Origin: a virus
DNA length: 59,236 nt
Reading direction: 5' to 3' (one strand)
IMG/VR virus record: IMGVR_UViG_3300025102_006169
Coordinates: 1-59,236 of that record
In this document: one piece after another, positions 1 to 59,236 of the stretch
How the letters are laid out: each line of letters opens with the position of its first letter
Numbering within the stretch: position 1 is the stretch's first letter
The notes under the pieces: generated by a model
The model's input: only the letters and a program-made list of their open reading frames with translations
What the model was told of the DNA's origin: nothing
Database searches by the model: none
Translations under genes and position numbers: made by a program

Positions 1-755
1 TTTTTGGATGCATCTTCATCCAAAGCCAGATACACAGAGCAGCCGCTTTTAATAATGGTTTGAAAAAGAGCAGAAGATTCACGAAGTGTTGATCCAAGAA
101 GAGGAATTGCATTACCGGCCTTTATAGCGTCAAAGACGCCCTCTACTATAACTATGTCTTCGTCCCAGTTTACATACAGTTCGTTGAAAATAATGTCACG
201 GGAGGCAGGTGGGTTCTTGTATCTTGGCCAAGCATCACCGTATGAGCGTGCAATGAAATAGTTTGCATAGCCATTCTCGTTGAATGATGGGATCACCACA
301 CGACCAGCATACTCTCCGTCAGGACAATAACCGATCTTCCACTTGAGAATGTCGTCTCTTGTGATCCCGCGCTTTGATAAGTATCGTAAAGCAATCTGTG
401 AGGCCACAGAAGGCGTCTTACCTGTTAAGGTGACTAACTGCTCGGGTAAATCGACGCGTTGCTCAGAAGGGGCTTCAGGCTCCGCAAATAAGAAGTCAAA
501 ATCTGTGATCTCAACGCGGTCATCATATTTAGACCACTCATCACGATCTTCTCTGGTTCCAAACTTGCGGACAATGTAGCCTAAATCACGGCCTGACTTG
601 TCACAAATCCAACATTTAAATACAGATTTGTCCACATTGACAGACATCTTCTTCTTGTGATGACCGCAAAATGGACAACTGAATAGATGCTCTTCGCCAG
701 ACTGATAGCCTCGTCCGAGAACATTCTTTATTATTTTGAGTTTTTCTGCTCGCAT
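1..755 (-). CDS. DNA primase, N-terminal part (cut by window edge)
   Basis: Reading frame open from an ATG at 755 to the window edge, about 251 codons, with no stop; the C-terminus lies outside. It starts with a Cys4 zinc ribbon (C27-P-F-C30 and C48-W-I-C51), the template-recognition module of phage primases of the T7 gp4/DnaG type. Further on is a TOPRIM-like catalytic region: an acidic motif VEGVFDAIKAG near residues 205-215 and LALDEDAS near residue 245. It would make RNA primers for phage replication; whether a helicase domain follows cannot be seen. The start overlaps the end of the RuvC-like gene by 25 bases, so the two are co-transcribed from the promoter at 1264-1291. The zinc ribbon plus TOPRIM order makes the family call firm. 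Confidence 0.9.
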   Translation of the reverse strand, partial: MRAEKLKIIKNVLGRGYQSGEEHLFSCPFCGHHKKKMSVNVDKSVFKCWICDKSGRDLGYIVRKFGTREDRDEWSKYDDRVEITDFDFLFAEPEAPSEQRVDLPEQLVTLTGKTPSVASQIALRYLSKRGITRDDILKWKIGYCPDGEYAGRVVIPSFNENGYANYFIARSYGDAWPRYKNPPASRDIIFNELYVNWDEDIVIVEGVFDAIKAGNAIPLLGSTLRESSALFQTIIKSGCSVYLALDEDASK

Positions 756-1258
756 ATGGCCCCCGCCCTTGCAATCACTATCGAGTCAGCTTTGTCATAG
801 GACTCGGGTTTAGGATTACCGTTACGAGTATATTCTATCACGAAACTAGGCTCGTTGTCAAGTAAAAAATTTAAAACAACTTGTTTTGCCTTTTGTCCTC
901 TGGGAACTTTGATGCCACAAAGTTTTCTGGCAGACGTAGCCGCGAGGTATTCTGGCTTAATTTTGTATTGATCAAAAACAAGCCAAGACACGATACCGTT
1001 AAAACGAGACAAAGTTGAAAGAGTCTTCGCAGATGAAAAACCTGAACGGAACGATTGTAGCGACTGTTCAATATAAACTGCTGTAATTTGTTTGCCGTGT
1101 TCATTTTGGATTTGTTCCAAGCCTTTCTTAACATGTATCACCTTTTCAAAAAAGTCTTTGTATTTTCTTGTGTCCCAAGCACCATTGAGAATTATCTTAC
1201 CGTTATCTACAATTGTGTATCCGGTGATGCTTGTGGAAATGTCTAAACCAAGTATCAT
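731..1258 (-). CDS. RuvC-like Holliday junction resolvase (RNase H fold)
   Basis: A protein of 175 residues, the usual size for RuvC-superfamily resolvases. It opens with the first RNase H-fold strand, LGLDIS, carrying D6. A second acidic residue sits in VYIEQSLQ (E64), and the C-terminal helix YDKADSIVIA supplies D155 and D158. This D/E/D-x-x-D arrangement is the metal-binding catalytic set of RuvC. The expected role is cutting branched DNA made by phage recombination and replication before packaging. The ATG at 1258 has no Shine-Dalgarno sequence and lies only five bases after a perfect -10 box, so the message is probably leaderless. It is followed by, and overlaps, the primase gene. Close phage relatives could act on other branched structures. 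Confidence 0.82.
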   Translation of the reverse strand: MILGLDISTSITGYTIVDNGKIILNGAWDTRKYKDFFEKVIHVKKGLEQIQNEHGKQITAVYIEQSLQSFRSGFSSAKTLSTLSRFNGIVSWLVFDQYKIKPEYLAATSARKLCGIKVPRGQKAKQVVLNFLLDNEPSFVIEYTRNGNPKPESYDKADSIVIARAGAICEQKNSK

Positions 1259-1263
1259 ACTAT

Positions 1264-1291
1264 ATTATAACACGATCAAACTAGATGTCAA
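1264..1291 (-). promoter_or_regulatory. Consensus sigma70 promoter for ruvC-like/primase genes
   Basis: Read on the minus strand, TTGACA (1291-1286) is followed by 16 bases and TATAAT (1269-1264), an exact match to both bacterial sigma70 hexamers. The -35 box overlaps the last codons of the upstream structural gene. The -10 box ends five bases before the ATG at 1258, placing transcription start at or next to the start codon. This implies use of the host holoenzyme for replication genes directly after the late tail genes. Confidence 0.85.
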
Positions 1292-2534
1292 GCTTTAGTT
1301 TAAAAGTTAAGTCTCTTTCTTCAGTTTTCTTAACTGGCTTAGACACAGTAGCAATGCCTATTAACTTTTTCTTATCGTCATAAATACCAACTTTTGTGAT
1401 GTAAGTTGTTCTAACAAGACTGCCAGAAGGATTATTATAAGAAGCTGAGTGGACATTTGCGATTGCCAACTCTTGCTCTCTGTAAAGATACGAAGAAGTT
1501 ACTGGATTAAAAGCAGTTGTGCCGAATACAACACTGGTCGGATTGTTGGTATAATTTAGTTGGCCTTTGTTGGCATGTGCCATCATGGTAATGGTTGGAA
1601 TTCTATGTGTCCCCTGAAAGTTTAACAGATAGGAGCCGGTATTATTATAAGGAGTTGCTGCTGGTCGCAGCGGAACTGTGCCGTCGTTTTGTCGAACGCC
1701 TTGGCCCCAGTTATACCATTTAATGTTTGCTTCTTCCGTTGAGGTTCCGGACTTTGATGTCTCTTGAAACCTATCGACTAATGCAATGTCCCAAGAACCG
1801 GTTAGAATTATGAACCCTTCTTTGTACAACACCACTCCTGCAACGGATCCATCATTAGATGCATTGATTGTACCAGAGTGCTGGATAAGTGCTCCGTCGC
1901 GACGGCTATCTCTAAGTTCTGCTGCAAGGCTAGCGGATGCATACAGCTTTAAACTAACTGTGCCTTTTCTAATTTCAGATCCGTAAAATACTGATGGAAT
2001 ACCTATAACTGTCATTGTCTTATCAGTATCAAAATTATAATGCGAGCCAAGGCGCTTTGCGAAATCAAGGCTATTTTTTAGTGCGCTGCCAGTGTGATTA
2101 GTGGTGGTAAAATTATCTGCTGCTATGTAATGTTCGCGCGAGATACTAGCAGAGATTTTGTAGCTACCACTAACAACATCGCCATCTTGATACTTGTGTG
2201 TGTAATCCGTATAAGAAATATTCTTGAAAGAGTCTTTATTACGACCCTTATAAACAAACGGATAGATAACTCCGGTATCCTTTACACCGGGGCCATCTAT
2301 TTGTGTTTTACCTATGTATCGACCAGTAGAGGTTTCAGGCCTATCTGTGTTCAACTCATAGAGGTTTATAAATCCTCTAGGTGTGTCAATCGCAATACTC
2401 GTTGCTCTTCTGGCCGGGTCTTCGTAACTATCTCGATAAAAGATGTGCCCGTTATACATAAAAAACGAGGAACTAGGATGAGTTTCTATTCGGTTGTGAA
2501 AAACATCGCCAGCCCCAAACTTGTAAAGAGGCAT
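1281..2534 (-). CDS. Virion structural protein, paralogue of the next upstream gene
   Basis: Unnamed tail or baseplate-type protein of 417 residues, preceded by a strong AGGAGGTG site before the ATG at 2534. It has no signal peptide or membrane segment and is rich in Ser, Thr, Asn and Tyr, as phage beta-structured proteins are. Its second half matches the 398-residue protein upstream block by block: IRKGTVSLKLY, a GVVLYKEG/ILTGS block, AHANKGQLNYTNNPT and a final VGIYDDKKKLIGIA/SKP block. The pair probably arose by duplication and may be a tail-fibre, whisker or baseplate-peripheral component. It is the last gene of the structural block; its final codons hold the -35 box of the replication promoter. 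Structural role is inferred from context; exact function is unknown. Confidence 0.7.
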   Translation of the reverse strand: MPLYKFGAGDVFHNRIETHPSSSFFMYNGHIFYRDSYEDPARRATSIAIDTPRGFINLYELNTDRPETSTGRYIGKTQIDGPGVKDTGVIYPFVYKGRNKDSFKNISYTDYTHKYQDGDVVSGSYKISASISREHYIAADNFTTTNHTGSALKNSLDFAKRLGSHYNFDTDKTMTVIGIPSVFYGSEIRKGTVSLKLYASASLAAELRDSRRDGALIQHSGTINASNDGSVAGVVLYKEGFIILTGSWDIALVDRFQETSKSGTSTEEANIKWYNWGQGVRQNDGTVPLRPAATPYNNTGSYLLNFQGTHRIPTITMMAHANKGQLNYTNNPTSVVFGTTAFNPVTSSYLYREQELAIANVHSASYNNPSGSLVRTTYITKVGIYDDKKKLIGIATVSKPVKKTEERDLTFKLKLDI

Positions 2535-2545
2535 CCTAGCACCTC

Positions 2546-3742
2546 CTAGTAGTCAAGTCTTACGCGAAGGGTAACCTCATTAGTTGGGTCTTTGCGGAGG
2601 GGTTCTGAAAGTTTTGCAACTGCAAGGAGTTCGTTATCTGCGGAATAGAGGCCAACAGTTGTGAAATAAGAGACTGGTGTATCTGATGCTCTGGTCTTGA
2701 CTCGAATCTCACTGCCAGTCAAATACGTTGGGTTAGAACTATAATTGAAATCACTATGATTGGCGCGGCAGAAATAAATTGTTGAATTAAGTTCGGTTGT
2801 GTTATTGAACGAAACATTAAAGATTCTGTTTCTCAAGCCATCTGCGAGGTTACCAATTGTAGAGCCCGAGTTAGCTGCTTCAAAACCAACGGTAGAAGTA
2901 TCCCCAGCTTTTGTTACTCTAGGTTGTGATGCATTGCCAGCTGTTGCAGAATACACGGGGAAAGTTGAATTATTAAGCACACCGCCGAAGTGATCATTTG
3001 CACGTTGGAAAATGGACGCACTAAGCACCATAATGCCAGCTTGATAAAAAAGAAGGCCAACAGGCACTGGGTTGGTTCGTTGCATAAGGGGTCTTATTTT
3101 ACCCACATTGTTGGTGCTGGGCACACTTTGTGTTGCGTATAACACACCATATTCCCCAGCAGGAGAATCAACATGAAATCCGTTAGATCCACTAGAATCT
3201 GTGATCTTCAGCCTGTCTACAAAATACTGCCCATCAGCAGTCTCATCGAATGCATTTGCTGTCTCAGACCCAGATACGGAAACTTCAAATGTAAAAGATC
3301 CTTTTTTAATTTCGTCCTTGACAAGCAGCCGGCTGAACGGTATAAAATACGCTTCACGAATTTCGTTACCAGTGTCAGGAATTTTAAACTTCTTAATGCT
3401 ACCAGTATGGTCGTAGCCCGCAAGGGTCTGTGCCATTTGATTGTAGATGTTAATCTTCTTGGCATTTTGAGTTGTTGCAGAAGACGATAAGCCGGAAGTA
3501 TTTGCATATCCAACTGTCATGTCAAAAATTTGATTTGCAGAAGAACTCAAGAAAGGATAATCAAATACACTCTTGAACATTCCGTGACCGTAGCTTTTTA
3601 CGTTTCTATCTGATGAAAAGTCTGTGGTAGCATAACCATACGTTCCTGAGAGGATAGATCCTGTGATAGGAATGGCCTCGTGAAGAAGGGTTCTAGTTGT
3701 AGCTACATCATTGCTTATTAAATTCTTAAAAGTTGTCGCCAT
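2546..3742 (-). CDS. Virion structural protein (paralogue pair member)
   Basis: A 398-residue protein with an AAGGATAGGA-type ribosome site before the ATG at 3742. The C-terminal half shares ordered blocks with the following 417-residue protein: IKKGSFTFEVS, VGLLFYQAGIMVLS, a CRANHSDFNYSSNPT block and VGLYSADNELLAVAKLSEP. The N-terminal thirds differ, which suggests a common C-terminal domain with different attachment ends. Composition is Ser/Thr/Asn rich, with no membrane helix. It lies 16 bases after the 307-residue structural gene and 11 bases before its paralogue. It is most likely a peripheral tail or baseplate component; no enzyme motif was seen. Confidence 0.7.
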   Translation of the reverse strand: MATTFKNLISNDVATTRTLLHEAIPITGSILSGTYGYATTDFSSDRNVKSYGHGMFKSVFDYPFLSSSANQIFDMTVGYANTSGLSSSATTQNAKKINIYNQMAQTLAGYDHTGSIKKFKIPDTGNEIREAYFIPFSRLLVKDEIKKGSFTFEVSVSGSETANAFDETADGQYFVDRLKITDSSGSNGFHVDSPAGEYGVLYATQSVPSTNNVGKIRPLMQRTNPVPVGLLFYQAGIMVLSASIFQRANDHFGGVLNNSTFPVYSATAGNASQPRVTKAGDTSTVGFEAANSGSTIGNLADGLRNRIFNVSFNNTTELNSTIYFCRANHSDFNYSSNPTYLTGSEIRVKTRASDTPVSYFTTVGLYSADNELLAVAKLSEPLRKDPTNEVTLRVRLDY

Positions 3743-3758
3743 TGTGTTATCCTATCCT

Positions 3759-4682
3759 TTAGACTTTCTTGACAAATTTGACTGGGATGTCGATGCGATA
3801 TCCTGTGTTAACCCCGGTAACCCGAATGTTAGATGAAATAGTTCTATGCGACGTGGCGCCGCTCTTACCTGTAATATTCTCAGTAGTACCGATGGTGTCG
3901 AACAAGTAGTTACTTGTGTTCAACTCCAATGAAGACTGCACCTTAAACTCCAAAATGGTGCCTCGCGGACCTCCAATAGTTTGTTGAGCTGAGTTGCTTG
4001 AGTCACTATTATCTCTAACGAACTCCCCATTGCTACGACGGATCAAATTATAGGTTGCAATTGAGTCATCATCAATGTAAGAAATCGAGGCTCGAATTGC
4101 ATCATTTGATGAAACAATGTGCCCAAGACGATTATCAATCTCCACCATGTATTGTGTTTCAACTAGCAAAGGATCTAAAGTTCTTCCGGGCGAAATGGCT
4201 GTTGTGTCCAAACCTTGATCTAAGCGGATTCTGTTTGCTCCGCGACCGGGAGTTTCACCCATCAAGACACCATTAATAGATACACCAGACGAATTAACTT
4301 CCAATTCATCTTCCGTTGTTGTGTTGACAGCAATAAGAAAATTACCCGACGTATGTCTCTTGGTAGAAACATCAAAGATCTCATTCAGTTTTAACATGGG
4401 CAAATAAAGTAAATTATTTCGTGGTATAGAAATCAATTTTGATTTCATAGACGCTGCATTATCTGTAAACGCCTCGAAAACAGGTGTCTGTAAAACTTCA
4501 AGATCAAAATAAGCAGAACCACTTGGGTGGTTCTTATTATAGTTTGAGTAATTAATTTCATCATCACCAAGCGCAAACTTAACAATTTTAAAACTACCAT
4601 CACCCTTAGCCAATCTCATGCGGCCAGTGTCGGTCAAAACGGCATCGAGTATAATGTCGCCTGAGTTATCTAGAAATCCCAT
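3759..4682 (-). CDS. Phage structural protein with D-x-x-LT-x-x-GR N-terminus
   Basis: A 307-residue protein; ATG at 4682 with an AGGAGAG ribosome site. Its first 50 residues (FLDNSGDIILDAVLTDTGR followed by MRLAKGDGSF) resemble the start of the 364-residue protein at 10940-12034, where the pattern is EEVLDVQLTRYGRQMLSKG. Both continue with an aromatic strand and an acidic turn (ALGDDEINYSNYN here, AFFDDNVTYDSRYG there). This motif recurs, in my recollection, in uncharacterised virion proteins of large phages. The rest is beta-rich, without cysteine clusters or membrane helices. It may be a baseplate-associated or collar protein. It opens a gene group after one of the longest gaps in the block (54 bases), which carries a possible promoter motif. 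Confidence 0.65.
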   Translation of the reverse strand: MGFLDNSGDIILDAVLTDTGRMRLAKGDGSFKIVKFALGDDEINYSNYNKNHPSGSAYFDLEVLQTPVFEAFTDNAASMKSKLISIPRNNLLYLPMLKLNEIFDVSTKRHTSGNFLIAVNTTTEDELEVNSSGVSINGVLMGETPGRGANRIRLDQGLDTTAISPGRTLDPLLVETQYMVEIDNRLGHIVSSNDAIRASISYIDDDSIATYNLIRRSNGEFVRDNSDSSNSAQQTIGGPRGTILEFKVQSSLELNTSNYLFDTIGTTENITGKSGATSHRTISSNIRVTGVNTGYRIDIPVKFVKKV

Positions 4683-4707
4683 TCTGCTTTCTCTCCTAAG
4701 CTGTATA

Positions 4708-4716
4708 ATAAATAGT
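4708..4716 (-). promoter_or_regulatory. Possible late-promoter motif ACTATTTAT
   Basis: The minus strand reads CATACTATTTATTATAC in the 54-base gap, about 27 bases before the ATG at 4682. A similar ACTATTTAT occurs at 25613-25621 before the gp6-like gene, and ACTATTTA occurs before the ATG at 57503. T4-type late promoters have only a -10 box and no -35 box, but their consensus is TATAAATA rather than this sequence. The assignment is tentative. Confidence 0.25.
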
Positions 4717-4736
4717 ATGCGAAAAAAGTTTTGGCT

Positions 4737-7106
4737 TTATTCTATGATCGTGCGTCCCTGATCGGTCTTAAAATCAATGTTTATGTCTAGCTTTTTGCCT
4801 GTTTTTTTAGAAGTTAGCCTAACTTTAAATCGTTTTCCAAACAATGACTCGTCCTCTACGCCTAATACTAAATCTTTTCCAAAACCAGATTGAATGTCGC
4901 CATTTGAATCAATTAAGCCAGATGCCTGCTCATTCAAAAATGCTTGGGTTATCCTTGGCACAATTTGAATGATTTTCTTAGCAGATTTGACCGGGGTTTT
5001 AGGATCAGGTTCAGTAAACTCGTACTGTCTAATGATAGGGTAGCCAACACCCTTATCACTATATAGTTCTATTTCGTAGACAGGACTAGGATTTGATAAA
5101 CTACCGTGACGATCAACTGTTCGGAACATGTAGTAAAACTTACGATTTGGTCTTTGTTTTACTATGGCGTTTGCTGAGGAGGCTTCCATACGTTGATTAA
5201 TACTGGATCCCGGTATCGTGTTCACGCGGCGGAGTCTTTGACCTGCAAAGTCTTCGTAACTCATTGGAGGCGCAGAAGTTCTATAAATAATAAATGCTCT
5301 AGCATTATCGTCTGTGGTATATTCAAGCAAACCATCAGTTGATGACTGATTGAGTAACAATTGGGCGTTGATTCGTTCCTCTCTATCGTTGAGAGCAAAT
5401 GGTATGGCTCTTGTAGCGCCAGACTTTGTAGTAAAACTCATCAGTAACTGATTTGTAATTCCAAAATAAGGATTGAATGCTACCTCTGGCTCAAGTGGTG
5501 GCTTGTCAAGGATCTGTCCAGACGAGATAAATAAAGGTATCTCTATTAACTTGATAAGAGGAGTAGCATCAAAAAAGATCTTTGCAACATTAAATGTTTG
5601 TATACTAGGTGGTCCGGACGATGCGATACCAACTTGTCGCTCCTCTTGTTCTGCAATACCAAACTCATATTCATACTTCATTCCCAAAGTGACCTGATAG
5701 GCAACTACTATGTATGTGTACTCTTGTCCGTACTTAACTTGTGTATCGGTAAACTTAATTTTTGGGTTTGCAGAAGTTGTGTAGGTGGTATCATCACTTA
5801 AGAAATCTCTAACCTCTGTAATGTTCATAAAATGGAATGTTTGTATCGGACTATTGCCAGAGGTTGGGGGTCCAAGATACTTTTCAATTTTGTACATTAG
5901 GATTTCAGAGTATGCTTCTTTGCCGTCCATTAAGTCTTGGAAGCTTCTTCTATAATCTGGTTGTTTGGTTAATTCGTAGAATCTATCAAAGAATTCGTTT
6001 TGGCCAAGTGCTAAGTGAAATGCGGCAGGATCGGTTCCGGTCGTCATCGATCCTCCAGCTGGAAAATCTCCTCGTCCGATTTCACCTGAATAACCCTCGC
6101 CTAAAACTGTGAAATTATCTGGTACTGGATCCATGCCCGAGGCCCACTTGCCTGAATCAAAATCTAGCCAGTCCATCAGGTTAACTGTTGTTGTATCCGC
6201 AATGTCGCTAACGTCTTCGACTAAATCTCCGTTAGAATCTATCAAAGAATTAGAAATTATCATTCTCTCGGATCCAACAGTAACCCCTCTTTGTACAGTA
6301 ACACCCTCAACATCTCTAGTCAAAATTACACCGAGTCCAGAGTCCTCTACAATGTTTGCAATCTCATTGTTATCATCAAGCCTAATGTTAATGTCGTTAT
6401 ACATTGGAAAAAGAAATTTGTTTTTTGAAAACTCATCCAACAGACCCGTGCTTTCTATAGGAGTAATTTGATTTAGAAGCATTTCAGATGGTGTGTTAAT
6501 ACTATCTGTTAGCATCTCCACAGGAGTTTTCTTAAGAATAACTTCTCCAAGCTCTGGCTCTAGATAGACTTTATTAGTTTCAGCATAAATGCTTGGTATG
6601 TCTTCGTGCCTCACAACAGATTCTAAAAGGTCTTCGTACTTTCTATCATAAAAATTATAAATGTAGTCTACACCATTATTTGCAGTGGTCTCTGCGCTGG
6701 AGACTAATGCTTCCTCGTTTGTGTATTCTGTTGTTACTGTTGATACTAAATCAGTAAACTCTACGCCAAAAGTAGCTATTTCGAACTTTACTTTGTCACT
6801 CCACTGGTCAAGATCTGAAATACCTGTGCCTCTTGGGCCTGTTCCAGAGGCTTTTTCAGAAATTGTTATCTGCTGTCTATAAGTTTGTAATTGATTACTT
6901 GGTGTTGGGAGTTCTATAATTTCGCTAATTTCTTCTATTACAAAGTCTTCTCCTAAATCTGGATCTTTGATGTAGTGTATTCCGGTACCGCCGGGTCCAC
7001 CCGAGGCCCAGTAGCCAAGTGTTGATCTAAACTTGTCGGCGCGTACACCGGGAGTAACTGGGTCAGTTAGCTCCGGGTTTGCCACTGTTATCTTTTTAAC
7101 ACCCAT
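4737..7106 (-). CDS. Large phage structural protein (789 residues)
   Basis: A 789-residue protein of unrecognised family. The ATG at 7106 overlaps the stop of the previous gene (TAATG), and its Shine-Dalgarno sequence GGAGGAGGT lies inside the final glycine codons of that gene. The middle and C-terminal parts have strands typical of fibronectin-III-like modules in phage proteins, such as YGQEYTYIVVAYQV near residue 460 and FYYMFRTVDRHGSLSNPSP near residue 665. The C-terminus is basic (KRFKVRLTSKKTGKKLDI). No catalytic motif, signal peptide or membrane segment is visible. Placed among baseplate and tail genes, it is probably a baseplate or tail-surface protein; FN3-like modules often mediate attachment to sugars or other proteins. 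Confidence 0.65.
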   Translation of the reverse strand: MGVKKITVANPELTDPVTPGVRADKFRSTLGYWASGGPGGTGIHYIKDPDLGEDFVIEEISEIIELPTPSNQLQTYRQQITISEKASGTGPRGTGISDLDQWSDKVKFEIATFGVEFTDLVSTVTTEYTNEEALVSSAETTANNGVDYIYNFYDRKYEDLLESVVRHEDIPSIYAETNKVYLEPELGEVILKKTPVEMLTDSINTPSEMLLNQITPIESTGLLDEFSKNKFLFPMYNDINIRLDDNNEIANIVEDSGLGVILTRDVEGVTVQRGVTVGSERMIISNSLIDSNGDLVEDVSDIADTTTVNLMDWLDFDSGKWASGMDPVPDNFTVLGEGYSGEIGRGDFPAGGSMTTGTDPAAFHLALGQNEFFDRFYELTKQPDYRRSFQDLMDGKEAYSEILMYKIEKYLGPPTSGNSPIQTFHFMNITEVRDFLSDDTTYTTSANPKIKFTDTQVKYGQEYTYIVVAYQVTLGMKYEYEFGIAEQEERQVGIASSGPPSIQTFNVAKIFFDATPLIKLIEIPLFISSGQILDKPPLEPEVAFNPYFGITNQLLMSFTTKSGATRAIPFALNDREERINAQLLLNQSSTDGLLEYTTDDNARAFIIYRTSAPPMSYEDFAGQRLRRVNTIPGSSINQRMEASSANAIVKQRPNRKFYYMFRTVDRHGSLSNPSPVYEIELYSDKGVGYPIIRQYEFTEPDPKTPVKSAKKIIQIVPRITQAFLNEQASGLIDSNGDIQSGFGKDLVLGVEDESLFGKRFKVRLTSKKTGKKLDINIDFKTDQGRTIIE

Positions 7107-10100
7107 TAGTAACCTCCTCCACCACTACCGCCAGAACTGCCACCAGAACTGCCTCCACTGGACCCACCCGTGCTGCTGCCATAAGAGGTGCCTGTGGTTG
7201 ATGGAGTGCTAGTTGTGGATGATCTCATAGGCCTTGTTGCTGGGCGACTACTGGACCTTGATGGTACACCTGCGCTTGTGCTGCCGCGTAGAGCTTCACG
7301 GGCTCCGCTGCGAGTGGGAGGTCTACGGTCTGGGGTTGCCGTACCGAAGCGCGTACCAACCCTAGTAACGGTCTTGGGCTGTTGCACAACTGCCGTTGTC
7401 ATAAATTCAACAGGCATCTTGTCCTTTTCTCTATGAAATTTAATCAATCGTTTTAAAATTATCGTGCCGGTCTCATTCAGGTCAGCGTATTCTACTAGTC
7501 TATCTGTAAAGACCGCCTCTCTTAACTCAGTGGTTTCAACAGGCTCTGATGTAACAGTAGTCTCTGGCGTGTCTGCTATGGTAGCTTCTTCTGTTAACTC
7601 GTCTTTAACCACCATCTGGGGTCCAATAAAGAACACATTATCGAATTCTGGTAATTCTAGTTTTGGATTTCTGTCAAACTTTAACCGTGAATTAGAATAG
7701 GGTACTAAACGAGCTAAGACAATTAAATTATTAGTTGAGATTTTTTGAAAAATTTCTTTATTCATTCTTCTAAACTTCGGCCTCGATACCATGGCCTCTC
7801 CATCTTGTGAAGTCTCAAACCCAACGAGTACTTCGATCTGGTTTACATGTTTGTAATTATAATATGCGTATGATGTAAATTTATTGGATGTTAACAAATC
7901 TTGACCTGTGTTTCTTTTGATTTGAAACCAGTTATTTGATGTCTCAATTTGATTAGATAACATAATTGATTTTATTTGATTTGGCAAATTTCTAATGAAG
8001 TTTTCTTTTATGGCAGTGCCATTTTTTTTCTTGTCGCCTATTTTATCAATTATGTTTTCTGAGTTTTTGGGATTAAATTTACTCACAGATATTGTTTTTG
8101 AATTTTCAAAAACATTAGTGCTAGACCTAATGATTGAGGACCCAAGACCTGTAAGAATCTCAGTATTATCTATTTCCACTATAGTTCCGTCCTCATTTAA
8201 AACTTCCTCTTCAATGTCAAACGGATCAGTTGCAAATTTTGTATTTTCGCCCATAAGCTCTTCAGGTATTATAAGATCCGCTACAGAAGTAATCTGTGTA
8301 TCAGAGGTTTCATCAACTGTCTGTTCTCTCATGTACTGGGAAGGCGTAAGTAATGTAATTCCAAGTGATGCGGCTAATTCGGTTGAGGCTCGTTCGACAT
8401 GCACGGTTTCCGAGTCTTTAACTTCTAGAAGATCTTCATCCACATTTGAAGAAAAATCAATCGGGTCCTTAAAATCAAATTTTGGTATCTGTGGTGTTTC
8501 TTTTTTGGCTCTGTAAGCTCGCAGTGGCAACTCGGAGTCCGATTGTATAGCTAAAGTAGAATAGGCGATGTTATCAAATTTCTTTGTATTTAAATCAGCC
8601 AGTCCACCATCATTGAATCTAAAATCATTATTTTTACCCAAAGAGACCCTGTGAGGAGTTAGATAAGAATAATATGTATCGCTTAGGTCAATAAATTTTA
8701 TGTATTCATCAGAACCCTGTGTTTCTGTATCTGTTGTCAGAACATCCTCCGGAGTGGTTCTTCCGAAATACTTTCTGTATTCTATTCTAAATCGATCGGC
8801 TAAACTATCGATGGTTATAAACCTTGGGCCAATTTGTCTGCCGGTGAATGGAATAAACTGAAATCCAATGAAATTTAATGTGCCACTGTCATAAATGTTT
8901 TTTTCAAAATCTTTTTTAAATTGTATTAAATTGTTTGTTGCTTTTGAATTAAACGCCTTAGTTTTTCTTGTATAATCTACTTCTTCTATGTTAAATCTCT
9001 TTTTATCAAGATTGTTTTTAACTCTGTTTTCAAGCCTTGAAATTAGATTCACAACAATCCTCATAGTATCGGGAGTTGCAGTTGCGGGGTCAACCAAATT
9101 GTATAATAAATTTGTTGATGAGTTAATTGTGTCAAATTTGACATCTGTCAAGTTTCTTAAAACATCCAAATAAGTTGCAATCGCATTAAGCCATGGAGCT
9201 TTTGCAATACTATCTCTAATGGCGTTGGCTCTAGCTCGCTTATTAGAGGCCACTACATCACTTAATTTTGGTGTTAAATATTGTAACCGCACAGACTTTT
9301 GATAGTTTTCTGTAAACTGGCCGGTTTTTAGATTAATGTTTTCTAATCGATCTGACTCGGCTAGGAAACTTTCTAATCTAACTCTCACATTAGTTAAATT
9401 GTTCAACTGCTGTTGGGCGAACTCTATTGTGCCATCTTCTAGTTCCATCTCAATACTATACATGTAGAAACCTGCGTCTTTTGCACTAATTTCATAGTCA
9501 GAGACACTAAATGTGCGGATGCCCTGTCTAGTAAGACCAGCTAACTGCACTTCTTTAATAGCACCAATAATTACCGTTTCCGATTCTATGTCGCTAGGAT
9601 TTTTGCTGCGTCTAAGTATTCTTTTTCGAAACTCACCTTTTGCGCGGGAGGTGCCAATTACCTGATCACCACCTTCGGCTATTATTTCAGTCCTATCCTC
9701 AAATTCATCAGATAAAATTATTTCCTCTCTCGTAAGCCCATTTCTAACTCTTTTTCGAAATACTTTCAAACTAACAATTGGGCTGGTATCAAAAATCTTA
9801 GCCTGCGCTCTTTTATCCGCACTTTCAACCAATGCACCATAATTCGAGAAATCTTTAATCAGCCTTTCATAATTCACATGAAAAACAATTCTAGTATCCC
9901 CTGTTGCCGTTGCCGCGATGTTTAATGGGGATACATAGGATTGTCTTGTTGAAACATTCAATCTGTGGGCACTTCTATTTTGCTTGGCGCGTGATCTTCG
10001 AGCATTCTTTCTAGATGTTTGCAATAGAAGGTCTGCTCTCTCCAATTTATCAATGTGCCGATAATCCTCAATTAAAAAGTTTGGTACTTTCTTTCTATTT

Positions 10101-10906
10101 AAGGTTGAGTGTGCCTCACTACGATGGAAGGCTCCTGCCATGAATCCAGTTCCACGATGAAAATGGACAGGCCCAGCCCAAACTTTCCCATCCGGTTGAA
10201 CAAAAACATGCCCTTCTTTTCTTGTGGCGCCGCGATCAATTATTGTTTCTGAGACGGAATAACCCTGAAGGAACCCTCTCCTAGACGTGGCTCGGTTCAC
10301 AGGTAATCTTTTCTTTGCCTCTTCTAAATCAACAAAGGTGTGAGCAAATAATGATAGATGTCTTGGATTTAACTTGTCAATAGAAAATGTTGCATCATAG
10401 CTAACAGAGTAAATTGTGCTTCCATCAACTGTTTCTCTCCGCTGCATAATAATAGAGTCTGATAGCCCTTTCTTCAGATCTATGACCTGTTGCACAACTT
10501 TTCCAGTTTGCAGGGCTAATTTAATATTTCTTGGTGAGAAGCCACCTTCTCTAAAATCTTGTGTTAAATTTTTGCTTTTACATAAAATTAGTCTTGCTTT
10601 TAATAAATTTAAAATTGAAGCATCATCGAACCAAGATGACTTGCCATTCTCCTTAAGGATGTCCTTTATTACAAACTCTACATTTATTTTCAAACCAGTC
10701 TTGCCGTATGTAGCACTTTCAAATGATTTGCGGTCTATCCCAATGGTAGAACCAAATTCATTCTTTGTTGTTTCTTCTAACTGATTTAACTCGTAGCTAA
10801 TTCCACCCCTACGACCAGAGTCGGTAGTTGGAAATAAGGAGATCTTTCTTATGTATACGTTTGGTAAAACAGTATCAAACACACTTGAGTAATCTATCTC
10901 AGCCAT
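7106..10906 (-). CDS. Very large phage structural protein with Gly/Ser-rich C-terminus
   Basis: A 1266-residue protein with an AAAGGTG ribosome site before the ATG at 10906. The family is not recognised. Most of it is a charged, mixed alpha/beta sequence. From about residue 1170 it becomes low complexity: first Arg/Thr/Pro/Ser rich (RPPTRSGAREALRG, then SRPATRPMRSSTTSTPS), then a run of SGG repeats ending GGGGY. Such tails are flexible linkers or surface appendages. It sits between the 364-residue and 789-residue structural genes and overlaps the latter. A baseplate or tail role is inferred from position; tail-fibre network or baseplate-wedge functions are both possible. Confidence 0.65.
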   Translation of the reverse strand: MAEIDYSSVFDTVLPNVYIRKISLFPTTDSGRRGGISYELNQLEETTKNEFGSTIGIDRKSFESATYGKTGLKINVEFVIKDILKENGKSSWFDDASILNLLKARLILCKSKNLTQDFREGGFSPRNIKLALQTGKVVQQVIDLKKGLSDSIIMQRRETVDGSTIYSVSYDATFSIDKLNPRHLSLFAHTFVDLEEAKKRLPVNRATSRRGFLQGYSVSETIIDRGATRKEGHVFVQPDGKVWAGPVHFHRGTGFMAGAFHRSEAHSTLNRKKVPNFLIEDYRHIDKLERADLLLQTSRKNARRSRAKQNRSAHRLNVSTRQSYVSPLNIAATATGDTRIVFHVNYERLIKDFSNYGALVESADKRAQAKIFDTSPIVSLKVFRKRVRNGLTREEIILSDEFEDRTEIIAEGGDQVIGTSRAKGEFRKRILRRSKNPSDIESETVIIGAIKEVQLAGLTRQGIRTFSVSDYEISAKDAGFYMYSIEMELEDGTIEFAQQQLNNLTNVRVRLESFLAESDRLENINLKTGQFTENYQKSVRLQYLTPKLSDVVASNKRARANAIRDSIAKAPWLNAIATYLDVLRNLTDVKFDTINSSTNLLYNLVDPATATPDTMRIVVNLISRLENRVKNNLDKKRFNIEEVDYTRKTKAFNSKATNNLIQFKKDFEKNIYDSGTLNFIGFQFIPFTGRQIGPRFITIDSLADRFRIEYRKYFGRTTPEDVLTTDTETQGSDEYIKFIDLSDTYYSYLTPHRVSLGKNNDFRFNDGGLADLNTKKFDNIAYSTLAIQSDSELPLRAYRAKKETPQIPKFDFKDPIDFSSNVDEDLLEVKDSETVHVERASTELAASLGITLLTPSQYMREQTVDETSDTQITSVADLIIPEELMGENTKFATDPFDIEEEVLNEDGTIVEIDNTEILTGLGSSIIRSSTNVFENSKTISVSKFNPKNSENIIDKIGDKKKNGTAIKENFIRNLPNQIKSIMLSNQIETSNNWFQIKRNTGQDLLTSNKFTSYAYYNYKHVNQIEVLVGFETSQDGEAMVSRPKFRRMNKEIFQKISTNNLIVLARLVPYSNSRLKFDRNPKLELPEFDNVFFIGPQMVVKDELTEEATIADTPETTVTSEPVETTELREAVFTDRLVEYADLNETGTIILKRLIKFHREKDKMPVEFMTTAVVQQPKTVTRVGTRFGTATPDRRPPTRSGAREALRGSTSAGVPSRSSSRPATRPMRSSTTSTPSTTGTSYGSSTGGSSGGSSGGSSGGSGGGGY
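7109..7180 (-). repeat. Short in-frame Gly/Ser repeat
   Basis: The minus strand has imperfect tandem units encoding Ser-Gly-Gly (GGCAGTTCTGG-type units) at the very end of the 1266-residue gene. They are coding repeats and can change in number by slippage. They are unrelated to CRISPR or transposons. Confidence 0.75.
7112..7120 (-). promoter_or_regulatory. Shine-Dalgarno site inside glycine codons
   Basis: GGAGGAGGT on the minus strand encodes Gly-Gly-Gly of the previous protein and lies five bases before the ATG at 7106. It therefore serves both as coding sequence and as the ribosome site for the 789-residue gene, with a TAATG stop-start overlap. Confidence 0.8.
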
Positions 10907-10939
10907 AATAAAACACCTTTACATTAAGTAGTGCCAACA

Positions 10940-12034
10940 TTATAAATCCGGACAATCATCAGCTAAGGCGTCAGATCCATAAAGGTTTCTGGATGTGGGT
11001 GACTCAAGGTCAGGACAAACTATCTCTATATCTGTGAACACATTCTTAGCTTCCAGTTCGGAGATTGCGCTACAAATAAGGTTTTCGTCTATTTCACTAT
11101 CGACATTAATGTCAAAATAATATTCAACAAAGGTTGGATCAAGTGCTGGTATGTTTCCGTTTGGTTGTCCTGCTAGTATTTCAGCTTCGTCGCGATCAAG
11201 AAGAAGGTTATCTCTAACCAGCTCTACTGGTTTAATAAAAGATAATTGTTCAAGAACAGGTTCGCCAAAAGATCCAGTTTGCTCAGTTATTTCAAATACC
11301 TCTATGTCAAAATTTTCAAAATCAAAGTCGGTGTTTTCCTCATCCACAACTATAAGAATCTGTTCTGGGCCGATGGCTGCAAACGTATTATCCGTATACG
11401 TTCTACCGGGCACAAGGGCAGGGTCTGGTTCAAACTTTGGCTGTGGACCAGTAACGTCAGCAATTAAAGTTTTAAAAATTATGTCAGATTCAATCTGTGG
11501 GACTTTTAGTAATTGCTGTGTACTTGTGTTGCCCCTTGAGCTTCCTGTTGTGAAAAATTCTACTTTGTCTATTTCGCCTTGCAAAAACTGTACTCGAAAT
11601 GCAGGAGCTTTTTCTGCACCGACTGTTGAAGTTCCCATTGGTGTTTGTAAAACAGTGGTCTTTTCATACATGGCAAGCTTGACTCTATCTAAGTCATCTT
11701 CCTCATTATCAAAAAAATGTTCTTCTCTACCAGTAAAAGAATGCTGAGTGTGGAGGTATGGAGTTTCTTCTTGTATTCTAGATTCGATAAGATTTCTTGA
11801 TTGGGCCGGAAGACTTTTGCCGTTATAAGTGCTGGCGTTGGTGCCAGTTTTTGAATCGTCAACAGAAATAACAGATGTATCAATATGTATTGCACCATAA
11901 CGAGAATCATAAGTAACATTATCATCAAAAAAAGCATAGAAGGTTGGGCGCATCATGCCTTTAGAAAGCATTTGACGGCCATATCTTGTAAGTTGTACAT
12001 CTAATACTTCTTCTTTTGAATCAAAAAATGTCAT
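10940..12034 (-). CDS. Structural protein sharing the D-x-x-LT-x-x-GR motif
   Basis: A 364-residue, strongly acidic protein. ATG at 12034 with GAGGGTAA upstream. The N-terminus (FDSKEEVLDVQLTRYGRQML) matches the start of the 307-residue protein at 3759-4682, suggesting a shared docking domain. The remainder is rich in Asp/Glu, with a C-terminal segment carrying three cysteines (ICSAISELEA, EIVCPDLES, ADDCPDL). No enzyme motif or membrane helix is seen. It follows directly after the 3399-residue wedge-like gene and precedes the 1266-residue gene. It is probably a small baseplate or tail component; the precise role is unknown. Confidence 0.65.
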   Translation of the reverse strand: MTFFDSKEEVLDVQLTRYGRQMLSKGMMRPTFYAFFDDNVTYDSRYGAIHIDTSVISVDDSKTGTNASTYNGKSLPAQSRNLIESRIQEETPYLHTQHSFTGREEHFFDNEEDDLDRVKLAMYEKTTVLQTPMGTSTVGAEKAPAFRVQFLQGEIDKVEFFTTGSSRGNTSTQQLLKVPQIESDIIFKTLIADVTGPQPKFEPDPALVPGRTYTDNTFAAIGPEQILIVVDEENTDFDFENFDIEVFEITEQTGSFGEPVLEQLSFIKPVELVRDNLLLDRDEAEILAGQPNGNIPALDPTFVEYYFDINVDSEIDENLICSAISELEAKNVFTDIEIVCPDLESPTSRNLYGSDALADDCPDL

Positions 12035-12054
12035 ACTTTAATTACCCTCATTGT

Positions 12055-15000
12055 TTATGGTGTCTCAGCGCCTGTTGTAAGGGCGCCTCGTCCGGTTCCG
12101 GCGGGGGTGGTTGTGTCTTGATCGCTAACAGTGGTGCCCCCTTGAAGCATACCAGTGTTACCACTTCCCCCAATTCTTCCACCTGTTAACAGATTAGAAG
12201 TAATCATGTCAGACGATGTGTTTACACCCTGTTGTGCTGACAAGCCGCCAGCTCCTGCGCCAAGATTAAGTGTAGTATCTTGAATGCCTGCCGTGTTTGT
12301 TTCACCTTGCGGGCCAGTTGATGGCTCGCCAAGGAACGGCGGTCGTTCATGAACTGGAGGGTCAACATTAGGCGGCTCTTGGCCCGGTGCGGCAGGTGGT
12401 GGTAAATCAAACGACCGGTCTTTGCCTGATGATCTGAATTCGACCTCGGCGCCGATCTTTGCGAGTTCTATCATAGAACAGAAGTCGTATGGCCAGTTAC
12501 TGGTGTACTTTGGCATCGTTCTTTCTCTGTTGTCTGTGAACTGGAGATAATCACTGAACGCCCTTTGCTTGACTTTGAACACCATCCACTGAAGTTTTTC
12601 TGGCATGACAGTTCTCTTAACAATAACATTATTAGGTGTCTTTGTCGCTGCATCTGTTAATCTAGTTAGCGATCCAAGAAGTTCATTGTCATAAAGCCTG
12701 TGAGTAACCGATTCTTGGGCACGGTCAAATTTAACTGTTAATTCTGGGGCAAGGTTTTGCCACATGTGCTGTAGATCGTTTTTAGTAAACGTGTGAGTAA
12801 AATCAAAGATGTACATTGCGACCGGTGCGACTTGCCCCGGATTATTCAAAAAGTCAAAGAATGGAGGCATAACATATTTTGACATAAGATCGACTTGGCG
12901 TTTAACACTGGCGCCGGCAAGAGTTTCATAGTTCGGGTTGGTTGGGCCCATAATTCTAAAGAATTTTCTTTCGCCCTGATCCTCGATAAACGGTACCGCT
13001 ACAATGCCTTCGCTCATTTGTTTTGTATCTCTTAGTTCACCCACTCTTTGTGGCTCTGTAGAGAATCCACAGACATCAATTAACGACTGAATTTTTGGAA
13101 TTCTAACAGAATCATCCCCGTCCACATTTGAATAATTTCTGCCGGCGTCAGCTACACCAATGGCAGATGTGTCGTTATTTGATTTAACCGGAACTGAATA
13201 TCCATTGTAATACTTCTGCATCGCCGCGATGCGGCCTTGGCGATTGCCAGAAATGTATGGCGACCTGCTCACCAACCCAGTATTATTAATACCGGGCAAG
13301 TCATCAATAAGCGATGCACTTGGGTGATTAGCTAGCCACATTTCTGGAATATCTGTTACTTGCAGATAAACACCTTCGTCGCCTTGTGGCAATCTTCCAA
13401 ACTGATGCCACATCCCAAGAGGTATAGTTGCGTTTGCTGGACCACTGTCAGTGGTTGTTGGGAAAGCGGAAAGGTTATTAATGTAACCAAAATCTAGAAT
13501 AGGGCATTCAAATTTGGTTTGAATTTCCCAAGCTCGATCTTGATCAAGACCAGTGTTGCCCTCTGATTCTGATGATTTTCTAAAAATGTTAACTGATGCA
13601 TCTAGTTGCATGCTCCACTTGTTAACATATTTACCTACTGCTGGTCCGATCACCACATCGCCAGATGTGCCATCGCCACTCATAGCTTCGATTCTTGTCC
13701 AGTGAGAACCCTTTGGATGACGAAGCAACTCCTCCTGATCAAATCTCCACTTACGTCTAAAGGACCCTGCTAATGGTGTGCCATTTTTAAGACTCGCGGC
13801 AGAACCACCAACAGTAGAAGCTGAGATGTCAAAAAAGAGGCCCGGTGAAGGTTCTGAAAACATTTCGTCCAGAGTTGGTTGAAATGGAGTATTGGGTGCT
13901 TCGGGGTCTTGACCAAAAGTCACCATAAACGTGTTTAGGCCATTGACCGCAGCGGCATTGATCGCTGTAGTTTTAAGTCCTCTTGGCCAGAAAATAATGT
14001 CATACCAACACTCGCCATCGTAATAGGGTGGCGTATGAGTTGAAAAGACACCATTTTGCGGTGCAAATTCATGATTTTCTGCAAAGGTAGAAGCGGCGGC
14101 TGTACCACCAAATAAGTTATCAGCTACGCCACTAACGCCTGCGGCGCCGACCAGTCCGATTGGAGGACCAAAAGCAGATGGCCGGCTATACATTGTAAGT
14201 GTTTCGCGTGCAGATACATCAACTGGATAACTTGCATACGATGCCGTGGCCCCATTGTATGGGTTTATGTCACCATCTTTGTGTAAGATTTCTCTTGTGT
14301 TTTGCGGGAGAGGGAAAGCTCCCCAAGACCCAGATGGAATTTTTGATTTGTCCATACTGCGCCACATCTTAACCCTCATACCATAAGGTTGTCCGGGCGT
14401 AACTGCTTTAAAATCTTTTTGCGTTTTGGATCTAATTTTCGTGAGGCCACCGTCGCTCATGAAAAAATTAACCGTTTCAGATAAAAAGTTGTTCATCATT
14501 TGTTTATAAACATCTGTATTTTGTCCAGACCAGTTAATCATGCTATCTACCATAGCTAAGGGATTTGGTTCCTCATCTTGAATGTTTAAGTTAGCTAAAT
14601 AATTTTCTGGTTCAATAAGAGATTCAAACGGGACTCTGAAATCCCAACCCAGTTCGTGGTCTGACCTAAATGATCCACCTCCCTGAATTGTCTCGGCTGC
14701 GGTAAACTGGGAGTTTGAAAAAATACCATAGGATCCAGCATTTACCACTGTTTCTTCTGCAACATAAAATTGTTTGTAGAAAGCTGGATTTGGACCGCTT
14801 CCGGATAGAGAACCAGTTAGAATTGGGTAATCAACAGCAAGGCCACTTTTAATTGTATTGTATAAGACACCGGGTGCGAACACAGGCTGAACAAGCGGTC
14901 TTAGGCCAGCTGGAGTATTCATGTTCGCGCCGGTTACATGTGTAATAGTGCCAGACAAAGAAGTTATAAATTCCTCAGAAATTTGTACGGTGCGTTCAGC

Positions 15001-18000
15001 CGGATAAAACCCATCGTATGGTATAAATTTCTTAACAGCACTGCATTTAAGGGTTAAGGAATCTGGCTCTGCCATGTTTTCATGGTCTGAACGCACCACC
15101 TCGAAATATTTCATAAAATCTGAATTGGTGAACGTGGTAAAGAAATTATTTTCGTCGCTGTTTTGGGGAACATTAGAGCCAGAATCAACACCAACTATCT
15201 GCAAGAATCTTGGATTTTCTGCTAGAAAATCACCTTTGTTTCTATAAAACTTTAAGAAATCAGTGATTCTAAATTCTGGTATAATACTGTGATCTTTATA
15301 TTTTACCCTTATGTCATCGGAAAATTCGTCGTATGTGTCATAAAACGGTTGGCGTTCTATAAACTTAAACTCTGGTGTTGCGGCACTACCTGTGAATTTT
15401 CCTGCCATGCGGTTCGCATCAAATGCAGCTTCACCTGTAAAGAAACCATCGACAGAGAACGCCTGATCACTAGATCCATCTGTAACTCCAGCGGCTTTGG
15501 CGAGGCCGATGTGACTGAAGCTGTTAACGTCTGCTGTAACATCAAGACCCCATGGGGCAATAACCGAGGCTGTTGCTGCAAAACTTTGTTTTCTAGCATA
15601 AAGTGGACCTAGACCCGCAACTGTTACAGAATTTGCAGACGAGGCATCCCCATCTGACTGGCGATGAAAGTGAACATAGTCGTTTTGAAGCACGCCGGCT
15701 CGGCGCTCAGGATCATTATGGGATCCGGTTTGCTCGACCGGTGGTAGATTATTATCGCCTCTGGTTTCAAATTTTACTAGAGGATCAAGTGCCCAGCTAC
15801 TTTGGTTTACAGAAACGCCGGCTGGGTTTCTTGGTTTCTTAGCTATACCCTTCAAAGTTCTGTCGGCGCGGGAATCTCTCCAGAAATCATTTTCAAAGTT
15901 ATTTCTCTTTCTGACCTCAGAAGTATACATGTTCTTTGAAGATGGGAAGATTATTTCTTTATAGGTTAGGCTATTAACTTTCTGGATTGGGCTGGATGGA
16001 TCTTGAGTACCACCGTCTCTGTACATCTTTAAGATCTGCTTATAAGATAGGTCACCGGGCTCGTATTTTAAATTAAGAGCGTTTAATAAAGTCTCATCCT
16101 CAATAGTTACAATCTGGTTGCCGAAGGATGTTTTAATGATGCCATCTCTTATAACCACAGTGCCGTCTTTTCTTCTACCTGCTTTGTATTTAACATCGTA
16201 GATCAGGGGCATAAACTTGCTTGTTACAGCCGATTGGCTGACCAAAAGCGTTGTTCCAAACTTGCCTCGGACTTGTTGTGTTCCGCCGTTGACTTTAACA
16301 GTTATCTCAGGTGGGTTTGTGAGGGTGTGAGTGTAAAGGTTGTTTTTTCTATAGTATCGTGCTAATTGACCTTGGCCAACTCTGATTTGCTTCCAAGTTG
16401 GGTATCCGTATGGGCCTTGGCGATGTTGAATGAGGTTTGGAAGAATATCTGGTTGTTTGTCGGAGGGGGGCGCTCCAATCCTTTGTATGAATGAACCCAT
16501 ATTCACTGTGTTCAGGGCAAAGCTGCCAATATCTCCATAATTATAATAGTTATATACATCTGCTGTAAGGGGGTACCCTATTGTAAAATTCGAAGCGGAA
16601 ATTGGCTCTATGATTGTTGTATTGAGGCCGGCGAAATCCGTTCTTACAAGAGAGCCGGCATCGTAAGTGTCATTCTCATGATCGGAGCGACGTGACCCAT
16701 CAGTGAGTCCGGCTCCGAAATCGCTCGCGGTGACGAAGTTTATTGCGCTAATCAATCCGGTTCCTGTTGAAACAAGACCATCCTGTGGGAAATAACCAAG
16801 AACAGGCTGCACTGTTGTTTGGAGAGAGCCGGTAATCCAAGCATATTGAAAGTCAGATCTAGGAATCGGGTGTTGTACAAAGAAGTTGTCAAATGTAGAA
16901 GCCGTCAGAGCCGGGTTTGCATTTGTTAAAGTACTCTGTAATTCGATTCTTCTAAGCCTGTTTCTGTTTATCTTGTGGAAACTGGCTGTAACATTTAATT
17001 CGTAATCTGATGTAACGTCCACATCACTGTCAGATGAGCCTGATTTTAATCCGAAACGCTCGCTCTTTTCTGTTAACAGGCTTCTAAGTGGATCTCGAAC
17101 AGTTGTATTACGATAATTCAAGTTGTTATAAGGACTAACCTCAGCGGCTTCAAAGTCCAAGCCGGGACCACCTCTGTTGTCACCTGCTGTTTCGGGGCTA
17201 CCGGGTGCAGAGAAGCGGCTAACGATAACGTGTTCTGTTCGGCGCCGTTCAGGTTTGGCGTAGTCTGTAACGTGGTCAATGTAGCCAACCTCATCTGCGC
17301 CTGCAACAGAGATAGTAAAGTTGTTTCTTTCACCCTCAGCCTTGGTAAAGGCTGCGTTGTTTACTGTGCGGCTTGTAGTTTGAACAAACTCGTATCGTTT
17401 ATCAAAGTTTCCAGCAGCAATTGTGTTTTGCTTTGCAGAGCTAGTTCTGTGCTGAATGTTCTTGATGTTAACAGGGCGCTTGGCTGTTTCGTCTCTGCGA
17501 TAGTTAGGTCGGGTCGATCGGTTGGAGAAAGGTATAAAACCAAATTCATCCATGTCGCCGGGGCCGAAGGTGGTTCGGGCATTGTTTCTGTTGAATCGAA
17601 AAGCTTCAGCCCTGCCGGATGGGCCTCCTGCATCAGACCCTTCATTTAAGTCAGTATGTCTGTGCCTGTTGCCTCCAACATGTTGATTTGTAAATGGCCC
17701 CTGCATCGGGACTTCGTAATCTGGCCCATAAGAATCATTGTGAAACCCAGCAATTTCTTGATTATCTGGGATAACATCGTTGTTGGTTAAATATGCATTT
17801 GCTTCTGGGTGGACATTTTCATCTTTGACGAAGACGTGTGTACCAAATCCAGCAGATGGGCTGGCTGAAGAGCTAAAGAAAGTGACAGGGGATAGATTTT
17901 TTGCTCCTCGAATCGCCGGTGGAAGATCTGTGAGCGTATCATAAATTGCTGGTATGGCTCTCTTGGTTTGTTTTATAACCGGACGTATTTCTTCTTCCCG

Positions 18001-21000
18001 TATGTCGGCAACAGGTGACGGCTTTAACCTAAATGCGGCGCCGTTCGCAGGATTTAGTAGTGGGAAAACAGCATCCGGCTTCTGGTTTCTTGGGTAGTTG
18101 TATCCACCGCCGATGTCAGAAGAGATGTCTGCTGTTAGTTTGGTGGTTCTAGCAAACTTACGGAGGGCGTATGTAGATCCATCGTAGATACCAGTTGCGG
18201 TGCCGTTTGAATTAAGTTCATCAGCACTGGCAGAGTTAAAGCTTAAAACAATGTCATTGATTTTTTGTCTGATTACATCAACCGAGTGATGAGTTCCCAA
18301 TATAGTTTCAGATCTTAGTGCTCGTTCACGCCAGTACAAATCATGAGATTCATTTTTTCCGATCGGGTGATGACCATAACGCCAATTATAGTTTAATTCT
18401 TCAACGCCCTTCATACTTGATTTAAGATAGGTGCCGCCAAACTTATTACCTGCCTTAACAGTTCCAACGGGCAATCCATCAAACGTCTTGGTGTCAAGCA
18501 TTGGCATTTTGTGCCTGTATTTTGATCTGGTTAAGATGTGGTCTTCGATAACATTTCTAATTTCATCGGTAACGTCTGCGGACGCAGGGACAAGTTGCTG
18601 TAAAAAGATAGATAACGAAGAGTCAATCCACTTATAGTAATCAATAAACTTGTCTAGATCTGGATCATTTTGAATTTTATCAAAGAAAAGCTCGCGAGCG
18701 AATCTCATGCTCTTGTTGTTAGTACGATATTTATGTACAACATCACCTATTAAATCGTTAAAATCAACGATTGTTGCAAAGAACTTAAGAATCTCTTGTG
18801 ATACAATCCCGTAGACACTTTTTTCAAATGCAAAATAAGTTTGGGAGATAGCTGCGTCTCTGGGGTAAAGATCATCATCGCGGGATAAAACGTTTACGGC
18901 ATCAGCAGTGTTGACTGCTTCTGGAAGATTTTGTTTAAATGCTTGAACATACTCTTTACTAATAACGTCGTTTGAATTGCGAGCGTTGGGGAAGAAGCCT
19001 CTGCCACAGTACTGCATTTTGGTGCCGATGGCTCGGCCGTTGCCGTTATAATAAACCTTAAATACGTCACGCTGCATGCGACGGTTAGCGGTCTGAAAGC
19101 CATCATGGAAGGAACCCGAAGTTGCATCAAGCACAACAAATTCACCAGATGCATTGGAGCCAGTAACTTGTGAATAATCCCAATGAAAAAACAAAGTATC
19201 TAAACTTGGTAATCTAACAAAACTGGGGACTGGAGTAGGATCAAATGGAATATGAGTTTGATCCTCGCTGAAGATGACCTCCGTACCGTATGGCGGAATT
19301 GCTTGCTTCAGTGGATGTAGTGTTCCAACATTTTCTGGATCAAGGGCGTGGGCCAGAATAGCAGAGTCTGATACGTCGGTACTGTAATACTTTAGAGAAG
19401 AAATTTTTGTGTCTGCAAAATGACGAACTGAGCCTGTTAGGTCGGTTCTGTCTGCGCCGATAAAAAATCTTTTACTGCCGAAGTGGAAGTTGCTTTGGAT
19501 GTTGTGGCCCACAGTTGTTTCAAAAAATTTATTTTTTAGTACGCCGGCTTCAACATTAAAACCTACAAATTCTACCTTATTGCCAGTACCACTGGTGCCG
19601 GCGCCTGCGGAGCCTGACACGTCTACAAACTCTTGTCCACCTCCACCGCCGGCGCTGTACGCGAGACCTTCATCGAAACCAGTTTTGATGTTTCTTATCG
19701 CAAAATTCCATTTTTGGTTATCGTATACATTACTATAAGTCTTAGTCTCTAATATAAAAAACCCAGCGTCGGGCGTTGAGCTGGTGCCCCCTATAACAAC
19801 AAACTTAGCATCCTTTGAATCAACTGAGGGCCGTACAGCGAAGACCCGCATACCGAGCCCTTTCCCTAGCCGCGTATCGTATTCATCCGTCCTAGTGGTT
19901 ACGTTTGCTTGATATCCAAACAGCGAGGAGCTTAAAAACGGAGTATCAAAATATTCTGGGTTCGAGAATTCTACTTTTTTAGGAAAAATAACTTCGGCTT
20001 CAAATGTATAAGCGGGCACACCCGTTGAGCCGGTAACACGATTTAGAAAGTTTGAGGGATCGTCGTCGCTGTTTGATGCAGACTGCATGTAAACTGTGCC
20101 GTCAAAGCGCGTGGGGTGGTTAAAGTCCACATAATTTTTTCTTACAACGGTTTGTCTATGAGTATCTTCAAGCTTAAACGTTGTGTTATTGCTGTAAGCG
20201 TTAAACCTAACAATGTCATCACCAATACCATAACAGTGCATCAAATTTCTAAAAGATTTTTCAGTGCCCTTAGACTTGTAAATGTGAGACAAGTTATTGT
20301 AAATGTTTTTGTAAATTAAGTTTTTAACTTCGTTTATGTCTAATTTATAGTTTTCTGTTTCGCTTCTGTTGGCAAACAACTCCAGAAGTGTTGCATCAAC
20401 AAAGATTTCTGGGACCATCAAGCCTCTGGAGCTTAACAAGTTTCTCATGAAAGGCGTTGGTTTGCTGCTAGAACTGATGTATGTATTGTCTTTTAGATCT
20501 GGTAAGGCTTTGATCTGTGCGTTCAGAGTATCGAAATAAGAGCCAATGATCTGTGTTAGCTTCTTGATTTGCTGCGTGCCTTGAAGTTCGTCTTCTTCGA
20601 CCATCCAAGCAGGAATCAAGTCTACAATTGATGAATTATTTTCATTATCGTAAATACTACCCGACAAGGACAATTCATCAAACAGAGTCTTTACGTCCGG
20701 GTGTGATCCATAGATAATTGGATCTTCTTTCTCAAAAGTAGCAGCCGACGAGGATACAATGGCAGAGCCTGTGTTTCTGGTTGTAGATCCTTGATAGTTG
20801 TTCCAAACACCATTTGAAATGCGACCGGAATAATCCAAAACAATCCGGTCTGTCGCGGTATCGCCAGTGATTCCCTCGTTAAATTTATAATAAACACCTA
20901 GTTCTGCGTTTGCTATGTTTGTGTTAGTGCCGCCGTTGACTGTGGTGAAATAATTCTGTTGGATTTCTTTTTCTGTTCTCTCGCACTTCCAGTAGCGGAA

Positions 21001-22254
21001 CTCATCCAAAGAAGCAGATAATGCAGCTTGGCCACGGAGATTAGTGGTGATTTCGTCGATCGCAAGAGCGTATGCATTACCAGACGGCGCTGTTATCAGG
21101 GCTCCAATGTGGGCTTTAAGTGATCCAGTAACAGAAGCGATCGTGGCCTGATTAAAGGTCTGTTCTCTCAGTTTAATACCGTCCATGTAAGAAATAACAT
21201 GCAAGTTAGGTTGTAAAGCACCGACGGGGTTCGATATCTGCTTCGTCCTGAAAGAGAAGGCATAGTGGTGCCAATTTCCATCTGCCACAGAAGAGGTTGT
21301 AACCGTTGATACCCCTTCAAAAAGATCAATGTCCGCTACTTTCGTACCCGCAACGACTCCCGTTGCGTCGATAGGAGGACCAGCGACATGAGCGCGTAGT
21401 GGGCCTGCTCCAAGGTCTGAGATTGTTGACCCCGAGAAAAAGATAAGCAACCGACCATAGTCGGGGTTGGGCTGATAAGCGCCATTAGTCTCAGCGTTAA
21501 GGCTCGATGTTGCATGGCTGTTCCACAGGTCAAAAATAACCTCTTTGCCGCTATTAGCTAATGTCTCACCAGTGCCGCCTGCAAAGGAGGGAAACCCTGC
21601 CAAAGAGTCGGCATTCTTTTTCATCCAGAACTCTACCGTAACACCCTTACTCTCCAAGTCACACTGTAGATTGGATTCTCTAGAGCCGACCCTACCAAAG
21701 TCTAGTGTCCCGGCAGTGCCATAAATGTCTGTATCATAATAATTAGAACTAGTAAAGGTGGTATGTATCTCGCCAGTCGGCATACCAGAGGAAGCTGTAT
21801 TGGGGCCTCCCGTAATTCTAATGAAATCGGCGTTGGTGACTTTAGCCCAGCTCGAATCCTGTACTCCCCATGAGCCGGCGGAACGATTGAGGCTAGATCC
21901 AAGCTCAATGTATCCTGTGGTTTTTGGATACAAATTGTCATAGATGTAAAGGTCTAAAAAGTTTGATTCATTTAAGAAGCGAGTCTTCTCTTCATCAGAG
22001 CCATCATAAGGATATTCACCCGTGATCCTTGAAACAGAATCTTCATAATAAGATTTAGCAGATCCGTAAGTAACAAAGTTTTTTGGCTTACTAAAATCAA
22101 ACTGTGGAACAAACCGATTTACTCTTTTGATTTGCTCTCTAACATTGGCTGCGGACTCTAGTTCTGGTGAGTTCTCGACAACCTCTTGCTCTAGGCTGGT
22201 TTTTTGAAGAACAACATTTTGCTTATTAGAATCAAATAGCTTTTTAATACTCAT
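12055..22254 (-). CDS. Giant baseplate protein: gp7/tail-protein-I-like core with LamG-like modules
   Basis: At 3399 residues this is the largest protein here; AGGACAGAG precedes the ATG at 22254. Residues about 185-440 read as a LamG/concanavalin-A-like jelly roll (VEFWMKK at 207, WHHYAFSF at 328, SLDEFRYWKCERT at 415), with a trailing YYKFNEG and DYSG turn. Residues about 515-685 (LIPAWMVEED, IDTL-like helices, IYKSKGTEKSFRNLMHCYGI) resemble the KGT...G region of P2 tail protein I, the relative of T4 gp7. Residues about 745-975 look like a second LamG-like module (YTFEAEVIF, KWNFAIRN, ISSLKYYSTDVSD). The rest is Asn/Ser/Thr-rich beta sequence; the C-terminus is Gly/Thr-rich and low complexity. 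Its place after gp25- and gp6-like genes fits a wedge role. T4 gp7 is about 1032 residues, so this form is greatly enlarged. The domain calls are by eye. Confidence 0.65.
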   Translation of the reverse strand: MSIKKLFDSNKQNVVLQKTSLEQEVVENSPELESAANVREQIKRVNRFVPQFDFSKPKNFVTYGSAKSYYEDSVSRITGEYPYDGSDEEKTRFLNESNFLDLYIYDNLYPKTTGYIELGSSLNRSAGSWGVQDSSWAKVTNADFIRITGGPNTASSGMPTGEIHTTFTSSNYYDTDIYGTAGTLDFGRVGSRESNLQCDLESKGVTVEFWMKKNADSLAGFPSFAGGTGETLANSGKEVIFDLWNSHATSSLNAETNGAYQPNPDYGRLLIFFSGSTISDLGAGPLRAHVAGPPIDATGVVAGTKVADIDLFEGVSTVTTSSVADGNWHHYAFSFRTKQISNPVGALQPNLHVISYMDGIKLREQTFNQATIASVTGSLKAHIGALITAPSGNAYALAIDEITTNLRGQAALSASLDEFRYWKCERTEKEIQQNYFTTVNGGTNTNIANAELGVYYKFNEGITGDTATDRIVLDYSGRISNGVWNNYQGSTTRNTGSAIVSSSAATFEKEDPIIYGSHPDVKTLFDELSLSGSIYDNENNSSIVDLIPAWMVEEDELQGTQQIKKLTQIIGSYFDTLNAQIKALPDLKDNTYISSSSKPTPFMRNLLSSRGLMVPEIFVDATLLELFANRSETENYKLDINEVKNLIYKNIYNNLSHIYKSKGTEKSFRNLMHCYGIGDDIVRFNAYSNNTTFKLEDTHRQTVVRKNYVDFNHPTRFDGTVYMQSASNSDDDPSNFLNRVTGSTGVPAYTFEAEVIFPKKVEFSNPEYFDTPFLSSSLFGYQANVTTRTDEYDTRLGKGLGMRVFAVRPSVDSKDAKFVVIGGTSSTPDAGFFILETKTYSNVYDNQKWNFAIRNIKTGFDEGLAYSAGGGGGQEFVDVSGSAGAGTSGTGNKVEFVGFNVEAGVLKNKFFETTVGHNIQSNFHFGSKRFFIGADRTDLTGSVRHFADTKISSLKYYSTDVSDSAILAHALDPENVGTLHPLKQAIPPYGTEVIFSEDQTHIPFDPTPVPSFVRLPSLDTLFFHWDYSQVTGSNASGEFVVLDATSGSFHDGFQTANRRMQRDVFKVYYNGNGRAIGTKMQYCGRGFFPNARNSNDVISKEYVQAFKQNLPEAVNTADAVNVLSRDDDLYPRDAAISQTYFAFEKSVYGIVSQEILKFFATIVDFNDLIGDVVHKYRTNNKSMRFARELFFDKIQNDPDLDKFIDYYKWIDSSLSIFLQQLVPASADVTDEIRNVIEDHILTRSKYRHKMPMLDTKTFDGLPVGTVKAGNKFGGTYLKSSMKGVEELNYNWRYGHHPIGKNESHDLYWRERALRSETILGTHHSVDVIRQKINDIVLSFNSASADELNSNGTATGIYDGSTYALRKFARTTKLTADISSDIGGGYNYPRNQKPDAVFPLLNPANGAAFRLKPSPVADIREEEIRPVIKQTKRAIPAIYDTLTDLPPAIRGAKNLSPVTFFSSSASPSAGFGTHVFVKDENVHPEANAYLTNNDVIPDNQEIAGFHNDSYGPDYEVPMQGPFTNQHVGGNRHRHTDLNEGSDAGGPSGRAEAFRFNRNNARTTFGPGDMDEFGFIPFSNRSTRPNYRRDETAKRPVNIKNIQHRTSSAKQNTIAAGNFDKRYEFVQTTSRTVNNAAFTKAEGERNNFTISVAGADEVGYIDHVTDYAKPERRRTEHVIVSRFSAPGSPETAGDNRGGPGLDFEAAEVSPYNNLNYRNTTVRDPLRSLLTEKSERFGLKSGSSDSDVDVTSDYELNVTASFHKINRNRLRRIELQSTLTNANPALTASTFDNFFVQHPIPRSDFQYAWITGSLQTTVQPVLGYFPQDGLVSTGTGLISAINFVTASDFGAGLTDGSRRSDHENDTYDAGSLVRTDFAGLNTTIIEPISASNFTIGYPLTADVYNYYNYGDIGSFALNTVNMGSFIQRIGAPPSDKQPDILPNLIQHRQGPYGYPTWKQIRVGQGQLARYYRKNNLYTHTLTNPPEITVKVNGGTQQVRGKFGTTLLVSQSAVTSKFMPLIYDVKYKAGRRKDGTVVIRDGIIKTSFGNQIVTIEDETLLNALNLKYEPGDLSYKQILKMYRDGGTQDPSSPIQKVNSLTYKEIIFPSSKNMYTSEVRKRNNFENDFWRDSRADRTLKGIAKKPRNPAGVSVNQSSWALDPLVKFETRGDNNLPPVEQTGSHNDPERRAGVLQNDYVHFHRQSDGDASSANSVTVAGLGPLYARKQSFAATASVIAPWGLDVTADVNSFSHIGLAKAAGVTDGSSDQAFSVDGFFTGEAAFDANRMAGKFTGSAATPEFKFIERQPFYDTYDEFSDDIRVKYKDHSIIPEFRITDFLKFYRNKGDFLAENPRFLQIVGVDSGSNVPQNSDENNFFTTFTNSDFMKYFEVVRSDHENMAEPDSLTLKCSAVKKFIPYDGFYPAERTVQISEEFITSLSGTITHVTGANMNTPAGLRPLVQPVFAPGVLYNTIKSGLAVDYPILTGSLSGSGPNPAFYKQFYVAEETVVNAGSYGIFSNSQFTAAETIQGGGSFRSDHELGWDFRVPFESLIEPENYLANLNIQDEEPNPLAMVDSMINWSGQNTDVYKQMMNNFLSETVNFFMSDGGLTKIRSKTQKDFKAVTPGQPYGMRVKMWRSMDKSKIPSGSWGAFPLPQNTREILHKDGDINPYNGATASYASYPVDVSARETLTMYSRPSAFGPPIGLVGAAGVSGVADNLFGGTAAASTFAENHEFAPQNGVFSTHTPPYYDGECWYDIIFWPRGLKTTAINAAAVNGLNTFMVTFGQDPEAPNTPFQPTLDEMFSEPSPGLFFDISASTVGGSAASLKNGTPLAGSFRRKWRFDQEELLRHPKGSHWTRIEAMSGDGTSGDVVIGPAVGKYVNKWSMQLDASVNIFRKSSESEGNTGLDQDRAWEIQTKFECPILDFGYINNLSAFPTTTDSGPANATIPLGMWHQFGRLPQGDEGVYLQVTDIPEMWLANHPSASLIDDLPGINNTGLVSRSPYISGNRQGRIAAMQKYYNGYSVPVKSNNDTSAIGVADAGRNYSNVDGDDSVRIPKIQSLIDVCGFSTEPQRVGELRDTKQMSEGIVAVPFIEDQGERKFFRIMGPTNPNYETLAGASVKRQVDLMSKYVMPPFFDFLNNPGQVAPVAMYIFDFTHTFTKNDLQHMWQNLAPELTVKFDRAQESVTHRLYDNELLGSLTRLTDAATKTPNNVIVKRTVMPEKLQWMVFKVKQRAFSDYLQFTDNRERTMPKYTSNWPYDFCSMIELAKIGAEVEFRSSGKDRSFDLPPPAAPGQEPPNVDPPVHERPPFLGEPSTGPQGETNTAGIQDTTLNLGAGAGGLSAQQGVNTSSDMITSNLLTGGRIGGSGNTGMLQGGTTVSDQDTTTPAGTGRGALTTGAETP

Positions 22255-22271
22255 ACTAAACTCTGTCCTAA

Positions 22272-23798
22272 TTAATCAACTTTGAATTTGAAAGTTTCTG
22301 TCTGTTCAACATAATCTCCAATATCTTCGTTGTAGAACGCTAAATTTATTCCGTATCTGTATCCGGGCTCAAGCATTGCCATGTCTAAATCAAAATAAGA
22401 ACCTGATTGGTCGTAGGACAAGAATGTATGCTTATTACTGCCGGTGCCGTATGGAATAACTTTTAACTCATCTATCACTCTAAAGATCTGGAACGAGCCG
22501 CTTTCTACCAGATTTAACTCTGGTTCCGCAACGGCCTTAGTATAAATAGTTGGTGACCAATCTTTTTTGCGAGTGTAAATTCTGAATCTGGCAGTTTCAC
22601 TTTTACCGTATGTATTTCTGAGATTAGTCACATTTACATGAAAATCGTTTGATGGCGCAATTGTAGAAACATTTATAGTTTTTGGATTAATTGAACCTGT
22701 AACGAATTGAGTTGCTGTGTCGGATGCTTGTGTTACATTGCTAGCTAATTGGAACCATACATCATGTATTCTTGTTAAAGGTGTGGCTGCTGCTGTAAGT
22801 GCAAAAGAAGCCTTATAAATGCCAGTTGAAACATGTGAGCCTGTTATAACTTTGGGAGTAGCAGCCAAAACATGTGTGCCATCAACCACCAAATCTATAG
22901 AGTCAGTTGTTGGGCCACCGACACCATGTTCGTATAAACTAACCCCAATGTTTCCGGTTCCAATTGCTGGTATGTTCCTGAGCCGGCCTCGGAAATAATT
23001 GTATAAGAAAATAGTATTTAGGTTTTCTTCGCCTGTGGCCAACGAGCTACTGTAGAATGTATTGCCTCGATCGTCTTCGATCGACGAGTTCCAGCGTGCT
23101 TCGATGTGTGGTCTCTTAAAGAAAAACTCTGTTCCGCGAGCAAAAAACTTCTTTGTATAATAAGATCTTTCTGCTGTTTCAAAAGCGTTAGATATAAAAA
23201 CTCCCACTCCGTTATCTTCTTTGTGTCCTAACACATTACCATCACTGTTAACAAATTGCTCAACAAGGGTTGTTATGTCCAGATCAATGTCTTCAGTGCC
23301 GCTTTCAAAAGATGCTGTGAATGATGAAGATAAGTCAGTATAATAATCACCGCCTGCTGTGGACCAAAGTACATTTGTTTGTCTTTCAAAGAAATTTGAC
23401 CGACCTATGTCCCTGTATTCCTCCATGTCAAGTCCAGTACCTTCATTCCAAGAACCTGAAATTGCCGAGACATCCATCGTAAAAGATGTTGGTAAAGTCT
23501 GTCCATGAGGGGCATTAAACATTCTTAAGAAAAAACTAACACTACCGCTCGCTGGAATGATACCTGCATCACGATCGGCTTTAATTGAGTTCGTAGAAGC
23601 CGAGGTTTCAAATTCAATCAAAACCCTAGAAACCTCCGAGGTCAGGCCTGAACTACTTGAGTTCTGTCCGTAGATTGAAAATACCTCTAAAATGTCAGAG
23701 GCGCCCATGTTAGATCCAGAACCTCTAGTGCTCAGATTTTCCCTGAAGGCGTTCGTTATAGTATTGTCTGCTTTTGCAAAGTATCTTTTAATAGCCAT
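22272..23798 (-). CDS. Baseplate/tail structural protein (508 residues)
   Basis: A 508-residue protein whose ATG at 23798 overlaps the stop of the gp6-like gene (TAATG), implying coupled translation and joint assembly. The N-terminal 180 residues have the look of a DNRLRE-like beta domain: a start RYFAKADNTITNAF, a central VLIEFETS, then DVSAISGSWNEGTGLDMEEYRD, the last resembling the SW-x-EG-T strand of that domain. The C-terminal half is beta-rich (ARFRIYTRKKDWSPTIYTK, YGINLAFYNEDIGDYVEQTETFKFKV). No membrane segment or enzyme motif is seen. Its place between gp6-like and gp7-like genes suggests a baseplate wedge or wedge-bound surface protein. Confidence 0.65.
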   Translation of the reverse strand: MAIKRYFAKADNTITNAFRENLSTRGSGSNMGASDILEVFSIYGQNSSSSGLTSEVSRVLIEFETSASTNSIKADRDAGIIPASGSVSFFLRMFNAPHGQTLPTSFTMDVSAISGSWNEGTGLDMEEYRDIGRSNFFERQTNVLWSTAGGDYYTDLSSSFTASFESGTEDIDLDITTLVEQFVNSDGNVLGHKEDNGVGVFISNAFETAERSYYTKKFFARGTEFFFKRPHIEARWNSSIEDDRGNTFYSSSLATGEENLNTIFLYNYFRGRLRNIPAIGTGNIGVSLYEHGVGGPTTDSIDLVVDGTHVLAATPKVITGSHVSTGIYKASFALTAAATPLTRIHDVWFQLASNVTQASDTATQFVTGSINPKTINVSTIAPSNDFHVNVTNLRNTYGKSETARFRIYTRKKDWSPTIYTKAVAEPELNLVESGSFQIFRVIDELKVIPYGTGSNKHTFLSYDQSGSYFDLDMAMLEPGYRYGINLAFYNEDIGDYVEQTETFKFKVD

Positions 23799-25594
23799 TA
23801 TTTTACGGAGCCTTTAATGTCAGCATTTGGAAATTTAATTTCTAAAATAACATTGTCGGGGACCGACAGGTATCTCCCGTCAAGAGACATAAACTTTTCA
23901 ATGTTTAGGGATGAATTGGAATAGTTACCTGAGCTTTTATTAACTAGTTTGACATGAACTGTATCAACAACTCCTCGAACCTTGTTAAGTTCGGTATAAA
24001 TGTCTGTTAGGTAGAATCTCTCGCCAATAAACATTGTTGTGTCTTGGTATTTATTTCTTAGAGCGGTGATAGCGTTGTCTAATACCTCGAACCTATTAAC
24101 ATCATCATTTGCCACAATGTCAAATTCTATGCCAACATTAACTATCTTGGCATCAAGAATATCAACAGTGTCATTAATCATACGGTATCTGTTAAGATGT
24201 ATTTTTAAATTATCTTTTAAAGCCGAGTTGCTTCTTATTAGTTGCCCTCTTGAGTTTTCAGAAATAATAAACATGTTTAAGTTTCTTTTTAATGAGTCTT
24301 TATCTCTAATCACTCTACACCGTTTAATTGCTCCAAGATGAGATGGCATTGCATAAGCAATGGCCTCATAGTCTGTTGCAGTAACTGCTCTATTCTGGGT
24401 GGGAAAGACATTCATGGCTTGCATACGAATTTCTTCTATTGAAGGATCTCTAACTGCACCTACTATTGGTTGTTCATTTGAACACTCAAGAGTTGCTATT
24501 GTATCTCTAGCTGTCGCAGTGAAAGTTACTTCTGGGTCATTGAATTCAAATAATGGCCGGACGATACTTGTTACCGAGTTGACAGCAGCGTTTGCATTGG
24601 AGGTATTATTCTTGCGATAAGTAATTGTCAAGGTTGTGTTAGCAGGTCCTATACCTAATTTGTCAGTTCCTAAAATGTCAGTTGGATCAAAGGATGTATC
24701 GGTAACATAATCTTTTGCGTGCCTCTGTAGTACAACCGAGGAAGGATCTGCAAGTCCGGGTTTACTAATTTCGTTCTCGGATCCGAAACCAAACTGCAAG
24801 GCCATTCCAGAAAAATCTTTTCTGGTGGTAAATCGTCGAGCCGCAACAAACGGTCTAAGCAAGGAAGGCGCATTATCTCTAGTGTTGCTATCTGTGTTTG
24901 GTATTGATTTATAAACAACATCCTGTGTTAAAAATTCTACTTCAAAGTATTCTCTACCATTCGAATCAAAAACACTGATGATTTCTACAACATTGGGATC
25001 TGCAATCCTGACCTCTTTAAATTTTTGGAACTTTCCTATGGTTACTTCTTCGACGCCATATTGTCCTGACACCACCTGTCCTTGCGCTTTAATAGCATAA
25101 CTAGATGGGTTACCAGTAGTTTCATTAATCCTGCCAGCAACAACGTGATTGTTGGGATCATCAAAGCGAACATCCTCAGTTAAGATGTAACTATTATCTC
25201 CACCAGAAACAATAGTCCCTCGCTTGATAATTGGCATGTACGCTGGGTCAGGACCAAGTGCTGTTGTGTTAGTTGGGACAAGAGCATAAAATGATACAAT
25301 TCCAGTTGTAGATGCAGGCCCTTGGTATTTGTAGCCCATAGTTTCGGCCATTCTTAGAATGTTTTCGTACTCAGCGGCTGAATCAATGAATGATTCGTTT
25401 ACCTGATAATCTAAGTAAAATGACATGATGTCGCCAACGTAAGCAACAGTGTCCAACATCAAAGCTCCAAAAGAAGCTTCACTAAAATCTTTGAATGTAT
25501 TAGGATAGTACCGGCGAGCGTAGTTAACCAAGTCATCCCTAATTGACTCAAAGTCTCTACTCGTATAATCTATTGGTACATTTCTTTTGGCCAT
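23798..25594 (-). CDS. Baseplate wedge protein, T4 gp6 / baseplate J-like
   Basis: A 598-residue protein; T4 gp6 is about 660. The start (YTSRDFESIRDDLVNYARRYYPNTF, then SEASFGALMLDTVAYVGDIMSFYLDYQVNESFI) is the hallmark beginning of gp6-like wedge proteins. After it come the middle signature EIRMQAMNVFPTQNRAVTATDYEAIA and a C-terminal segment with KYQDTTMFIGERFYLTDIYTEL. It forms the dimeric ring holding baseplate wedges together around the hub and triggers sheath contraction. The gene lies next to the gp25-like gene, as in other contractile systems (W-J-I order in P2). ATG at 25594 with GGAG upstream; it overlaps the following 508-residue gene by one base. Confidence 0.92.
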   Translation of the reverse strand: MAKRNVPIDYTSRDFESIRDDLVNYARRYYPNTFKDFSEASFGALMLDTVAYVGDIMSFYLDYQVNESFIDSAAEYENILRMAETMGYKYQGPASTTGIVSFYALVPTNTTALGPDPAYMPIIKRGTIVSGGDNSYILTEDVRFDDPNNHVVAGRINETTGNPSSYAIKAQGQVVSGQYGVEEVTIGKFQKFKEVRIADPNVVEIISVFDSNGREYFEVEFLTQDVVYKSIPNTDSNTRDNAPSLLRPFVAARRFTTRKDFSGMALQFGFGSENEISKPGLADPSSVVLQRHAKDYVTDTSFDPTDILGTDKLGIGPANTTLTITYRKNNTSNANAAVNSVTSIVRPLFEFNDPEVTFTATARDTIATLECSNEQPIVGAVRDPSIEEIRMQAMNVFPTQNRAVTATDYEAIAYAMPSHLGAIKRCRVIRDKDSLKRNLNMFIISENSRGQLIRSNSALKDNLKIHLNRYRMINDTVDILDAKIVNVGIEFDIVANDDVNRFEVLDNAITALRNKYQDTTMFIGERFYLTDIYTELNKVRGVVDTVHVKLVNKSSGNYSNSSLNIEKFMSLDGRYLSVPDNVILEIKFPNADIKGSVK

Positions 25595-25612
25595 TCTAAA
25601 TTGTCTCCACTT

Positions 25613-25621
25613 ATAAATAGT
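25613..25621 (-). promoter_or_regulatory. Possible late-promoter motif ACTATTTAT
   Basis: The 39-base gap before the gp6-like gene contains ACACTATTTATAAG on the minus strand, about 20 bases before the ATG. The core matches the motif at 4708-4716. No -35 box is present. On the plus strand the same bases read TATAAATAG, which resembles a T4 late promoter in the wrong direction, so the reading is ambiguous. Confidence 0.25.
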
Positions 25622-25633
25622 GTTTCACATTAT

Positions 25634-26032
25634 TTAAATGCTTACGGGTATTGTTAAAAACAGATCAGTCTGACTAATCGCTGGTATGTTGTACCTAATC
25701 TCCAAAACTAGCGCACTCATATCTATGTCGCCATTTCCGTAAGTAGGGGATCTTACAGATACATTTTTTAAATCAACAAATGGAACATAACGGCGCACTT
25801 GACTACGAACTCTACCTTCAAGGACACCAATAAGATCAGATGTATTTTGTTCAAATAGTAGCCGACGAATACCTACACCAAATTCTGGCTCCATGATTCG
25901 CTCGCCCGGACTAGTCAAAACAACAGTTTTAATGTTTTGTTGTGCAAATGATTCGATCTCCCTATTAAGACCATAAGCCCCATCAATCGGGTCTATCCGT
26001 AATGGTAATGCTACTGAAATTCCTTGTGCCAT
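25634..26032 (-). CDS. Baseplate wedge protein, T4 gp25-like
   Basis: A protein of 132 residues, the same length as T4 gp25, with a perfect AGGAGGTAA ribosome site before the ATG at 26032. It has the family's core pattern: an N-terminal strand LPLRIDPIDGAYGL, then IKTVVLTSPGERIMEPEFGVGIRRLLFEQ, where the PGER...PxFG-x-G-x-x-x-LFE signature is diagnostic of the GPW/gp25 family. Later come a helix with R-x-x-V-RRYVPFV and closing beta strands. The protein nucleates sheath assembly at the inner baseplate next to gp6 and is conserved in T6SS as TssE. It lies between the 2613-residue gene and the gp6-like gene. Confidence 0.95.
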   Translation of the reverse strand: MAQGISVALPLRIDPIDGAYGLNREIESFAQQNIKTVVLTSPGERIMEPEFGVGIRRLLFEQNTSDLIGVLEGRVRSQVRRYVPFVDLKNVSVRSPTYGNGDIDMSALVLEIRYNIPAISQTDLFLTIPVSI

Positions 26033-26042
26033 GAATTACCTC

Positions 26043-29000
26043 CTAATCGTCACACTCGTCGCCTAAGCTATCAAACGGCCTGTTAAAGATTCTTCTACCT
26101 CTCTGCCACCAACGTAACCCATCTTCGAAGTTGACACGGGGACGGATGGCATCTCTAATAGATGTCGGACGGTCTGGGTACCCGTATTTATTTTCGTGTG
26201 TAAAGTCGATTGCCTGTGATGCTTCATAAATGACTGTAAAGACATCTCTCGCTGCTTGTTTTGATTTTTTGAATGCATTTGGTCCTCGTACCCATTTTCT
26301 AAATTTCTTACCATGATTTCCACCCGGCATCTCCCAAAGGTCACCGCCCTTACTTGGGAACCCACTATTGCCTATTGAAGCAAAAAAGCCCATAGTACTA
26401 TAAATAGCCATCAAAGAGTTAAATGTGGAGAGTGGGAAAAGGTATTCAAAGAAAAACTTATACTCTTGCTTTTCAATCAATTCTTCTATCAAACAATAAA
26501 CATCATAAGAGTCAGGATCAAAAAGATCGTATTCTTGGTCGGGTATGTCTAGTTCGGCGCTTGCAATTGGAATAACAAATCTGTCTCCATTTGGAGACTT
26601 CACCTTGAATGCTTTCTCATTCATAACAGACTCTTTAGATACTTCTGCTAGCGAACCTACAAAAGCATCAATGTTTGGATCGTCTGGATGTGGTATGTAA
26701 TTAATTCTTAGCCCAAACTTCCAACCAATAATTGGTATGTTATGTCTGTGGGTTTCTTCATCTCCAAGCAGTGATTCTTTCTGTAAGACTCCATCAATAA
26801 TCTCATGATAATGAACGTGGCCATTTGCACTAACATGTTCTGACGTTCTGCCGTTACCATTTTCATCTATTTCATATTCATGAGTATGATCTTCGATTTT
26901 TTCAGTTTCACCAGACAAAGCTGGATTACCCCATAAATCTGAGATCATACCTTTCAGTCCTTCAGATTTTTTCTGTTTTACATAACTATCCCAATCTGAA
27001 ATGTTTACTACATTATAAAGGTTCTCTGGACGGTCGCGTACTTCTGTAGGTGGACTATCTTTTTCTATTATCTTAATGTATTTTTCTAATACAAAAGGCC
27101 AAGCTTGAAGCCTGTCTTCAAAAGCGTTAGATAAAACATCTCCAAATTGAGAGCCTGCTTTTTTAAAAACTTCTTTCATTTTGTTGATGGCAGGCGTGGT
27201 GACTATGTTTTCAGATACAAAAGTATCTGGATCTGTCGGATCCGACATAACGTCTAGAGGTCCTTCGCCAAATACTCCTCCGCGTATCCAATTTTCGTTT
27301 AACAGAAACAGATGATTAATATTGTCGATTGATGGCGGAATTCTTTGATTAAAGTCATTTTTTATAACTTCAAATTCCTCTCTAATAAATCTTTTAAGAA
27401 TAATCAGCGCATCTTCTTCATTTTGTCTAATCATTTTTTCAAAAGCCGCTTTTTTAGCAATTTTAGCTGCTGTCTTGCTAAATTTGGCGCTACCAGAACC
27501 AATGTTTACAGTTCTTGAACTAGCCTTTGGTGAAATAGCTCGTTGTATAATACTTTGACCAGAGATCGCCGCATTAGACAGCGCCGCCAGTTTACCATCA
27601 TTTCTTGTATAAAATCTATCCACTGATTGTATGATATTATTTAAGGCTACAAACTCTTCTTGTGACCAATCATCACTAACTTCATCTACTTTAATCAAAC
27701 CAGCATCGGCCTTTCTGACTATGGTATTTACACACTGCTCTAAGAATCTGTGATAGAACTCCTCGTCTTGAGTCCCGGTAGCAGGTGTTCCGTCTGTTAG
27801 TAAGCCTTGTCGCATTCTTTCAGCTACGAATGTTTGTAACAGCCCATCATAATTTGCATCTGATAAACCAAACTGTGTAAACACTGGTACTGCTCTCAAA
27901 AATACATCCAAGACATAAATTCTGATAATTGCTCTAATTGCTCCATCAATCTTACCAGCGTCAGATGCAGACATTATTCTGTCAAAAGGTGATTCTTGAG
28001 CACATAAGGGATCAAACTCAAGACGATAGTCTTCTAGCAATTCTGTGCCTAGTTGTGCTGATTGCTGGGCTAGCGGTTTTAAGTCCAGCAGGTGTCTTCT
28101 AGCTGGCTCACAACCATCTACCTCTGGGACTAAAGCCTGTGCGATGTCCATCCACCCGGCGTATCTTTGTTCTTGCACATAGAAGGGTGGTGGAACTTTA
28201 TCAGGAAAAAGTTTTCCAAGTACACCACCATAGGTTTCATTGTCTAAATAAATTATGTCAGGCTCTTTGAACGGATCGTACCCAAAAAGAAATCCGGGGG
28301 CGATGTATTCTAACCCTATCTGTTCATGATTTTTTTGTTCTCTTTTGTTCTGTCCCTCCAGAACATCAGGTTGCAAGAAACTATCAGATGGCTCATCCTC
28401 AGAATCTGTTTCAGGGGATAAATCTACCCGGCCCGTAGAGATGATGTTGGCAATTCTTTTTAAGAAAGAACCACTTATCACATCGAAATTAGAATCGGAA
28501 AAGTATCTTCTAAGACGATTTTTGTCGCCTTCAGTTAAGTTTTTATCGGTTGCATCTGTTATAATTCTTTCAAAATATCTAAAAATGTGTTCTATCTGGT
28601 ACGAGTCTTTGATCTCGTCGGAAACTTCCAAAGTATCAATAAATTGTTGTAGTTCTATGGTCCGACTGCTAGGCAACTCCAAATCATAACTTGTAAAACT
28701 ATAATCTCCCTCGTCTAAAAGAGATTTCGGCGGAACATCAGATCCCTGTTTTTTGAGTTGTCTTCGCAATTGGGCGCCGCCGCCACTTGGAGATCTATGT
28801 GTTTCTACCACTTTTACTCGATAATTGTTATCAGGTAGTAAGTTACCATCGTCATCAAAAAGGTTATAATCATACTGAAGACTAAACTCAAAATTTGGTG
28901 TCGCATCTTCGGCTTCGTCTTTGTATGTTTTAAAATCAAGTTGTATGTCAGCAGATGATGTGTCAGGTAGATCTAACAATCGTGCTTTTTCGCCATAAAA

Positions 29001-32000
29001 TTCTACAAAGGTTTCACCACTCGTTCCAGCGGCTCTTTTATTCTTACTACTCCATTTCTTAGGCTTTTTACCAATTGATTGGCCTGCGATAGAAATGTCT
29101 TTACCTTGTAAAACTCTTAGGGCTCTATCTTCCGGGGTGTAGTTTTTGAACTTTAGATCATTTTTATCAAGATCATCACCAAATAATTTAAAGTCAACAC
29201 CTCTTCGGAGATCACTAGCAGCCTGTGCAAACTTAGCAGCCCATGTTGTTTTGTTCTCTAAATCAAACTCATCAATAAACGCCTCAACATATTTTTTTCG
29301 TCTTCTAATCCTTCTGTTGTTGGTATTAAATGTTTGTTCAAAATCATCGATTGCGTCGGAAACATTTGCATAACCTTCTGGGGTTATCTTTGTTTTAAAT
29401 TCTGGCTCTAGCTTTAGTAGTTCATGTGCCATGTGGGCTCCGACAGTTGGCGGGAAGCCACCGGTCGATCGACCAAAGAAAGAATTACCCTTACCTTCTC
29501 TGCCACTTAACTTAGTTCCATAAATATCCATTGGGGCTGGTTCAAAAAACCCTCCGTCTGGATCTTTGATTGCATTATCAGACGCAAATTCAAAAAATCC
29601 TAAGTCAGCAGAGTTTGGCGACCCAAAATGTCTAACCATCCAGTTATGTTTTTTCCATGGCCGGCCTTTTGTGTCTGCCAAGATAGCGTTTAATACGCCG
29701 CCATGGCCAGTGAAGAAGTTGATTGGACTCATCAAATCTCTGATGTGCCCTTCTTCAATCGGAATAAACAATAGTGATGCAACCTGTCCAGCAACGTCAG
29801 AAAGCACAGGATCGTTTGTATTATAAATACCATCAGCCGGGCATGTCTGGTCACCAATAATAGGTGGTACATCAGCAAGAGGCCCATTGTTAATAATATT
29901 TGCGATGTCAGCTAGGTCTTGAACAGCTTTATCTTTAATGTCATCCAACTGTTCCCTGCACTCTTCGGGAGTTAAGCCCTTAAAACCAAGAAGATCGCAT
30001 CTTATGTCATTAATCTGATTTGCAGTTTCATCAGAACATGGGAAGACTGGGCGGTCGAGGTCTCCATTTAACACATCATCATAATCATCTGGTAAGAAGA
30101 TTTCGAGACCGGGGAAGAAAGTCGTGAAAGCGTCTGGGTCAGAGAAAATGTCTTTAATACACTCTGAGCCAGAAACTTTGGCCACTTCCACAGCTAAAGT
30201 TAATGTTTCTGCTGTAGCTGTTCCGCTGATTAACTGAACAATCTGCGCTTGGGTCAACATCACAGACAGGTCATCAATAAAATCTCCCATCTCAGAGTTT
30301 GTTAAAGTTTCCAAACAGGATCTTTCATCATCTGCAAATACAGAAAAAATGTCCTTAAGGGCGGAATGCAGTGCATCATCCGATGCATCAGGGCACATGT
30401 TTTGTTTTAGCAGATCTCTAAAGTGATCATTTCCATCGTATAAATCTAATAAACTTGCACCTAATGTTGCAATTGCATCGCATGCTATTTGACCTATTTT
30501 TGATAGTATCAATTTAGCAGCCGCCATCATTGCTGCGATAATCGCCTCTTTAAGAGCTTCTTTAGCTGCTTCATAAATCATAGTGAAGATGTTAAATTCT
30601 GCCTCATTTGGCAGAACGCCTTGAGGTGTCGTTAAATCAAAATCCCACTTACAAGTTTCAGTTTCAAAGCCCACTACTAGTGTGCTCATAAAGTTGTCAA
30701 TTCTTGGATTCATAGCCCATGGGGGATTTGGTTTACAAGGTATGTTCTTAATAAATGATGCAATAATAGGGGCGCCCGGTAATTTATTAAGCTCATTTAA
30801 TAAAACATCAGCACCAACAGATTTAAGTATAGCATTCCTATAAGCGTCAACGAGTACCTTGTTAAAACCAGCAAGTGCTTGACCATAAGTGCCACCTGAA
30901 CCGGGGTTATCACTACCAACACCACCAAAAGAGAAATTGCCCTCTGAATATCCAATTCCAAAAATACCGGGATCGTTCGCCGTTCTAGAACGCACGGGTG
31001 GGTCGTCAGCAGTTGGTTGGGCGTCTCTTATGTCTTGTACTCTCCTATCAACAGCAAGCCTAATACGTTGTAAAGTGTTAGTATCGATACTATCAGTCTC
31101 GGGTAAATCATTGTCTCTCTGGAATTGATTTAACACCTCAACTGATGCGGGGGTAAATTCTCGATCAACATTAATGTCATAACCAAGAAATAAAAGTGAC
31201 TCCTCAACTACCTGAACGTCATCCCCAGTGGTTCCCAACTCTACATTAAATACGTCATCAGTATTAACCCATGGTTCATAGTCGGCCGCTGGGTTCTCCG
31301 TGTCGTCGGTTGGTAGCTGTGTTTCGAAGCGACCCAGCACCTCATCAAGCGCCTCAGTAGACTCTTTGCCGATCTCTTCATAAATTTCATCTAAGCTAGC
31401 ATCCGGGTTTGGTTCGACCCCGAGACTTTCTAAAATCTCGTTGGCTTCTCTCTTTTTTAGTTCTTCCTCTCTATTTTTTAGAGATGTAGGATTTGTGGCA
31501 GGTGGCCCACCTGCTAAGGAAAATCCGGGTCCTGAATAACTCCCTCCAATGTAGTTTGTGTCCCATGGTGCAGGCAGTCCTTTAACGTCCTCTTCCAAAG
31601 TATCAAAAACTTTTTGTTGCTCCTCTGGGGGTAGGCCAGCGAAGACGCGCTCTAAGTGAGCATCGCTCATTGATTTAAAAGCTGCCTCTGTTAGTAGACC
31701 AATAGCAGTTTGTTCACCAATTCCTTGAGCAACACAATCTGCCGCTCTCAGAGATAAGGCTAGCCATCCACACCACTTTAATCGATCGTTGAGTCGTTGG
31801 AAAAATAATTCTTTTAAATCACGGTCTGCTTTTCTTAGGTTTCTTTTATATTGTCTTCGTTTAAGATTTTTGTTGTCCTTTTTATTTTGTAAAAAGTTTG
31901 AGTTTGTAAGCTTTCGTTTTGCAATTTCAGCTTCTATTTCCTCAATCACTATAAACAAATATGGATCTTCTTTTTCTAAGCGTAATCGACGTTCGGCTTT

Positions 32001-33884
32001 TTCTCTCTCTCTTTCTTTCTTACGCTTTGCTTTGCGAGCTTCTTTTGCATCGCTTCTTATCTCTTTTCTTTTTTCTCGGGCTTCAGGGGTTCTTCTTTCT
32101 GCTCGGGCTTCTTTGCGAGCGGTGCGAGCGTCGATGCGGGCTTGGCGCTTCTGTTCTTTAGAAAGTCCGTTAGATTCATCATCTTCTTCTTGGACTTCTT
32201 CACGAGTCTTACATGTACCTTCTTTTATTTTGGCTAAGACTGCATCAGGAAAAGATAGACCTATACCTTCTAACTGGTCTAGAAGTTGACCTACATTGTC
32301 TTCTCCTAATTTATCGCCGAGACACTCTAAAGAAGACGGATCATTTAAAACATTATTACTATTTGCGCCCAGCAAGACTTCAACGCTAGGAAAAGTAAAC
32401 GTTGTTACAAATTCAAGCCAAGGCGTTGGGGACCGAGCCTGCAAAACAAGATCCATCTCTGGCAGAGCGCCGACATAATACAGAGTTGTTGATCTCTGCA
32501 TTGGAGAATACGCTGTTAAGTCTTGGAATAACTTGCTGTATTTACCGCCCTTGCCAACTCTAATGTTTTCACAACCGGGTTTATTAAATTCTATCTGTCG
32601 CAAAGCTATTGAATCAGTTCCAGTTTCTTCAAATTTAAATGTTATTTTTTCTATCTGGTTGAAGCCTTTAAATGATAACCCTTGATCTTTTATAAATGCA
32701 TTTATCTGATCTCTAAAATCTTCAAGATAATCTGCCTCATCTCTTAAATTTAAGCGAGATGAAGTGCGTTCTCTTACCTTAACCAGCTGGCCACCTTCAT
32801 TAGTATACCAATTGTCAAGTTGATTTTGGTAGACCCTCATTGCTCTAACACTTCTGCGGAACATAGGGAAAAAATCTTTGCCAAGTATAGTTGCCTCTAA
32901 ATCAGATTCAAATTTGGTATCTGGTTCGGCGATGGCCCTTGTGGGAACTCTTTCTAGATATTCTACTGGGACCGAGACTAGAATTCTCGTTCTGGCTGTT
33001 TTCTGGATAGGTATTGAGTACTCGAATTTAGCATAGGGAAGAAGTTCGCTTACAACGTCTCGCTCTTCTGTAACAAGATCATAACCACGAATCGGATCAG
33101 GGATAACAACACCACCAAGCACCCCAACACCAGTCGCAGCCAATGTACCTATTCCTGCGCCGAGAGTAGCAGCTAAAATCGTGCCTGCTGGGGTCTTGCC
33201 TAGTAGCGCGGCTGTTGATGCACCAATTGCTCCCCCGGCCGCTGCGGCGCCGAGGGTCAAGGTAGCTGATAGTCCTGTTTTTAAATCATCTTTACTCGGG
33301 GGTTGTTTAACATAATAATAAACGGTTGCCACTTCAGATTTGTTAAAGTATTGAAGCATTAATTTTATAGCTTCTTGTTTTTTTGTCTTCCGATAATTCT
33401 CATTTTTCAAATCTGTTACTGTTGGTCCGTCAAACACTGGAGATTTTTCGGTCAGAACAAGACTTTGATAACACCTTTTGCCGTCAAAGAAAATGTCTCC
33501 ATCTTCCATTAGCCTATAATCAGGAACATAAGCGTACTCGTTTTCTCTACAAAGCGGACATTCTACTACACCACTAAAATCTATAGGATCACATTCCAAG
33601 AATTTGAAATCTGGGATTGAAGTTTTTTCTCGAAGAGCATTTTCCGGAATGCCTGACGTGGGGGGTAGATTATAATCACCGGGGGTAGCTGCTCTATCGG
33701 ATAGACCAACGTCTTGTTTCTCATCGTCCGTAGGATAGTTGTTAGACGCGGCTGTAAGCGCAGCCTCATCACTGCCGGGGGCAGGGGTGCCGGTGGCGGC
33801 GCCAGTGCCGGAGCGCGTGAAATAGGTATCGTCTGCGAACTCTTCTAAAGACTCTCTGCCTTTTCCGTCCTTAATTTTTCCCAT
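26043..33884 (-). CDS. Giant baseplate/tail protein with peptidoglycan-binding-like domain
   Basis: A 2613-residue protein starting at ATG 33884 with AGGACA upstream. In order: a CPLC pair near residue 100; a Gly/Ala-rich hydrophobic stretch with small-residue repeats at about 200-262, a possible glycine-zipper membrane segment; an extremely charged Arg/Lys/Glu helical region at about 560-700 (ARTARKEARAERR, KKEREREKAERRLRL), probably coiled coil; a PG_binding_1-like domain at about 878-942 (LGTTGDDVQVVEESLLFLGY, then VEVLNQFQRDNDL); another hydrophobic helix near 1110-1150; and a histidine cluster at about 2331-2380 (HTHEYEID, GHVHYHEI, THRHN). The rest is unrecognised. Position before gp25 suggests a hub, wedge or tail-tip protein that meets the host wall. 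A tape-measure role is an alternative, less likely given the downstream position of other hub genes. The modules were identified by eye. Confidence 0.6.
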   Translation of the reverse strand: MGKIKDGKGRESLEEFADDTYFTRSGTGAATGTPAPGSDEAALTAASNNYPTDDEKQDVGLSDRAATPGDYNLPPTSGIPENALREKTSIPDFKFLECDPIDFSGVVECPLCRENEYAYVPDYRLMEDGDIFFDGKRCYQSLVLTEKSPVFDGPTVTDLKNENYRKTKKQEAIKLMLQYFNKSEVATVYYYVKQPPSKDDLKTGLSATLTLGAAAAGGAIGASTAALLGKTPAGTILAATLGAGIGTLAATGVGVLGGVVIPDPIRGYDLVTEERDVVSELLPYAKFEYSIPIQKTARTRILVSVPVEYLERVPTRAIAEPDTKFESDLEATILGKDFFPMFRRSVRAMRVYQNQLDNWYTNEGGQLVKVRERTSSRLNLRDEADYLEDFRDQINAFIKDQGLSFKGFNQIEKITFKFEETGTDSIALRQIEFNKPGCENIRVGKGGKYSKLFQDLTAYSPMQRSTTLYYVGALPEMDLVLQARSPTPWLEFVTTFTFPSVEVLLGANSNNVLNDPSSLECLGDKLGEDNVGQLLDQLEGIGLSFPDAVLAKIKEGTCKTREEVQEEDDESNGLSKEQKRQARIDARTARKEARAERRTPEAREKRKEIRSDAKEARKAKRKKEREREKAERRLRLEKEDPYLFIVIEEIEAEIAKRKLTNSNFLQNKKDNKNLKRRQYKRNLRKADRDLKELFFQRLNDRLKWCGWLALSLRAADCVAQGIGEQTAIGLLTEAAFKSMSDAHLERVFAGLPPEEQQKVFDTLEEDVKGLPAPWDTNYIGGSYSGPGFSLAGGPPATNPTSLKNREEELKKREANEILESLGVEPNPDASLDEIYEEIGKESTEALDEVLGRFETQLPTDDTENPAADYEPWVNTDDVFNVELGTTGDDVQVVEESLLFLGYDINVDREFTPASVEVLNQFQRDNDLPETDSIDTNTLQRIRLAVDRRVQDIRDAQPTADDPPVRSRTANDPGIFGIGYSEGNFSFGGVGSDNPGSGGTYGQALAGFNKVLVDAYRNAILKSVGADVLLNELNKLPGAPIIASFIKNIPCKPNPPWAMNPRIDNFMSTLVVGFETETCKWDFDLTTPQGVLPNEAEFNIFTMIYEAAKEALKEAIIAAMMAAAKLILSKIGQIACDAIATLGASLLDLYDGNDHFRDLLKQNMCPDASDDALHSALKDIFSVFADDERSCLETLTNSEMGDFIDDLSVMLTQAQIVQLISGTATAETLTLAVEVAKVSGSECIKDIFSDPDAFTTFFPGLEIFLPDDYDDVLNGDLDRPVFPCSDETANQINDIRCDLLGFKGLTPEECREQLDDIKDKAVQDLADIANIINNGPLADVPPIIGDQTCPADGIYNTNDPVLSDVAGQVASLLFIPIEEGHIRDLMSPINFFTGHGGVLNAILADTKGRPWKKHNWMVRHFGSPNSADLGFFEFASDNAIKDPDGGFFEPAPMDIYGTKLSGREGKGNSFFGRSTGGFPPTVGAHMAHELLKLEPEFKTKITPEGYANVSDAIDDFEQTFNTNNRRIRRRKKYVEAFIDEFDLENKTTWAAKFAQAASDLRRGVDFKLFGDDLDKNDLKFKNYTPEDRALRVLQGKDISIAGQSIGKKPKKWSSKNKRAAGTSGETFVEFYGEKARLLDLPDTSSADIQLDFKTYKDEAEDATPNFEFSLQYDYNLFDDDGNLLPDNNYRVKVVETHRSPSGGGAQLRRQLKKQGSDVPPKSLLDEGDYSFTSYDLELPSSRTIELQQFIDTLEVSDEIKDSYQIEHIFRYFERIITDATDKNLTEGDKNRLRRYFSDSNFDVISGSFLKRIANIISTGRVDLSPETDSEDEPSDSFLQPDVLEGQNKREQKNHEQIGLEYIAPGFLFGYDPFKEPDIIYLDNETYGGVLGKLFPDKVPPPFYVQEQRYAGWMDIAQALVPEVDGCEPARRHLLDLKPLAQQSAQLGTELLEDYRLEFDPLCAQESPFDRIMSASDAGKIDGAIRAIIRIYVLDVFLRAVPVFTQFGLSDANYDGLLQTFVAERMRQGLLTDGTPATGTQDEEFYHRFLEQCVNTIVRKADAGLIKVDEVSDDWSQEEFVALNNIIQSVDRFYTRNDGKLAALSNAAISGQSIIQRAISPKASSRTVNIGSGSAKFSKTAAKIAKKAAFEKMIRQNEEDALIILKRFIREEFEVIKNDFNQRIPPSIDNINHLFLLNENWIRGGVFGEGPLDVMSDPTDPDTFVSENIVTTPAINKMKEVFKKAGSQFGDVLSNAFEDRLQAWPFVLEKYIKIIEKDSPPTEVRDRPENLYNVVNISDWDSYVKQKKSEGLKGMISDLWGNPALSGETEKIEDHTHEYEIDENGNGRTSEHVSANGHVHYHEIIDGVLQKESLLGDEETHRHNIPIIGWKFGLRINYIPHPDDPNIDAFVGSLAEVSKESVMNEKAFKVKSPNGDRFVIPIASAELDIPDQEYDLFDPDSYDVYCLIEELIEKQEYKFFFEYLFPLSTFNSLMAIYSTMGFFASIGNSGFPSKGGDLWEMPGGNHGKKFRKWVRGPNAFKKSKQAARDVFTVIYEASQAIDFTHENKYGYPDRPTSIRDAIRPRVNFEDGLRWWQRGRRIFNRPFDSLGDECDD
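26743..26891 (-). other. Histidine (HxH) cluster within the giant 2613-residue protein
   Basis: This stretch encodes HTHEYEID, GHVHYHEI and THRHN in about 50 residues. Repeated H-x-H pairs bind iron or zinc at the trimeric tips of several phage spikes and fibres, for example T4 gp12 and P2 gpV. Here it may mark a metal-bound trimer or a hinge. Metal binding is inferred. Confidence 0.45.
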
Positions 33885-34963
33885 TAGTTTGTCCTATTGT
33901 GCCTACTGTTAATATACTTGGCACCTGTTATCTCTAAATAGTCTCTTTCTAATTCTGCTAACTTTAGGCCTTGCCACCGTAAATCGGCCATGGCCTTCTC
34001 GATGTAAATTGTAAATGATAAAACATCAATAATGTCATCAATGTTAGGAAACGCGGTTCCGGGTGAAATAGCTGTTTGAACTGGCCTAACAGAAACTTGA
34101 GGCGCACACAGATAAAGCATGCCCTTGCAAATTCCTTGTACAACTGAATTTAGTCTTTGAATTCTTGTGTGCATGCTTTTCAGTGCTTCTTCTAGGTTGT
34201 AACCTTTAGGTATGGGCTGCAAATATTGAATCTGTTGTGGTTCCCCATAAATGTCTGGGACCAAGCCCGTCACCAAATCTCTGTTACCGGCAATAAGATC
34301 AATACCCCAAGTAACATTCAGTTTTCCATTTAATGAATTTCTACCCGGTGGACCTTTACCTGTAACAAGTTTTATGCCTTTTCTTGACATAATTCTTACA
34401 GAGTCTGCTTTTATTCCAATAGCCGAGTCTGCGACAGAATAACCTACACCGCCTTCGCAAATGTCAAAATAATCATCGATGTCTGCGCGTTGTGAAATGT
34501 AGATTCTAGCAGCGTCTCCGGGCTTATCATTGTTCATGCTACCAAAACTTTTATCAGCTAAACCAGCTATGTACCTACCATTCTGATCGAAAGCGCCCTT
34601 TTCGGATGGGTTCCAACCTTGAAGCCCAACCACTAGGTCTATTGCACCTGATCGTGTGTTACCTCTGCCACCATAACCGGATGATGTATAACTTGTGCGA
34701 TCGCGTCCAAGAATAATCCTAGCGTTATTTTCACCTTCAATAACTTTTTCTGATTCTGCTTTATTGTATTTAGGTTGCTTTTCTAAGAGGGTAGAATTAT
34801 CAAAACCCTTAATCGAGTCTGAATTTAATTTGCCATCCATAGGGCTAAGGTATTTTGCCTTGCCGGTGTCGTCGTCAAACGGCCCCTCGATACCTACATC
34901 CACTTGTGGTGGGTCAGTGGGTGCTATTTTTGTTGGATCAAAATTGTCTTCTTGTTCTGCCAT
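33884..34963 (-). CDS. Conserved baseplate/spike-associated structural protein
   Basis: A 359-residue protein. Residues about 75-205 form a Gly-rich beta region: NARIILGRDR, SSGYGGRGNTRSGAIDLVVG, PGDAARIYISQRADIDDYF, SAIGIKADSVRIMSRKGIKLVTG and TWGIDLIAGN. The repeated short strands separated by Gly/Asp turns resemble spike or beta-helix phage proteins. In my recollection this pattern recurs in uncharacterised structural proteins of large myoviruses. The C-terminal third is helical (LEEALKSMHTRIQRLN, YIEKAMADLRWQGLKLAELERDYLEITGA). It is encoded between the DUF2272 protein and the 2613-residue giant, overlapping the latter by one base. It could be a central spike or hub partner. No enzyme motif was seen. 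Confidence 0.6.
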   Translation of the reverse strand: MAEQEDNFDPTKIAPTDPPQVDVGIEGPFDDDTGKAKYLSPMDGKLNSDSIKGFDNSTLLEKQPKYNKAESEKVIEGENNARIILGRDRTSYTSSGYGGRGNTRSGAIDLVVGLQGWNPSEKGAFDQNGRYIAGLADKSFGSMNNDKPGDAARIYISQRADIDDYFDICEGGVGYSVADSAIGIKADSVRIMSRKGIKLVTGKGPPGRNSLNGKLNVTWGIDLIAGNRDLVTGLVPDIYGEPQQIQYLQPIPKGYNLEEALKSMHTRIQRLNSVVQGICKGMLYLCAPQVSVRPVQTAISPGTAFPNIDDIIDVLSFTIYIEKAMADLRWQGLKLAELERDYLEITGAKYINSRHNRTN

Positions 34964-34983
34964 TTTTCTACTTTTAAATTAGT

Positions 34984-36222
34984 TTATGCGTATGAAACTG
35001 GTGCGTAAGAATCTTCGCGTCTTGCACCTAGTTTAACGATTGATTGATATGAACCTATACTAGAGTAATAACCTTCTTCGTCTAGTGTAACAGTTATATT
35101 TGTTTTTACTGAGTCCCCTAGATTGCCGCCGGCTAAATAAGCAATTCCATTCTCTATCTTCCAAACAACGTCACCATGAGTTTCATAACCTGTAGTTCCG
35201 CTTCGGGGCTTAACCAGAATGTCGCCTAAATTTGGTAAAATTTGATCAGTTGAGCCTATCATATCTGTTTTGAGTAAACCATAGCCTCCCTCTCCTCTAC
35301 CAGCAGCCTCAACATATTTCCAATGGGCTCCAGAGCCGGGGAGACTTCCACCAGATTTCTGAATAATGTAAGAAACAAAAGCAGCAGACCAAGGTACATT
35401 ACTAGGCTGTGAATCTAAATCTGTTGCGCCCCAATACAAAGATAATCTACTTAAAGCTTCTGGGGATCTCTCATTTTTACCTTTCCAAAATTGAGCTTCT
35501 GCATTAACAGCAGAGGCCACGGGCAGGTCATCTCCAACAAAAATACCAGATTCGGTAGCGTTTATTGAGGCCTCGCCCACAATGTCCAAAACACTTTGGC
35601 CCTCTGGTAATAATCTTCTGGGCGTTGATGGATTATCTCTTAAAGCGTCGGCGGCTGCAACATCCTCTGCTGATCTTTCATCGCCATTAATTCTGAGAAT
35701 CTTAGTTACTTTACCCAGAGTTAATCTTTGAGCATCAAAAAATTCTACCTCCACCAAAGAACCTTGAGTTACACCTAAGAAGCTGTTAACTGATTCTGGT
35801 GAGTTATCGGCTAACTCATAAATTGGGAACCTTAGTGCAGCTTCTACCTTATCCTCAACATCAATAAAATCATACGGACTTGGAAGATGGGCATGCAGAT
35901 CAGGGATCATACACAAGAATGTTGGCACAACTGGCTCGTCGAATCTTGTTTTAAACATGCTAAAGAAATTACTTTTTTCTCCGTCCAGTCTGCCAACTGC
36001 TAAAACAACTGCGATAAATTTTCTTTGCCCATTATACAATCTAGTTGTCATCAGCGTCTTCATCTGCTGACGGTATACACTAAGTGGATCGTCTATAATT
36101 GTTTCTGGGGTGGCTATAGGGTCGGTGCTTCTAACTCCACCCGGATTAATACTGTATGGGGGCGGCTCAAAAAAACCAACCCCACCGGTACCTGTCCCTA
36201 GATCAAAAGGAAACTTAAACAT
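34984..36222 (-). CDS. Tail-associated peptidoglycan hydrolase-like protein (DUF2272), gp5-like context
   Basis: A 412-residue protein with an AGGAGGAGG ribosome site before the ATG at 36222. Residues about 95-180 (PSPYDFIDVEDKVEAALRFP, VTQGSLVEVEFFDAQRLTLGKV) look like an OB-type beta domain as in T4 gp5 hub proteins. Residues about 240-395 match DUF2272: RLSLYWGATD, PWSAAFVSYIIQKSGG, SGAHWKYV, LPNLGDILVK, THGDVVWKI and LAGGNLGDSV. DUF2272 is a CHAP/NlpC-related fold linked to peptidoglycan breakdown; the WSAAF motif has Ala where cysteine peptidases have Cys, which I believe is normal for this family. It would thin the host wall during tail penetration. It starts the structural block, directly after the sigma-factor genes. 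Confidence 0.75.
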   Translation of the reverse strand: MFKFPFDLGTGTGGVGFFEPPPYSINPGGVRSTDPIATPETIIDDPLSVYRQQMKTLMTTRLYNGQRKFIAVVLAVGRLDGEKSNFFSMFKTRFDEPVVPTFLCMIPDLHAHLPSPYDFIDVEDKVEAALRFPIYELADNSPESVNSFLGVTQGSLVEVEFFDAQRLTLGKVTKILRINGDERSAEDVAAADALRDNPSTPRRLLPEGQSVLDIVGEASINATESGIFVGDDLPVASAVNAEAQFWKGKNERSPEALSRLSLYWGATDLDSQPSNVPWSAAFVSYIIQKSGGSLPGSGAHWKYVEAAGRGEGGYGLLKTDMIGSTDQILPNLGDILVKPRSGTTGYETHGDVVWKIENGIAYLAGGNLGDSVKTNITVTLDEEGYYSSIGSYQSIVKLGARREDSYAPVSYA

Positions 36223-36225
36223 TTA

Positions 36226-36513
36226 TTAAGCCTCCTCCTGTTGCAGCATATCAAAAATGTCCGCTCGGTCCGTATCAGATAAGCCAGTGTCACCAGTTTG
36301 TTGTTTATGAATAAGGCCTGAGATCTTCACCAGCTGCTCGTTAGAGCGTTGCAGGGTCTCCACATACTTAGCCGCCACGGAGCCCACCTGCGTGTGTCTC
36401 TCCTCGTCTTTGGAAAGGTATCGCATCACATCGTCTAAGAGTTCTTTGGTGACCTCGCGGTCGTCTTGTATGTTTTTGATCGCTGTCTCAAGATAGTGAT
36501 CTAAATCTTTCAT
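36226..36513 (-). CDS. Small helical hypothetical protein
   Basis: A 95-residue, acidic, almost wholly helical protein without cysteine or membrane segment; the helices HYLETAIKNIQDDREVTKELLDDVMRYL and VAAKYVETLQRSNEQLVKIS are split here only by the charged linker KDEERHTQVG. Its ATG overlaps the stop of the sigma-factor gene (ATGA), so the two are translationally coupled, and its stop lies four bases before the DUF2272 gene. The coupling suggests, without proof, a partner of the sigma factor or a small assembly chaperone. I do not recognise its family. Confidence 0.6.
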   Translation of the reverse strand: MKDLDHYLETAIKNIQDDREVTKELLDDVMRYLSKDEERHTQVGSVAAKYVETLQRSNEQLVKISGLIHKQQTGDTGLSDTDRADIFDMLQQEEA

Positions 36514-37214
36514 AACTCGCCCTTATTCCATTTTTTGCGGAAGACCGCGTATTTAACACGCATTTTATTGAGGTTGTTAACAACTTGTTTGGTATTTAAA
36601 CCAGTTATCTCTCTCATGTATAAATAAATAGCTTTCTTATTAAAAATTTCTATGTCTTCAGCACTATCAAATAGAATACGGACGGCATTTAACACCTTTT
36701 CTTCGTTTTCCTTCATTTTTTCGTGTTCCCAAGTATCAATCTCATTCTTTAAAAAATTGAAGAATTCTTCGTGTTCACGACGGTTGGGATAAGGGTTAGC
36801 AGTAGAAAGGTACTTCATTTCCATTTCTTTAGGCAACTGCTCAACAATCTCAAGTTCTGTTCTACGCTTTTTGTTTTGTTTCTTGACTTTATGAATAAAC
36901 CAATTTTTGGTGATCACTGAGAAGTAAGAAAATGCTTTTGCTTTCTCTGGATTGTACTTGGGTAGGATTGTGACGAGCCACACCTTACACTCATTTTGTA
37001 GATCGGCAATGTTTGGCAGAGTGGTAAACTTATAAGTATAAACTATCTTGTCCACCATCTCGCTAAATACAGGGCCGATAAACTCGTTATACAGATAGGA
37101 TCTCTCCCTGATGTCTGTCGATGCCACATATTTGATTATAGCGTTTTCGTGCTCTTTGGTAAAATACTGTTTACCTTTAGCTCTTCTCTTTCTTGGTTTA
37201 GGCATCGGCATCAT
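36510..37214 (-). CDS. Phage late sigma factor, T4 gp55-like
   Basis: A 234-residue protein, longer than T4 gp55 (185). The basic start (PKPRKRRAKGKQYF) is followed by a sigma70 region-2-like helical bundle: NEFIGPVFSEMVDKIVYTYKF, IADLQNECKVWLVTILPKYNPEKAKAFSYFSVITKNWFIHKVKKQNKKRR. The LQNE...YNPEKAKAFSYFS...W pattern corresponds to the core-binding and -10-recognition helices, and the basic patch after it fits DNA contact. The C-terminal helices are unrecognised. gp55-type factors direct RNA polymerase to late promoters that have only a -10 box, normally with a sliding clamp. It lies immediately upstream of all structural genes. GAGG-AGG at six bases favours the first of two adjacent ATGs. 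Confidence 0.78.
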   Translation of the reverse strand: MMPMPKPRKRRAKGKQYFTKEHENAIIKYVASTDIRERSYLYNEFIGPVFSEMVDKIVYTYKFTTLPNIADLQNECKVWLVTILPKYNPEKAKAFSYFSVITKNWFIHKVKKQNKKRRTELEIVEQLPKEMEMKYLSTANPYPNRREHEEFFNFLKNEIDTWEHEKMKENEEKVLNAVRILFDSAEDIEIFNKKAIYLYMREITGLNTKQVVNNLNKMRVKYAVFRKKWNKGEL

Positions 37215-37527
37215 CAGGCACCTCCTCGGTTAACTGTTCTTCTGCCTCTTGGTCGAACAGGGTGTAGATTTCTGCGAAGTCTTCTAAGGTTTCTATTAAA
37301 CCACCAGAATGTTTGATCAACCTTCCAAGTGTTTCATCGCCGTAAAAGACCTCTAACTCATGCACGCTTTGCAGGTGCTTATCAAAAAGTAAGACTTCTC
37401 CTACCAATGTCTGCATGTTTTCGGATGTATCATAGAGACTAATCATTAGGTTACGACAATACCAAATAAAAAACAAATTCAATAATATTGATGCGATAAA
37501 CAAGACCACAAATAATAAATCAAACAT
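37198..37527 (-). CDS. Small single-pass membrane protein
   Basis: A 109-residue protein starting with a hydrophobic segment of about 22 residues (FDLLFVVLFIASILLNLFFIWYC), a membrane anchor, followed by an acidic, helical cytoplasmic or periplasmic domain ending in EEQLTEEVPDDADA. No signal-peptidase site is evident. ATG at 37527 overlaps the end of the FmdB-like gene and has AGGGGA upstream; its end overlaps the sigma-factor gene. A spanin-like or holin-like role is conceivable, but there is only one anchor and no lipobox. Function unknown. Confidence 0.65.
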   Translation of the reverse strand: MFDLLFVVLFIASILLNLFFIWYCRNLMISLYDTSENMQTLVGEVLLFDKHLQSVHELEVFYGDETLGRLIKHSGGLIETLEDFAEIYTLFDQEAEEQLTEEVPDDADA

Positions 37528-37774
37528 CTTCTATCCCCTCTGACATCTTTTGTTTTTCTTGTCTTACTTCTTCCCTAGCATCTTCAATAAATTCTTTGAC
37601 TATTTGACCAGCTTTTTGCTTGTTTTCTATAGTAGAAACACGAAAAGGCAAAGAGGGAATCCTTTTTAAAGAATCCTCTTCACCACATTCACAATCGGTT
37701 AACTTTTCAGAAATTGAGTGAGATACTTCGAAAGAATTGCCACAGACATCGCATCTATAAGTATAACGCGGCAA
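37520..37774 (-). CDS. FmdB-type zinc-ribbon protein (TTG start)
   Basis: An 84-residue protein from a TTG at 37774, giving the sequence (M)PRYTYRCDVCGNSFE. GAGGAGG lies six bases before this TTG, while the farther upstream TTG at 37798 has no such site. The FmdB/CxxC-CxxC regulatory zinc-ribbon family starts as M-P-x-Y-x-Y-x-C, which fits: C8 and C11 followed by DCECGEED (a second Cys pair). The C-terminal 35 residues are charged helix. Small proteins of this family are found in many phages and bacteria and are thought to bind zinc and nucleic acid or protein; the exact role here is unknown. It starts one base after the stop of the preceding small gene. Confidence 0.75.
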   Translation of the reverse strand: MPRYTYRCDVCGNSFEVSHSISEKLTDCECGEEDSLKRIPSLPFRVSTIENKQKAGQIVKEFIEDAREEVRQEKQKMSEGIEDV

Positions 37775-37775
37775 C

Positions 37776-37976
37776 TCAATCCTCCTCAGAATCCTCAAAA
37801 TCTTCTTCTAATTTAACCAACGGAGGATTAATAACCACCAATCCAGTTTCAGAAAGACGAAATTTAAAACCTTTTAAAACTGGAACAATGTCGGATTGCT
37901 CTAGTAAAGATTTTTGTAGGGCCATCATTAAGGCTCCCATTGCTTGATCCGATAAAAGCATTTCTTGATTACTCAT
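37776..37976 (-). CDS. Small hypothetical protein
   Basis: A 66-residue protein from the ATG at 37976, which has AAGGAG six to seven bases upstream; a longer frame back to 38021 lacks a ribosome site and would overlap the UDP-glucose dehydrogenase gene by 53 bases. The sequence has a helix with methionines (LLSDQAMGALMMALQKSLLEQ), a short beta hairpin (GFKFRLSETGLVVINPP) and an acidic tail (EEDFEDSEED). Family not recognised. Confidence 0.6.
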   Translation of the reverse strand: MSNQEMLLSDQAMGALMMALQKSLLEQSDIVPVLKGFKFRLSETGLVVINPPLVKLEEDFEDSEED

Positions 37977-38811
37977 TTTTTTCTCCTTTTGTAACAGCTC
38001 CATCAATGTTGAGCCAATCATGTTCTTTACGAACTTCCATGTTTTTTTTCCATGATGCTTTTAACATAACAGGTTCTACGCCGTTTGTCAATGAATAAAA
38101 TGTTAAAGCATTCAAATCTTTTGGAAAACATTTTCCTCCAAAACCATTATGACCATCTGGGCCGGGAACTTGAAGGTGGCTTTTACCTATTCTTTCATCA
38201 TAGAGCGCCAACTTAACTACGTCGTTATAATCGGCTCCAGAAACATCACAAATTTGTCTCATCTCATTTGCAAAAGATACTTTTGTAGCCAAGAAAGTAT
38301 TGATAAAGTATTTTACGGTTTCAGCAGTTTTCCAATCAGTCGTAAAATAGTATTTATCTTCAAATACCGATTGAAGTAACCTAACACATTCCGCTGTGTC
38401 TTCTTTGTGGCCACCAAAAATCATACGATTACAGTTTCGAAAATCTTCAATGTGATTTGCTTCTGTAAGAAACTCCGGGCTAAAAACAATTCTTATGTTG
38501 GGGAACCTGTCTTTTATTTCTTCGCATGTGCCCGGAACCACTGTGGATTTTAAAATAATAATGTTGTCTTGATAGTTTTGATAAATTTGCCCCATTGCGT
38601 CAAAAATTATAGACAGATCACACTCACCATTATCATACATTGGGGTTGGCAACGCTACAAAAATTATCTCTGCCTCACCAACAACTTCTTTAATGCTATC
38701 CCTGTTTGAAAGGGCAGGTTTTCTGTCATAGATGACAAACTCATAATCATTTTTTAAATTTTCATAAATTGCGGAGCCTACAAAACCATTTCCAATAAGA
38801 CCTATCTTCAT
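37969..38811 (-). CDS. UDP-glucose 6-dehydrogenase-like protein, short form
   Basis: A 280-residue NAD-dependent sugar-nucleotide dehydrogenase, which makes UDP-glucuronic acid (or a related uronic acid) in two oxidation steps. Visible motifs: Rossmann GLIGNGFVGSAI at 4-15; LPTPMYDNGECDL; LKSTVVPGT; SPEFLTEANHIEDF; the helix AETVKYFINTFLATKVSFANEM; and the active-site segment VPGPDGHNGFGGKCFPKDL with the catalytic Cys. Bacterial Ugd is about 390-450 residues; this one stops shortly after the central domain and lacks most of the C-terminal UDP-binding domain. AAGGAGGAG precedes the ATG. It is the last sugar gene of the cassette and overlaps the epimerase. Its substrate could also be another NDP-hexose. 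Confidence 0.88.
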   Translation of the reverse strand: MKIGLIGNGFVGSAIYENLKNDYEFVIYDRKPALSNRDSIKEVVGEAEIIFVALPTPMYDNGECDLSIIFDAMGQIYQNYQDNIIILKSTVVPGTCEEIKDRFPNIRIVFSPEFLTEANHIEDFRNCNRMIFGGHKEDTAECVRLLQSVFEDKYYFTTDWKTAETVKYFINTFLATKVSFANEMRQICDVSGADYNDVVKLALYDERIGKSHLQVPGPDGHNGFGGKCFPKDLNALTFYSLTNGVEPVMLKASWKKNMEVRKEHDWLNIDGAVTKGEKNE

Positions 38812-39686
38812 GATAACTCCTCCTTAAGAAGCTTAAAGCAATCTCTAATACCTTGTTCAGCTTCGTGTTTTGGATTCCAGCCTAATAACTTGAGCGGTTC
38901 TATAAATGCCTTTGTTTCAAAAACATCGTTTTGTCGTGGGTCAACATAATCAAACACAACCTCTGGAAAGAACTCAAGTGCAATATCTTTAATTGCGTTC
39001 AAGGAAATGTTATCGCCAGTCCCAATGTCAAACCACTCTCCATTAAATTTACCTTCATAATTCATGCAAAAAATGTTAGCCGACACAACGTCTAGTTTAT
39101 GCGCCATGTCTCTTAGTTGTCCTCCGTCGCCCGTAATAAAAGGGTTCTTGTTGTCACGGATGTATTGCATCCAATTAGCCACTGCTGTGGCGTATGGGCC
39201 ATCTGCCTTTTGGTCCGGGGAGTACACATTAAAATAACGCAGACACACAGTGTCCAGCCCATAGAGCCTTGACCAGACTCCACACATGCTTTCAGGCATC
39301 AATTTAGATGCCCCATAGGGATTCTCTGGTCCTTCTCCGTTTCCTGTAACCGAAGAAGAGCTTGAATAAATAACTCGTTTAGCACCGACTGCTCTTGCAA
39401 ATTCCAACACATATAGCGAACTTAATACATTGTTCTCCAAAACATGAACTGGTTGTTCTATGCTATACACAACCCTTGGTATGGCCGCTAAATGAAAAAT
39501 GTATTCGGGCTTAAAATTAAACCAATGTGGGTGAAATTTTCCGTCACTATCTGGCTTTAAACACTCTAAGATGTCATGTCCGTCAACTAAATCAATGCCC
39601 AGAACATCATGACCAGCCTGCTTTAATTGCTTATAAACTTCAGACCCTATGTACCCCTTGTGGCCCGTGACTAAACATCTAGACAT
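38808..39686 (-). CDS. NAD-dependent sugar-nucleotide epimerase/dehydratase
   Basis: A 292-residue extended short-chain dehydrogenase. It has the NAD-binding start CLVTGHKGYIGSEVYKQL (G-x-x-G-x-x-G), HLAAIPRVVYS, the SSSSSVTG serine region and the catalytic Y-G-A-S-K. Further on are LRYFNVYSPDQ and the C-terminal LLGWNP typical of UDP-glucose 4-epimerase/UDP-glucuronate 4-epimerase relatives. It would interconvert or modify nucleotide sugars, possibly the product of the adjacent dehydrogenase. The start has GGAGGAGTAG upstream, and the gene overlaps its neighbours on both sides by a few bases. The exact substrate cannot be read from the sequence. Confidence 0.87.
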   Translation of the reverse strand: MSRCLVTGHKGYIGSEVYKQLKQAGHDVLGIDLVDGHDILECLKPDSDGKFHPHWFNFKPEYIFHLAAIPRVVYSIEQPVHVLENNVLSSLYVLEFARAVGAKRVIYSSSSSVTGNGEGPENPYGASKLMPESMCGVWSRLYGLDTVCLRYFNVYSPDQKADGPYATAVANWMQYIRDNKNPFITGDGGQLRDMAHKLDVVSANIFCMNYEGKFNGEWFDIGTGDNISLNAIKDIALEFFPEVVFDYVDPRQNDVFETKAFIEPLKLLGWNPKHEAEQGIRDCFKLLKEELS

Positions 39687-40509
39687 CTACTCCTCCAAAT
39701 TGTGGTGGCTTGTCCCAAAAAAGCTTTGCTTTTTCGTAATCATCATCCCTAAGTGTAATCTTGTCATTCAAAACATAATCTTCAAAATCTATGATTGGAT
39801 ACACATCAAGAACAGTTTTTTTACTAGCATTCCAAAACTTAACTGTGTCATCTTTTGCGAAAAAGTTTTTATGTGCTAAAGAATGTACGTTACGCATTTG
39901 GTTGTTGATTTTATACACCTTTTCGGGTGGGATGTCTGCTTGGTAAGAACTGTCAAAGTGGTTTGGATCATTCTTGGTGCCGCGATCACCAGTCCAGCCA
40001 AGGTCCGCGCCAACAATTATAATCTCGCTAAAACCCATGTAGTAAGCTAACTGAAGTGCTAAATTCATAGTGGTGCCTGACTTGTCAATCCTTTCAGATA
40101 CATCAGTAGAAAATGAATATTCTAAAATGTCACCGTTGGTGGCAGGTTTATTCTCAGACATTGAATTAAACCACTTAATTCTGGGGAAACCGAAACTAGG
40201 ATCTATCTGTGGTCGGAACATTTCGGCTATAAAAGATGTCGTTTCACGATGAGATACGGCCTCTCTTACAGATCTAGTCCAATCGGCACCCCATACAGGA
40301 TGTCGAACATTAGTAGAGGAAAACAAATAGTAAGTTGGCTTCCAATCCGGGTTCTCTGGGTAGATGAGCGAAATACGATTCATAGCGATAGTATATTCAT
40401 CTGCCAGTAAATCTAAATTTGTCTCTTTCAAGCTGGGGCCATTAGCCACCAAGAATACTCTTTCGCCTTTGTGTAAGTTTTTAAACTCTTTAAACACTTG
40501 GTTCATCAT
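39679..40509 (-). CDS. DUF115/MptE-like protein of polysaccharide clusters
   Basis: A 276-residue protein whose start, GERVFLVANGPSLKETNLDLL and the following YTIAMNRISLIYP, is the signature of the DUF115 (6-hydroxymethylpterin pyrophosphokinase MptE-like) superfamily. Later blocks SGTTMNLALQLAYYMGFSEIIIVGADLGW and HFDSSYQADIPPEK are also typical. In bacterial surface-glycan and flagellin-modification loci such proteins act as glycosyltransferase-like or sugar-phosphate transfer enzymes, for example the Maf family for nonulosonic acid transfer. AAGGAGTT precedes the ATG-ATG start. It overlaps the methyltransferase gene (ATGA). The exact transferase reaction is not known. Confidence 0.75.
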   Translation of the reverse strand: MMNQVFKEFKNLHKGERVFLVANGPSLKETNLDLLADEYTIAMNRISLIYPENPDWKPTYYLFSSTNVRHPVWGADWTRSVREAVSHRETTSFIAEMFRPQIDPSFGFPRIKWFNSMSENKPATNGDILEYSFSTDVSERIDKSGTTMNLALQLAYYMGFSEIIIVGADLGWTGDRGTKNDPNHFDSSYQADIPPEKVYKINNQMRNVHSLAHKNFFAKDDTVKFWNASKKTVLDVYPIIDFEDYVLNDKITLRDDDYEKAKLFWDKPPQFGGVDV

Positions 40510-41195
40510 AACTCCTTTTTTGAAAAAACCATTATGGTTCTTTTATAGTTTAGGTTGCTCATCTCATCATCAAAAATTTTGTGATTTGTAAAACCTCGGT
40601 CTGACATGTTTCTGATCATAAAATTTTGAGTTGGTGTGTAATGCAAAGCGTTATAAACATTAGATTTAGTTTTTCCGCCATGATAAACTACATCCTCCTC
40701 CTCACTATTAAGTGTTTTGAATTCTAATACTAACGTGTCCCCAATCTGTGCTAATTTATCTAGGCAAGCGGTTAAGTCTGGGACCCTATGTATGAGTCCC
40801 AATCCCAATACAATGTCATAATTCTCGTCCTCTGGACTATCGTACAAGTCTTGTACTCTAAACTCGACGTTATCCAGTCCGTATGCTTTTTTAGCCAAGT
40901 TTGATCGATCGATTCTTAAAGGATCTATGTCTGTTCCCAGAACATAATGCATGCCCAAATTAGCACTTTGAATTGCAAAAAAGCCGTCACTACAGCCTAT
41001 GTCCACCATGGTTTTCCCAATAGGCTGTAGCATTTCAATAATTGGTTTTAATCTTTTCCATTTATTTATGTTGTAGCCCGGACTACTAATGTGGCTTTCT
41101 CTTGTCTTTACATCACCGGGAAAAATGTAAAAATGATTCCACTCCTCCTTGAGTGACAGCTCTTGAACCTTTTCTTTAATCTCTTGCGGTGTCAT
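40506..41195 (-). CDS. Class I SAM-dependent methyltransferase (CmoB/DUF1698-like)
   Basis: A 229-residue methyltransferase. The N-terminal helix-strand (WNHFYIFPGDVKTRES, YNINKWKRLKPIIEML) is followed by the SAM motif VDIGCSDGFFAIQSA, acidic LGTDIDPLRI, VEFRVQDLYD and VLGLGLIHRVPDL. The arrangement recalls the CmoB/DUF1698 group, whose members also occur in glycan cassettes, so a sugar O-methyltransferase is likelier here than a tRNA enzyme. The start overlaps the preceding stop as TAATG and the end overlaps the DUF115 gene. The substrate is unknown. Confidence 0.8.
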   Translation of the reverse strand: MTPQEIKEKVQELSLKEEWNHFYIFPGDVKTRESHISSPGYNINKWKRLKPIIEMLQPIGKTMVDIGCSDGFFAIQSANLGMHYVLGTDIDPLRIDRSNLAKKAYGLDNVEFRVQDLYDSPEDENYDIVLGLGLIHRVPDLTACLDKLAQIGDTLVLEFKTLNSEEEDVVYHGGKTKSNVYNALHYTPTQNFMIRNMSDRGFTNHKIFDDEMSNLNYKRTIMVFSKKEL

Positions 41196-41881
41196 TATGT
41201 CTCCAAATATTTGTTCATTATTTGCCTTGCCTCATCTTCGGTAAGAAAAGCACTCCTCACTGATGGCCATGATTTTGCATCTTCTATCTTATAAAGAGTT
41301 CTAAAATCGCCCCTGTTTCGTTTGTCTCTTTCCTTCATAAAACTTTCTTTTTCTAAAATTACTGGTAATTTTCTGTCTGGATGCATAGCAGATAGGATTG
41401 CTGCTCTGTGATTCCCGCTCACAACATAAAATTTTCTATGGCTAGCGTCTTCAATAAAATAGCCCGTTATGTGACCCTCTTTACGATCTATAAATTTTTC
41501 TGGCCGATATCCGTATGCATCTATAGATTTTATAAGTTTTTGCATCTTGTGTACCTGATTTTTTATGAATTTTTCATCTCTATTAATAAACGCATGGTCT
41601 AAGAGGCTATCCACTGGTTTGTAGTGAATCCAAGGCAGAAATGCGTGGTAACACTCATAATTTTTTAATTTTTCCACTACACCGTACATGTGATAAAGAG
41701 TTTTAGGGTTGTAGTTTTTATAATGCATCATTAAGGGCGTTGATTTGTGATTAAATCTTTCTTCAGAATGCATTATTTCAACTGCGGTCTTATAACAAGG
41801 GTTATCATAGATTGCAGTTGGTATACGGCTTAAATTGCAAATTAATTCTTTATCAATCTCTATTACTTTTGTTTTTTTCAA
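41195..41881 (-). CDS. ParB-like nuclease-fold protein of glycan loci (TTG start)
   Basis: A 228-residue protein. Start is a TTG at 41881; AAGGGAAAGG lies a few bases upstream and no suitable ATG exists before the conserved part. The C-terminal half contains YFIEDASHRKFYVVSGNHRAAILSAM, the G-N-H-R-A segment of ParB/Srx-like domains, followed by a conserved basic region (FMKERDKRNRGDFRTLY). Proteins of this type are seen in bacterial O-antigen and capsule loci, where their job is undetermined. It lies between the nucleotidyltransferase-HAD fusion and the methyltransferase. No DNA-partition role is suggested. Confidence 0.6.
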   Translation of the reverse strand: MKKTKVIEIDKELICNLSRIPTAIYDNPCYKTAVEIMHSEERFNHKSTPLMMHYKNYNPKTLYHMYGVVEKLKNYECYHAFLPWIHYKPVDSLLDHAFINRDEKFIKNQVHKMQKLIKSIDAYGYRPEKFIDRKEGHITGYFIEDASHRKFYVVSGNHRAAILSAMHPDRKLPVILEKESFMKERDKRNRGDFRTLYKIEDAKSWPSVRSAFLTEDEARQIMNKYLET

Positions 41882-41894
41882 AAACCTTTCCCTT

Positions 41895-42971
41895 TTAAGT
41901 AAATAAGTTTTTTAAATTACCATTTCTTTCTATTGAGATGCTGGAGCAGGATGGGTATGGGTTTGTGCTGGCAAAATCATTAACAATTATTCTTTTTCCA
42001 TGATTGCAGCCAGATATTATGGTTTTGTATCGTATCTCATTCTCTTTCAGAAATGTCTTAAAGAATTCTAGATACTCATCTGTTCTACTTGTCATAAAAA
42101 TTATTTCGCTACCTTGGTCCGATAATTTTTTTACCAAATCAAAGTTTTCCTTGATCGGCTCAAATGTATTTGACCAATTTTTAGATCCATATTTACCATA
42201 ATTGATAAGCATAACCCCATCGATGTCAAAAATGTAAGTATTAAACCTGTCTCTTTCCTCTTGCCACTCTTTCAAGGTTCCCCAATCAACATAGTTTTTT
42301 GCATCCACAAATTGAAATGCTACTTTCCTGTTTATAAGCAAGTGTGAAATGATGTGACTAACATACAATTCTTTGTTATCAAGCAACACACCAGAATCCA
42401 CAATCTCGTTATAGGATTCAATAAACTGTTCAACCGTGAGGCAGTATACACCCAAACAGATGTTATCGGAAACAATGCTCTTTTCAACAATGTCTTGAAT
42501 TAGGTTATCATCATTTTTTACAATAAAGCTTTTATTCTGTATCTTTTTAACTGTTGATCGTTCGTCAATCCTCATTCCAACAACAAAGTTCTTATCAATG
42601 ATCGATTCTGTGGCCACTAAGCAATCAGTGTCTTTGATTATTATCCGACCTTTAAGGTTTGCAGCTTCTATTGCTCTTAGCACAGTCTCTGGACAAGAAC
42701 TAGTTTCCTGCTCCAAAATGATTACACTCACACTATTTCCAAACGCTTGCTCCAAAACCAAATCAGCTTCAAATTTGTCACAATGCTCTCTAAGAGTCAC
42801 AACATAAGTGTTTTTGTATTTATCATACTCAAATTCTTTCAGCACCTTTTCAATCATCATGTTGCCATCTGGATGTGTGAGCATCCATTTTGGTCGCATA
42901 CCGGGGAACCTAGAAGACTTACCAGCAGCGGGGACGATCAGTGTTATGTCTTTCCTGTTATCGAATGGCAT
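41895..42971 (-). CDS. Sugar (or alcohol) phosphate nucleotidyltransferase fused to HAD phosphatase
   Basis: A 358-residue two-domain protein. Residues about 8-235 are an NTP-transferase: LIVPAAGKSSRFPGMRPKWML (the signature loop and K28) and IIKDTDCLV with the metal-binding acid. Residues about 246-345 are a HAD-type domain: YIFDIDGVM with D249/D251 and FMTSRTDE; the loop III acid may be in VNDFAST. One chain could thus activate a sugar (or polyol/choline-type) phosphate with CTP/UTP/GTP and remove or control a phosphate. It overlaps the APH-like kinase gene by 14 bases, suggesting kinase-then-nucleotidyltransfer steps in the same pathway. The nucleotide used is not known. Confidence 0.8.
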   Translation of the reverse strand: MPFDNRKDITLIVPAAGKSSRFPGMRPKWMLTHPDGNMMIEKVLKEFEYDKYKNTYVVTLREHCDKFEADLVLEQAFGNSVSVIILEQETSSCPETVLRAIEAANLKGRIIIKDTDCLVATESIIDKNFVVGMRIDERSTVKKIQNKSFIVKNDDNLIQDIVEKSIVSDNICLGVYCLTVEQFIESYNEIVDSGVLLDNKELYVSHIISHLLINRKVAFQFVDAKNYVDWGTLKEWQEERDRFNTYIFDIDGVMLINYGKYGSKNWSNTFEPIKENFDLVKKLSDQGSEIIFMTSRTDEYLEFFKTFLKENEIRYKTIISGCNHGKRIIVNDFASTNPYPSCSSISIERNGNLKNLFT

Positions 42972-43761
42972 GTTCTAGACTCCCTTCTAGGTGTGCTAAG
43001 GTGCGTTTATCTTTACAGTATGGGATTACTCTAAGGATGTTTAAAACAATTAAGCAGTCAATTGATTTTTTGTTGTCTTTATAGATTTGTGTATTTTTAA
43101 GGATTTCATCAACATAAATGCTTTTAACAATTGGTTTTTGTTTTATAAACCTGCTTGACCAAAAGTATCTTACGTCAAACAGCAGTTTTGCTACGTCAAT
43201 CAATTTTGTATCAATAAAAGAATCTAAAAAATCTATAAAATGCAGCTTTCCATTTGAAACAATTAAATTCTCAAATGTTAAATCACCGTGACACTCGCTT
43301 GTTGGTATGTGCTGCCAGTTATTTTGCAACACATGTTCATAAAACTTTTCATATCCAGTTGTCTTTGTTCTAATGTTTTTAATTTTTTCCTGTATAAATT
43401 TCGATAAATCCTGTGTTTGTTGTATTTTATCACAGGACAAGTAGTCTTGCAGAGCTTTAATAAATGGTGCCACTGTGCTAATGTCGGAGCTTCTGATGTG
43501 GTCACTTAGTGATTTACCATTGATGTAGTTCATGTCAAAATAAAATAAATCGTTAACATGACCTCTTCTTAGAATTTTTGGACTTTCTATAATTGATAAT
43601 TTGCTGGTAAATTTTTCTTGTTTTTGTGATTGGTTTAACAATCTTTCATTATAAGAAACATCTGGAGAAATCTTCCTGACGTATTTTTCTTGTGAGTTAC
43701 TGTCGTTCGCACACAGCAGAATTTTGCACCCAGAATGACCAGACAGTTTTTTAATTATCAT
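42958..43761 (-). CDS. APH/choline-kinase-like phosphotransferase
   Basis: A 267-residue protein with the aminoglycoside-phosphotransferase/choline-kinase fold. The catalytic segment is CHGDLTFENLIV (H158-G-D160 and N165), followed by LHFIDFLDSF with the metal-binding D177. The N-lobe is short, with MNYINGKSLSDHI at the hinge. In envelope-glycan loci such kinases phosphorylate sugars, choline or similar small alcohols; drug resistance is unlikely in this context. ATG at 43761 overlaps the glycosyltransferase stop (ATGA), and its end overlaps the nucleotidyltransferase-HAD fusion, which would use its phosphorylated product. The substrate is inferred, not seen. Confidence 0.75.
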   Translation of the reverse strand: MIIKKLSGHSGCKILLCANDSNSQEKYVRKISPDVSYNERLLNQSQKQEKFTSKLSIIESPKILRRGHVNDLFYFDMNYINGKSLSDHIRSSDISTVAPFIKALQDYLSCDKIQQTQDLSKFIQEKIKNIRTKTTGYEKFYEHVLQNNWQHIPTSECHGDLTFENLIVSNGKLHFIDFLDSFIDTKLIDVAKLLFDVRYFWSSRFIKQKPIVKSIYVDEILKNTQIYKDNKKSIDCLIVLNILRVIPYCKDKRTLAHLEGSLEHAIR

Positions 43762-44687
43762 TTCCCGACTGGTCGATTGTATGACATATAGTTTAAAGCG
43801 TTCAGGTCTAAATCCTTTTCAAAATAAATGTATTTTATAGCATTTTTAATTTTTGATTTTTTCAAGTCAGGTGGATTATCAACAATTTCTTTTGTCCAAT
43901 TTTTGATCCAACCCATTTTTTCTCTGGTGTGTGTCGGATTTGAATGTGGCCAAGTTCCTTCCCACTTGTTATAAAAATAATTCCAAGCTGAGAGTTTGTA
44001 AATACCCCCTCTGCTATTATTCCAGATTTGTTGCTGCTCAGAATCGTCTGGCTTTCTTTTTATAATTTCTTTACCTGCATCATTAACCGTAACAAAGTTT
44101 CTATCATCGAATGATTCTATAGGGTAATCAGGCTCGTGATTCAAAAGTATTCCATGAACAATGTCATTAATTGATGTCTTGTCTTTGTTGTAGATTAGTG
44201 CTCTTAAAAAATAATCTGTCTCTTTGTATTGAGCAGGCAAGTTTTCGTCCCACATTCCAATTTTTCTAATTGATTCGGGTTTATAGGCTGTTATTGTATC
44301 TCCGCAGAGGCCTGTCACAAAGGTATAGCCCTTTTGATTGAACAATACATCCAAATGTTCACACCACTTCGGATGAACAACGGCGTCGTTCTGTAGTGTA
44401 ACAAGTATCTCAGTATCTGGTTTTTGTAGATTTACTACGCCATTAATGAATGCTTGATTATAATTTTCTGATACATTTCCATTTGACCAATCGGGTCTTA
44501 GTACATTATGTAACACATTCACTTTATTTTTAAATTCGTCTCGCAGATAAAATTCGGAGTGATTGTTAATTACGTTAACCTCTGTATTTTTCAACTCTGA
44601 GAAGTCTGATTTAAACAGTTTATCAAGCGTATCATTGAGCACATCACATCTTTTATATGTAACAATGTAAACCTTCATTTTTTTCAT
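43758..44687 (-). CDS. GT2-like glycosyltransferase (GT-A fold)
   Basis: About 309 residues from the ATG at 44687, which overlaps the preceding stop as ATGA; the longer frame to 44720 would run 37 bases into that gene. KVYIVTYKRCDVLNDTLDKLF is the usual start of GT-A transferases. VNVINNHSEF and LVTLQNDAVVHPKWCE carry the strand and acidic N-D replacing a D-x-D motif. Later KIGMWDENLPAQYKETDYFLRAL resembles the E-T/D-D acceptor helix of GT2 enzymes. It would add a sugar to the growing glycan. The C-terminal 100 residues (WNYFYNKWEGTWP and a basic helix) are unrecognised. Sugar and linkage are unknown. Confidence 0.75.
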   Translation of the reverse strand: MKKMKVYIVTYKRCDVLNDTLDKLFKSDFSELKNTEVNVINNHSEFYLRDEFKNKVNVLHNVLRPDWSNGNVSENYNQAFINGVVNLQKPDTEILVTLQNDAVVHPKWCEHLDVLFNQKGYTFVTGLCGDTITAYKPESIRKIGMWDENLPAQYKETDYFLRALIYNKDKTSINDIVHGILLNHEPDYPIESFDDRNFVTVNDAGKEIIKRKPDDSEQQQIWNNSRGGIYKLSAWNYFYNKWEGTWPHSNPTHTREKMGWIKNWTKEIVDNPPDLKKSKIKNAIKYIYFEKDLDLNALNYMSYNRPVGK

Positions 44688-45652
44688 AACAGATCTACCC
44701 GTTCTAGACAGTCTGTCCAACTGTTAAACTTGATAGATTTATCATCAATGTAAGCAACTGCGCGTGGTTTTTCAGCCGTTACTTTACTAATAAACTGAGA
44801 TAAGTTGTTACTCTCAAGCCATTCCCAAACAAGTTGAGTACCAGTCTTTCCGTTAACTAGCCCTCTATCTGCTCTAGCCTTGCATGTGTAAACTATAACT
44901 GTATACTTCTCTGACAGAGATTGTAAAGCTTCGTATGAACCTTCAACTGGCTCGTCGTAGATCGTGCCATCGTAATATCCCTTGGAACACCTGTGTATTA
45001 CTCCATCAAAATCAACTCCAATGTTAATTTGCTCATCTGGGTAGCTATGTTTTCTTACCTTGCCACCTTTCCAGTTTAGTTTTTCGAGTTCCTCTGGCGA
45101 GTTTTTCCCGATAGGAGGGCACACGTTCCCAGATGCATGAGTCAGTTGATACGTTAATAAAAGAGTGAGTACTTCAGACGTATGATAATAATCTGCCCCT
45201 AAGACAACTTGAGTAAGATTGTTAACACTTTCTGTGATGGGCACTGAGGTTATCATAGCCACCTCCATGCCATGATCAGTGCCCCATTGTAAGGCCTTAA
45301 TTATGTCGCGCGACTTACCAGAAGAGGAGATGCCAAGCACGAGTGACTTCTTCATTTGTGTTTTGGTTCTAGCAGATGTACGGCTAGAGAGCCAGCTAAC
45401 CATCCATTGATCGAAGCCGACATCATTAATCAGAGAAGTTGCTACAACGCCGCTACCGGGACACATTGCGTTCTTATTACCATTTGATAACCTAGTGATG
45501 TCTACTGCTGCATGGTCTGCAACCGCAAGGTTACCACCGTGTCCAAGCACATAAATTTCATTACATCGGTTAAATTTCTCTTGAAGTTCTTTCCAAGAAC
45601 TTGAATTTACTGTCTTTACAAACTTTTCGTCTAAATTTTCAAAATTAAGCAT
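44684..45652 (-). CDS. SIS sugar-phosphate isomerase fused to HAD phosphatase-like domain
   Basis: A 322-residue fusion. Residues about 25-180 are a SIS domain of the GmhA/KdsD type: YVLGHGGNLAVADHAAVDI, LINDVGFDQWMVSWL and the phosphate loop LGISSSGKSRDIIKAL. Residues about 208-320 are a HAD-like domain: IGVDFDGVIH (D214/D216), VIVYTCKARAD and VAYIDDKSIKF. Phosphoheptose isomerase (GmhA) and heptose bisphosphate phosphatase (GmhB) are normally separate proteins; fusing an isomerase with a phosphatase hints at a heptose or arabinose-5-phosphate/Kdo-type precursor. Its ATG overlaps the aldolase stop and its stop overlaps the next glycosyltransferase. The two active sites appear intact, but the substrate is an inference. 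Confidence 0.8.
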   Translation of the reverse strand: MLNFENLDEKFVKTVNSSSWKELQEKFNRCNEIYVLGHGGNLAVADHAAVDITRLSNGNKNAMCPGSGVVATSLINDVGFDQWMVSWLSSRTSARTKTQMKKSLVLGISSSGKSRDIIKALQWGTDHGMEVAMITSVPITESVNNLTQVVLGADYYHTSEVLTLLLTYQLTHASGNVCPPIGKNSPEELEKLNWKGGKVRKHSYPDEQINIGVDFDGVIHRCSKGYYDGTIYDEPVEGSYEALQSLSEKYTVIVYTCKARADRGLVNGKTGTQLVWEWLESNNLSQFISKVTAEKPRAVAYIDDKSIKFNSWTDCLERVDLL

Positions 45653-46325
45653 TTTTCATTACCCCCTCATAATATTCTAATAAAGCTATCGTATCCATAC
45701 CTAAACATTTTAGTCCATAGTCCTGATAATTAGCAATTTGTTGATCTACATTGTTTGGAATGTGTACGGCCAATTTATTAGTCGGTATTTTATCTTTTAC
45801 TTTATTAATGTAACCCATAAACACAGGGTTGTCAAATTTTCCGGGCAAATTTAAACTTAAAGATAAGTCATAAGGTCCTATTAAATAATAATCAAAATTA
45901 TAACCAACTATCTTGTCGAGGTTGTCAACTCCGGTCTTCGTTTCAATTTGTGGTATTAAAATTGGATCCTCTGTCAGTAGGCCGTCTCGGCCCCAAGAAT
46001 TACCCCTGACAAGACCAAGGCCCCTGTTACCCCTTGGTGTGTAACAGGAATACTCAATAATTTTCTCGGCCTGCGAAGCACTCTCTATGGTGGAAAAAAT
46101 AAGACCAGTGGCGCCAGAATCTAAACAATGCCGTATCAAAGTGTTTGAAATTTCTGTCAGTCTAACAAAGCACTGCTTTCCGCACAGTCTTGCCACTTGA
46201 ATACATGAAGATAATGTCTCGCGACTATAACACCCATGTTCTGTATCTAATACAACACCATTACCATTTTTACAAAGTATCTCAGTGATTACAGGGGATG
46301 CAATTTGTTGCCATGATAAAATCAT
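45645..46325 (-). CDS. HpcH/HpaI-family class II aldolase
   Basis: A 226-residue protein of the HpcH/HpaI aldolase family, which joins or splits pyruvate and aldehydes with a divalent metal. Conserved blocks: VVLDTEHGCYSRE (catalytic H30), FVRLTE (R55), CLDSGATGLIFSTIESASQAEKI, YTPRGNRGLGLVRGNSWG, ILIPQIETKTGVDNLDKI with metal ligand E128, and YLIGPYDLSLSLNLPG with D153. In this cassette it may make a 2-keto-3-deoxy acid, feeding the adjacent cytidylyltransferase. It is slightly shorter than the usual 250-residue family members. Its start overlaps the cytidylyltransferase gene (ATGA). Catabolic use in host metabolism seems less likely. Confidence 0.85.
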   Translation of the reverse strand: MILSWQQIASPVITEILCKNGNGVVLDTEHGCYSRETLSSCIQVARLCGKQCFVRLTEISNTLIRHCLDSGATGLIFSTIESASQAEKIIEYSCYTPRGNRGLGLVRGNSWGRDGLLTEDPILIPQIETKTGVDNLDKIVGYNFDYYLIGPYDLSLSLNLPGKFDNPVFMGYINKVKDKIPTNKLAVHIPNNVDQQIANYQDYGLKCLGMDTIALLEYYEGVMKNA

Positions 46326-46978
46326 TTATAATATACCTCCTCCAAAGCTTTAACTAATTCCCAATCAGATTCCGTGTCAATGTCAAGATTTTCTGGGTGT
46401 TTAACCGCATAAAAGAATGGTTTAACTCCTATTCTGTTGTGAGATTTTATGAAATCTATGGATTTAAAAATGTAAAACGCCGAATTTTCCTCGTATAGAG
46501 TTGGCAAATCTTGTGTTTGTTCCAGCTTCATTGGATTGTGATTAACGGGACAAGACCCATACGATTCATTCCTCCAGAACCTAGAATTGTGTTTCGTGCA
46601 AGAAACAACCGAATCATATTTAGGGCCGATTTGTGATGCGGCCATAAAAACAGTCGAGTGATTCAGAAAAGGACTGGTGACATGTATTTGTGCTACAACA
46701 TCACCAATGTCATGTCTCACAATAAAATCTTTGATTAAGTTACAAACTGAAACTTTGTCGCCTCGCAAATCTGGGTGTCTCATGTACGGCACCACATTTT
46801 TTAGACGGTTATCTTTGCTAATCTCTTTGATTATTTCTTCGCTATCAGTGTCAACAAAAACATCACAATTGGTATATTTAAGCAAAGTATGCTTATACAA
46901 AGGCTCGCCATTGAAGATTCTATAATTTTTCTTTGGAACTCTTTGGGAATTGTGTTTAATCGGTATGAAAATTTTCAT
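46322..46978 (-). CDS. CMP-ulosonic acid cytidylyltransferase (NeuA/KdsB-like)
   Basis: About 218 residues from the ATG at 46978; a longer frame to 47023 runs into the sialyltransferase-like gene and lacks a better ribosome site. Motifs: IPIKHNSQRVPKKNYRIFNG (the nucleotide-binding loop with R13 and K16-K17), FVDTDSEEI, AQIHVTSPFL, EENSAFYIF, and the closing LDIDTESDWELV, typical of acylneuraminate and Kdo cytidylyltransferases. It would activate a sialic-, legionaminic- or Kdo-type sugar as CMP-sugar. Placed between the sialyltransferase-like gene and the aldolase, it links synthesis to transfer. Which acid it activates cannot be told. Confidence 0.87.
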   Translation of the reverse strand: MKIFIPIKHNSQRVPKKNYRIFNGEPLYKHTLLKYTNCDVFVDTDSEEIIKEISKDNRLKNVVPYMRHPDLRGDKVSVCNLIKDFIVRHDIGDVVAQIHVTSPFLNHSTVFMAASQIGPKYDSVVSCTKHNSRFWRNESYGSCPVNHNPMKLEQTQDLPTLYEENSAFYIFKSIDFIKSHNRIGVKPFFYAVKHPENLDIDTESDWELVKALEEVYYK

Positions 46979-47738
46979 TACTAACTCTTTTAAAGTCCTC
47001 TTTACTGAACTTTTGCATTTCAAGTATCATTTTTAAAGTCTTGTCTAAATTAACTGCCTCGTTATCCAGCAAGGTTTCCTTAGCATATTCCCACATGTTC
47101 TTTTGTATGTGTCTTTTTGAGGCAAATGCCATGTCTGCAAACTCTTGTTCGGAACAGTTCTTTTCGTTCTCTACCCCTGACTTTTGTCCCGGTATAAACC
47201 CATCCAAGTAAAAACTGAACCCATAAATTGATAACTTACTTGGATTCATTTCTAGTAAATCATAGATAGATAAAAACCCTGTATTAGGTTTACATTTGAC
47301 TGCATCTGAAATTTTGTTATTAAAATTGTGATCTATAATTCGTATTGGTATTAGCTCAGAAATAAATTCTGCTTTTTTTACATCTATCAAACCGTGAAAA
47401 TGAGTTCCCTTAGAGTGCCCTGCATAGTCTGAAACAGGAGGGGCTACAATGATTTGGATTTTATGTTTTTCTTTTAGTTCTGTTCGGTCTAATTTGCCAG
47501 CTTGTTGTGCCCTTTCTATTAGACATGAGTAGAGAACATCTGTCCTACTACCAACATCATTCTTATAAACCAAAGCGGTCTCGATTCCCCTATTAATCCT
47601 GACAACTATGTCATGTGATTCTATCTCAGGACCGTAACCCGAGCCGTGCATGTATTTTGCTGGTCCTACAAGGGCTACAGATGATCCGCTAATGAAGTCT
47701 TTAAAACCTGTCTCATGTGTGTTTGTAATTTGTATCAT
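46956..47738 (-). CDS. GT29 sialyltransferase-like glycosyltransferase
   Basis: A 260-residue protein with two stretches resembling sialylmotifs. Residues 20-51 (SVALVGPAKYMHGSG, then IESHDIVVRINRG) resemble sialylmotif L, where HD-x-V-x-R-x-N is the family mark. Residues 148-177 (VKCKPNTGFLSIYDLL, then SKLSIYGFSFY) resemble sialylmotif S. There is no signal peptide or membrane anchor, unlike eukaryotic Golgi enzymes, and the usual C-terminal VS motif is not obvious. GT29 transfers sialic acid (or Kdo/other ulosonic acids) from CMP donors; it is mainly known from animals, plants and protists, with some bacterial and viral members. It sits beside the CMP-sugar synthetase and the DUF579 methyltransferase. 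Activity is inferred. Confidence 0.75.
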   Translation of the reverse strand: MIQITNTHETGFKDFISGSSVALVGPAKYMHGSGYGPEIESHDIVVRINRGIETALVYKNDVGSRTDVLYSCLIERAQQAGKLDRTELKEKHKIQIIVAPPVSDYAGHSKGTHFHGLIDVKKAEFISELIPIRIIDHNFNNKISDAVKCKPNTGFLSIYDLLEMNPSKLSIYGFSFYLDGFIPGQKSGVENEKNCSEQEFADMAFASKRHIQKNMWEYAKETLLDNEAVNLDKTLKMILEMQKFSKEDFKRVSNENFHTD

Positions 47739-48322
47739 TTAGTTTCAGCTTTTTTGACAATTGCAATTTTGTTTTCTACAACTTTAATCAATCCTTCTTC
47801 ACCAAAGAAATGTTTGGTATAAGTATTTTCCACAAATCTGCCCATGTCATCCACAATACAAATACCATTGTCCTTTAGCAGCCTGTGGGCGTTATAAATG
47901 CTTTGCATTCTGCCCGGACCCTTGTACGGACGCGGAGGTTGGTGTCCAAGTGGAGCATCCACTAGAATTAAATCCCAATTTTCCCCTTCGATGTTGTTGG
48001 GCATTTCTAAAAACAGTTTATCAGTATCGGAAAAATTAATCTTTTCATGATCTTCAACTTTTGTGGTATATTTAATCGGATAAATCTCAAGCTCTGTTTC
48101 ACTAAATTTATCAATCCACTCAATGTCATCCTCCAAGAAAACAGTTCTCCCACCCTTATTAAGTTCAGCCCATGCATGGGCATCCTGACCTAAACCAAAA
48201 ACTAAAAAATTGCACGGAGCTAATAGTTCCAGAGCGTAACCTATTTCATAATATTGCGGGCTTGACATCAGACCTTTTGAAAAATTGTGTGCATTTTTCT
48301 GCATGATTTTTCGAAAATTCAT
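47735..48322 (-). CDS. DUF579 glucuronoxylan 4-O-methyltransferase-like protein
   Basis: A 195-residue protein that matches the plant GXM/IRX15 (DUF579, PF04669) pattern in several ordered blocks: CNFLVFGLGQDAHAWAELN (37-55), GGRTVFLEDDIEWI (57-70), NWDLILVDAPLGHQP (115-129), GPGRMQSIYNAHRL (135-148) and a closing VDDMGRFVE (157-165). In plants these enzymes methylate O-4 of glucuronic acid in xylan with SAM. The plant proteins have an N-terminal Golgi anchor; this one has none and is only the catalytic core. The cassette also encodes a UDP-glucose dehydrogenase that would supply glucuronate. Its ATG directly follows the previous stop and its end overlaps the GT29-like gene. The acceptor sugar is inferred. 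Confidence 0.82.
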   Translation of the reverse strand: MNFRKIMQKNAHNFSKGLMSSPQYYEIGYALELLAPCNFLVFGLGQDAHAWAELNKGGRTVFLEDDIEWIDKFSETELEIYPIKYTTKVEDHEKINFSDTDKLFLEMPNNIEGENWDLILVDAPLGHQPPRPYKGPGRMQSIYNAHRLLKDNGICIVDDMGRFVENTYTKHFFGEEGLIKVVENKIAIVKKAETK

Positions 48323-49066
48323 TTAATACTCCATGAAGTTTTGCTTGCAAATTTTTAAAGCTTCGTCTAAGCTTTCTATCTCATAAGTTCCCTGATTGAT
48401 TCTAGTGTCTGCGTGCATGTGATAAATTCTAGGCGCTAAATGTTCTTCGCCGAATTCATGATGAAACTTTCTCTGTTTTTCCCTGTTAGCTTTGCTACGA
48501 ATGTTGTATTCAACAGGAAAAACATAAAATTTCAAGCCACCCTGAATAGCTTGCCAGAGGGAGAATCTAAATGAGGCTTGATCCCAAGGGCAGTAATTGT
48601 AATACCGATAAAAGTTTTTTCTCCACTCTTTCCAAAGATTCATAACCTTTTCGCCACTGTTGAATACTAAAACACCAGTGTTAATCTCAGAAAAAGCATA
48701 CGGTATGTCTCTATACTCGGGCATAACATTTGAGTACTTAATTCTTTTTCTGGCTAGATCGTGTGTGCCAGCAAGATCAAAATTATCTAATAAGTCATAC
48801 ATGTCTTCTATGTTTCTGTCGATTATTGTGTCTGTATCTAGAAACAAAGTCTGTTCGTATGGTGTTTGATCAATGTAATCAATCTTTGGTCTTAAATGCT
48901 TGGCATTAATAATTTTAACCTCGTCAACAAATGGGGAGTCCACTTCCTGATCAATAAACGCTGTTATGTGTAGATTTGGATTGTGTTTTTTGACTGATTC
49001 AGCTGAGATCAGCATCTCCTTGACGAAGTTTTCTCCAAAAGCTATGTAAATGACACCCCTATTCAT
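48323..49066 (-). CDS. GT8-like glycosyltransferase (GT-A, D-x-D motif)
   Basis: A 247-residue GT-A-type transferase. GVIYIAFGENFVKEMLISAESVKKHN begins the nucleotide-binding fold; TLFLDTDTII is the D-x-D metal/nucleotide motif at 73-81; FSEINTGVLVFN and CPWDQASF resemble the acceptor-side blocks of GT8 and related nucleotide-diphospho-sugar transferases. The C-terminal half ends with HMHADTRINQGTYEI. No membrane anchor. It is placed between a GT-B transferase and the DUF579 gene, touching both (TAA-ATG at the latter). The sugar transferred is unknown. Confidence 0.75.
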   Translation of the reverse strand: MNRGVIYIAFGENFVKEMLISAESVKKHNPNLHITAFIDQEVDSPFVDEVKIINAKHLRPKIDYIDQTPYEQTLFLDTDTIIDRNIEDMYDLLDNFDLAGTHDLARKRIKYSNVMPEYRDIPYAFSEINTGVLVFNSGEKVMNLWKEWRKNFYRYYNYCPWDQASFRFSLWQAIQGGLKFYVFPVEYNIRSKANREKQRKFHHEFGEEHLAPRIYHMHADTRINQGTYEIESLDEALKICKQNFMEY

Positions 49067-49067
49067 G

Positions 49068-50051
49068 TTAAATCTCCTCTATTCTATCGTATAAATGTTT
49101 GGCCCAGTTAAGTGGATTATATAATCTATCAAATTCTTTCTTGGCGTTGTCAGCAGTTTGCTGCCTTTTTTCTGCGTCTCTTAAACAACTTAACGCTTTA
49201 TACCAGCTGTTAGTATTTTGTGCTACAAACCCACATTCGGGCGATCCAAGGATGTGTAAATTGCTTGGCGTTAAGTCTCCAACCACTGGTATACCGAGTT
49301 GGTGAAACACAAAGTTTCTTCCCGCATTTGACTTATTCTTAAAGCGAGTTACATAATCAGTATTATACCTACCCAGATCAACAGATGTTCCCTGCTTATC
49401 ATCGCAAGGATCAATGTTGGTTACATTTGGCACTACCCCTATGTCACAACTAAGCAAATCGTCTCTAACCGTATTAAAGTTCCACTGTTTTATTATTATG
49501 TTTTTGATTTTAGGCTTACCAGTTTTCCATTTAAAATGTTGATTAGAAGTTATAACAAAGAGTTCTAAATCAATCTCTTTGTCGAGCGTCTCTAAAGATT
49601 GTTTCAAACCGTAATCAAATTTGCCCAAGTGAGTGTGACTACCGTGAAACCCTATTCTTAACACATCTTTGTCTTTGTGTTTCTTATAGTGATCACATGA
49701 CTGATACATGTTTTCTATAAGCGGAAACAAAAATACATTCTTGTGGTGTGATAAGCTTATCTGCTCCTCTATAGATCCTACGATTACAAAATCAGGCCTT
49801 ACTTTTGAGTCTGCTGACAGGTTAATGACTCCGACTTTTCGATTCTCGTTCATAATTGCTTCGGCTATAGACGCGTCTGCTTTTGAACAGATTATTATTT
49901 CAGAGCCACTACCATAAGCCACTGTAGGAGAATTTGTTATTTTACAAGAAACCCCACATGATTTTAAATATTGGCTAAGATCATTAACCCAAATCCTATA
50001 CGATCCGACATTTATAGATCTGTCAGTTGCTAAAAAAGTAATTGTTTTCAC
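49068..50051 (-). CDS. GT-B (GT4-like) glycosyltransferase, GTG start
   Basis: A 327-residue GT-B-fold transferase. The start codon is GTG at 50051, overlapping the preceding stop (TAGTG). The N-terminal domain begins TITFLATDRSINVGSYRIWVNDL. The C-terminal domain has LRIGFHGSHTHLGKFDYG (the sugar-nucleotide loop), IIIKQWNFNTVRDDLLSCDIGVVPN, then KSNAGRNFVFHQLGIPVVGDLTPS, the equivalent of the GT4 E-x7-E/G-x-P block. It differs from the classical consensus, so the family assignment beyond GT-B is uncertain. Expected cytoplasmic role: adding a sugar to the lipid-linked glycan. Confidence 0.7.
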   Translation of the reverse strand: MKTITFLATDRSINVGSYRIWVNDLSQYLKSCGVSCKITNSPTVAYGSGSEIIICSKADASIAEAIMNENRKVGVINLSADSKVRPDFVIVGSIEEQISLSHHKNVFLFPLIENMYQSCDHYKKHKDKDVLRIGFHGSHTHLGKFDYGLKQSLETLDKEIDLELFVITSNQHFKWKTGKPKIKNIIIKQWNFNTVRDDLLSCDIGVVPNVTNIDPCDDKQGTSVDLGRYNTDYVTRFKNKSNAGRNFVFHQLGIPVVGDLTPSNLHILGSPECGFVAQNTNSWYKALSCLRDAEKRQQTADNAKKEFDRLYNPLNWAKHLYDRIEEI

Positions 50052-50740
50052 TAAATCTTGCCAAACACTACAACTTGATGGTTTGGGTTTCCGCTTGCTG
50101 CGTCCCCAACACGGTAGACCATAAAATTACCAACAGACTTACAAACCTCTTTTATGTCCTCATAACAGCCAAATCTAACATCGAAATCATCAAAGATCCA
50201 AATTGGATTTTCAGATTGTAGGTGCTTAACATTGGCAATGTCTCGTAAAACTGCTCCTCTTTGGTGAGATGCATCAATGTAAAAGAGATCGATCTTTTCT
50301 TTTATCTGTTGCCCTAATTCTTTGCTTGTACCTAAGCAAAACGTAGTGTTCTGGGCGTATGTGTCAGCATACTTCTTGTTTCTCTTGTCTAGAATGTCAC
50401 AACTCCAGACATGTCCCTCGGGACCAATCTGTTCAGCAAAAGAGTAAAACTGTAATCCCTCTGCTGTACCAACCTCTAAGATGTTTTTGACACCAAAGTT
50501 TTTAGCAATTTGAGATAGGTAGTAAGGCCTTTTAATCAGTTGAGACAAACATCTTTTGGTTTCCTGATCAGATAAACCATGAGTGTTCGCTTTATTAAGT
50601 TGCACCAAAAAGCTTATGTCCTTCCAAATTTTCTTGTATTTATCAGGAACTAAAATGTCTTCAAACCGACCACATTTCTCTATGAGCCTTTGGTTAGCAT
50701 CTGAATTTTTTATGTATTCTTTGTATTCTGGCCAAATCAT
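50051..50740 (-). CDS. Class I SAM-dependent methyltransferase (Methyltransf_24-like)
   Basis: A 229-residue protein. The SAM loop is NILEVGTAEGLQFYSFAEQIGPEGHVWSCDI; the next acidic motif is DLFYIDASHQRGAVLRDI, and IWIFDDFDVRFG closes the sheet. The pattern is that of Methyltransf_24/cephalosporin-hydroxylase-like O-methyltransferases common in glycan loci. The N-terminal 75 residues are helical and unrecognised. It overlaps the FkbM-like gene (ATGA) upstream and the GT-B gene (TAGTG) downstream. Sugar O-methylation is likely, target unknown. Confidence 0.78.
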   Translation of the reverse strand: MIWPEYKEYIKNSDANQRLIEKCGRFEDILVPDKYKKIWKDISFLVQLNKANTHGLSDQETKRCLSQLIKRPYYLSQIAKNFGVKNILEVGTAEGLQFYSFAEQIGPEGHVWSCDILDKRNKKYADTYAQNTTFCLGTSKELGQQIKEKIDLFYIDASHQRGAVLRDIANVKHLQSENPIWIFDDFDVRFGCYEDIKEVCKSVGNFMVYRVGDAASGNPNHQVVVFGKI

Positions 50741-51351
50741 TTTAAATCTATTAACTCTTTTATCTTTTGTAGCATGTCTACGTTTTTTTCTGGCTTATGT
50801 TCGCTGAACCGGTGTAGCACTATGTTATTAGACTCTAGGAGATCATAATATTCTTGGACTCTGGTATTAAGCTCTGCCACCTTTTCTACATCGTGGCCTT
50901 GTCCGCAAAACAGGTCAATCTTGTTGTGTATGTTATTATCCACTATGTCCTGAAAAAATGGCAGTTCTGCGCCTTCAATGTTTATCTTTAGTATGTTAAT
51001 GTCTTCTTCGGAGTAATCAACACTTTCATTAAACCAATCAGAAAATTTTATACCTTCAACCTCTTCGTAATCTTTCCCAACATTATTCTTAGTGGAGTAG
51101 ATTGAGTGCCCAACACCATTTTTTGAATAATAAAGCTTAATACTTTTATTATCATCAGAAATAGCTTTGTTAATTATCGAAACCTTAGAATTAAAATTGT
51201 AAGTTTCCGACAACCATTTTGAGTACTGTTGACAAGCCTCAAATCCGTATACTTTATAATCTTCAATTCCAAGTTGTGGCATAATGTGGTTTACAACCCA
51301 GTGTATTTCTATACCCCTACAGGCACCGAGATCAAAATAATTAATTCTCAT
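50737..51351 (-). CDS. FkbM-family methyltransferase
   Basis: A 204-residue protein of the FkbM type. INYFDLGACRGIEIHWVV is a divergent SAM loop; YGFEACQQYSKWL carries the acidic ribose-binding residue; VSIINKAISDD and GVGHSIYSTKNN are the family's conserved middle; INILKINIEGAELPFFQDIV, with the conserved I-E-G-A-E, is the clearest hallmark. FkbM enzymes O-methylate sugars or acyl groups in surface polysaccharides. It overlaps the flanking GT4-like and methyltransferase genes. The modified position is unknown. Confidence 0.82.
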   Translation of the reverse strand: MRINYFDLGACRGIEIHWVVNHIMPQLGIEDYKVYGFEACQQYSKWLSETYNFNSKVSIINKAISDDNKSIKLYYSKNGVGHSIYSTKNNVGKDYEEVEGIKFSDWFNESVDYSEEDINILKINIEGAELPFFQDIVDNNIHNKIDLFCGQGHDVEKVAELNTRVQEYYDLLESNNIVLHRFSEHKPEKNVDMLQKIKELIDLK

Positions 51352-52240
51352 TTGATTGTCTCATAAAATCAATGTACTTGTTGGCAACTACTTTCATATT
51401 ATAATCGGTGCTTATGTTGTTGTCAACTACTTTATCAAAGTTTATTTGAGGAGGATTGTACAAATCAACCGGAGACATGTCCCAATTGTCCTCTTCAATA
51501 ATCAACGCGTTAGTGCCAGCGATCTCTCTAGTGCCACCAGCGGTGGAGCACACGATCTTGCACCCAGAGGCTCTAGCATCCACCACAACGTTAGGGCAGT
51601 GATCAAGCCATGCAAGATGCAGAAAATACTTTGAACGCTTGTACAGAGCTATCAGAGCCTCATGTGGCAAATCTCCAACAAAGAAAATTCTATCATGAGC
51701 TTTTGGATAATCGGTTTTGCCGGCAACTACCAGACACTCTCTATTACTTGAATGTTCTAGGAAGTACCTAATGTTATCTTTTAATCTTTTGTGGGGTCTC
51801 CAATTAGATGCACAAGACCACACTGATTCATAGCCATCAAGAACAGAGTTATTAAGCACTTTGGTACTGTTTATCTTCTCCAGATCTGCACCATTGTGAA
51901 TAACAATTGAATTTGGATGGGATCCAAAGTATTTTGTGGTTAACTTTTTGTTGAACTCTGATTGAAATATGACGCCGTTGGAAATTTCATAGGTTCTTTT
52001 GATGTTCCTATTTTGAAGATTATAATCAAATTTTGTATTAAAATAGATACCATCTAGTCTCTGGAACATTGGGCAATCGAAATTTTCTCTGCTTGATTCT
52101 ATAAAACACAAATGTGCGTTCGGTGCTTGTTTTAAATCAAAAGAGCAGCCGGCTTTGCTAGCATACTTTGTCAACTTTTTTGCAAATGAGTTTGGGCCTG
52201 TACTGCTATTTAGATTTACATTTTCTAGATGAATGTTCAA
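51341..52240 (-). CDS. GT4 glycosyltransferase (TTG start)
   Basis: A 299-residue GT-B transferase. The start is a TTG at 52240, which overlaps the preceding TGA (TTGA); no ATG lies near the conserved start NIHLENVNLNSSTGPNSFAKKL. The second domain shows VWSCASNWRPHKRLKDNIRYF, FFVGDLPHEALIALYKRSKYFLH and DHCPNVVVDARASGCKIVCS, the GT4 donor-binding block. Retaining GT4 enzymes use NDP-sugars to extend the glycan. It is one of five GT-B-type genes in this cassette. Confidence 0.83.
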   Translation of the reverse strand: MNIHLENVNLNSSTGPNSFAKKLTKYASKAGCSFDLKQAPNAHLCFIESSRENFDCPMFQRLDGIYFNTKFDYNLQNRNIKRTYEISNGVIFQSEFNKKLTTKYFGSHPNSIVIHNGADLEKINSTKVLNNSVLDGYESVWSCASNWRPHKRLKDNIRYFLEHSSNRECLVVAGKTDYPKAHDRIFFVGDLPHEALIALYKRSKYFLHLAWLDHCPNVVVDARASGCKIVCSTAGGTREIAGTNALIIEEDNWDMSPVDLYNPPQINFDKVVDNNISTDYNMKVVANKYIDFMRQSNEN

Positions 52241-53838
52241 GACAGTCTCTCGTAAGATTTCTGTTGTCTAATTTTATTTGCTGTCTCAACTTGTTGTTTG
52301 GTATAAACTTTGTCAACGTTTAAGGGATTAACCTTATTATAAACGTGCAGAATTTCTGGAACATAGTGACACTTTGGTCCCGACATTTCCAGCAACGGTA
52401 ACATAATTGCCTGATCATAAGCGACTTTATAATAATCACCGTCTGTGTCTTTCAGGTCATCGTGTTCTATTTTATCCCAAACCTTTTTCCTAAATGTTCG
52501 AAGGTGTGAAGCTCGCCACACATCTTTACGATATGCATTATTATCAACAACCGCTTCAGGGTACTCAGATGGCTCTGGACCTCGGACTCCGTAGGGGTAT
52601 AGAACATAGCTGCCGTATGTCATCCAACAATCTTTTTCATTATAAAATTTATTGAGATGTGATAGTACAAGATTACTTGAGAACCAATCATCTCCATCCA
52701 AGAGAATAACAACATCTTCAGGGTCACAATTTAATGATTCTACTGTCGATGCAATGTTTCCCAAGGCAAATCTTTTTTGATCATTTTTTATAACTTTAAA
52801 TCTAGGATCATCTATTGTTAATTCTTTTGCAACTCTAAACGAATCGTCGTTGGACATGTCATCTATTAGAACACACTCAAAATTAGTATAGCTTTGATCT
52901 TTTATTGAACTTATGCATTTTGGCAAAAAACTTTCTGCATTATAGAAAGGTGTCACAATAAAATACTTTGGACCCACTAAACTACCTTCTTTTGGCATAA
53001 AATCCAAATGCTTATTTATTTCATCCCAGAAAACTTTAGTTCTTGTTTTAAGATATTGTAAACAGGACTCTTTAGTCTGGAACCACTTTTCATCTTTGTG
53101 TTGAACATTATCATTTAATTTAAGATCGCAGTCCAGTAGTTTTGCCTCTATTACCATTCTTGGACATGTATCGCCTGCTTTGGGGAAAAAAATCAACCCT
53201 TTCGATGAAGCAAGCTTCTTCAATAATTCTTTGTGCTCTAGGCCCCATACTAATTCATAATCAAGATTATTTTGTTTTGCGTACTCAACAGCCTCTTTAA
53301 CACCTTTAATCCAAGATTGAGAATTTAGAATTATCCACTTATCATTCTTCTGGGTTGTATCCAATGATTCCAGATAGTCCAAAGTTTCACCTGAAAACAC
53401 AGAACTAAGCACCTGTCCCTGTAAGAAAGCAAAAGCAGAAATCTGCTTTTGTTTTTGTTGCTCAGACATCCACCAGTTTATTTTAGACTTTGCCAAAAAC
53501 AAAGCGACTACCTTTCCACCCTTGCTTGTGTGACAATCACACTCTCCCTCAGAGACTATGTGTTTGCCGGGTGAGCGGTACTTACAAAATTTGTAATCAT
53601 ACTCAAGAACTGAGTAATTTAAATTCTTGGCCGCGTACATCATACACTCTTCGGAAAGATTAGCAAAATTGCCAAAAATCCAAAAAGAGTGTTTAAATTT
53701 TTCCATAATTTGCGGATTTAATTGACTTGTTATAGCTTTCCCAGTGGGCATTAATGTAGATCTTATTAATGCCTCTGTCGTGAGTTCGGCCCCGCCAACA
53801 TAATGTTCAACAAATGCATCCGCAGCAAATAGAATCAT
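52237..53838 (-). CDS. Fusion of a GT-B-like domain and a GT2 glycosyltransferase
   Basis: A 533-residue two-domain protein. Residues 1-285 look like a reduced GT-B transferase: FVEHYVGGAELTTEAL, WIILNSQSWIKGVKEAV, LVWGLEHKELLKKLASSKGLIFFP and DTCPRMVIEAKLLDC. Residues about 290-520 are a standard GT2 GT-A domain: YFIVTPFYNAESFLPKCISSI, CVLIDDMSNDDS and VILLDGDDWF with its D-x-D. The N-terminal part lacks part of the usual acceptor domain and may be regulatory or a second active site. The fused protein could add two sugars in turn. It overlaps neighbours by one and four bases (TAATG upstream, TTGA downstream). Confidence 0.8.
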   Translation of the reverse strand: MILFAADAFVEHYVGGAELTTEALIRSTLMPTGKAITSQLNPQIMEKFKHSFWIFGNFANLSEECMMYAAKNLNYSVLEYDYKFCKYRSPGKHIVSEGECDCHTSKGGKVVALFLAKSKINWWMSEQQKQKQISAFAFLQGQVLSSVFSGETLDYLESLDTTQKNDKWIILNSQSWIKGVKEAVEYAKQNNLDYELVWGLEHKELLKKLASSKGLIFFPKAGDTCPRMVIEAKLLDCDLKLNDNVQHKDEKWFQTKESCLQYLKTRTKVFWDEINKHLDFMPKEGSLVGPKYFIVTPFYNAESFLPKCISSIKDQSYTNFECVLIDDMSNDDSFRVAKELTIDDPRFKVIKNDQKRFALGNIASTVESLNCDPEDVVILLDGDDWFSSNLVLSHLNKFYNEKDCWMTYGSYVLYPYGVRGPEPSEYPEAVVDNNAYRKDVWRASHLRTFRKKVWDKIEHDDLKDTDGDYYKVAYDQAIMLPLLEMSGPKCHYVPEILHVYNKVNPLNVDKVYTKQQVETANKIRQQKSYERLS

Positions 53839-55112
53839 TATGTTCCTGCCAACAACTCATCAAACAAGGAGTCAACTTCCTCTTCAGTAATCTCTTTTGG
53901 AAGTATTGAATCACATAAACTGCTGTAAATTTTATCCTTATTAAATTCTTTTCTAACCCAAGACTTCAAATAACTTGCTCTTTCAAGCCATTTGTCATAT
54001 TCTTTTCTTACTTGTCGAAGTCTTAACTTGTAAGACCCTTCTGATGGATAGCACCACATAGTGTCTTTTTCAATAACACCCGGCCAAACTGAGCCTTCAG
54101 AAACAGGGCCCAAGGTAAAGTCTACTTTAGCAAAAAATGGCTTTAGAACATTTTTCTTTTTCTTGTTTTTTGTTCGAGAAGGGGCAAACAAAAAATCACA
54201 TTGCCCAGACCATCCGGGTGCAATGATTGGAAGTCCACTATAAGCTGCCTCAAATAGCGGTAAACCGAAGCCTTCTCCATGAGTCAAAGAAACTAAGCAT
54301 TTTATCTTATCATGATTGTATACAGCGTGCATTTCTTGTTCTGTTAGATCACCGTGTAAGAGATAAATTTTGCATTTTCTATCTTTAGGGGAATCAGATA
54401 AAACGTCATGAATTAACTGGGCAGCATAACTTCTGTCAACAATTGAATTATTTTTAATACTGGTTTTAACTACTAACCCAACTTCTTGATCATAGTTTTC
54501 TTCAACAAACCACTTTATAATTTTTGATAAGTTCTTTCTTGGACCCCACTGAGCGACGGCCAAATAATTAAAATCGTGTTCTAATTCCAATTCGATCTGA
54601 CTTTCCTCATAGTCTTTTACAGGATATCCAACGACATCCACCTCAGTTTGCATTTTTAAACTCATGGGCTGTCCGGTTTCTTTATTGTGACCTTGAAAAA
54701 CAGCGTTCATAAATCCATCTTTAGAATGCTTTGAAATAGTTATTACCTTATTCATGTAATTAGATTTTTCTACCCAGACCGGGGATACTCTATTAGACTC
54801 GATCCCTGCTGTAACACCAATGTTAATTGGTGCCATTCTATCCCATTCATTTGGTATTGTAACTTGAACTGAAATGTCGAACTGTCTTTTTGCTTCTAAG
54901 AACTCATTAGTTGCAATAACTCGCTTATCAATCCATTTTCTTTCCTCATTCATTTCGCAAAGCCAGCCGGTTTCACCCCAGCCGGTTGGAATAATAAAAA
55001 TGTCTACGTCTGATTCGCGAGTCCTAAGTGCTCTCAGCACCAAGCGAGCGTGTTCACCATAACCAGATTGTGATAATACAGGCCCTCGAACTACAACTGA
55101 TTTTTTCATGTT
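53838..55112 (-). CDS. GT4 glycosyltransferase
   Basis: About 424 residues from the ATG at 55112, with GGAG upstream; the longer frame to 55130 would run 25 bases into the preceding gene. It begins SVVVRGPVLSQSGYGEHARLVLRAL. NYLAVAQWGPRKNLSKIIKWF is the phosphate-binding loop, and CLVSLTHGEGFGLPLFEAAYSGLPIIAPGW is the GT4 E-G-F-G-L-P-x-x-E-A block. Several charged repeats (NKKKKN) precede the C-terminal helix. It is probably a mannosyl- or similar transferase, though specificity cannot be read. It ends on the TAATG overlap with the fusion gene. Confidence 0.85.
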   Translation of the reverse strand, partial: NMKKSVVVRGPVLSQSGYGEHARLVLRALRTRESDVDIFIIPTGWGETGWLCEMNEERKWIDKRVIATNEFLEAKRQFDISVQVTIPNEWDRMAPINIGVTAGIESNRVSPVWVEKSNYMNKVITISKHSKDGFMNAVFQGHNKETGQPMSLKMQTEVDVVGYPVKDYEESQIELELEHDFNYLAVAQWGPRKNLSKIIKWFVEENYDQEVGLVVKTSIKNNSIVDRSYAAQLIHDVLSDSPKDRKCKIYLLHGDLTEQEMHAVYNHDKIKCLVSLTHGEGFGLPLFEAAYSGLPIIAPGWSGQCDFLFAPSRTKNKKKKNVLKPFFAKVDFTLGPVSEGSVWPGVIEKDTMWCYPSEGSYKLRLRQVRKEYDKWLERASYLKSWVRKEFNKDKIYSSLCDSILPKEITEEEVDSLFDELLAGT

Positions 55113-56374
55113 ATACTCTCCATAGACCACGCCTTGTAGCCAGTTCTATTTTCCCAACATCCAAATTTTTCACAAGTTTGATCGATTATCTCAATCCATC
55201 TATTTTTTAACTCTTCAAAATTGTAATTATCTTCAACGTGTTTCATACCCATTTTACCAAGCTCGGTGCGCTCCTCTTGAGACATGCCATAAATCTTGTG
55301 CAGGGCCGAATTAAAATCTTTTTCGGAAATCCTATCTTCATGAATATATGGTACATTTTGTGATCCGATAAGTACTTTTGAAGCGGGTTCAATACCAACA
55401 CCAAACCAGTTTTTACCGTCTGTAACCTGCTCTTGTAAACCACCAGTCATAGTAACAATAATAGGCGTGCCACAAGATAATGATTCCAAGGTAGCCAAAC
55501 CAAAGCCTTCCGCATCTGAGATGTTAATGGTGCAATCGGCCATGTTATACATCAGTGATAAACCCTCGGGTGGCATTTTTTGACTAGAAAACATAACGCG
55601 GCCATCTGTAATTTGTTTATCTATTAAAATTGCATTTAGGTCTTGCCCTTGAGGATCTTTTGGATCTGTATGCATAATCAAGCAAACATTTTCTGGGCCT
55701 ACTTCTTCTGCAAAATTGTTGAACCACTCAATTAATGTTCCGCTCTGTTTTCTTCTAGCATTTCTATTATTCCAGAAAAATACAAATCGATCATCATGAT
55801 TAGGAAATTGATTGTCCTTAAATTCTTCTACATGTTCGTCAGATAATCTTTTGAACACATTTGGGTCTACCGCATGAGGCAGGTAATGATTCTCCACATC
55901 TGGCGATACATTATTAACAATGTCATGTGTTACCTTAGAGATTGATGCAATAACATCGTTTGAATCGTACCACTTTTTATTAAATAATGGGAATGGGTAA
56001 TTGTCCCATACATGGTAATATACCATTGGTACAACAGATCGCACTTCATTTTCAATTTGCCAAAGCCATTCAAAATACCTTGGATCAGTCATAAACCAAA
56101 CCAAGCTTGGCTTTTGAGTCCAAATAATTGACCTGATCGTTTCTTGGTTGCCGTAACCATCCACTGGGTATACCATCCAATCGCCGTCGTCCCAACGTTC
56201 GTCCGTGATAGTTTGTGGGTCATAATTAGGGTGTTTCATAGCTCCCCCAAGACAAATAAATTTATATCTACCTGTCATGATCATGGTTTCAATAAAAACT
56301 CTGGTTTGGTGTGCCACGCCAGAGGGTGCCATAGGGTGATCCGATAAAACAAGGATCGTCTTTTTTTCGCTCAT
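55106..56374 (-). CDS. GT4 glycosyltransferase
   Basis: A 422-residue GT-B transferase and the first gene of the glycan cassette. It starts TILVLSDHPMAPSGVAHQTRVFIETM; the second domain has FVFFWNNRNARRKQSGTLIEWF, MYNMADCTINISDAEGFGLATLESLSCGTPIIV and a Q-E-Q-V-T end, the GT4 donor block. No signal or membrane segment, so it works in the cytoplasm. ATG at 56374, seven bases after the nuclease stop at 56382, so it is in the same transcript as the nuclease and its upstream genes. Its substrate is unknown. Confidence 0.85.
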   Translation of the reverse strand: MSEKKTILVLSDHPMAPSGVAHQTRVFIETMIMTGRYKFICLGGAMKHPNYDPQTITDERWDDGDWMVYPVDGYGNQETIRSIIWTQKPSLVWFMTDPRYFEWLWQIENEVRSVVPMVYYHVWDNYPFPLFNKKWYDSNDVIASISKVTHDIVNNVSPDVENHYLPHAVDPNVFKRLSDEHVEEFKDNQFPNHDDRFVFFWNNRNARRKQSGTLIEWFNNFAEEVGPENVCLIMHTDPKDPQGQDLNAILIDKQITDGRVMFSSQKMPPEGLSLMYNMADCTINISDAEGFGLATLESLSCGTPIIVTMTGGLQEQVTDGKNWFGVGIEPASKVLIGSQNVPYIHEDRISEKDFNSALHKIYGMSQEERTELGKMGMKHVEDNYNFEELKNRWIEIIDQTCEKFGCWENRTGYKAWSMESIT

Positions 56375-56381
56375 TTAAACC

Positions 56382-57146
56382 TCATCTGCAATGTTCTGTT
56401 TTATAAAAATCACAGTATTTACAAGATAATCTATTCTTAATAGAAATCTTTCTCTTTATATTAATAACCGCTTTTTCGAGGAATGTCAAGGCATTTTTTA
56501 CTTTTATTTTGCCGCTTGTAACTCGAAAAATCTCTACATTGTTCTTCTTGGCGGTTCTCTTAAGAAGACCAAAGTGTGTTTCGATCTTGTCAATCGGGAT
56601 GTTGTGTTTCTTACCCCAGAAGACTTTGTATAGGGTCAACTGATAGTTGATGATCTTATCCGCTTTCTTTCTGGCGTCCCAGCCCCATCCACAAGTCTTC
56701 CAGTCAAGGATGTGATACTTACCATCCTTAGTCTTGACAACGAGGTCTATGAAGCCTTTAAACTTCAAATCGTGGCCCTCGATGTCCTCGTAAAGCATTT
56801 CTTCTGTGGAGATAACCTCACAGTCCTCGAAGTAGTTGTCAAGCTCTTCACGAAACGACGAAACGATGGGCACATACTGGCCCATCATTTGCTCTCGTAG
56901 GGTCTTGTCGATCTCTACTTCTTTCTTTTCTAATGAAACGATTTCTTTTTCGAACTCTTCCAGAAAGTGTTTCTCTCTATTCAAATTCTCATTTAGTAGC
57001 CCATGTTCACAAACACTATGAATCGCAGTTCCAAAAGCAGTGTGTAGATTGCCTTTGAAGCCTGCGATCTTTTCGACGTATTGCAGTCGGTGTTTGTGTG
57101 GGCACTCGTTCCAAGTTTTTATCTCTGAATAAGAGACATGTGCCAT
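56382..57146 (-). CDS. Cas4-like PD-(D/E)XK exonuclease (RecB family)
   Basis: A 254-residue nuclease. Features in order: C15 in NECPHKH; H43 in FGTAIH; the GFIDLV strand with D134; ILDWKTC with D148 and K150; and INYQLTLY with Q169, together the PD-(D/E)XK active site. The C-terminus is CKYCDFYKTEHC (C242, C245, C253), and with C15 it would hold a 4Fe-4S cluster as in Cas4 and AddB. Phage forms act as exonucleases in DNA processing or recombination. The gene directly follows the 118-residue unknown (TAA-ATG). No CRISPR locus is present, so an adaptation role is unlikely here. Confidence 0.88.
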   Translation of the reverse strand: MAHVSYSEIKTWNECPHKHRLQYVEKIAGFKGNLHTAFGTAIHSVCEHGLLNENLNREKHFLEEFEKEIVSLEKKEVEIDKTLREQMMGQYVPIVSSFREELDNYFEDCEVISTEEMLYEDIEGHDLKFKGFIDLVVKTKDGKYHILDWKTCGWGWDARKKADKIINYQLTLYKVFWGKKHNIPIDKIETHFGLLKRTAKKNNVEIFRVTSGKIKVKNALTFLEKAVINIKRKISIKNRLSCKYCDFYKTEHCR

Positions 57147-57503
57147 TTATTCCTCAGTTGGAGTTGGAGCCGGTGTGGTTATTTTTCGGCTTCTGCGGCG
57201 CCGTGTAGTTTTGGGCTTTGCAGTCTCTTTCTTTAATGTAACCTTTTTTGCAGGCTTGTCAACAGGAATTTTAAAAATCCATTCATTTTCTCTGGTCACA
57301 TGGCGCCAATTATAAATTCTATTATTAGGCGTAAAACATTTACCATGCTTTATCTTTTTTTCTTTCAGCATTTTCGAAATGTCTTCAGTTGTCAGAGTAA
57401 CTCTGGGTTTGCCATCGACATTAATGCCTTTATAAGCTTCAATTTTTACTTTTACAAACAATTTATTGTCTTTTTCAAATGTTTCAAATAATTCAATCTT
57501 CAT
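57147..57503 (-). CDS. Hypothetical protein with basic tail
   Basis: About 118 residues from the ATG at 57503, with GGGAG nearby; the frame extends to 57521 but would run deeper into the metallopeptidase-like gene. The first 80 residues form a beta-rich domain (KLFVKVKIEAYKGIN, VTLTTEDISKMLKEKKI, CFTPNNRIYNWRHVTRENEWIF). The last 40 are a strongly basic, proline/threonine tail (KPKTTRRRRSRKITTPAPTPTEE), likely to touch nucleic acid. The family is not recognised. It lies between the metallopeptidase-like and nuclease genes. Confidence 0.6.
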   Translation of the reverse strand: MKIELFETFEKDNKLFVKVKIEAYKGINVDGKPRVTLTTEDISKMLKEKKIKHGKCFTPNNRIYNWRHVTRENEWIFKIPVDKPAKKVTLKKETAKPKTTRRRRSRKITTPAPTPTEE

Positions 57504-58185
57504 GGAAAATAACTCCCTCAATTTTACTAAATAGTATCGGACTTATCTTTTTGATTAGATCACTGTTGCCTAAAAAGTAATCTTCAACACCTGAAGCCCA
57601 ATACTCCCTAAGACTAGTTATAGCATACGGTGTATGAAATAACCCATTCGACAAAGATCTAAGATTTGGATATCCAACACTTTTATACAAAAATAAATCA
57701 AATTCTGTGTTATATTCAGTATTCAAAAAATCATGTTCTGTGTCAAAACCCTCTGCATCTAGGATTGATTTGAGCCTTAGTCTTTTTCCTAAAAATTCAG
57801 AGTGTAGCCTATTGTCACCATAGATAAAATAGCCCATAGAATTTTCTAGCGAGTGTGCTGTTTCATGCAGTATGTTTTCCAATAGGTCTCTATCACTAAT
57901 TATTTTGTTGCTAACATAAATGGCACCGTCTTGATATGCAGCTTCAAGATCTCGATCATCTAAAAAATCAAATGTACCAACAATTACTGTATCTATCTCC
58001 TCAAATAAGTGAGGAGGCATGGTTTCTTCTATTTTGTCAATTACATTTTGTACATTTACATCGCCAATAAAAGAATCCTGAACATACACCAATTTTCCAA
58101 ATAATTTAAATTCTTTTCGAAACACTTTCTCCTTTGAAAAAGAATTTTTTATTATTTCTTCTATACTAGCTCTGTATTTATCCAT
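57493..58185 (-). CDS. Putative HExxH zinc metallopeptidase
   Basis: A 230-residue protein whose central segment NILHETAHSLENSMGYF contains an H-E-x-x-H zinc-binding pair (H107-E-T-A-H111). A downstream glutamate in HSEFLGKRLRL (E130) could be the third ligand, giving a gluzincin-like site. It has no signal peptide or propeptide. The remainder is not recognised. Such minimal zincins in phages may cut host proteins or process virion proteins; its position in an early/middle gene cluster favours the former. The family is uncertain because HExxH alone occurs by chance, though the LxHETxHxLE context is the usual metallopeptidase form. Confidence 0.62.
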   Translation of the reverse strand: MDKYRASIEEIIKNSFSKEKVFRKEFKLFGKLVYVQDSFIGDVNVQNVIDKIEETMPPHLFEEIDTVIVGTFDFLDDRDLEAAYQDGAIYVSNKIISDRDLLENILHETAHSLENSMGYFIYGDNRLHSEFLGKRLRLKSILDAEGFDTEHDFLNTEYNTEFDLFLYKSVGYPNLRSLSNGLFHTPYAITSLREYWASGVEDYFLGNSDLIKKISPILFSKIEGVIFHED

Positions 58186-58506
58186 CTATTGATTGGTTTC
58201 AGATGCAGCCATTTCTTTACCAGATTCTATGTCGGCAAATGCTTGTCGATAACCTCTAATAAAATTTTCTTCTGCAACAGCTAATAGAAACTCAGGAAAG
58301 TCGCGGGCCATACAGTCTACTATCATCTCAACTGTAACATCTCCGTCCCAACCAATCTTTTTATTAAGATCAGTCTCTGCTTTTGTTAGTTCAGCTTCAA
58401 ATTCATTACCAACATAATCAACTAACCACTCTTTAAGAACGTTAGATTTTTCAACTTTACTCATAAGCTCAGGGTTCATTTCCCTGTCAGATTCTGCAAT
58501 AAGCAT
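58186..58506 (-). CDS. Hypothetical acidic helical protein
   Basis: A 106-residue acidic, helix-rich protein (SNVLKEWLVDYVGNEFEAELTKAETDL and EFLLAVAEENFIRGYRQAFAD). AAAGGAGC precedes the ATG at 58506, and the promoter at 58529-58557 is directly upstream, making it the first gene of the early/middle operon. No cysteine cluster or enzyme motif. Family not recognised; its place suggests an early takeover protein, which is an inference. Confidence 0.65.
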   Translation of the reverse strand: MLIAESDREMNPELMSKVEKSNVLKEWLVDYVGNEFEAELTKAETDLNKKIGWDGDVTVEMIVDCMARDFPEFLLAVAEENFIRGYRQAFADIESGKEMAASETNQ

Positions 58507-58528
58507 TAATTTGCTCCTTTGTTACTTT

Positions 58529-58557
58529 ATTATAACCACATTTATGTTCTATGTCAA
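58529..58557 (-). promoter_or_regulatory. Consensus sigma70 promoter for the nuclease/glycan operon
   Basis: The minus strand reads TTGACA (58557-58552), 17 bases, then TATAAT (58534-58529), a perfect sigma70 promoter at ideal spacing. A start site near 58522 would leave a leader of about 16 bases with AAAGGAGC in it. It occupies the only sizeable gap at the right end, between phoH and the 106-residue gene. Confidence 0.9.
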
Positions 58558-58565
58558 GAAAAAAT

Positions 58566-59236
58566 TTATAAAACCTTTGCTGCCAACGTTGCAACCTTAG
58601 ATCTTTCACCCTTTCTTAATGTAATGTGGCCGGTGATTTCATGCTCTTTCATTTTCTCAACGGCGTGAGTTAATCCAGAAGACATCTCATTGATGTAGAT
58701 GTTATCTATCTGTTCTACATCGCCCGTGAGGACAATCTTAGTCCCTTCCCCTACTCGGGTTAGGATAGTCTTGATCTCGTGCGCTGTGAGGTTCTGAGCC
58801 TCATCAATGACGATGAATGCGTTGGCGATAGAGCGACCACGAATGTATGTAAGTGCTTCAATCTCAATCAGGCCTCGTTGCATATAATCTTCAAGTGTCG
58901 TTTGATCATCACCTGTCAAGAACTTCAAATTATCCTGAACTGGTGCGAGCCAAGGAGCCATCTTTTCTTCTAATGAACCCGGTAAAAAACCTATATCCTT
59001 GCCCATAGGCATAACTGGGCGGGACACAACCAGTTTTTTGTACGGAGTGCGACAGTATGAATCGTCTTTTAACTTATCTTTGATGTTAAGGTTCGAAACG
59101 ACCTGCTCCAACCCAGCGGCGATCGCCATTAGGGTTTTACCTGAACCAGCTTTACCTACAAGTGATACTACCTCTATACTTGGATCCATTAACAGGTCTA
59201 ACGCAAAGGTTTGCTCTTTATTTCGGGCTTTTACAC
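58566..59236 (-). CDS. phoH: PhoH-family ATPase (cut by window edge)
   Basis: The frame runs to the window edge without a stop, 222 codons plus a partial one; reading upstream of the ATG at 59189 gives VKARNKEQTFALDLL, which belongs to the family, so that ATG is not the real start. Motifs: SLVGKAGSGKT (Walker A), RPVMPMGKDIGFLPGSLEEKM and FIVIDEAQN (Walker B), then LTRVGEGTKIVLTGD. PhoH-like ATPases are widespread in marine phages; the domain is an ATP-dependent RNA/DNA-related motor, and bacterial relatives with an N-terminal PIN domain are RNases. Whether a PIN domain is present here is outside the window. The promoter at 58529-58557 begins just after its stop. Confidence 0.92.
   Translation of the reverse strand, partial: VKARNKEQTFALDLLMDPSIEVVSLVGKAGSGKTLMAIAAGLEQVVSNLNIKDKLKDDSYCRTPYKKLVVSRPVMPMGKDIGFLPGSLEEKMAPWLAPVQDNLKFLTGDDQTTLEDYMQRGLIEIEALTYIRGRSIANAFIVIDEAQNLTAHEIKTILTRVGEGTKIVLTGDVEQIDNIYINEMSSGLTHAVEKMKEHEITGHITLRKGERSKVATLAAKVL

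Follow-up and report, generated by a model that had tools for sequence, protein, structure and literature searches.

A constant pair of GT4 glycosyltransferases heads a putative serotype-like glycan locus in a lineage of T4-like phages

The window analysed here is a 59,236-nucleotide record of a marine phage (IMGVR_UViG_3300025102_006169), in which 21 ORFs on the minus strand fill the interval 37969-56374 between a DNA exonuclease gene and a T4-gp55-like late sigma gene (Table 1). All 21 are unbroken and most overlap (spacing -68 to +13 bp). An earlier note made from the letters alone had counted 21 consecutive, overlapping genes between a sigma70 promoter and the late sigma factor, and both the exact count and the position hold: the promoter-like site matches at 12 of 12 positions, and the sigma gene belongs to PHROG 234. 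In the related loci L084-L087, L097, L098 and L110 the same site again precedes the exonuclease by about 1.4 kb. Of the two small ORFs on the right flank, the one at 37198-37527 has a single, N-terminal hydrophobic segment. The late sigma has matches in two MAG contigs, one from Flavobacteriales and one from Actinomycetes, which are too weak to name a host.

Table 1. Features of the glycan locus and its flanks, listed in the direction of transcription
Feature	Position	Strand	Remarks
Sigma70-type promoter-like site	58529..58557	-	TTGACA-17-TATAAT, perfect (12/12); upstream of exonuclease/glycan transcription unit
PD-(D/E)XK exonuclease	56382..57146	-	Conserved left flank; 97-98% aa in G002/G003, dS ~0.4
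GT4a, GT-B glycosyltransferase	55106..56374	-	Locus gene 1, invariant; PF00534 3.2e-14
GT4b, GT4 glycosyltransferase	53838..55130	-	Locus gene 2, invariant
GT2 glycosyltransferase	52237..53838	-	533 aa, clear; PF00535 8.7e-21
Third GT4 glycosyltransferase	51341..52240	-	
FkbM-type methyltransferase	50737..51351	-	
Methyltransf_24 methyltransferase	50051..50740	-	
ORF without family match	49068..50051	-	327 aa; kept in L126 (51% aa)
GT77/GT8-type glycosyltransferase	48323..49066	-	PF03407 4.4e-6
DUF579/GXM-type methyltransferase	47735..48322	-	Glucuronoxylan 4-O-methyltransferase family; PF21729 5.8e-31
GT29 (sialyltransferase-family) glycosyltransferase	46956..47738	-	PF00777 7.9e-10; profile vs ST3Gal1 4e-7
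CMP-sugar synthetase	46322..47023	-	NeuA/PseF-like
HpcH/HpaI aldolase	45645..46325	-	Nearest is YfaU 2-keto-3-deoxy-sugar aldolase
SIS isomerase + HAD phosphatase fusion	44684..45652	-	GmhA-like
GT2-like glycosyltransferase	43758..44720	-	Weak; PF00535 0.0024
APH-type small-molecule kinase	42958..43761	-	PF01636 3.6e-7
Nucleotidyltransferase/HAD phosphatase fusion	41895..42971	-	Both matches weak
ORF without family match	41195..41881	-	228 aa
Methyltransferase	40506..41195	-	Methyltransf_9/31
DUF115/MptE-like protein	39679..40509	-	WaaZ-like match weak
NAD-dependent sugar epimerase/dehydratase family	38808..39686	-	GalE-type
Nucleotide-sugar (UDP-glucose) 6-dehydrogenase	37969..38811	-	Short, without C-terminal domain; active-site motif GGKCFPKD present
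Two small conserved ORFs	37198..37798	-	Right flank; 37198-37527 and 37520-37798
T4-gp55-like late sigma factor	36510..37214	-	Conserved right flank; PHROG 234; 96-98% aa in G002/G003

Functions were assigned to all but two of the 21 ORFs from Pfam, NCBIfam and PDB matches, some of them weak, and these bear out the mixture of GT4, GT2, GT8-like and GT29-like glycosyltransferases, methyltransferases, sugar-nucleotide enzymes and fusion proteins that had been proposed. Three proteins are GT4 glycosyltransferases, and there are three ordinary methyltransferases plus one of DUF579/GXM type. In the GT29 protein sialylmotif L is matched, while the rest is not alignable with confidence. The two ORFs without a family match gave unreliable predicted models (pLDDT 45 for 49068..50051 and 36 for 41195..41881), and profile comparison of the former with GT4a reached 15% probability. 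For the DUF115 protein a sequence search of the PDB gave no relative, and a scan of genome contigs found no bacterial source for the SIS-HAD fusion. This gene content supports an unusual glycan with acidic sugars, made by a pathway that the phage encodes and that is largely self-sufficient, in agreement with the near-complete pathway of the earlier note. Acidic sugars would be supplied by two routes, one to UDP-glucuronate and the other to a CMP-activated 2-keto-3-deoxy acid; heptose-type activation by the SIS/HAD, APH and NTP/HAD proteins was considered as an alternative beside the ulosonate route. The cassettes contain uncharacterised sugar enzymes, namely the GT29 and DUF579 proteins and the aldolase-based ulosonate branch.

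The related locus L126 shares most of the set in unchanged order, at 42-87% amino acid identity and with saturated synonymous sites. This combination indicates purifying selection on intact genes, and both pseudogenes, a possibility raised earlier, and chance ORFs are rejected.

Comparison with related virus records, of which all the marine ones are fragments, shows that the locus is allelic, a property that the earlier note had not described. The order exonuclease, GT4a, GT4b, variable region, sigma is found in 20 of 20 intervals, and behind the GT4 pair the sugar genes differ for the most part and take up 9-27 kb. The 371 proteins encoded in the middle of these intervals fall into 173 families, 118 of which are confined to one locus; genes of other alleles include NeuB, DegT, GMD, a sulfotransferase and a C-methyltransferase. 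Phages with 96-98% identical exonuclease and sigma proteins bear different alleles. Between the window and G002/G003, dS is about 0.4 for the exonuclease and about 0.8 for sigma, compared with a GT4a of 68-70% amino acid identity and a dS of 2.2 or saturated, and G033/G034 show the same contrast between near-identical flanks and a divergent GT4a. Whole alleles are thus swapped between near-identical phages, and the exchange extends to the GT4 pair itself. An assembly chimera is an unlikely source of the pattern, because the assemblies G001 and G002 agree and three independent pairs are alike. A recent bacterial island inserted once is rejected, as the interval is found in 20 relatives and is swapped.

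The first two genes form the constant core of the locus. GT4a immediately follows the exonuclease in 37 of the 40 loci with room for it, and in 35 GT4b is there too. E289 and E297, the E-x7-E motif of the GT4 family, are invariant in 22 GT4a sequences. The best PDB match of the GT4a profile is the chlorovirus glycosyltransferase B736L of NY-2A (full length, 4.7e-18), an enzyme whose function has itself been inferred rather than proven (PMC4691112). When GT4b was searched as a single sequence, no PDB relative appeared. Two loci, L043 and L065, carry the GT4 pair only, the cassette being absent. The group has cultured members: the Flavobacterium phage Immutovirus immuto and Microcystis phage Mel-JY01 carry the pair plus a cassette, and Rhodothermus phage RM378 has GT4a with a weak GT4b-like neighbour (2.8e-9) and no cassette. 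The three resemble the window in having this core near an exonuclease-type gene; they differ from it in that their GT4a is only about 31-32% identical, the other cassette genes are not the same, the genes are annotated as glycosyltransferase only and, in immuto, the late sigma gene is not adjacent.

Marine phage sugar genes are usually classed as auxiliary metabolic or LPS genes, and cyanophage P-SSM2 carries LPS genes. Like the present lineage, pelagimyophages and cyanomyophages are marine T4-like phages with a hypervariable region rich in glycosyltransferases and sugar-nucleotide enzymes, but the pelagimyophage cluster is bounded by VrlC and gp14 and includes tail fibres (PMC7029224), whereas the locus described here is bounded by the exonuclease and late sigma genes, shows no recognisable fibre genes and begins with the constant GT4 pair. 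Bacterial O-antigen and capsule loci also have conserved flanks around allelically different sugar genes, and are exchanged by recombination in the flanks; the phage locus differs from them in lacking an initiating transferase, flippase or polymerase. A close parallel in organization is with chloroviruses, whose glycans have a constant core and variable decoration and are made outside the ER and Golgi (PMC7826918). PBCV-1 and NY-2A glycosylate their major capsid protein autonomously and likewise encode sugar synthesis, glycosyltransferases and methyltransferases, working there independently of host organelles. The phage locus also combines conserved core glycosyltransferases with variable extension genes, and its glycosyltransferases are membrane-free. 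However, chloroviruses are eukaryotic algal viruses with a proven N-glycan on Vp54, and here we have a bacteriophage with a compact, swapped locus and a putative acceptor. In mycobacteriophages, phage glycosyltransferases have been shown chemically to modify proteins of the capsid and tail tube close to the C-terminal end (Freeman et al. 2023, as cited in PMC12619734); the locus described here differs in its large biosynthetic cassette, and virion glycosylation is here predicted from the genes.

Machinery for export was searched for across the alleles. None of the 516 proteins from 20 intervals has three or more hydrophobic segments, a count that gives 9 for E. coli Wzx and 6 for Wzy. No member of the initiating transferase family PF02397 (Bac_transf) occurs in the 23 records searched, although 9 of 14 controls gave a match, and the Wzx flippase family PF01943 is likewise absent from the 23 (controls positive). 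A Wzx/Wzy-type capsule locus is thus rejected.

On the best reading, the 18-kb region represents an allele of a serotype-like glycan locus that belongs to a lineage of large T4-like phages and encodes a pathway that is probably membrane-free. The constant initiating pair, the alleles without a cassette, the lack of export machinery and the allele swapping point to an acceptor owned by the phage, and we give a probability of roughly one half to a model in which the GT4 pair starts a glycan, to be extended by the cassette, on an acceptor that the phage determines and that is probably a virion protein. The enzymes would be active in the host cytosol before virion assembly. GT4a and GT4b would attach the first sugars to the phage-supplied acceptor, most likely at Ser/Thr residues in one of the virion proteins; enzymes of the cassette would then make, add and methylate further sugars, which for the window may be glucuronate, probably 4-O-methylated, and the CMP-activated 2-keto-3-deoxy acid, transferred by GT29. 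The only S/T-rich segment that exceeds shuffled sequences is the tail of a 1266-aa protein (7106-10906), which is a lead for the acceptor; its conservation is patchy, and immuto, Mel-JY01 and RM378 gave no match to its family.

The main rival is that the enzymes, working in the cytosol, modify the host surface by acting on lipid A-core, on glycolipids or on another acceptor in the envelope, either to keep rival phages from adsorbing (superinfection exclusion) or to prevent released progeny from binding to debris again. This is how the glycosyltransferases of the pelagimyophage hypervariable host-recognition cluster have been read (PMC7029224), and it fits the early/middle position behind a sigma70-type promoter and the likeness to O-antigen loci, both in the genes present and in their variation between alleles. 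Glycosyltransferases in the cytosol would not need Wzx to lengthen lipid A-core or host glycolipids. If the acceptor belonged to the host, though, the first glycosyltransferases should be the variable ones, and the constant GT4a is found again in phages that infect Flavobacterium, Microcystis and Rhodothermus, hosts with different envelopes. The cassette is sometimes absent, and no Wzx/PHPT family or polytopic protein occurs in any of the 20 alleles, which also weakens the earlier suggestion that the genes complete a host capsule or LPS chain. We regard modification of the host surface as rather unlikely, although it is ahead of the other alternatives. The earlier suggestion of virion decoration gains from the constant pair, its persistence without a cassette and the likeness to the chlorovirus enzyme.

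Glycosylation of host proteins, or production of free nucleotide sugars or oligosaccharides for signalling, metabolic diversion or as a decoy, would suit soluble enzymes and nearly complete nucleotide-sugar branches, but leaves both the retention of the pair after cassette loss and the allelic exchange unexplained, and appears improbable. Phage glycosyltransferases that glycosylate DNA are well known, and the present ones adjoin a DNA exonuclease; GT4a and GT4b might then put a sugar on a modified base for the cassette to extend, shielding phage DNA from nucleases. Immuto does have one thymidylate-synthase-family gene. However, PF00303, the thymidylate-synthase/hydroxymethylase family, is absent from the window, 22 relatives, Mel-JY01, RM378, L043 and L065, so that the earlier caveat about homologues acting on nucleic acids has been answered in part, for hydroxymethylases of this type; a search for TET/JBP dioxygenases gave no match, and neither did its controls. 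Moreover, 9-27 kb of mostly unshared sugar genes far exceeds the needs of known base modifications. Classic DNA glucosylation is disfavoured, and DNA hypermodification is very unlikely.

Returning to the virion as acceptor, we tentatively propose, at somewhat less than even odds, that T4-like phages abundant in aquatic habitats carry a virion coat of elaborate glycans, encoded by the phages themselves and started by the constant GT4 pair, and that they change this coat by whole-locus recombination between exonuclease and late sigma, similar to O-antigen switching. A coat unlike from phage to phage could alter recognition, adsorption or particle protection, and a locus swap would alter the “serotype” with the capsid unchanged. 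Comparative anatomy offers a testable answer to the purpose of large phage sugar cassettes. If virions are coated, phage particles would be polymorphic in an antigen-like way, with consequences for adsorption, for host range and for how well particles survive. The pattern suggests variation of a glycan in these phages, one that most likely sits on the phage particle, comparable to the variation of surface antigens in bacteria.

The window is a linear IMG/VR virus record of 59,236 bases and a fragment of a large phage; it carries T4-type baseplate wedge genes and PhoH, as well as a late sigma gene. The 21-gene sugar set described in the earlier note is real: between the exonuclease and the small genes preceding sigma, the minus strand carries 21 ORFs spaced -68 to +13 bp apart, and 19 were assigned to sugar metabolism, transfer or methylation with Pfam and NCBIfam, some assignments being weak. 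Its proposed placement between a sigma70-type promoter and the late sigma gene also holds, and near relatives carry the promoter-like site about 1.4 kb before the exonuclease. G+C is 0.34-0.40 in the glycan region versus about 0.40-0.45 across much of the structural genes. Two further perfect TTGACA-17-TATAAT sites are possibly internal promoters. The 3399-aa and 2613-aa proteins are probably fibre and tail-associated proteins.

Features of the window and their positions
Feature	Position	Remark
TTGACA-17-TATAAT, third	starts at 1291	minus strand
1266-aa protein	7106-10906	Ser/Thr/Arg-rich C-terminal tail, last residues GGGGY
3399-aa protein	12055-22254	weak laminin-G lectin-like match
2613-aa protein	26043-33884	peptidoglycan-binding domain
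gp55-like late sigma gene	36510-37214	family match
Small protein	37198-37527	one strong hydrophobic segment at the N-terminus; immediately upstream of sigma, conserved in nearly all relatives
UDP-glucose dehydrogenase	37969-38811	about 280 aa; GGKCFPKD active-site motif kept, C-terminal domain missing
Third GT4 gene	51341-52240
TTGACA-17-TATAAT, second	51398-51426	within third GT4 gene
GT4b	53838-55130	minus strand
GT4a	55106-56374	minus strand
Exonuclease	56382-57146	left border of gene set
Sigma70-type promoter-like site	58557	perfect

All sugar-pathway steps are read from protein families. The short UDP-glucose dehydrogenase (several relatives have homologues just as short, about 276-307 aa), together with an epimerase and a DUF579/GXM-type methyltransferase, suggests glucuronate, possibly 4-O-methylated, as a product. 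Likewise, a YfaU-like 2-keto-3-deoxy-sugar aldolase, a NeuA/PseF-like CMP-sugar synthetase and a GT29 suggest a CMP-activated ulosonic acid, for which a GmhA-like SIS/HAD fusion could supply the aldose; an APH kinase and an NTP-transferase/HAD protein could activate another sugar.

The exonuclease-sigma interval was taken from 19 other records (locus L126 was obtained separately), with 20 intervals in all. Every one begins with Exo-GT4a-GT4b and ends before sigma, most keeping two small ORFs ahead of it, and the middle spans 9.3-26.7 kb. Its 371 proteins form 173 families, 118 of them confined to a single locus; 10 of the 20 loci have a member of the cytidylyltransferase family to which CMP-sugar synthetases belong, and other alleles encode NeuB, DegT, GMD, PFK, a sulfotransferase and a C-methyltransferase. 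Only L126 shares most of the window's gene set in the same order (42-87% amino acid identity). Between the window and two related records, G002 and G003, the exonuclease (97-98% identity, dS 0.38-0.41) and sigma (96-98%, dS 0.76-0.80) flank GT4a at 68-70% and GT4b at 62-63% (dS 2.2 or saturated), and most of the middle is without DNA similarity. The related pair G033/G034 repeats this pattern (exonuclease dS 0.20, GT4a dS 2.2), and G004/G005 have a GT4a allele in common (99%) followed by different genes. Break points fall close to gene borders, similarity restarting at 37989, 38819 or 39691 depending on the relative. By these sequence comparisons, the locus is allelic.

GT4a immediately follows the exonuclease in 37 of the 40 loci with room for it, with GT4b next in 35. 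Of 80 late-sigma loci, L043 and L065 lack the cassette; there a single ORF of 65-68 aa separates GT4b from the flank genes. The cultured Flavobacterium phage immuto (Immutovirus) and Microcystis phage Mel-JY01 carry pair and cassette; Rhodothermus phage RM378 has only GT4a and a weak GT4b-like neighbour. GT4a matched only 10 of 50,697 phage records, and the sigma query has at least 597 relatives in IMG/VR. Two of the lineage's phage contigs, L182 (JABHTA010000206.1) and L183 (JAUVQD010000088.1), are binned in Flavobacteriales and Actinomycetes MAGs respectively, which are weak host hints. The locus was not found described in the open literature searched, which is not proof of absence.

What the glycan would be attached to can be weighed from the accompanying genes. 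Alteration of the host surface is how the glycosyltransferase-rich hypervariable region of pelagimyophages was interpreted; that region lies elsewhere in the genome and with tail fibres (PMC7029224). In large aquatic 'moraphages', the role of several core glycosyltransferases is undecided (PMC12619734). The intervals, with the window's and that of G001 (a second assembly of G002) counted in, encode 516 proteins 100 aa or longer, and none has more than two hydrophobic segments (E. coli controls by the same count: Wzx 9, Wzy 6). Neither initiating phosphoglycosyltransferase nor Wzx families were found in 23 records; controls did match. A classic capsule locus therefore does not fit. We consider a change of host surface, the main rival, rather unlikely. 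The anatomy of a constant GT4 pair, an exchanged cassette and no export genes is well supported. The earlier note had named homologues acting on nucleic acids as evidence against a surface glycan; for these, the thymidylate-synthase/hydroxymethylase family was looked for and was absent from the phages tested, except the Immutovirus (NC_055915, 26905-28149, a 423-aa open frame), so classic hydroxymethyl-base glucosylation does not fit, and DNA as target seems highly improbable. Some other function is given little weight.

The GT4 pair is kept in phages whose hosts are unlike, and also where the cassette is missing; the best explanation would be an acceptor supplied by the phage itself. Over its full length, GT4a's closest solved relative is B736L of chlorovirus NY-2A. 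Chloroviruses carry out the glycosylation of their capsid themselves, outside the organelles of the host, building variable additions onto a constant core (PMC7826918, PMC4691112). As a candidate acceptor, only the tail of the 1266-aa protein is richer in S/T than shuffled sequences, and its conservation is partial; in several relatives the counterpart likewise ends in low-complexity sequence with a final Tyr. We favour decoration of the virion as the function of the locus, with a probability of about 0.5.

Follow-up and report, generated by a model that had tools for sequence, protein, structure and literature searches.

The window, by which we mean the whole 59,236-nucleotide stretch of viral DNA analyzed here (IMG/VR record IMGVR_UViG_3300025102_006169), encodes a 195-residue protein that profile matches support as a methyltransferase of the DUF579/GXM family (PF21729), consisting of the catalytic core only. 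The protein very probably methylates a sugar, whose identity we infer from the family and from gene context. More specifically, we consider it likely to be a SAM-dependent, probably divalent-cation-dependent sugar O-methyltransferase, which would act on a phage-specified glycan after a neighboring glycosyltransferase (GT). The phage proteins represent a distinct branch, apparently not yet described in the open-access literature that we searched, of a known enzyme family: we found no treatment of bacterial or phage DUF579/GXM members there, and the family is discussed in connection with the cell walls of plants (and green algae).

The open reading frame starts with ATG and occupies positions 47735–48322 on the minus strand; the plus strand across the same interval is rich in stop codons. 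Its product contains all four sequence blocks on which the first-pass annotation had based its family assignment, in the order quoted there (NFLVFGLGQD, GGRTVFLED, WDLILVDAP and GPGRMQSIYNA). The sole significant Pfam match, obtained with hmmscan, was PF21729 (IRX15/IRX15L/GXM; E 5.8e-31, 107.9 bits), whose curated cut-off of 27.8 bits is also exceeded by members from other phages and from bacteria. The next-best Pfam model, a generic methyltransferase, reached only E 0.099; a clearly better score for another methyltransferase family, the outcome that the annotation had said would overturn it, was thus not seen. TIGR01627, a plant-derived NCBI domain model named after Arabidopsis, likewise matched (E 1.1e-28), at 100.5 bits and thus under its trusted cut-off of 149.85 bits. 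Together with the AlphaFold model described below, these matches support the catalytic-core-only part of the soluble form that had been proposed. The profile suggested for the check turned out to be outdated: PF04669 is today PBDC1, not DUF579/GXM, and matched neither the window record nor the control genomes. With the current accession, PF21729, the family assignment holds.

The family is present on at least 57 IMG/VR contigs (cited below by their L numbers). A single-sequence scan of IMG/VR gave no match; alignment queries were needed, and successive scans with them yielded 10, 38 and 57 GXM loci. We also identified GXM on one plasmid, Priestia megaterium NZ_CP109861 (WP_221785236.1, 37% identity, annotated as 'TIGR01627 domain-containing protein'), and on six bacterial contigs, from Thermoactinomyces, Lentisphaerota, Opitutales, Planctomycetota and, twice, Chlamydiae. 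The first-pass annotation had named plant Golgi enzymes as the characterized members; the family as a whole extends to bacteria and dozens of phage contigs. Among 398, 294 and 289 sampled genomes of three phyla (~980 in total), GXM occurred only in the seed genomes, and the family is therefore rare and scattered in bacteria. No relatives of GXM, nor of the GT29 or GT8-like products of the window, were found among 50,697 records of named phage genomes, and a search of named phage genomes returned no close DNA match to the surrounding gene run. In a maximum-likelihood tree of phage and bacterial rows, the window protein lies inside an all-phage clade of 11 rows with support of 99/97 (hereafter the window clade), its nearest neighbors being L033 (58%), L037 and L038. 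The remaining phage lineages are separate from this clade and group with or near bacteria.

An AlphaFold2 model based on a 27-sequence alignment had a pLDDT of 90.2 and a pTM of 0.89. The protein has no significant sequence relatives in PDB. VIA-align comparisons gave Z-scores of 14.0 for MycF, 13.6 for SpnH (rhamnosyl 4'-O), 12.9 for COMT, 12.7 for MycE and 12.4 for NovP, where rows at most 1 Z apart count as tied. The modeled structure corresponds to a predicted class I, cation-dependent O-methyltransferase fold. SpnH, MycF, NovP and COMT share this fold, and the Asp residues with which strands 4 and 5 of the window protein end may occupy the places where those enzymes bind their metal; the four differ from the window protein in lacking sequence similarity detectable in PDB searches and in having small-molecule substrates. 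Since tRNA enzymes such as TrmR are almost tied with sugar O-methyltransferases in the VIA-align ranking, the fold alone names no substrate.

Two alternatives follow the fold. The methyl group might go to a nucleotide sugar, or to a neutral sugar such as rhamnose, xylose or galactose: SpnH, MycF and NovP act on neutral deoxysugars, even if the fold is silent on substrate, and the authors who found AGM1/AGM2 to be required for 4-O-methylation of glucuronic acid (GlcA) on arabinogalactan proposed that further DUF579 proteins might have different sugars as their targets (PMC6508755). We regard such a target as unlikely, as O-4 of polymer-bound GlcA is the site methylated by all characterized members, in xylan for GXM and in arabinogalactan for AGM (PMC3921138, PMC6508755), and PtrGXMs methylate GlcA already attached to xylo-oligomers, with no action on free GlcA or UDP-GlcA (PMC3921138). 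It is very improbable that the protein is an RNA or small-molecule methyltransferase sitting in the cassette by chance. Although RNA methyltransferases, MnmM among them, appear in the top Foldseek rows, and many class I enzymes share the fold, the sequence family is specific to DUF579 and is repeatedly fused to glycosyltransferases.

Nineteen residues are invariant across the 27 aligned family members. These include G43, G45 and D47 in the SAM loop, E64 after strand 2, W116, D117, P124, G137 and E165, and further D122, R138, D159 and R162. In the model, D122 is just past strand 116–121 (strand 4), while D158/D159 close strand 149–158 (strand 5); these may correspond to the positions at which COMT- and NovP-type enzymes hold their metal through a ligand triad. 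Clustering all GXM loci at 80% identity gives 33 clusters, 22 of which have His at position 158. The other 11 have Asp there and comprise the window clade, the fusion proteins of L059/L060, and L108. The window protein thus has Asp at the strand-5 site, where most prokaryotic members, and presumably the plant GXMs, have His. The window clade additionally carries an extra GHxPP loop immediately ahead of the GPGRM block. Judging from these two sequence features, the specificity of the clade may have shifted, which counts against the sugar O-methyltransferase reading preferred here.

Similarity to plant GXM1-3/GXMT1 is evident in the common PF21729 family and in the shared SAM-loop, WDxxxVDxP and GRM blocks. 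On the other hand, the window protein falls short of the TIGR01627 cut-off, contains the GHxPP insert, has no membrane anchor that we could see and has no xylan genes nearby. Bacterial TIGR01627 proteins (Priestia, Thermoactinomyces, PVC MAGs) show 32–38% identity to it and the same invariant residues, but differ in their VHDC motif and in their higher scores against the plant model. Those scores are ~140–160 bits (Priestia 159.8, L015 155.6, L014 147.5, L012 146.8, L017 139.5), compared with 100–114 bits for the window clade, and the trusted cut-off is reached by Priestia and by the Chlamydiae protein of L015. Since bacterial members are nearer the plant model than the phage clade is, a recent transfer from plant to phage is unsupported as far as this score comparison goes. 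The label 'plant-xylan-type' given earlier is too strong in the light of these scores and of the Asp at the strand-5 site. Moreover, GXMT1 orthologs occur in chlorophytes that make no xylan (2018, PMC5902652), so the family precedes its xylan role.

The GXM gene belongs to 21 same-strand genes that extend from 56374 down to 37969 on the minus strand, mostly overlapping and with gaps of at most 13 bases. Judging from the predicted products, this is a glycan-synthesis run. In addition to several GT4- and GT2-type glycosyltransferases and three other methyltransferases (Pfam, NCBIfam), it holds the following features:

49068–50051, minus strand: putative glycosyltransferase, conserved beside GXM or the GT8-like gene (no Pfam match; role suggested by context)
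48323–49066, minus strand: GT8-like GT-A glycosyltransferase, directly upstream of GXM (PF03407 E 4.4e-6, PF01501 E 1.1e-3)
47735–48322, minus strand: predicted DUF579/GXM SAM-dependent methyltransferase, 195 aa (PF21729, TIGR01627, AlphaFold model, fold)
46956–47738, minus strand: GT29 sialyltransferase-like protein (PF00777 E 7.9e-10; synteny; 4-base overlap with GXM)
46322–47023, minus strand: CMP-sugar (PseF-like) cytidylyltransferase (PF02348 E 5.2e-18, TIGR03584 E 1e-17)
45645–46325, minus strand: HpcH/HpaI-type pyruvate aldolase (PF03328 E 2.2e-13, TIGR02311 E 1.6e-21)
44684–45652, minus strand: GmhA-like SIS domain (TIGR00441 E 1.4e-7, PF01380 E 0.0067), then a possible HAD domain suggested by the sequence
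41895–42971, minus strand: nucleotidyltransferase-like and HAD-like protein (weak Pfam matches)
39679–40509, minus strand: MptE-like protein, weakly similar to WaaZ Kdo transferase (PF01973 E 8.5e-12, TIGR04437 E 6.6e-5)
38808–39686, minus strand: NAD-dependent epimerase/dehydratase, SDR (PF01370 E 7.5e-40; best equivalogs far under cut-off)
37969–38811, minus strand: short UDP-glucose/GDP-mannose dehydrogenase, 280 aa (PF00984 E 3.1e-24, PF03721 E 1.4e-21, TIGR03026 over cut-off)

A structure search with the GT8-like protein was led by GT8 folds, namely LARGE1, GlyE, glycogenin and LgtC (model pLDDT 72, with a poor C-terminal part). The GT8-like gene adjoins GXM, on one side or the other, in all window-clade cassettes except L042 and L047, and the putative glycosyltransferase at 49068–50051 is conserved in the cassettes of relatives at 312–402 bits. 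The core, consisting of the latter gene, GXM, GT8, GT29, CMP synthetase and HpaI, recurs with only minor changes of order in L002, L033–L041 and L043–L046; the MptE-like gene is also conserved in the cassette. A scan for promoters and terminators gave counts equal to those in shuffled sequence. Elsewhere in the window there are two very large ORFs, possibly structural, at 12055–22254 (3399 aa) and 26043–33884 (2613 aa). The exonuclease gene at 56382–57146 has only relatives of 25–30%, in Flavobacterium, Microcystis and Psychrobacillus phages.

Glycosyltransferase neighbors and fusions are stronger evidence for a glycan role than the UDP-glucose dehydrogenase (UGDH) discussed below. Glycosyltransferases adjoin GXM in most lineages, and at least four clusters have the two joined in one polypeptide. 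Two phage polypeptides, L059:8522-11245 (907 aa) and L060:8258-11224 (988 aa), each combine GXM with three glycosyltransferase domains, one GT47/RXYLT1-like or GT25, one GT8 (PF01501 E 6.5e-25 and 7e-23) and one GT34-like. In L008 a GT8-like domain, with a match under the cut-off, is fused to GXM, and in L108 GXM is fused to a GT-A-like domain that is homologous (88–107 bits) to a separate gene directly following GXM in eight phage contigs (L078, L085, L086, L088, L091–L093 and L105). In L103, GXM is preceded by 370 residues that appear GT-B-like by eye and matched no Pfam model. The neighbor of GXM is TOD1/MUCI70 in L012 and a PLOD-type glycosyltransferase in L015 and, by similarity, in L016. 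A pooled Pfam scan of 60 neighbors returned GT8, Nucleotid_trans and GT29 as the commonest families; GT29 was not seen outside the window clade, and we rejected it as a family-wide partner. A DxD-type motif occurred in 21 of 50 GXM neighbors and in 165 of 803 background ORFs from the same loci (p 0.0007), a crude comparison with non-independent lineages and a GT-rich background. The recurrence of these neighbors and fusions supports a glycan role, but not every locus conforms to it. L017 has no obvious glycan gene near GXM. L056:1460-4620 (also L055, L057 and L058) contains a divergent GXM-like ORF where a family-B DNA polymerase gene is split in two, with no adjacent glycan genes; T4-like phages carry homing endonucleases in such a place.

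Which sugar is methylated can be approached through the cassette. The HpaI-type aldolase, PseF-like CMP-synthetase, GT29 and GmhA-like SIS genes stand side by side at 44684–47738. This predicted gene content, in which no PEP-dependent synthase is obvious, suggests that a CMP-activated 3-deoxy-ulosonic acid is made by a non-canonical route. A sequence resembling D-2-hydroxyacid dehydrogenases by eye is fused to the GT29-like protein in L039:11360-12958 and directly precedes it in L044:11297-12873. One could then propose that GXM methylates not GlcA but an acidic 3-deoxy-ulosonate-type sugar, apparently produced by the HpaI aldolase, CMP-synthetase and GT29, or a residue adjoining it. Within the window clade the steadiest partners are indeed GT8-like, GT29, CMP-synthetase and HpaI aldolase rather than UGDH, and an acidic sugar would still suit the conserved Arg residues. 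However, GXM lineages beyond this clade have no GT29, and L042 and L047 keep GXM with no GT29 or CMP genes in view (these contigs start at or near GXM). We consider an ulosonate target unlikely, on a par with a neutral sugar, yet both are live rivals to a uronic acid.

The first-pass annotation had reasoned from a UGDH in the same operon to a 4-O-methylated uronic acid. The gene is indeed in the same run, as the 12th gene downstream of GXM, ~9 kb away. It retains the Rossmann glycines and the catalytic-Cys motif GFGGKCFPKD but, at 280 aa, lacks the C-terminal domain that full-length enzymes have. Since similar dehydrogenases of 262–289 aa are present in related phages (contigs L002, L033, L037, L042 and L047), this appears to be a conserved short form. 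UGDH also occurs on L036 and, ~40 kb from the GXM gene, on L053. By contrast, we did not find it on the GXM-core-bearing contigs L039, L040 (200,819 b), L041 (114,716 b), L044 and L046 (132,284 b), which may be incomplete. UGDH is therefore not a constant partner, and as an obligate one it was rejected for the clade as seen. Accordingly, the step from UGDH to the modified sugar is weak, whereas family chemistry keeps a methylated uronic acid as the leading guess.

The full form of that proposal, in which GlcA on a phage glycan is 4-O-methylated and UDP-GlcA comes from the phage's own short UGDH, is a serious candidate to which we would give somewhat less than an even chance. It agrees with the O-4 specificity of every characterized family member, with UGDH in the window run and on six related contigs, and with the Priestia plasmid, whose polysaccharide gene neighborhood places galU 2 kb and UGDH 14 kb from GXM. 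Its difficulties are the contigs with no UGDH, for which the host may supply UDP-GlcA, and the missing C-terminal domain; PF00984 could also denote another nucleotide-sugar dehydrogenase.

In the reading that we prefer, a sugar O-methyltransferase acting after a glycosyltransferase, the GT8-like protein (48323–49066) or another GT of the cassette would first add a sugar to the growing phage-specified glycan. GXM would then methylate a hydroxyl of the added sugar, using SAM and probably a divalent cation. By family precedent, namely GlcA 4-O-methylation on a polymer and not on UDP-GlcA, the sugar would most likely be a uronic acid and the position O-4; R138 or R162, both of them invariant, would presumably hold the carboxylate. 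The order of events would parallel that in plants, where GT8 proteins attach GlcA and DUF579 proteins then methylate it (PMC5902652), and in the window, too, a GT8-like gene adjoins GXM. The plant AGM1/AGM2 case illustrates that the acceptor polymer can change within the family while GlcA O-4 stays (PMC6508755). The finished glycan may be destined for the virion or for the host surface, the sequence being compatible with either.

Showing that a phage member is active would give this family, which has no solved structure, a small soluble model enzyme, and thanks to the repeated GT fusions the question of the acceptor can be tested directly. Such activity would also be a sign that phages or their hosts carry methylated acidic glycans, which might protect them against glycosidases, receptors or rival phages. 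Tentatively, and with more doubt than confidence, we suggest a broader picture: many uncultured phages may build an acidic glycan that bears a uronic or ulosonic acid in methylated form, GXM may be a plug-in module for varied glycosyltransferases, and the plant xylan enzymes may be a branch of an older prokaryote and phage family. An active phage enzyme would cast new light on how one step in wood formation originated.
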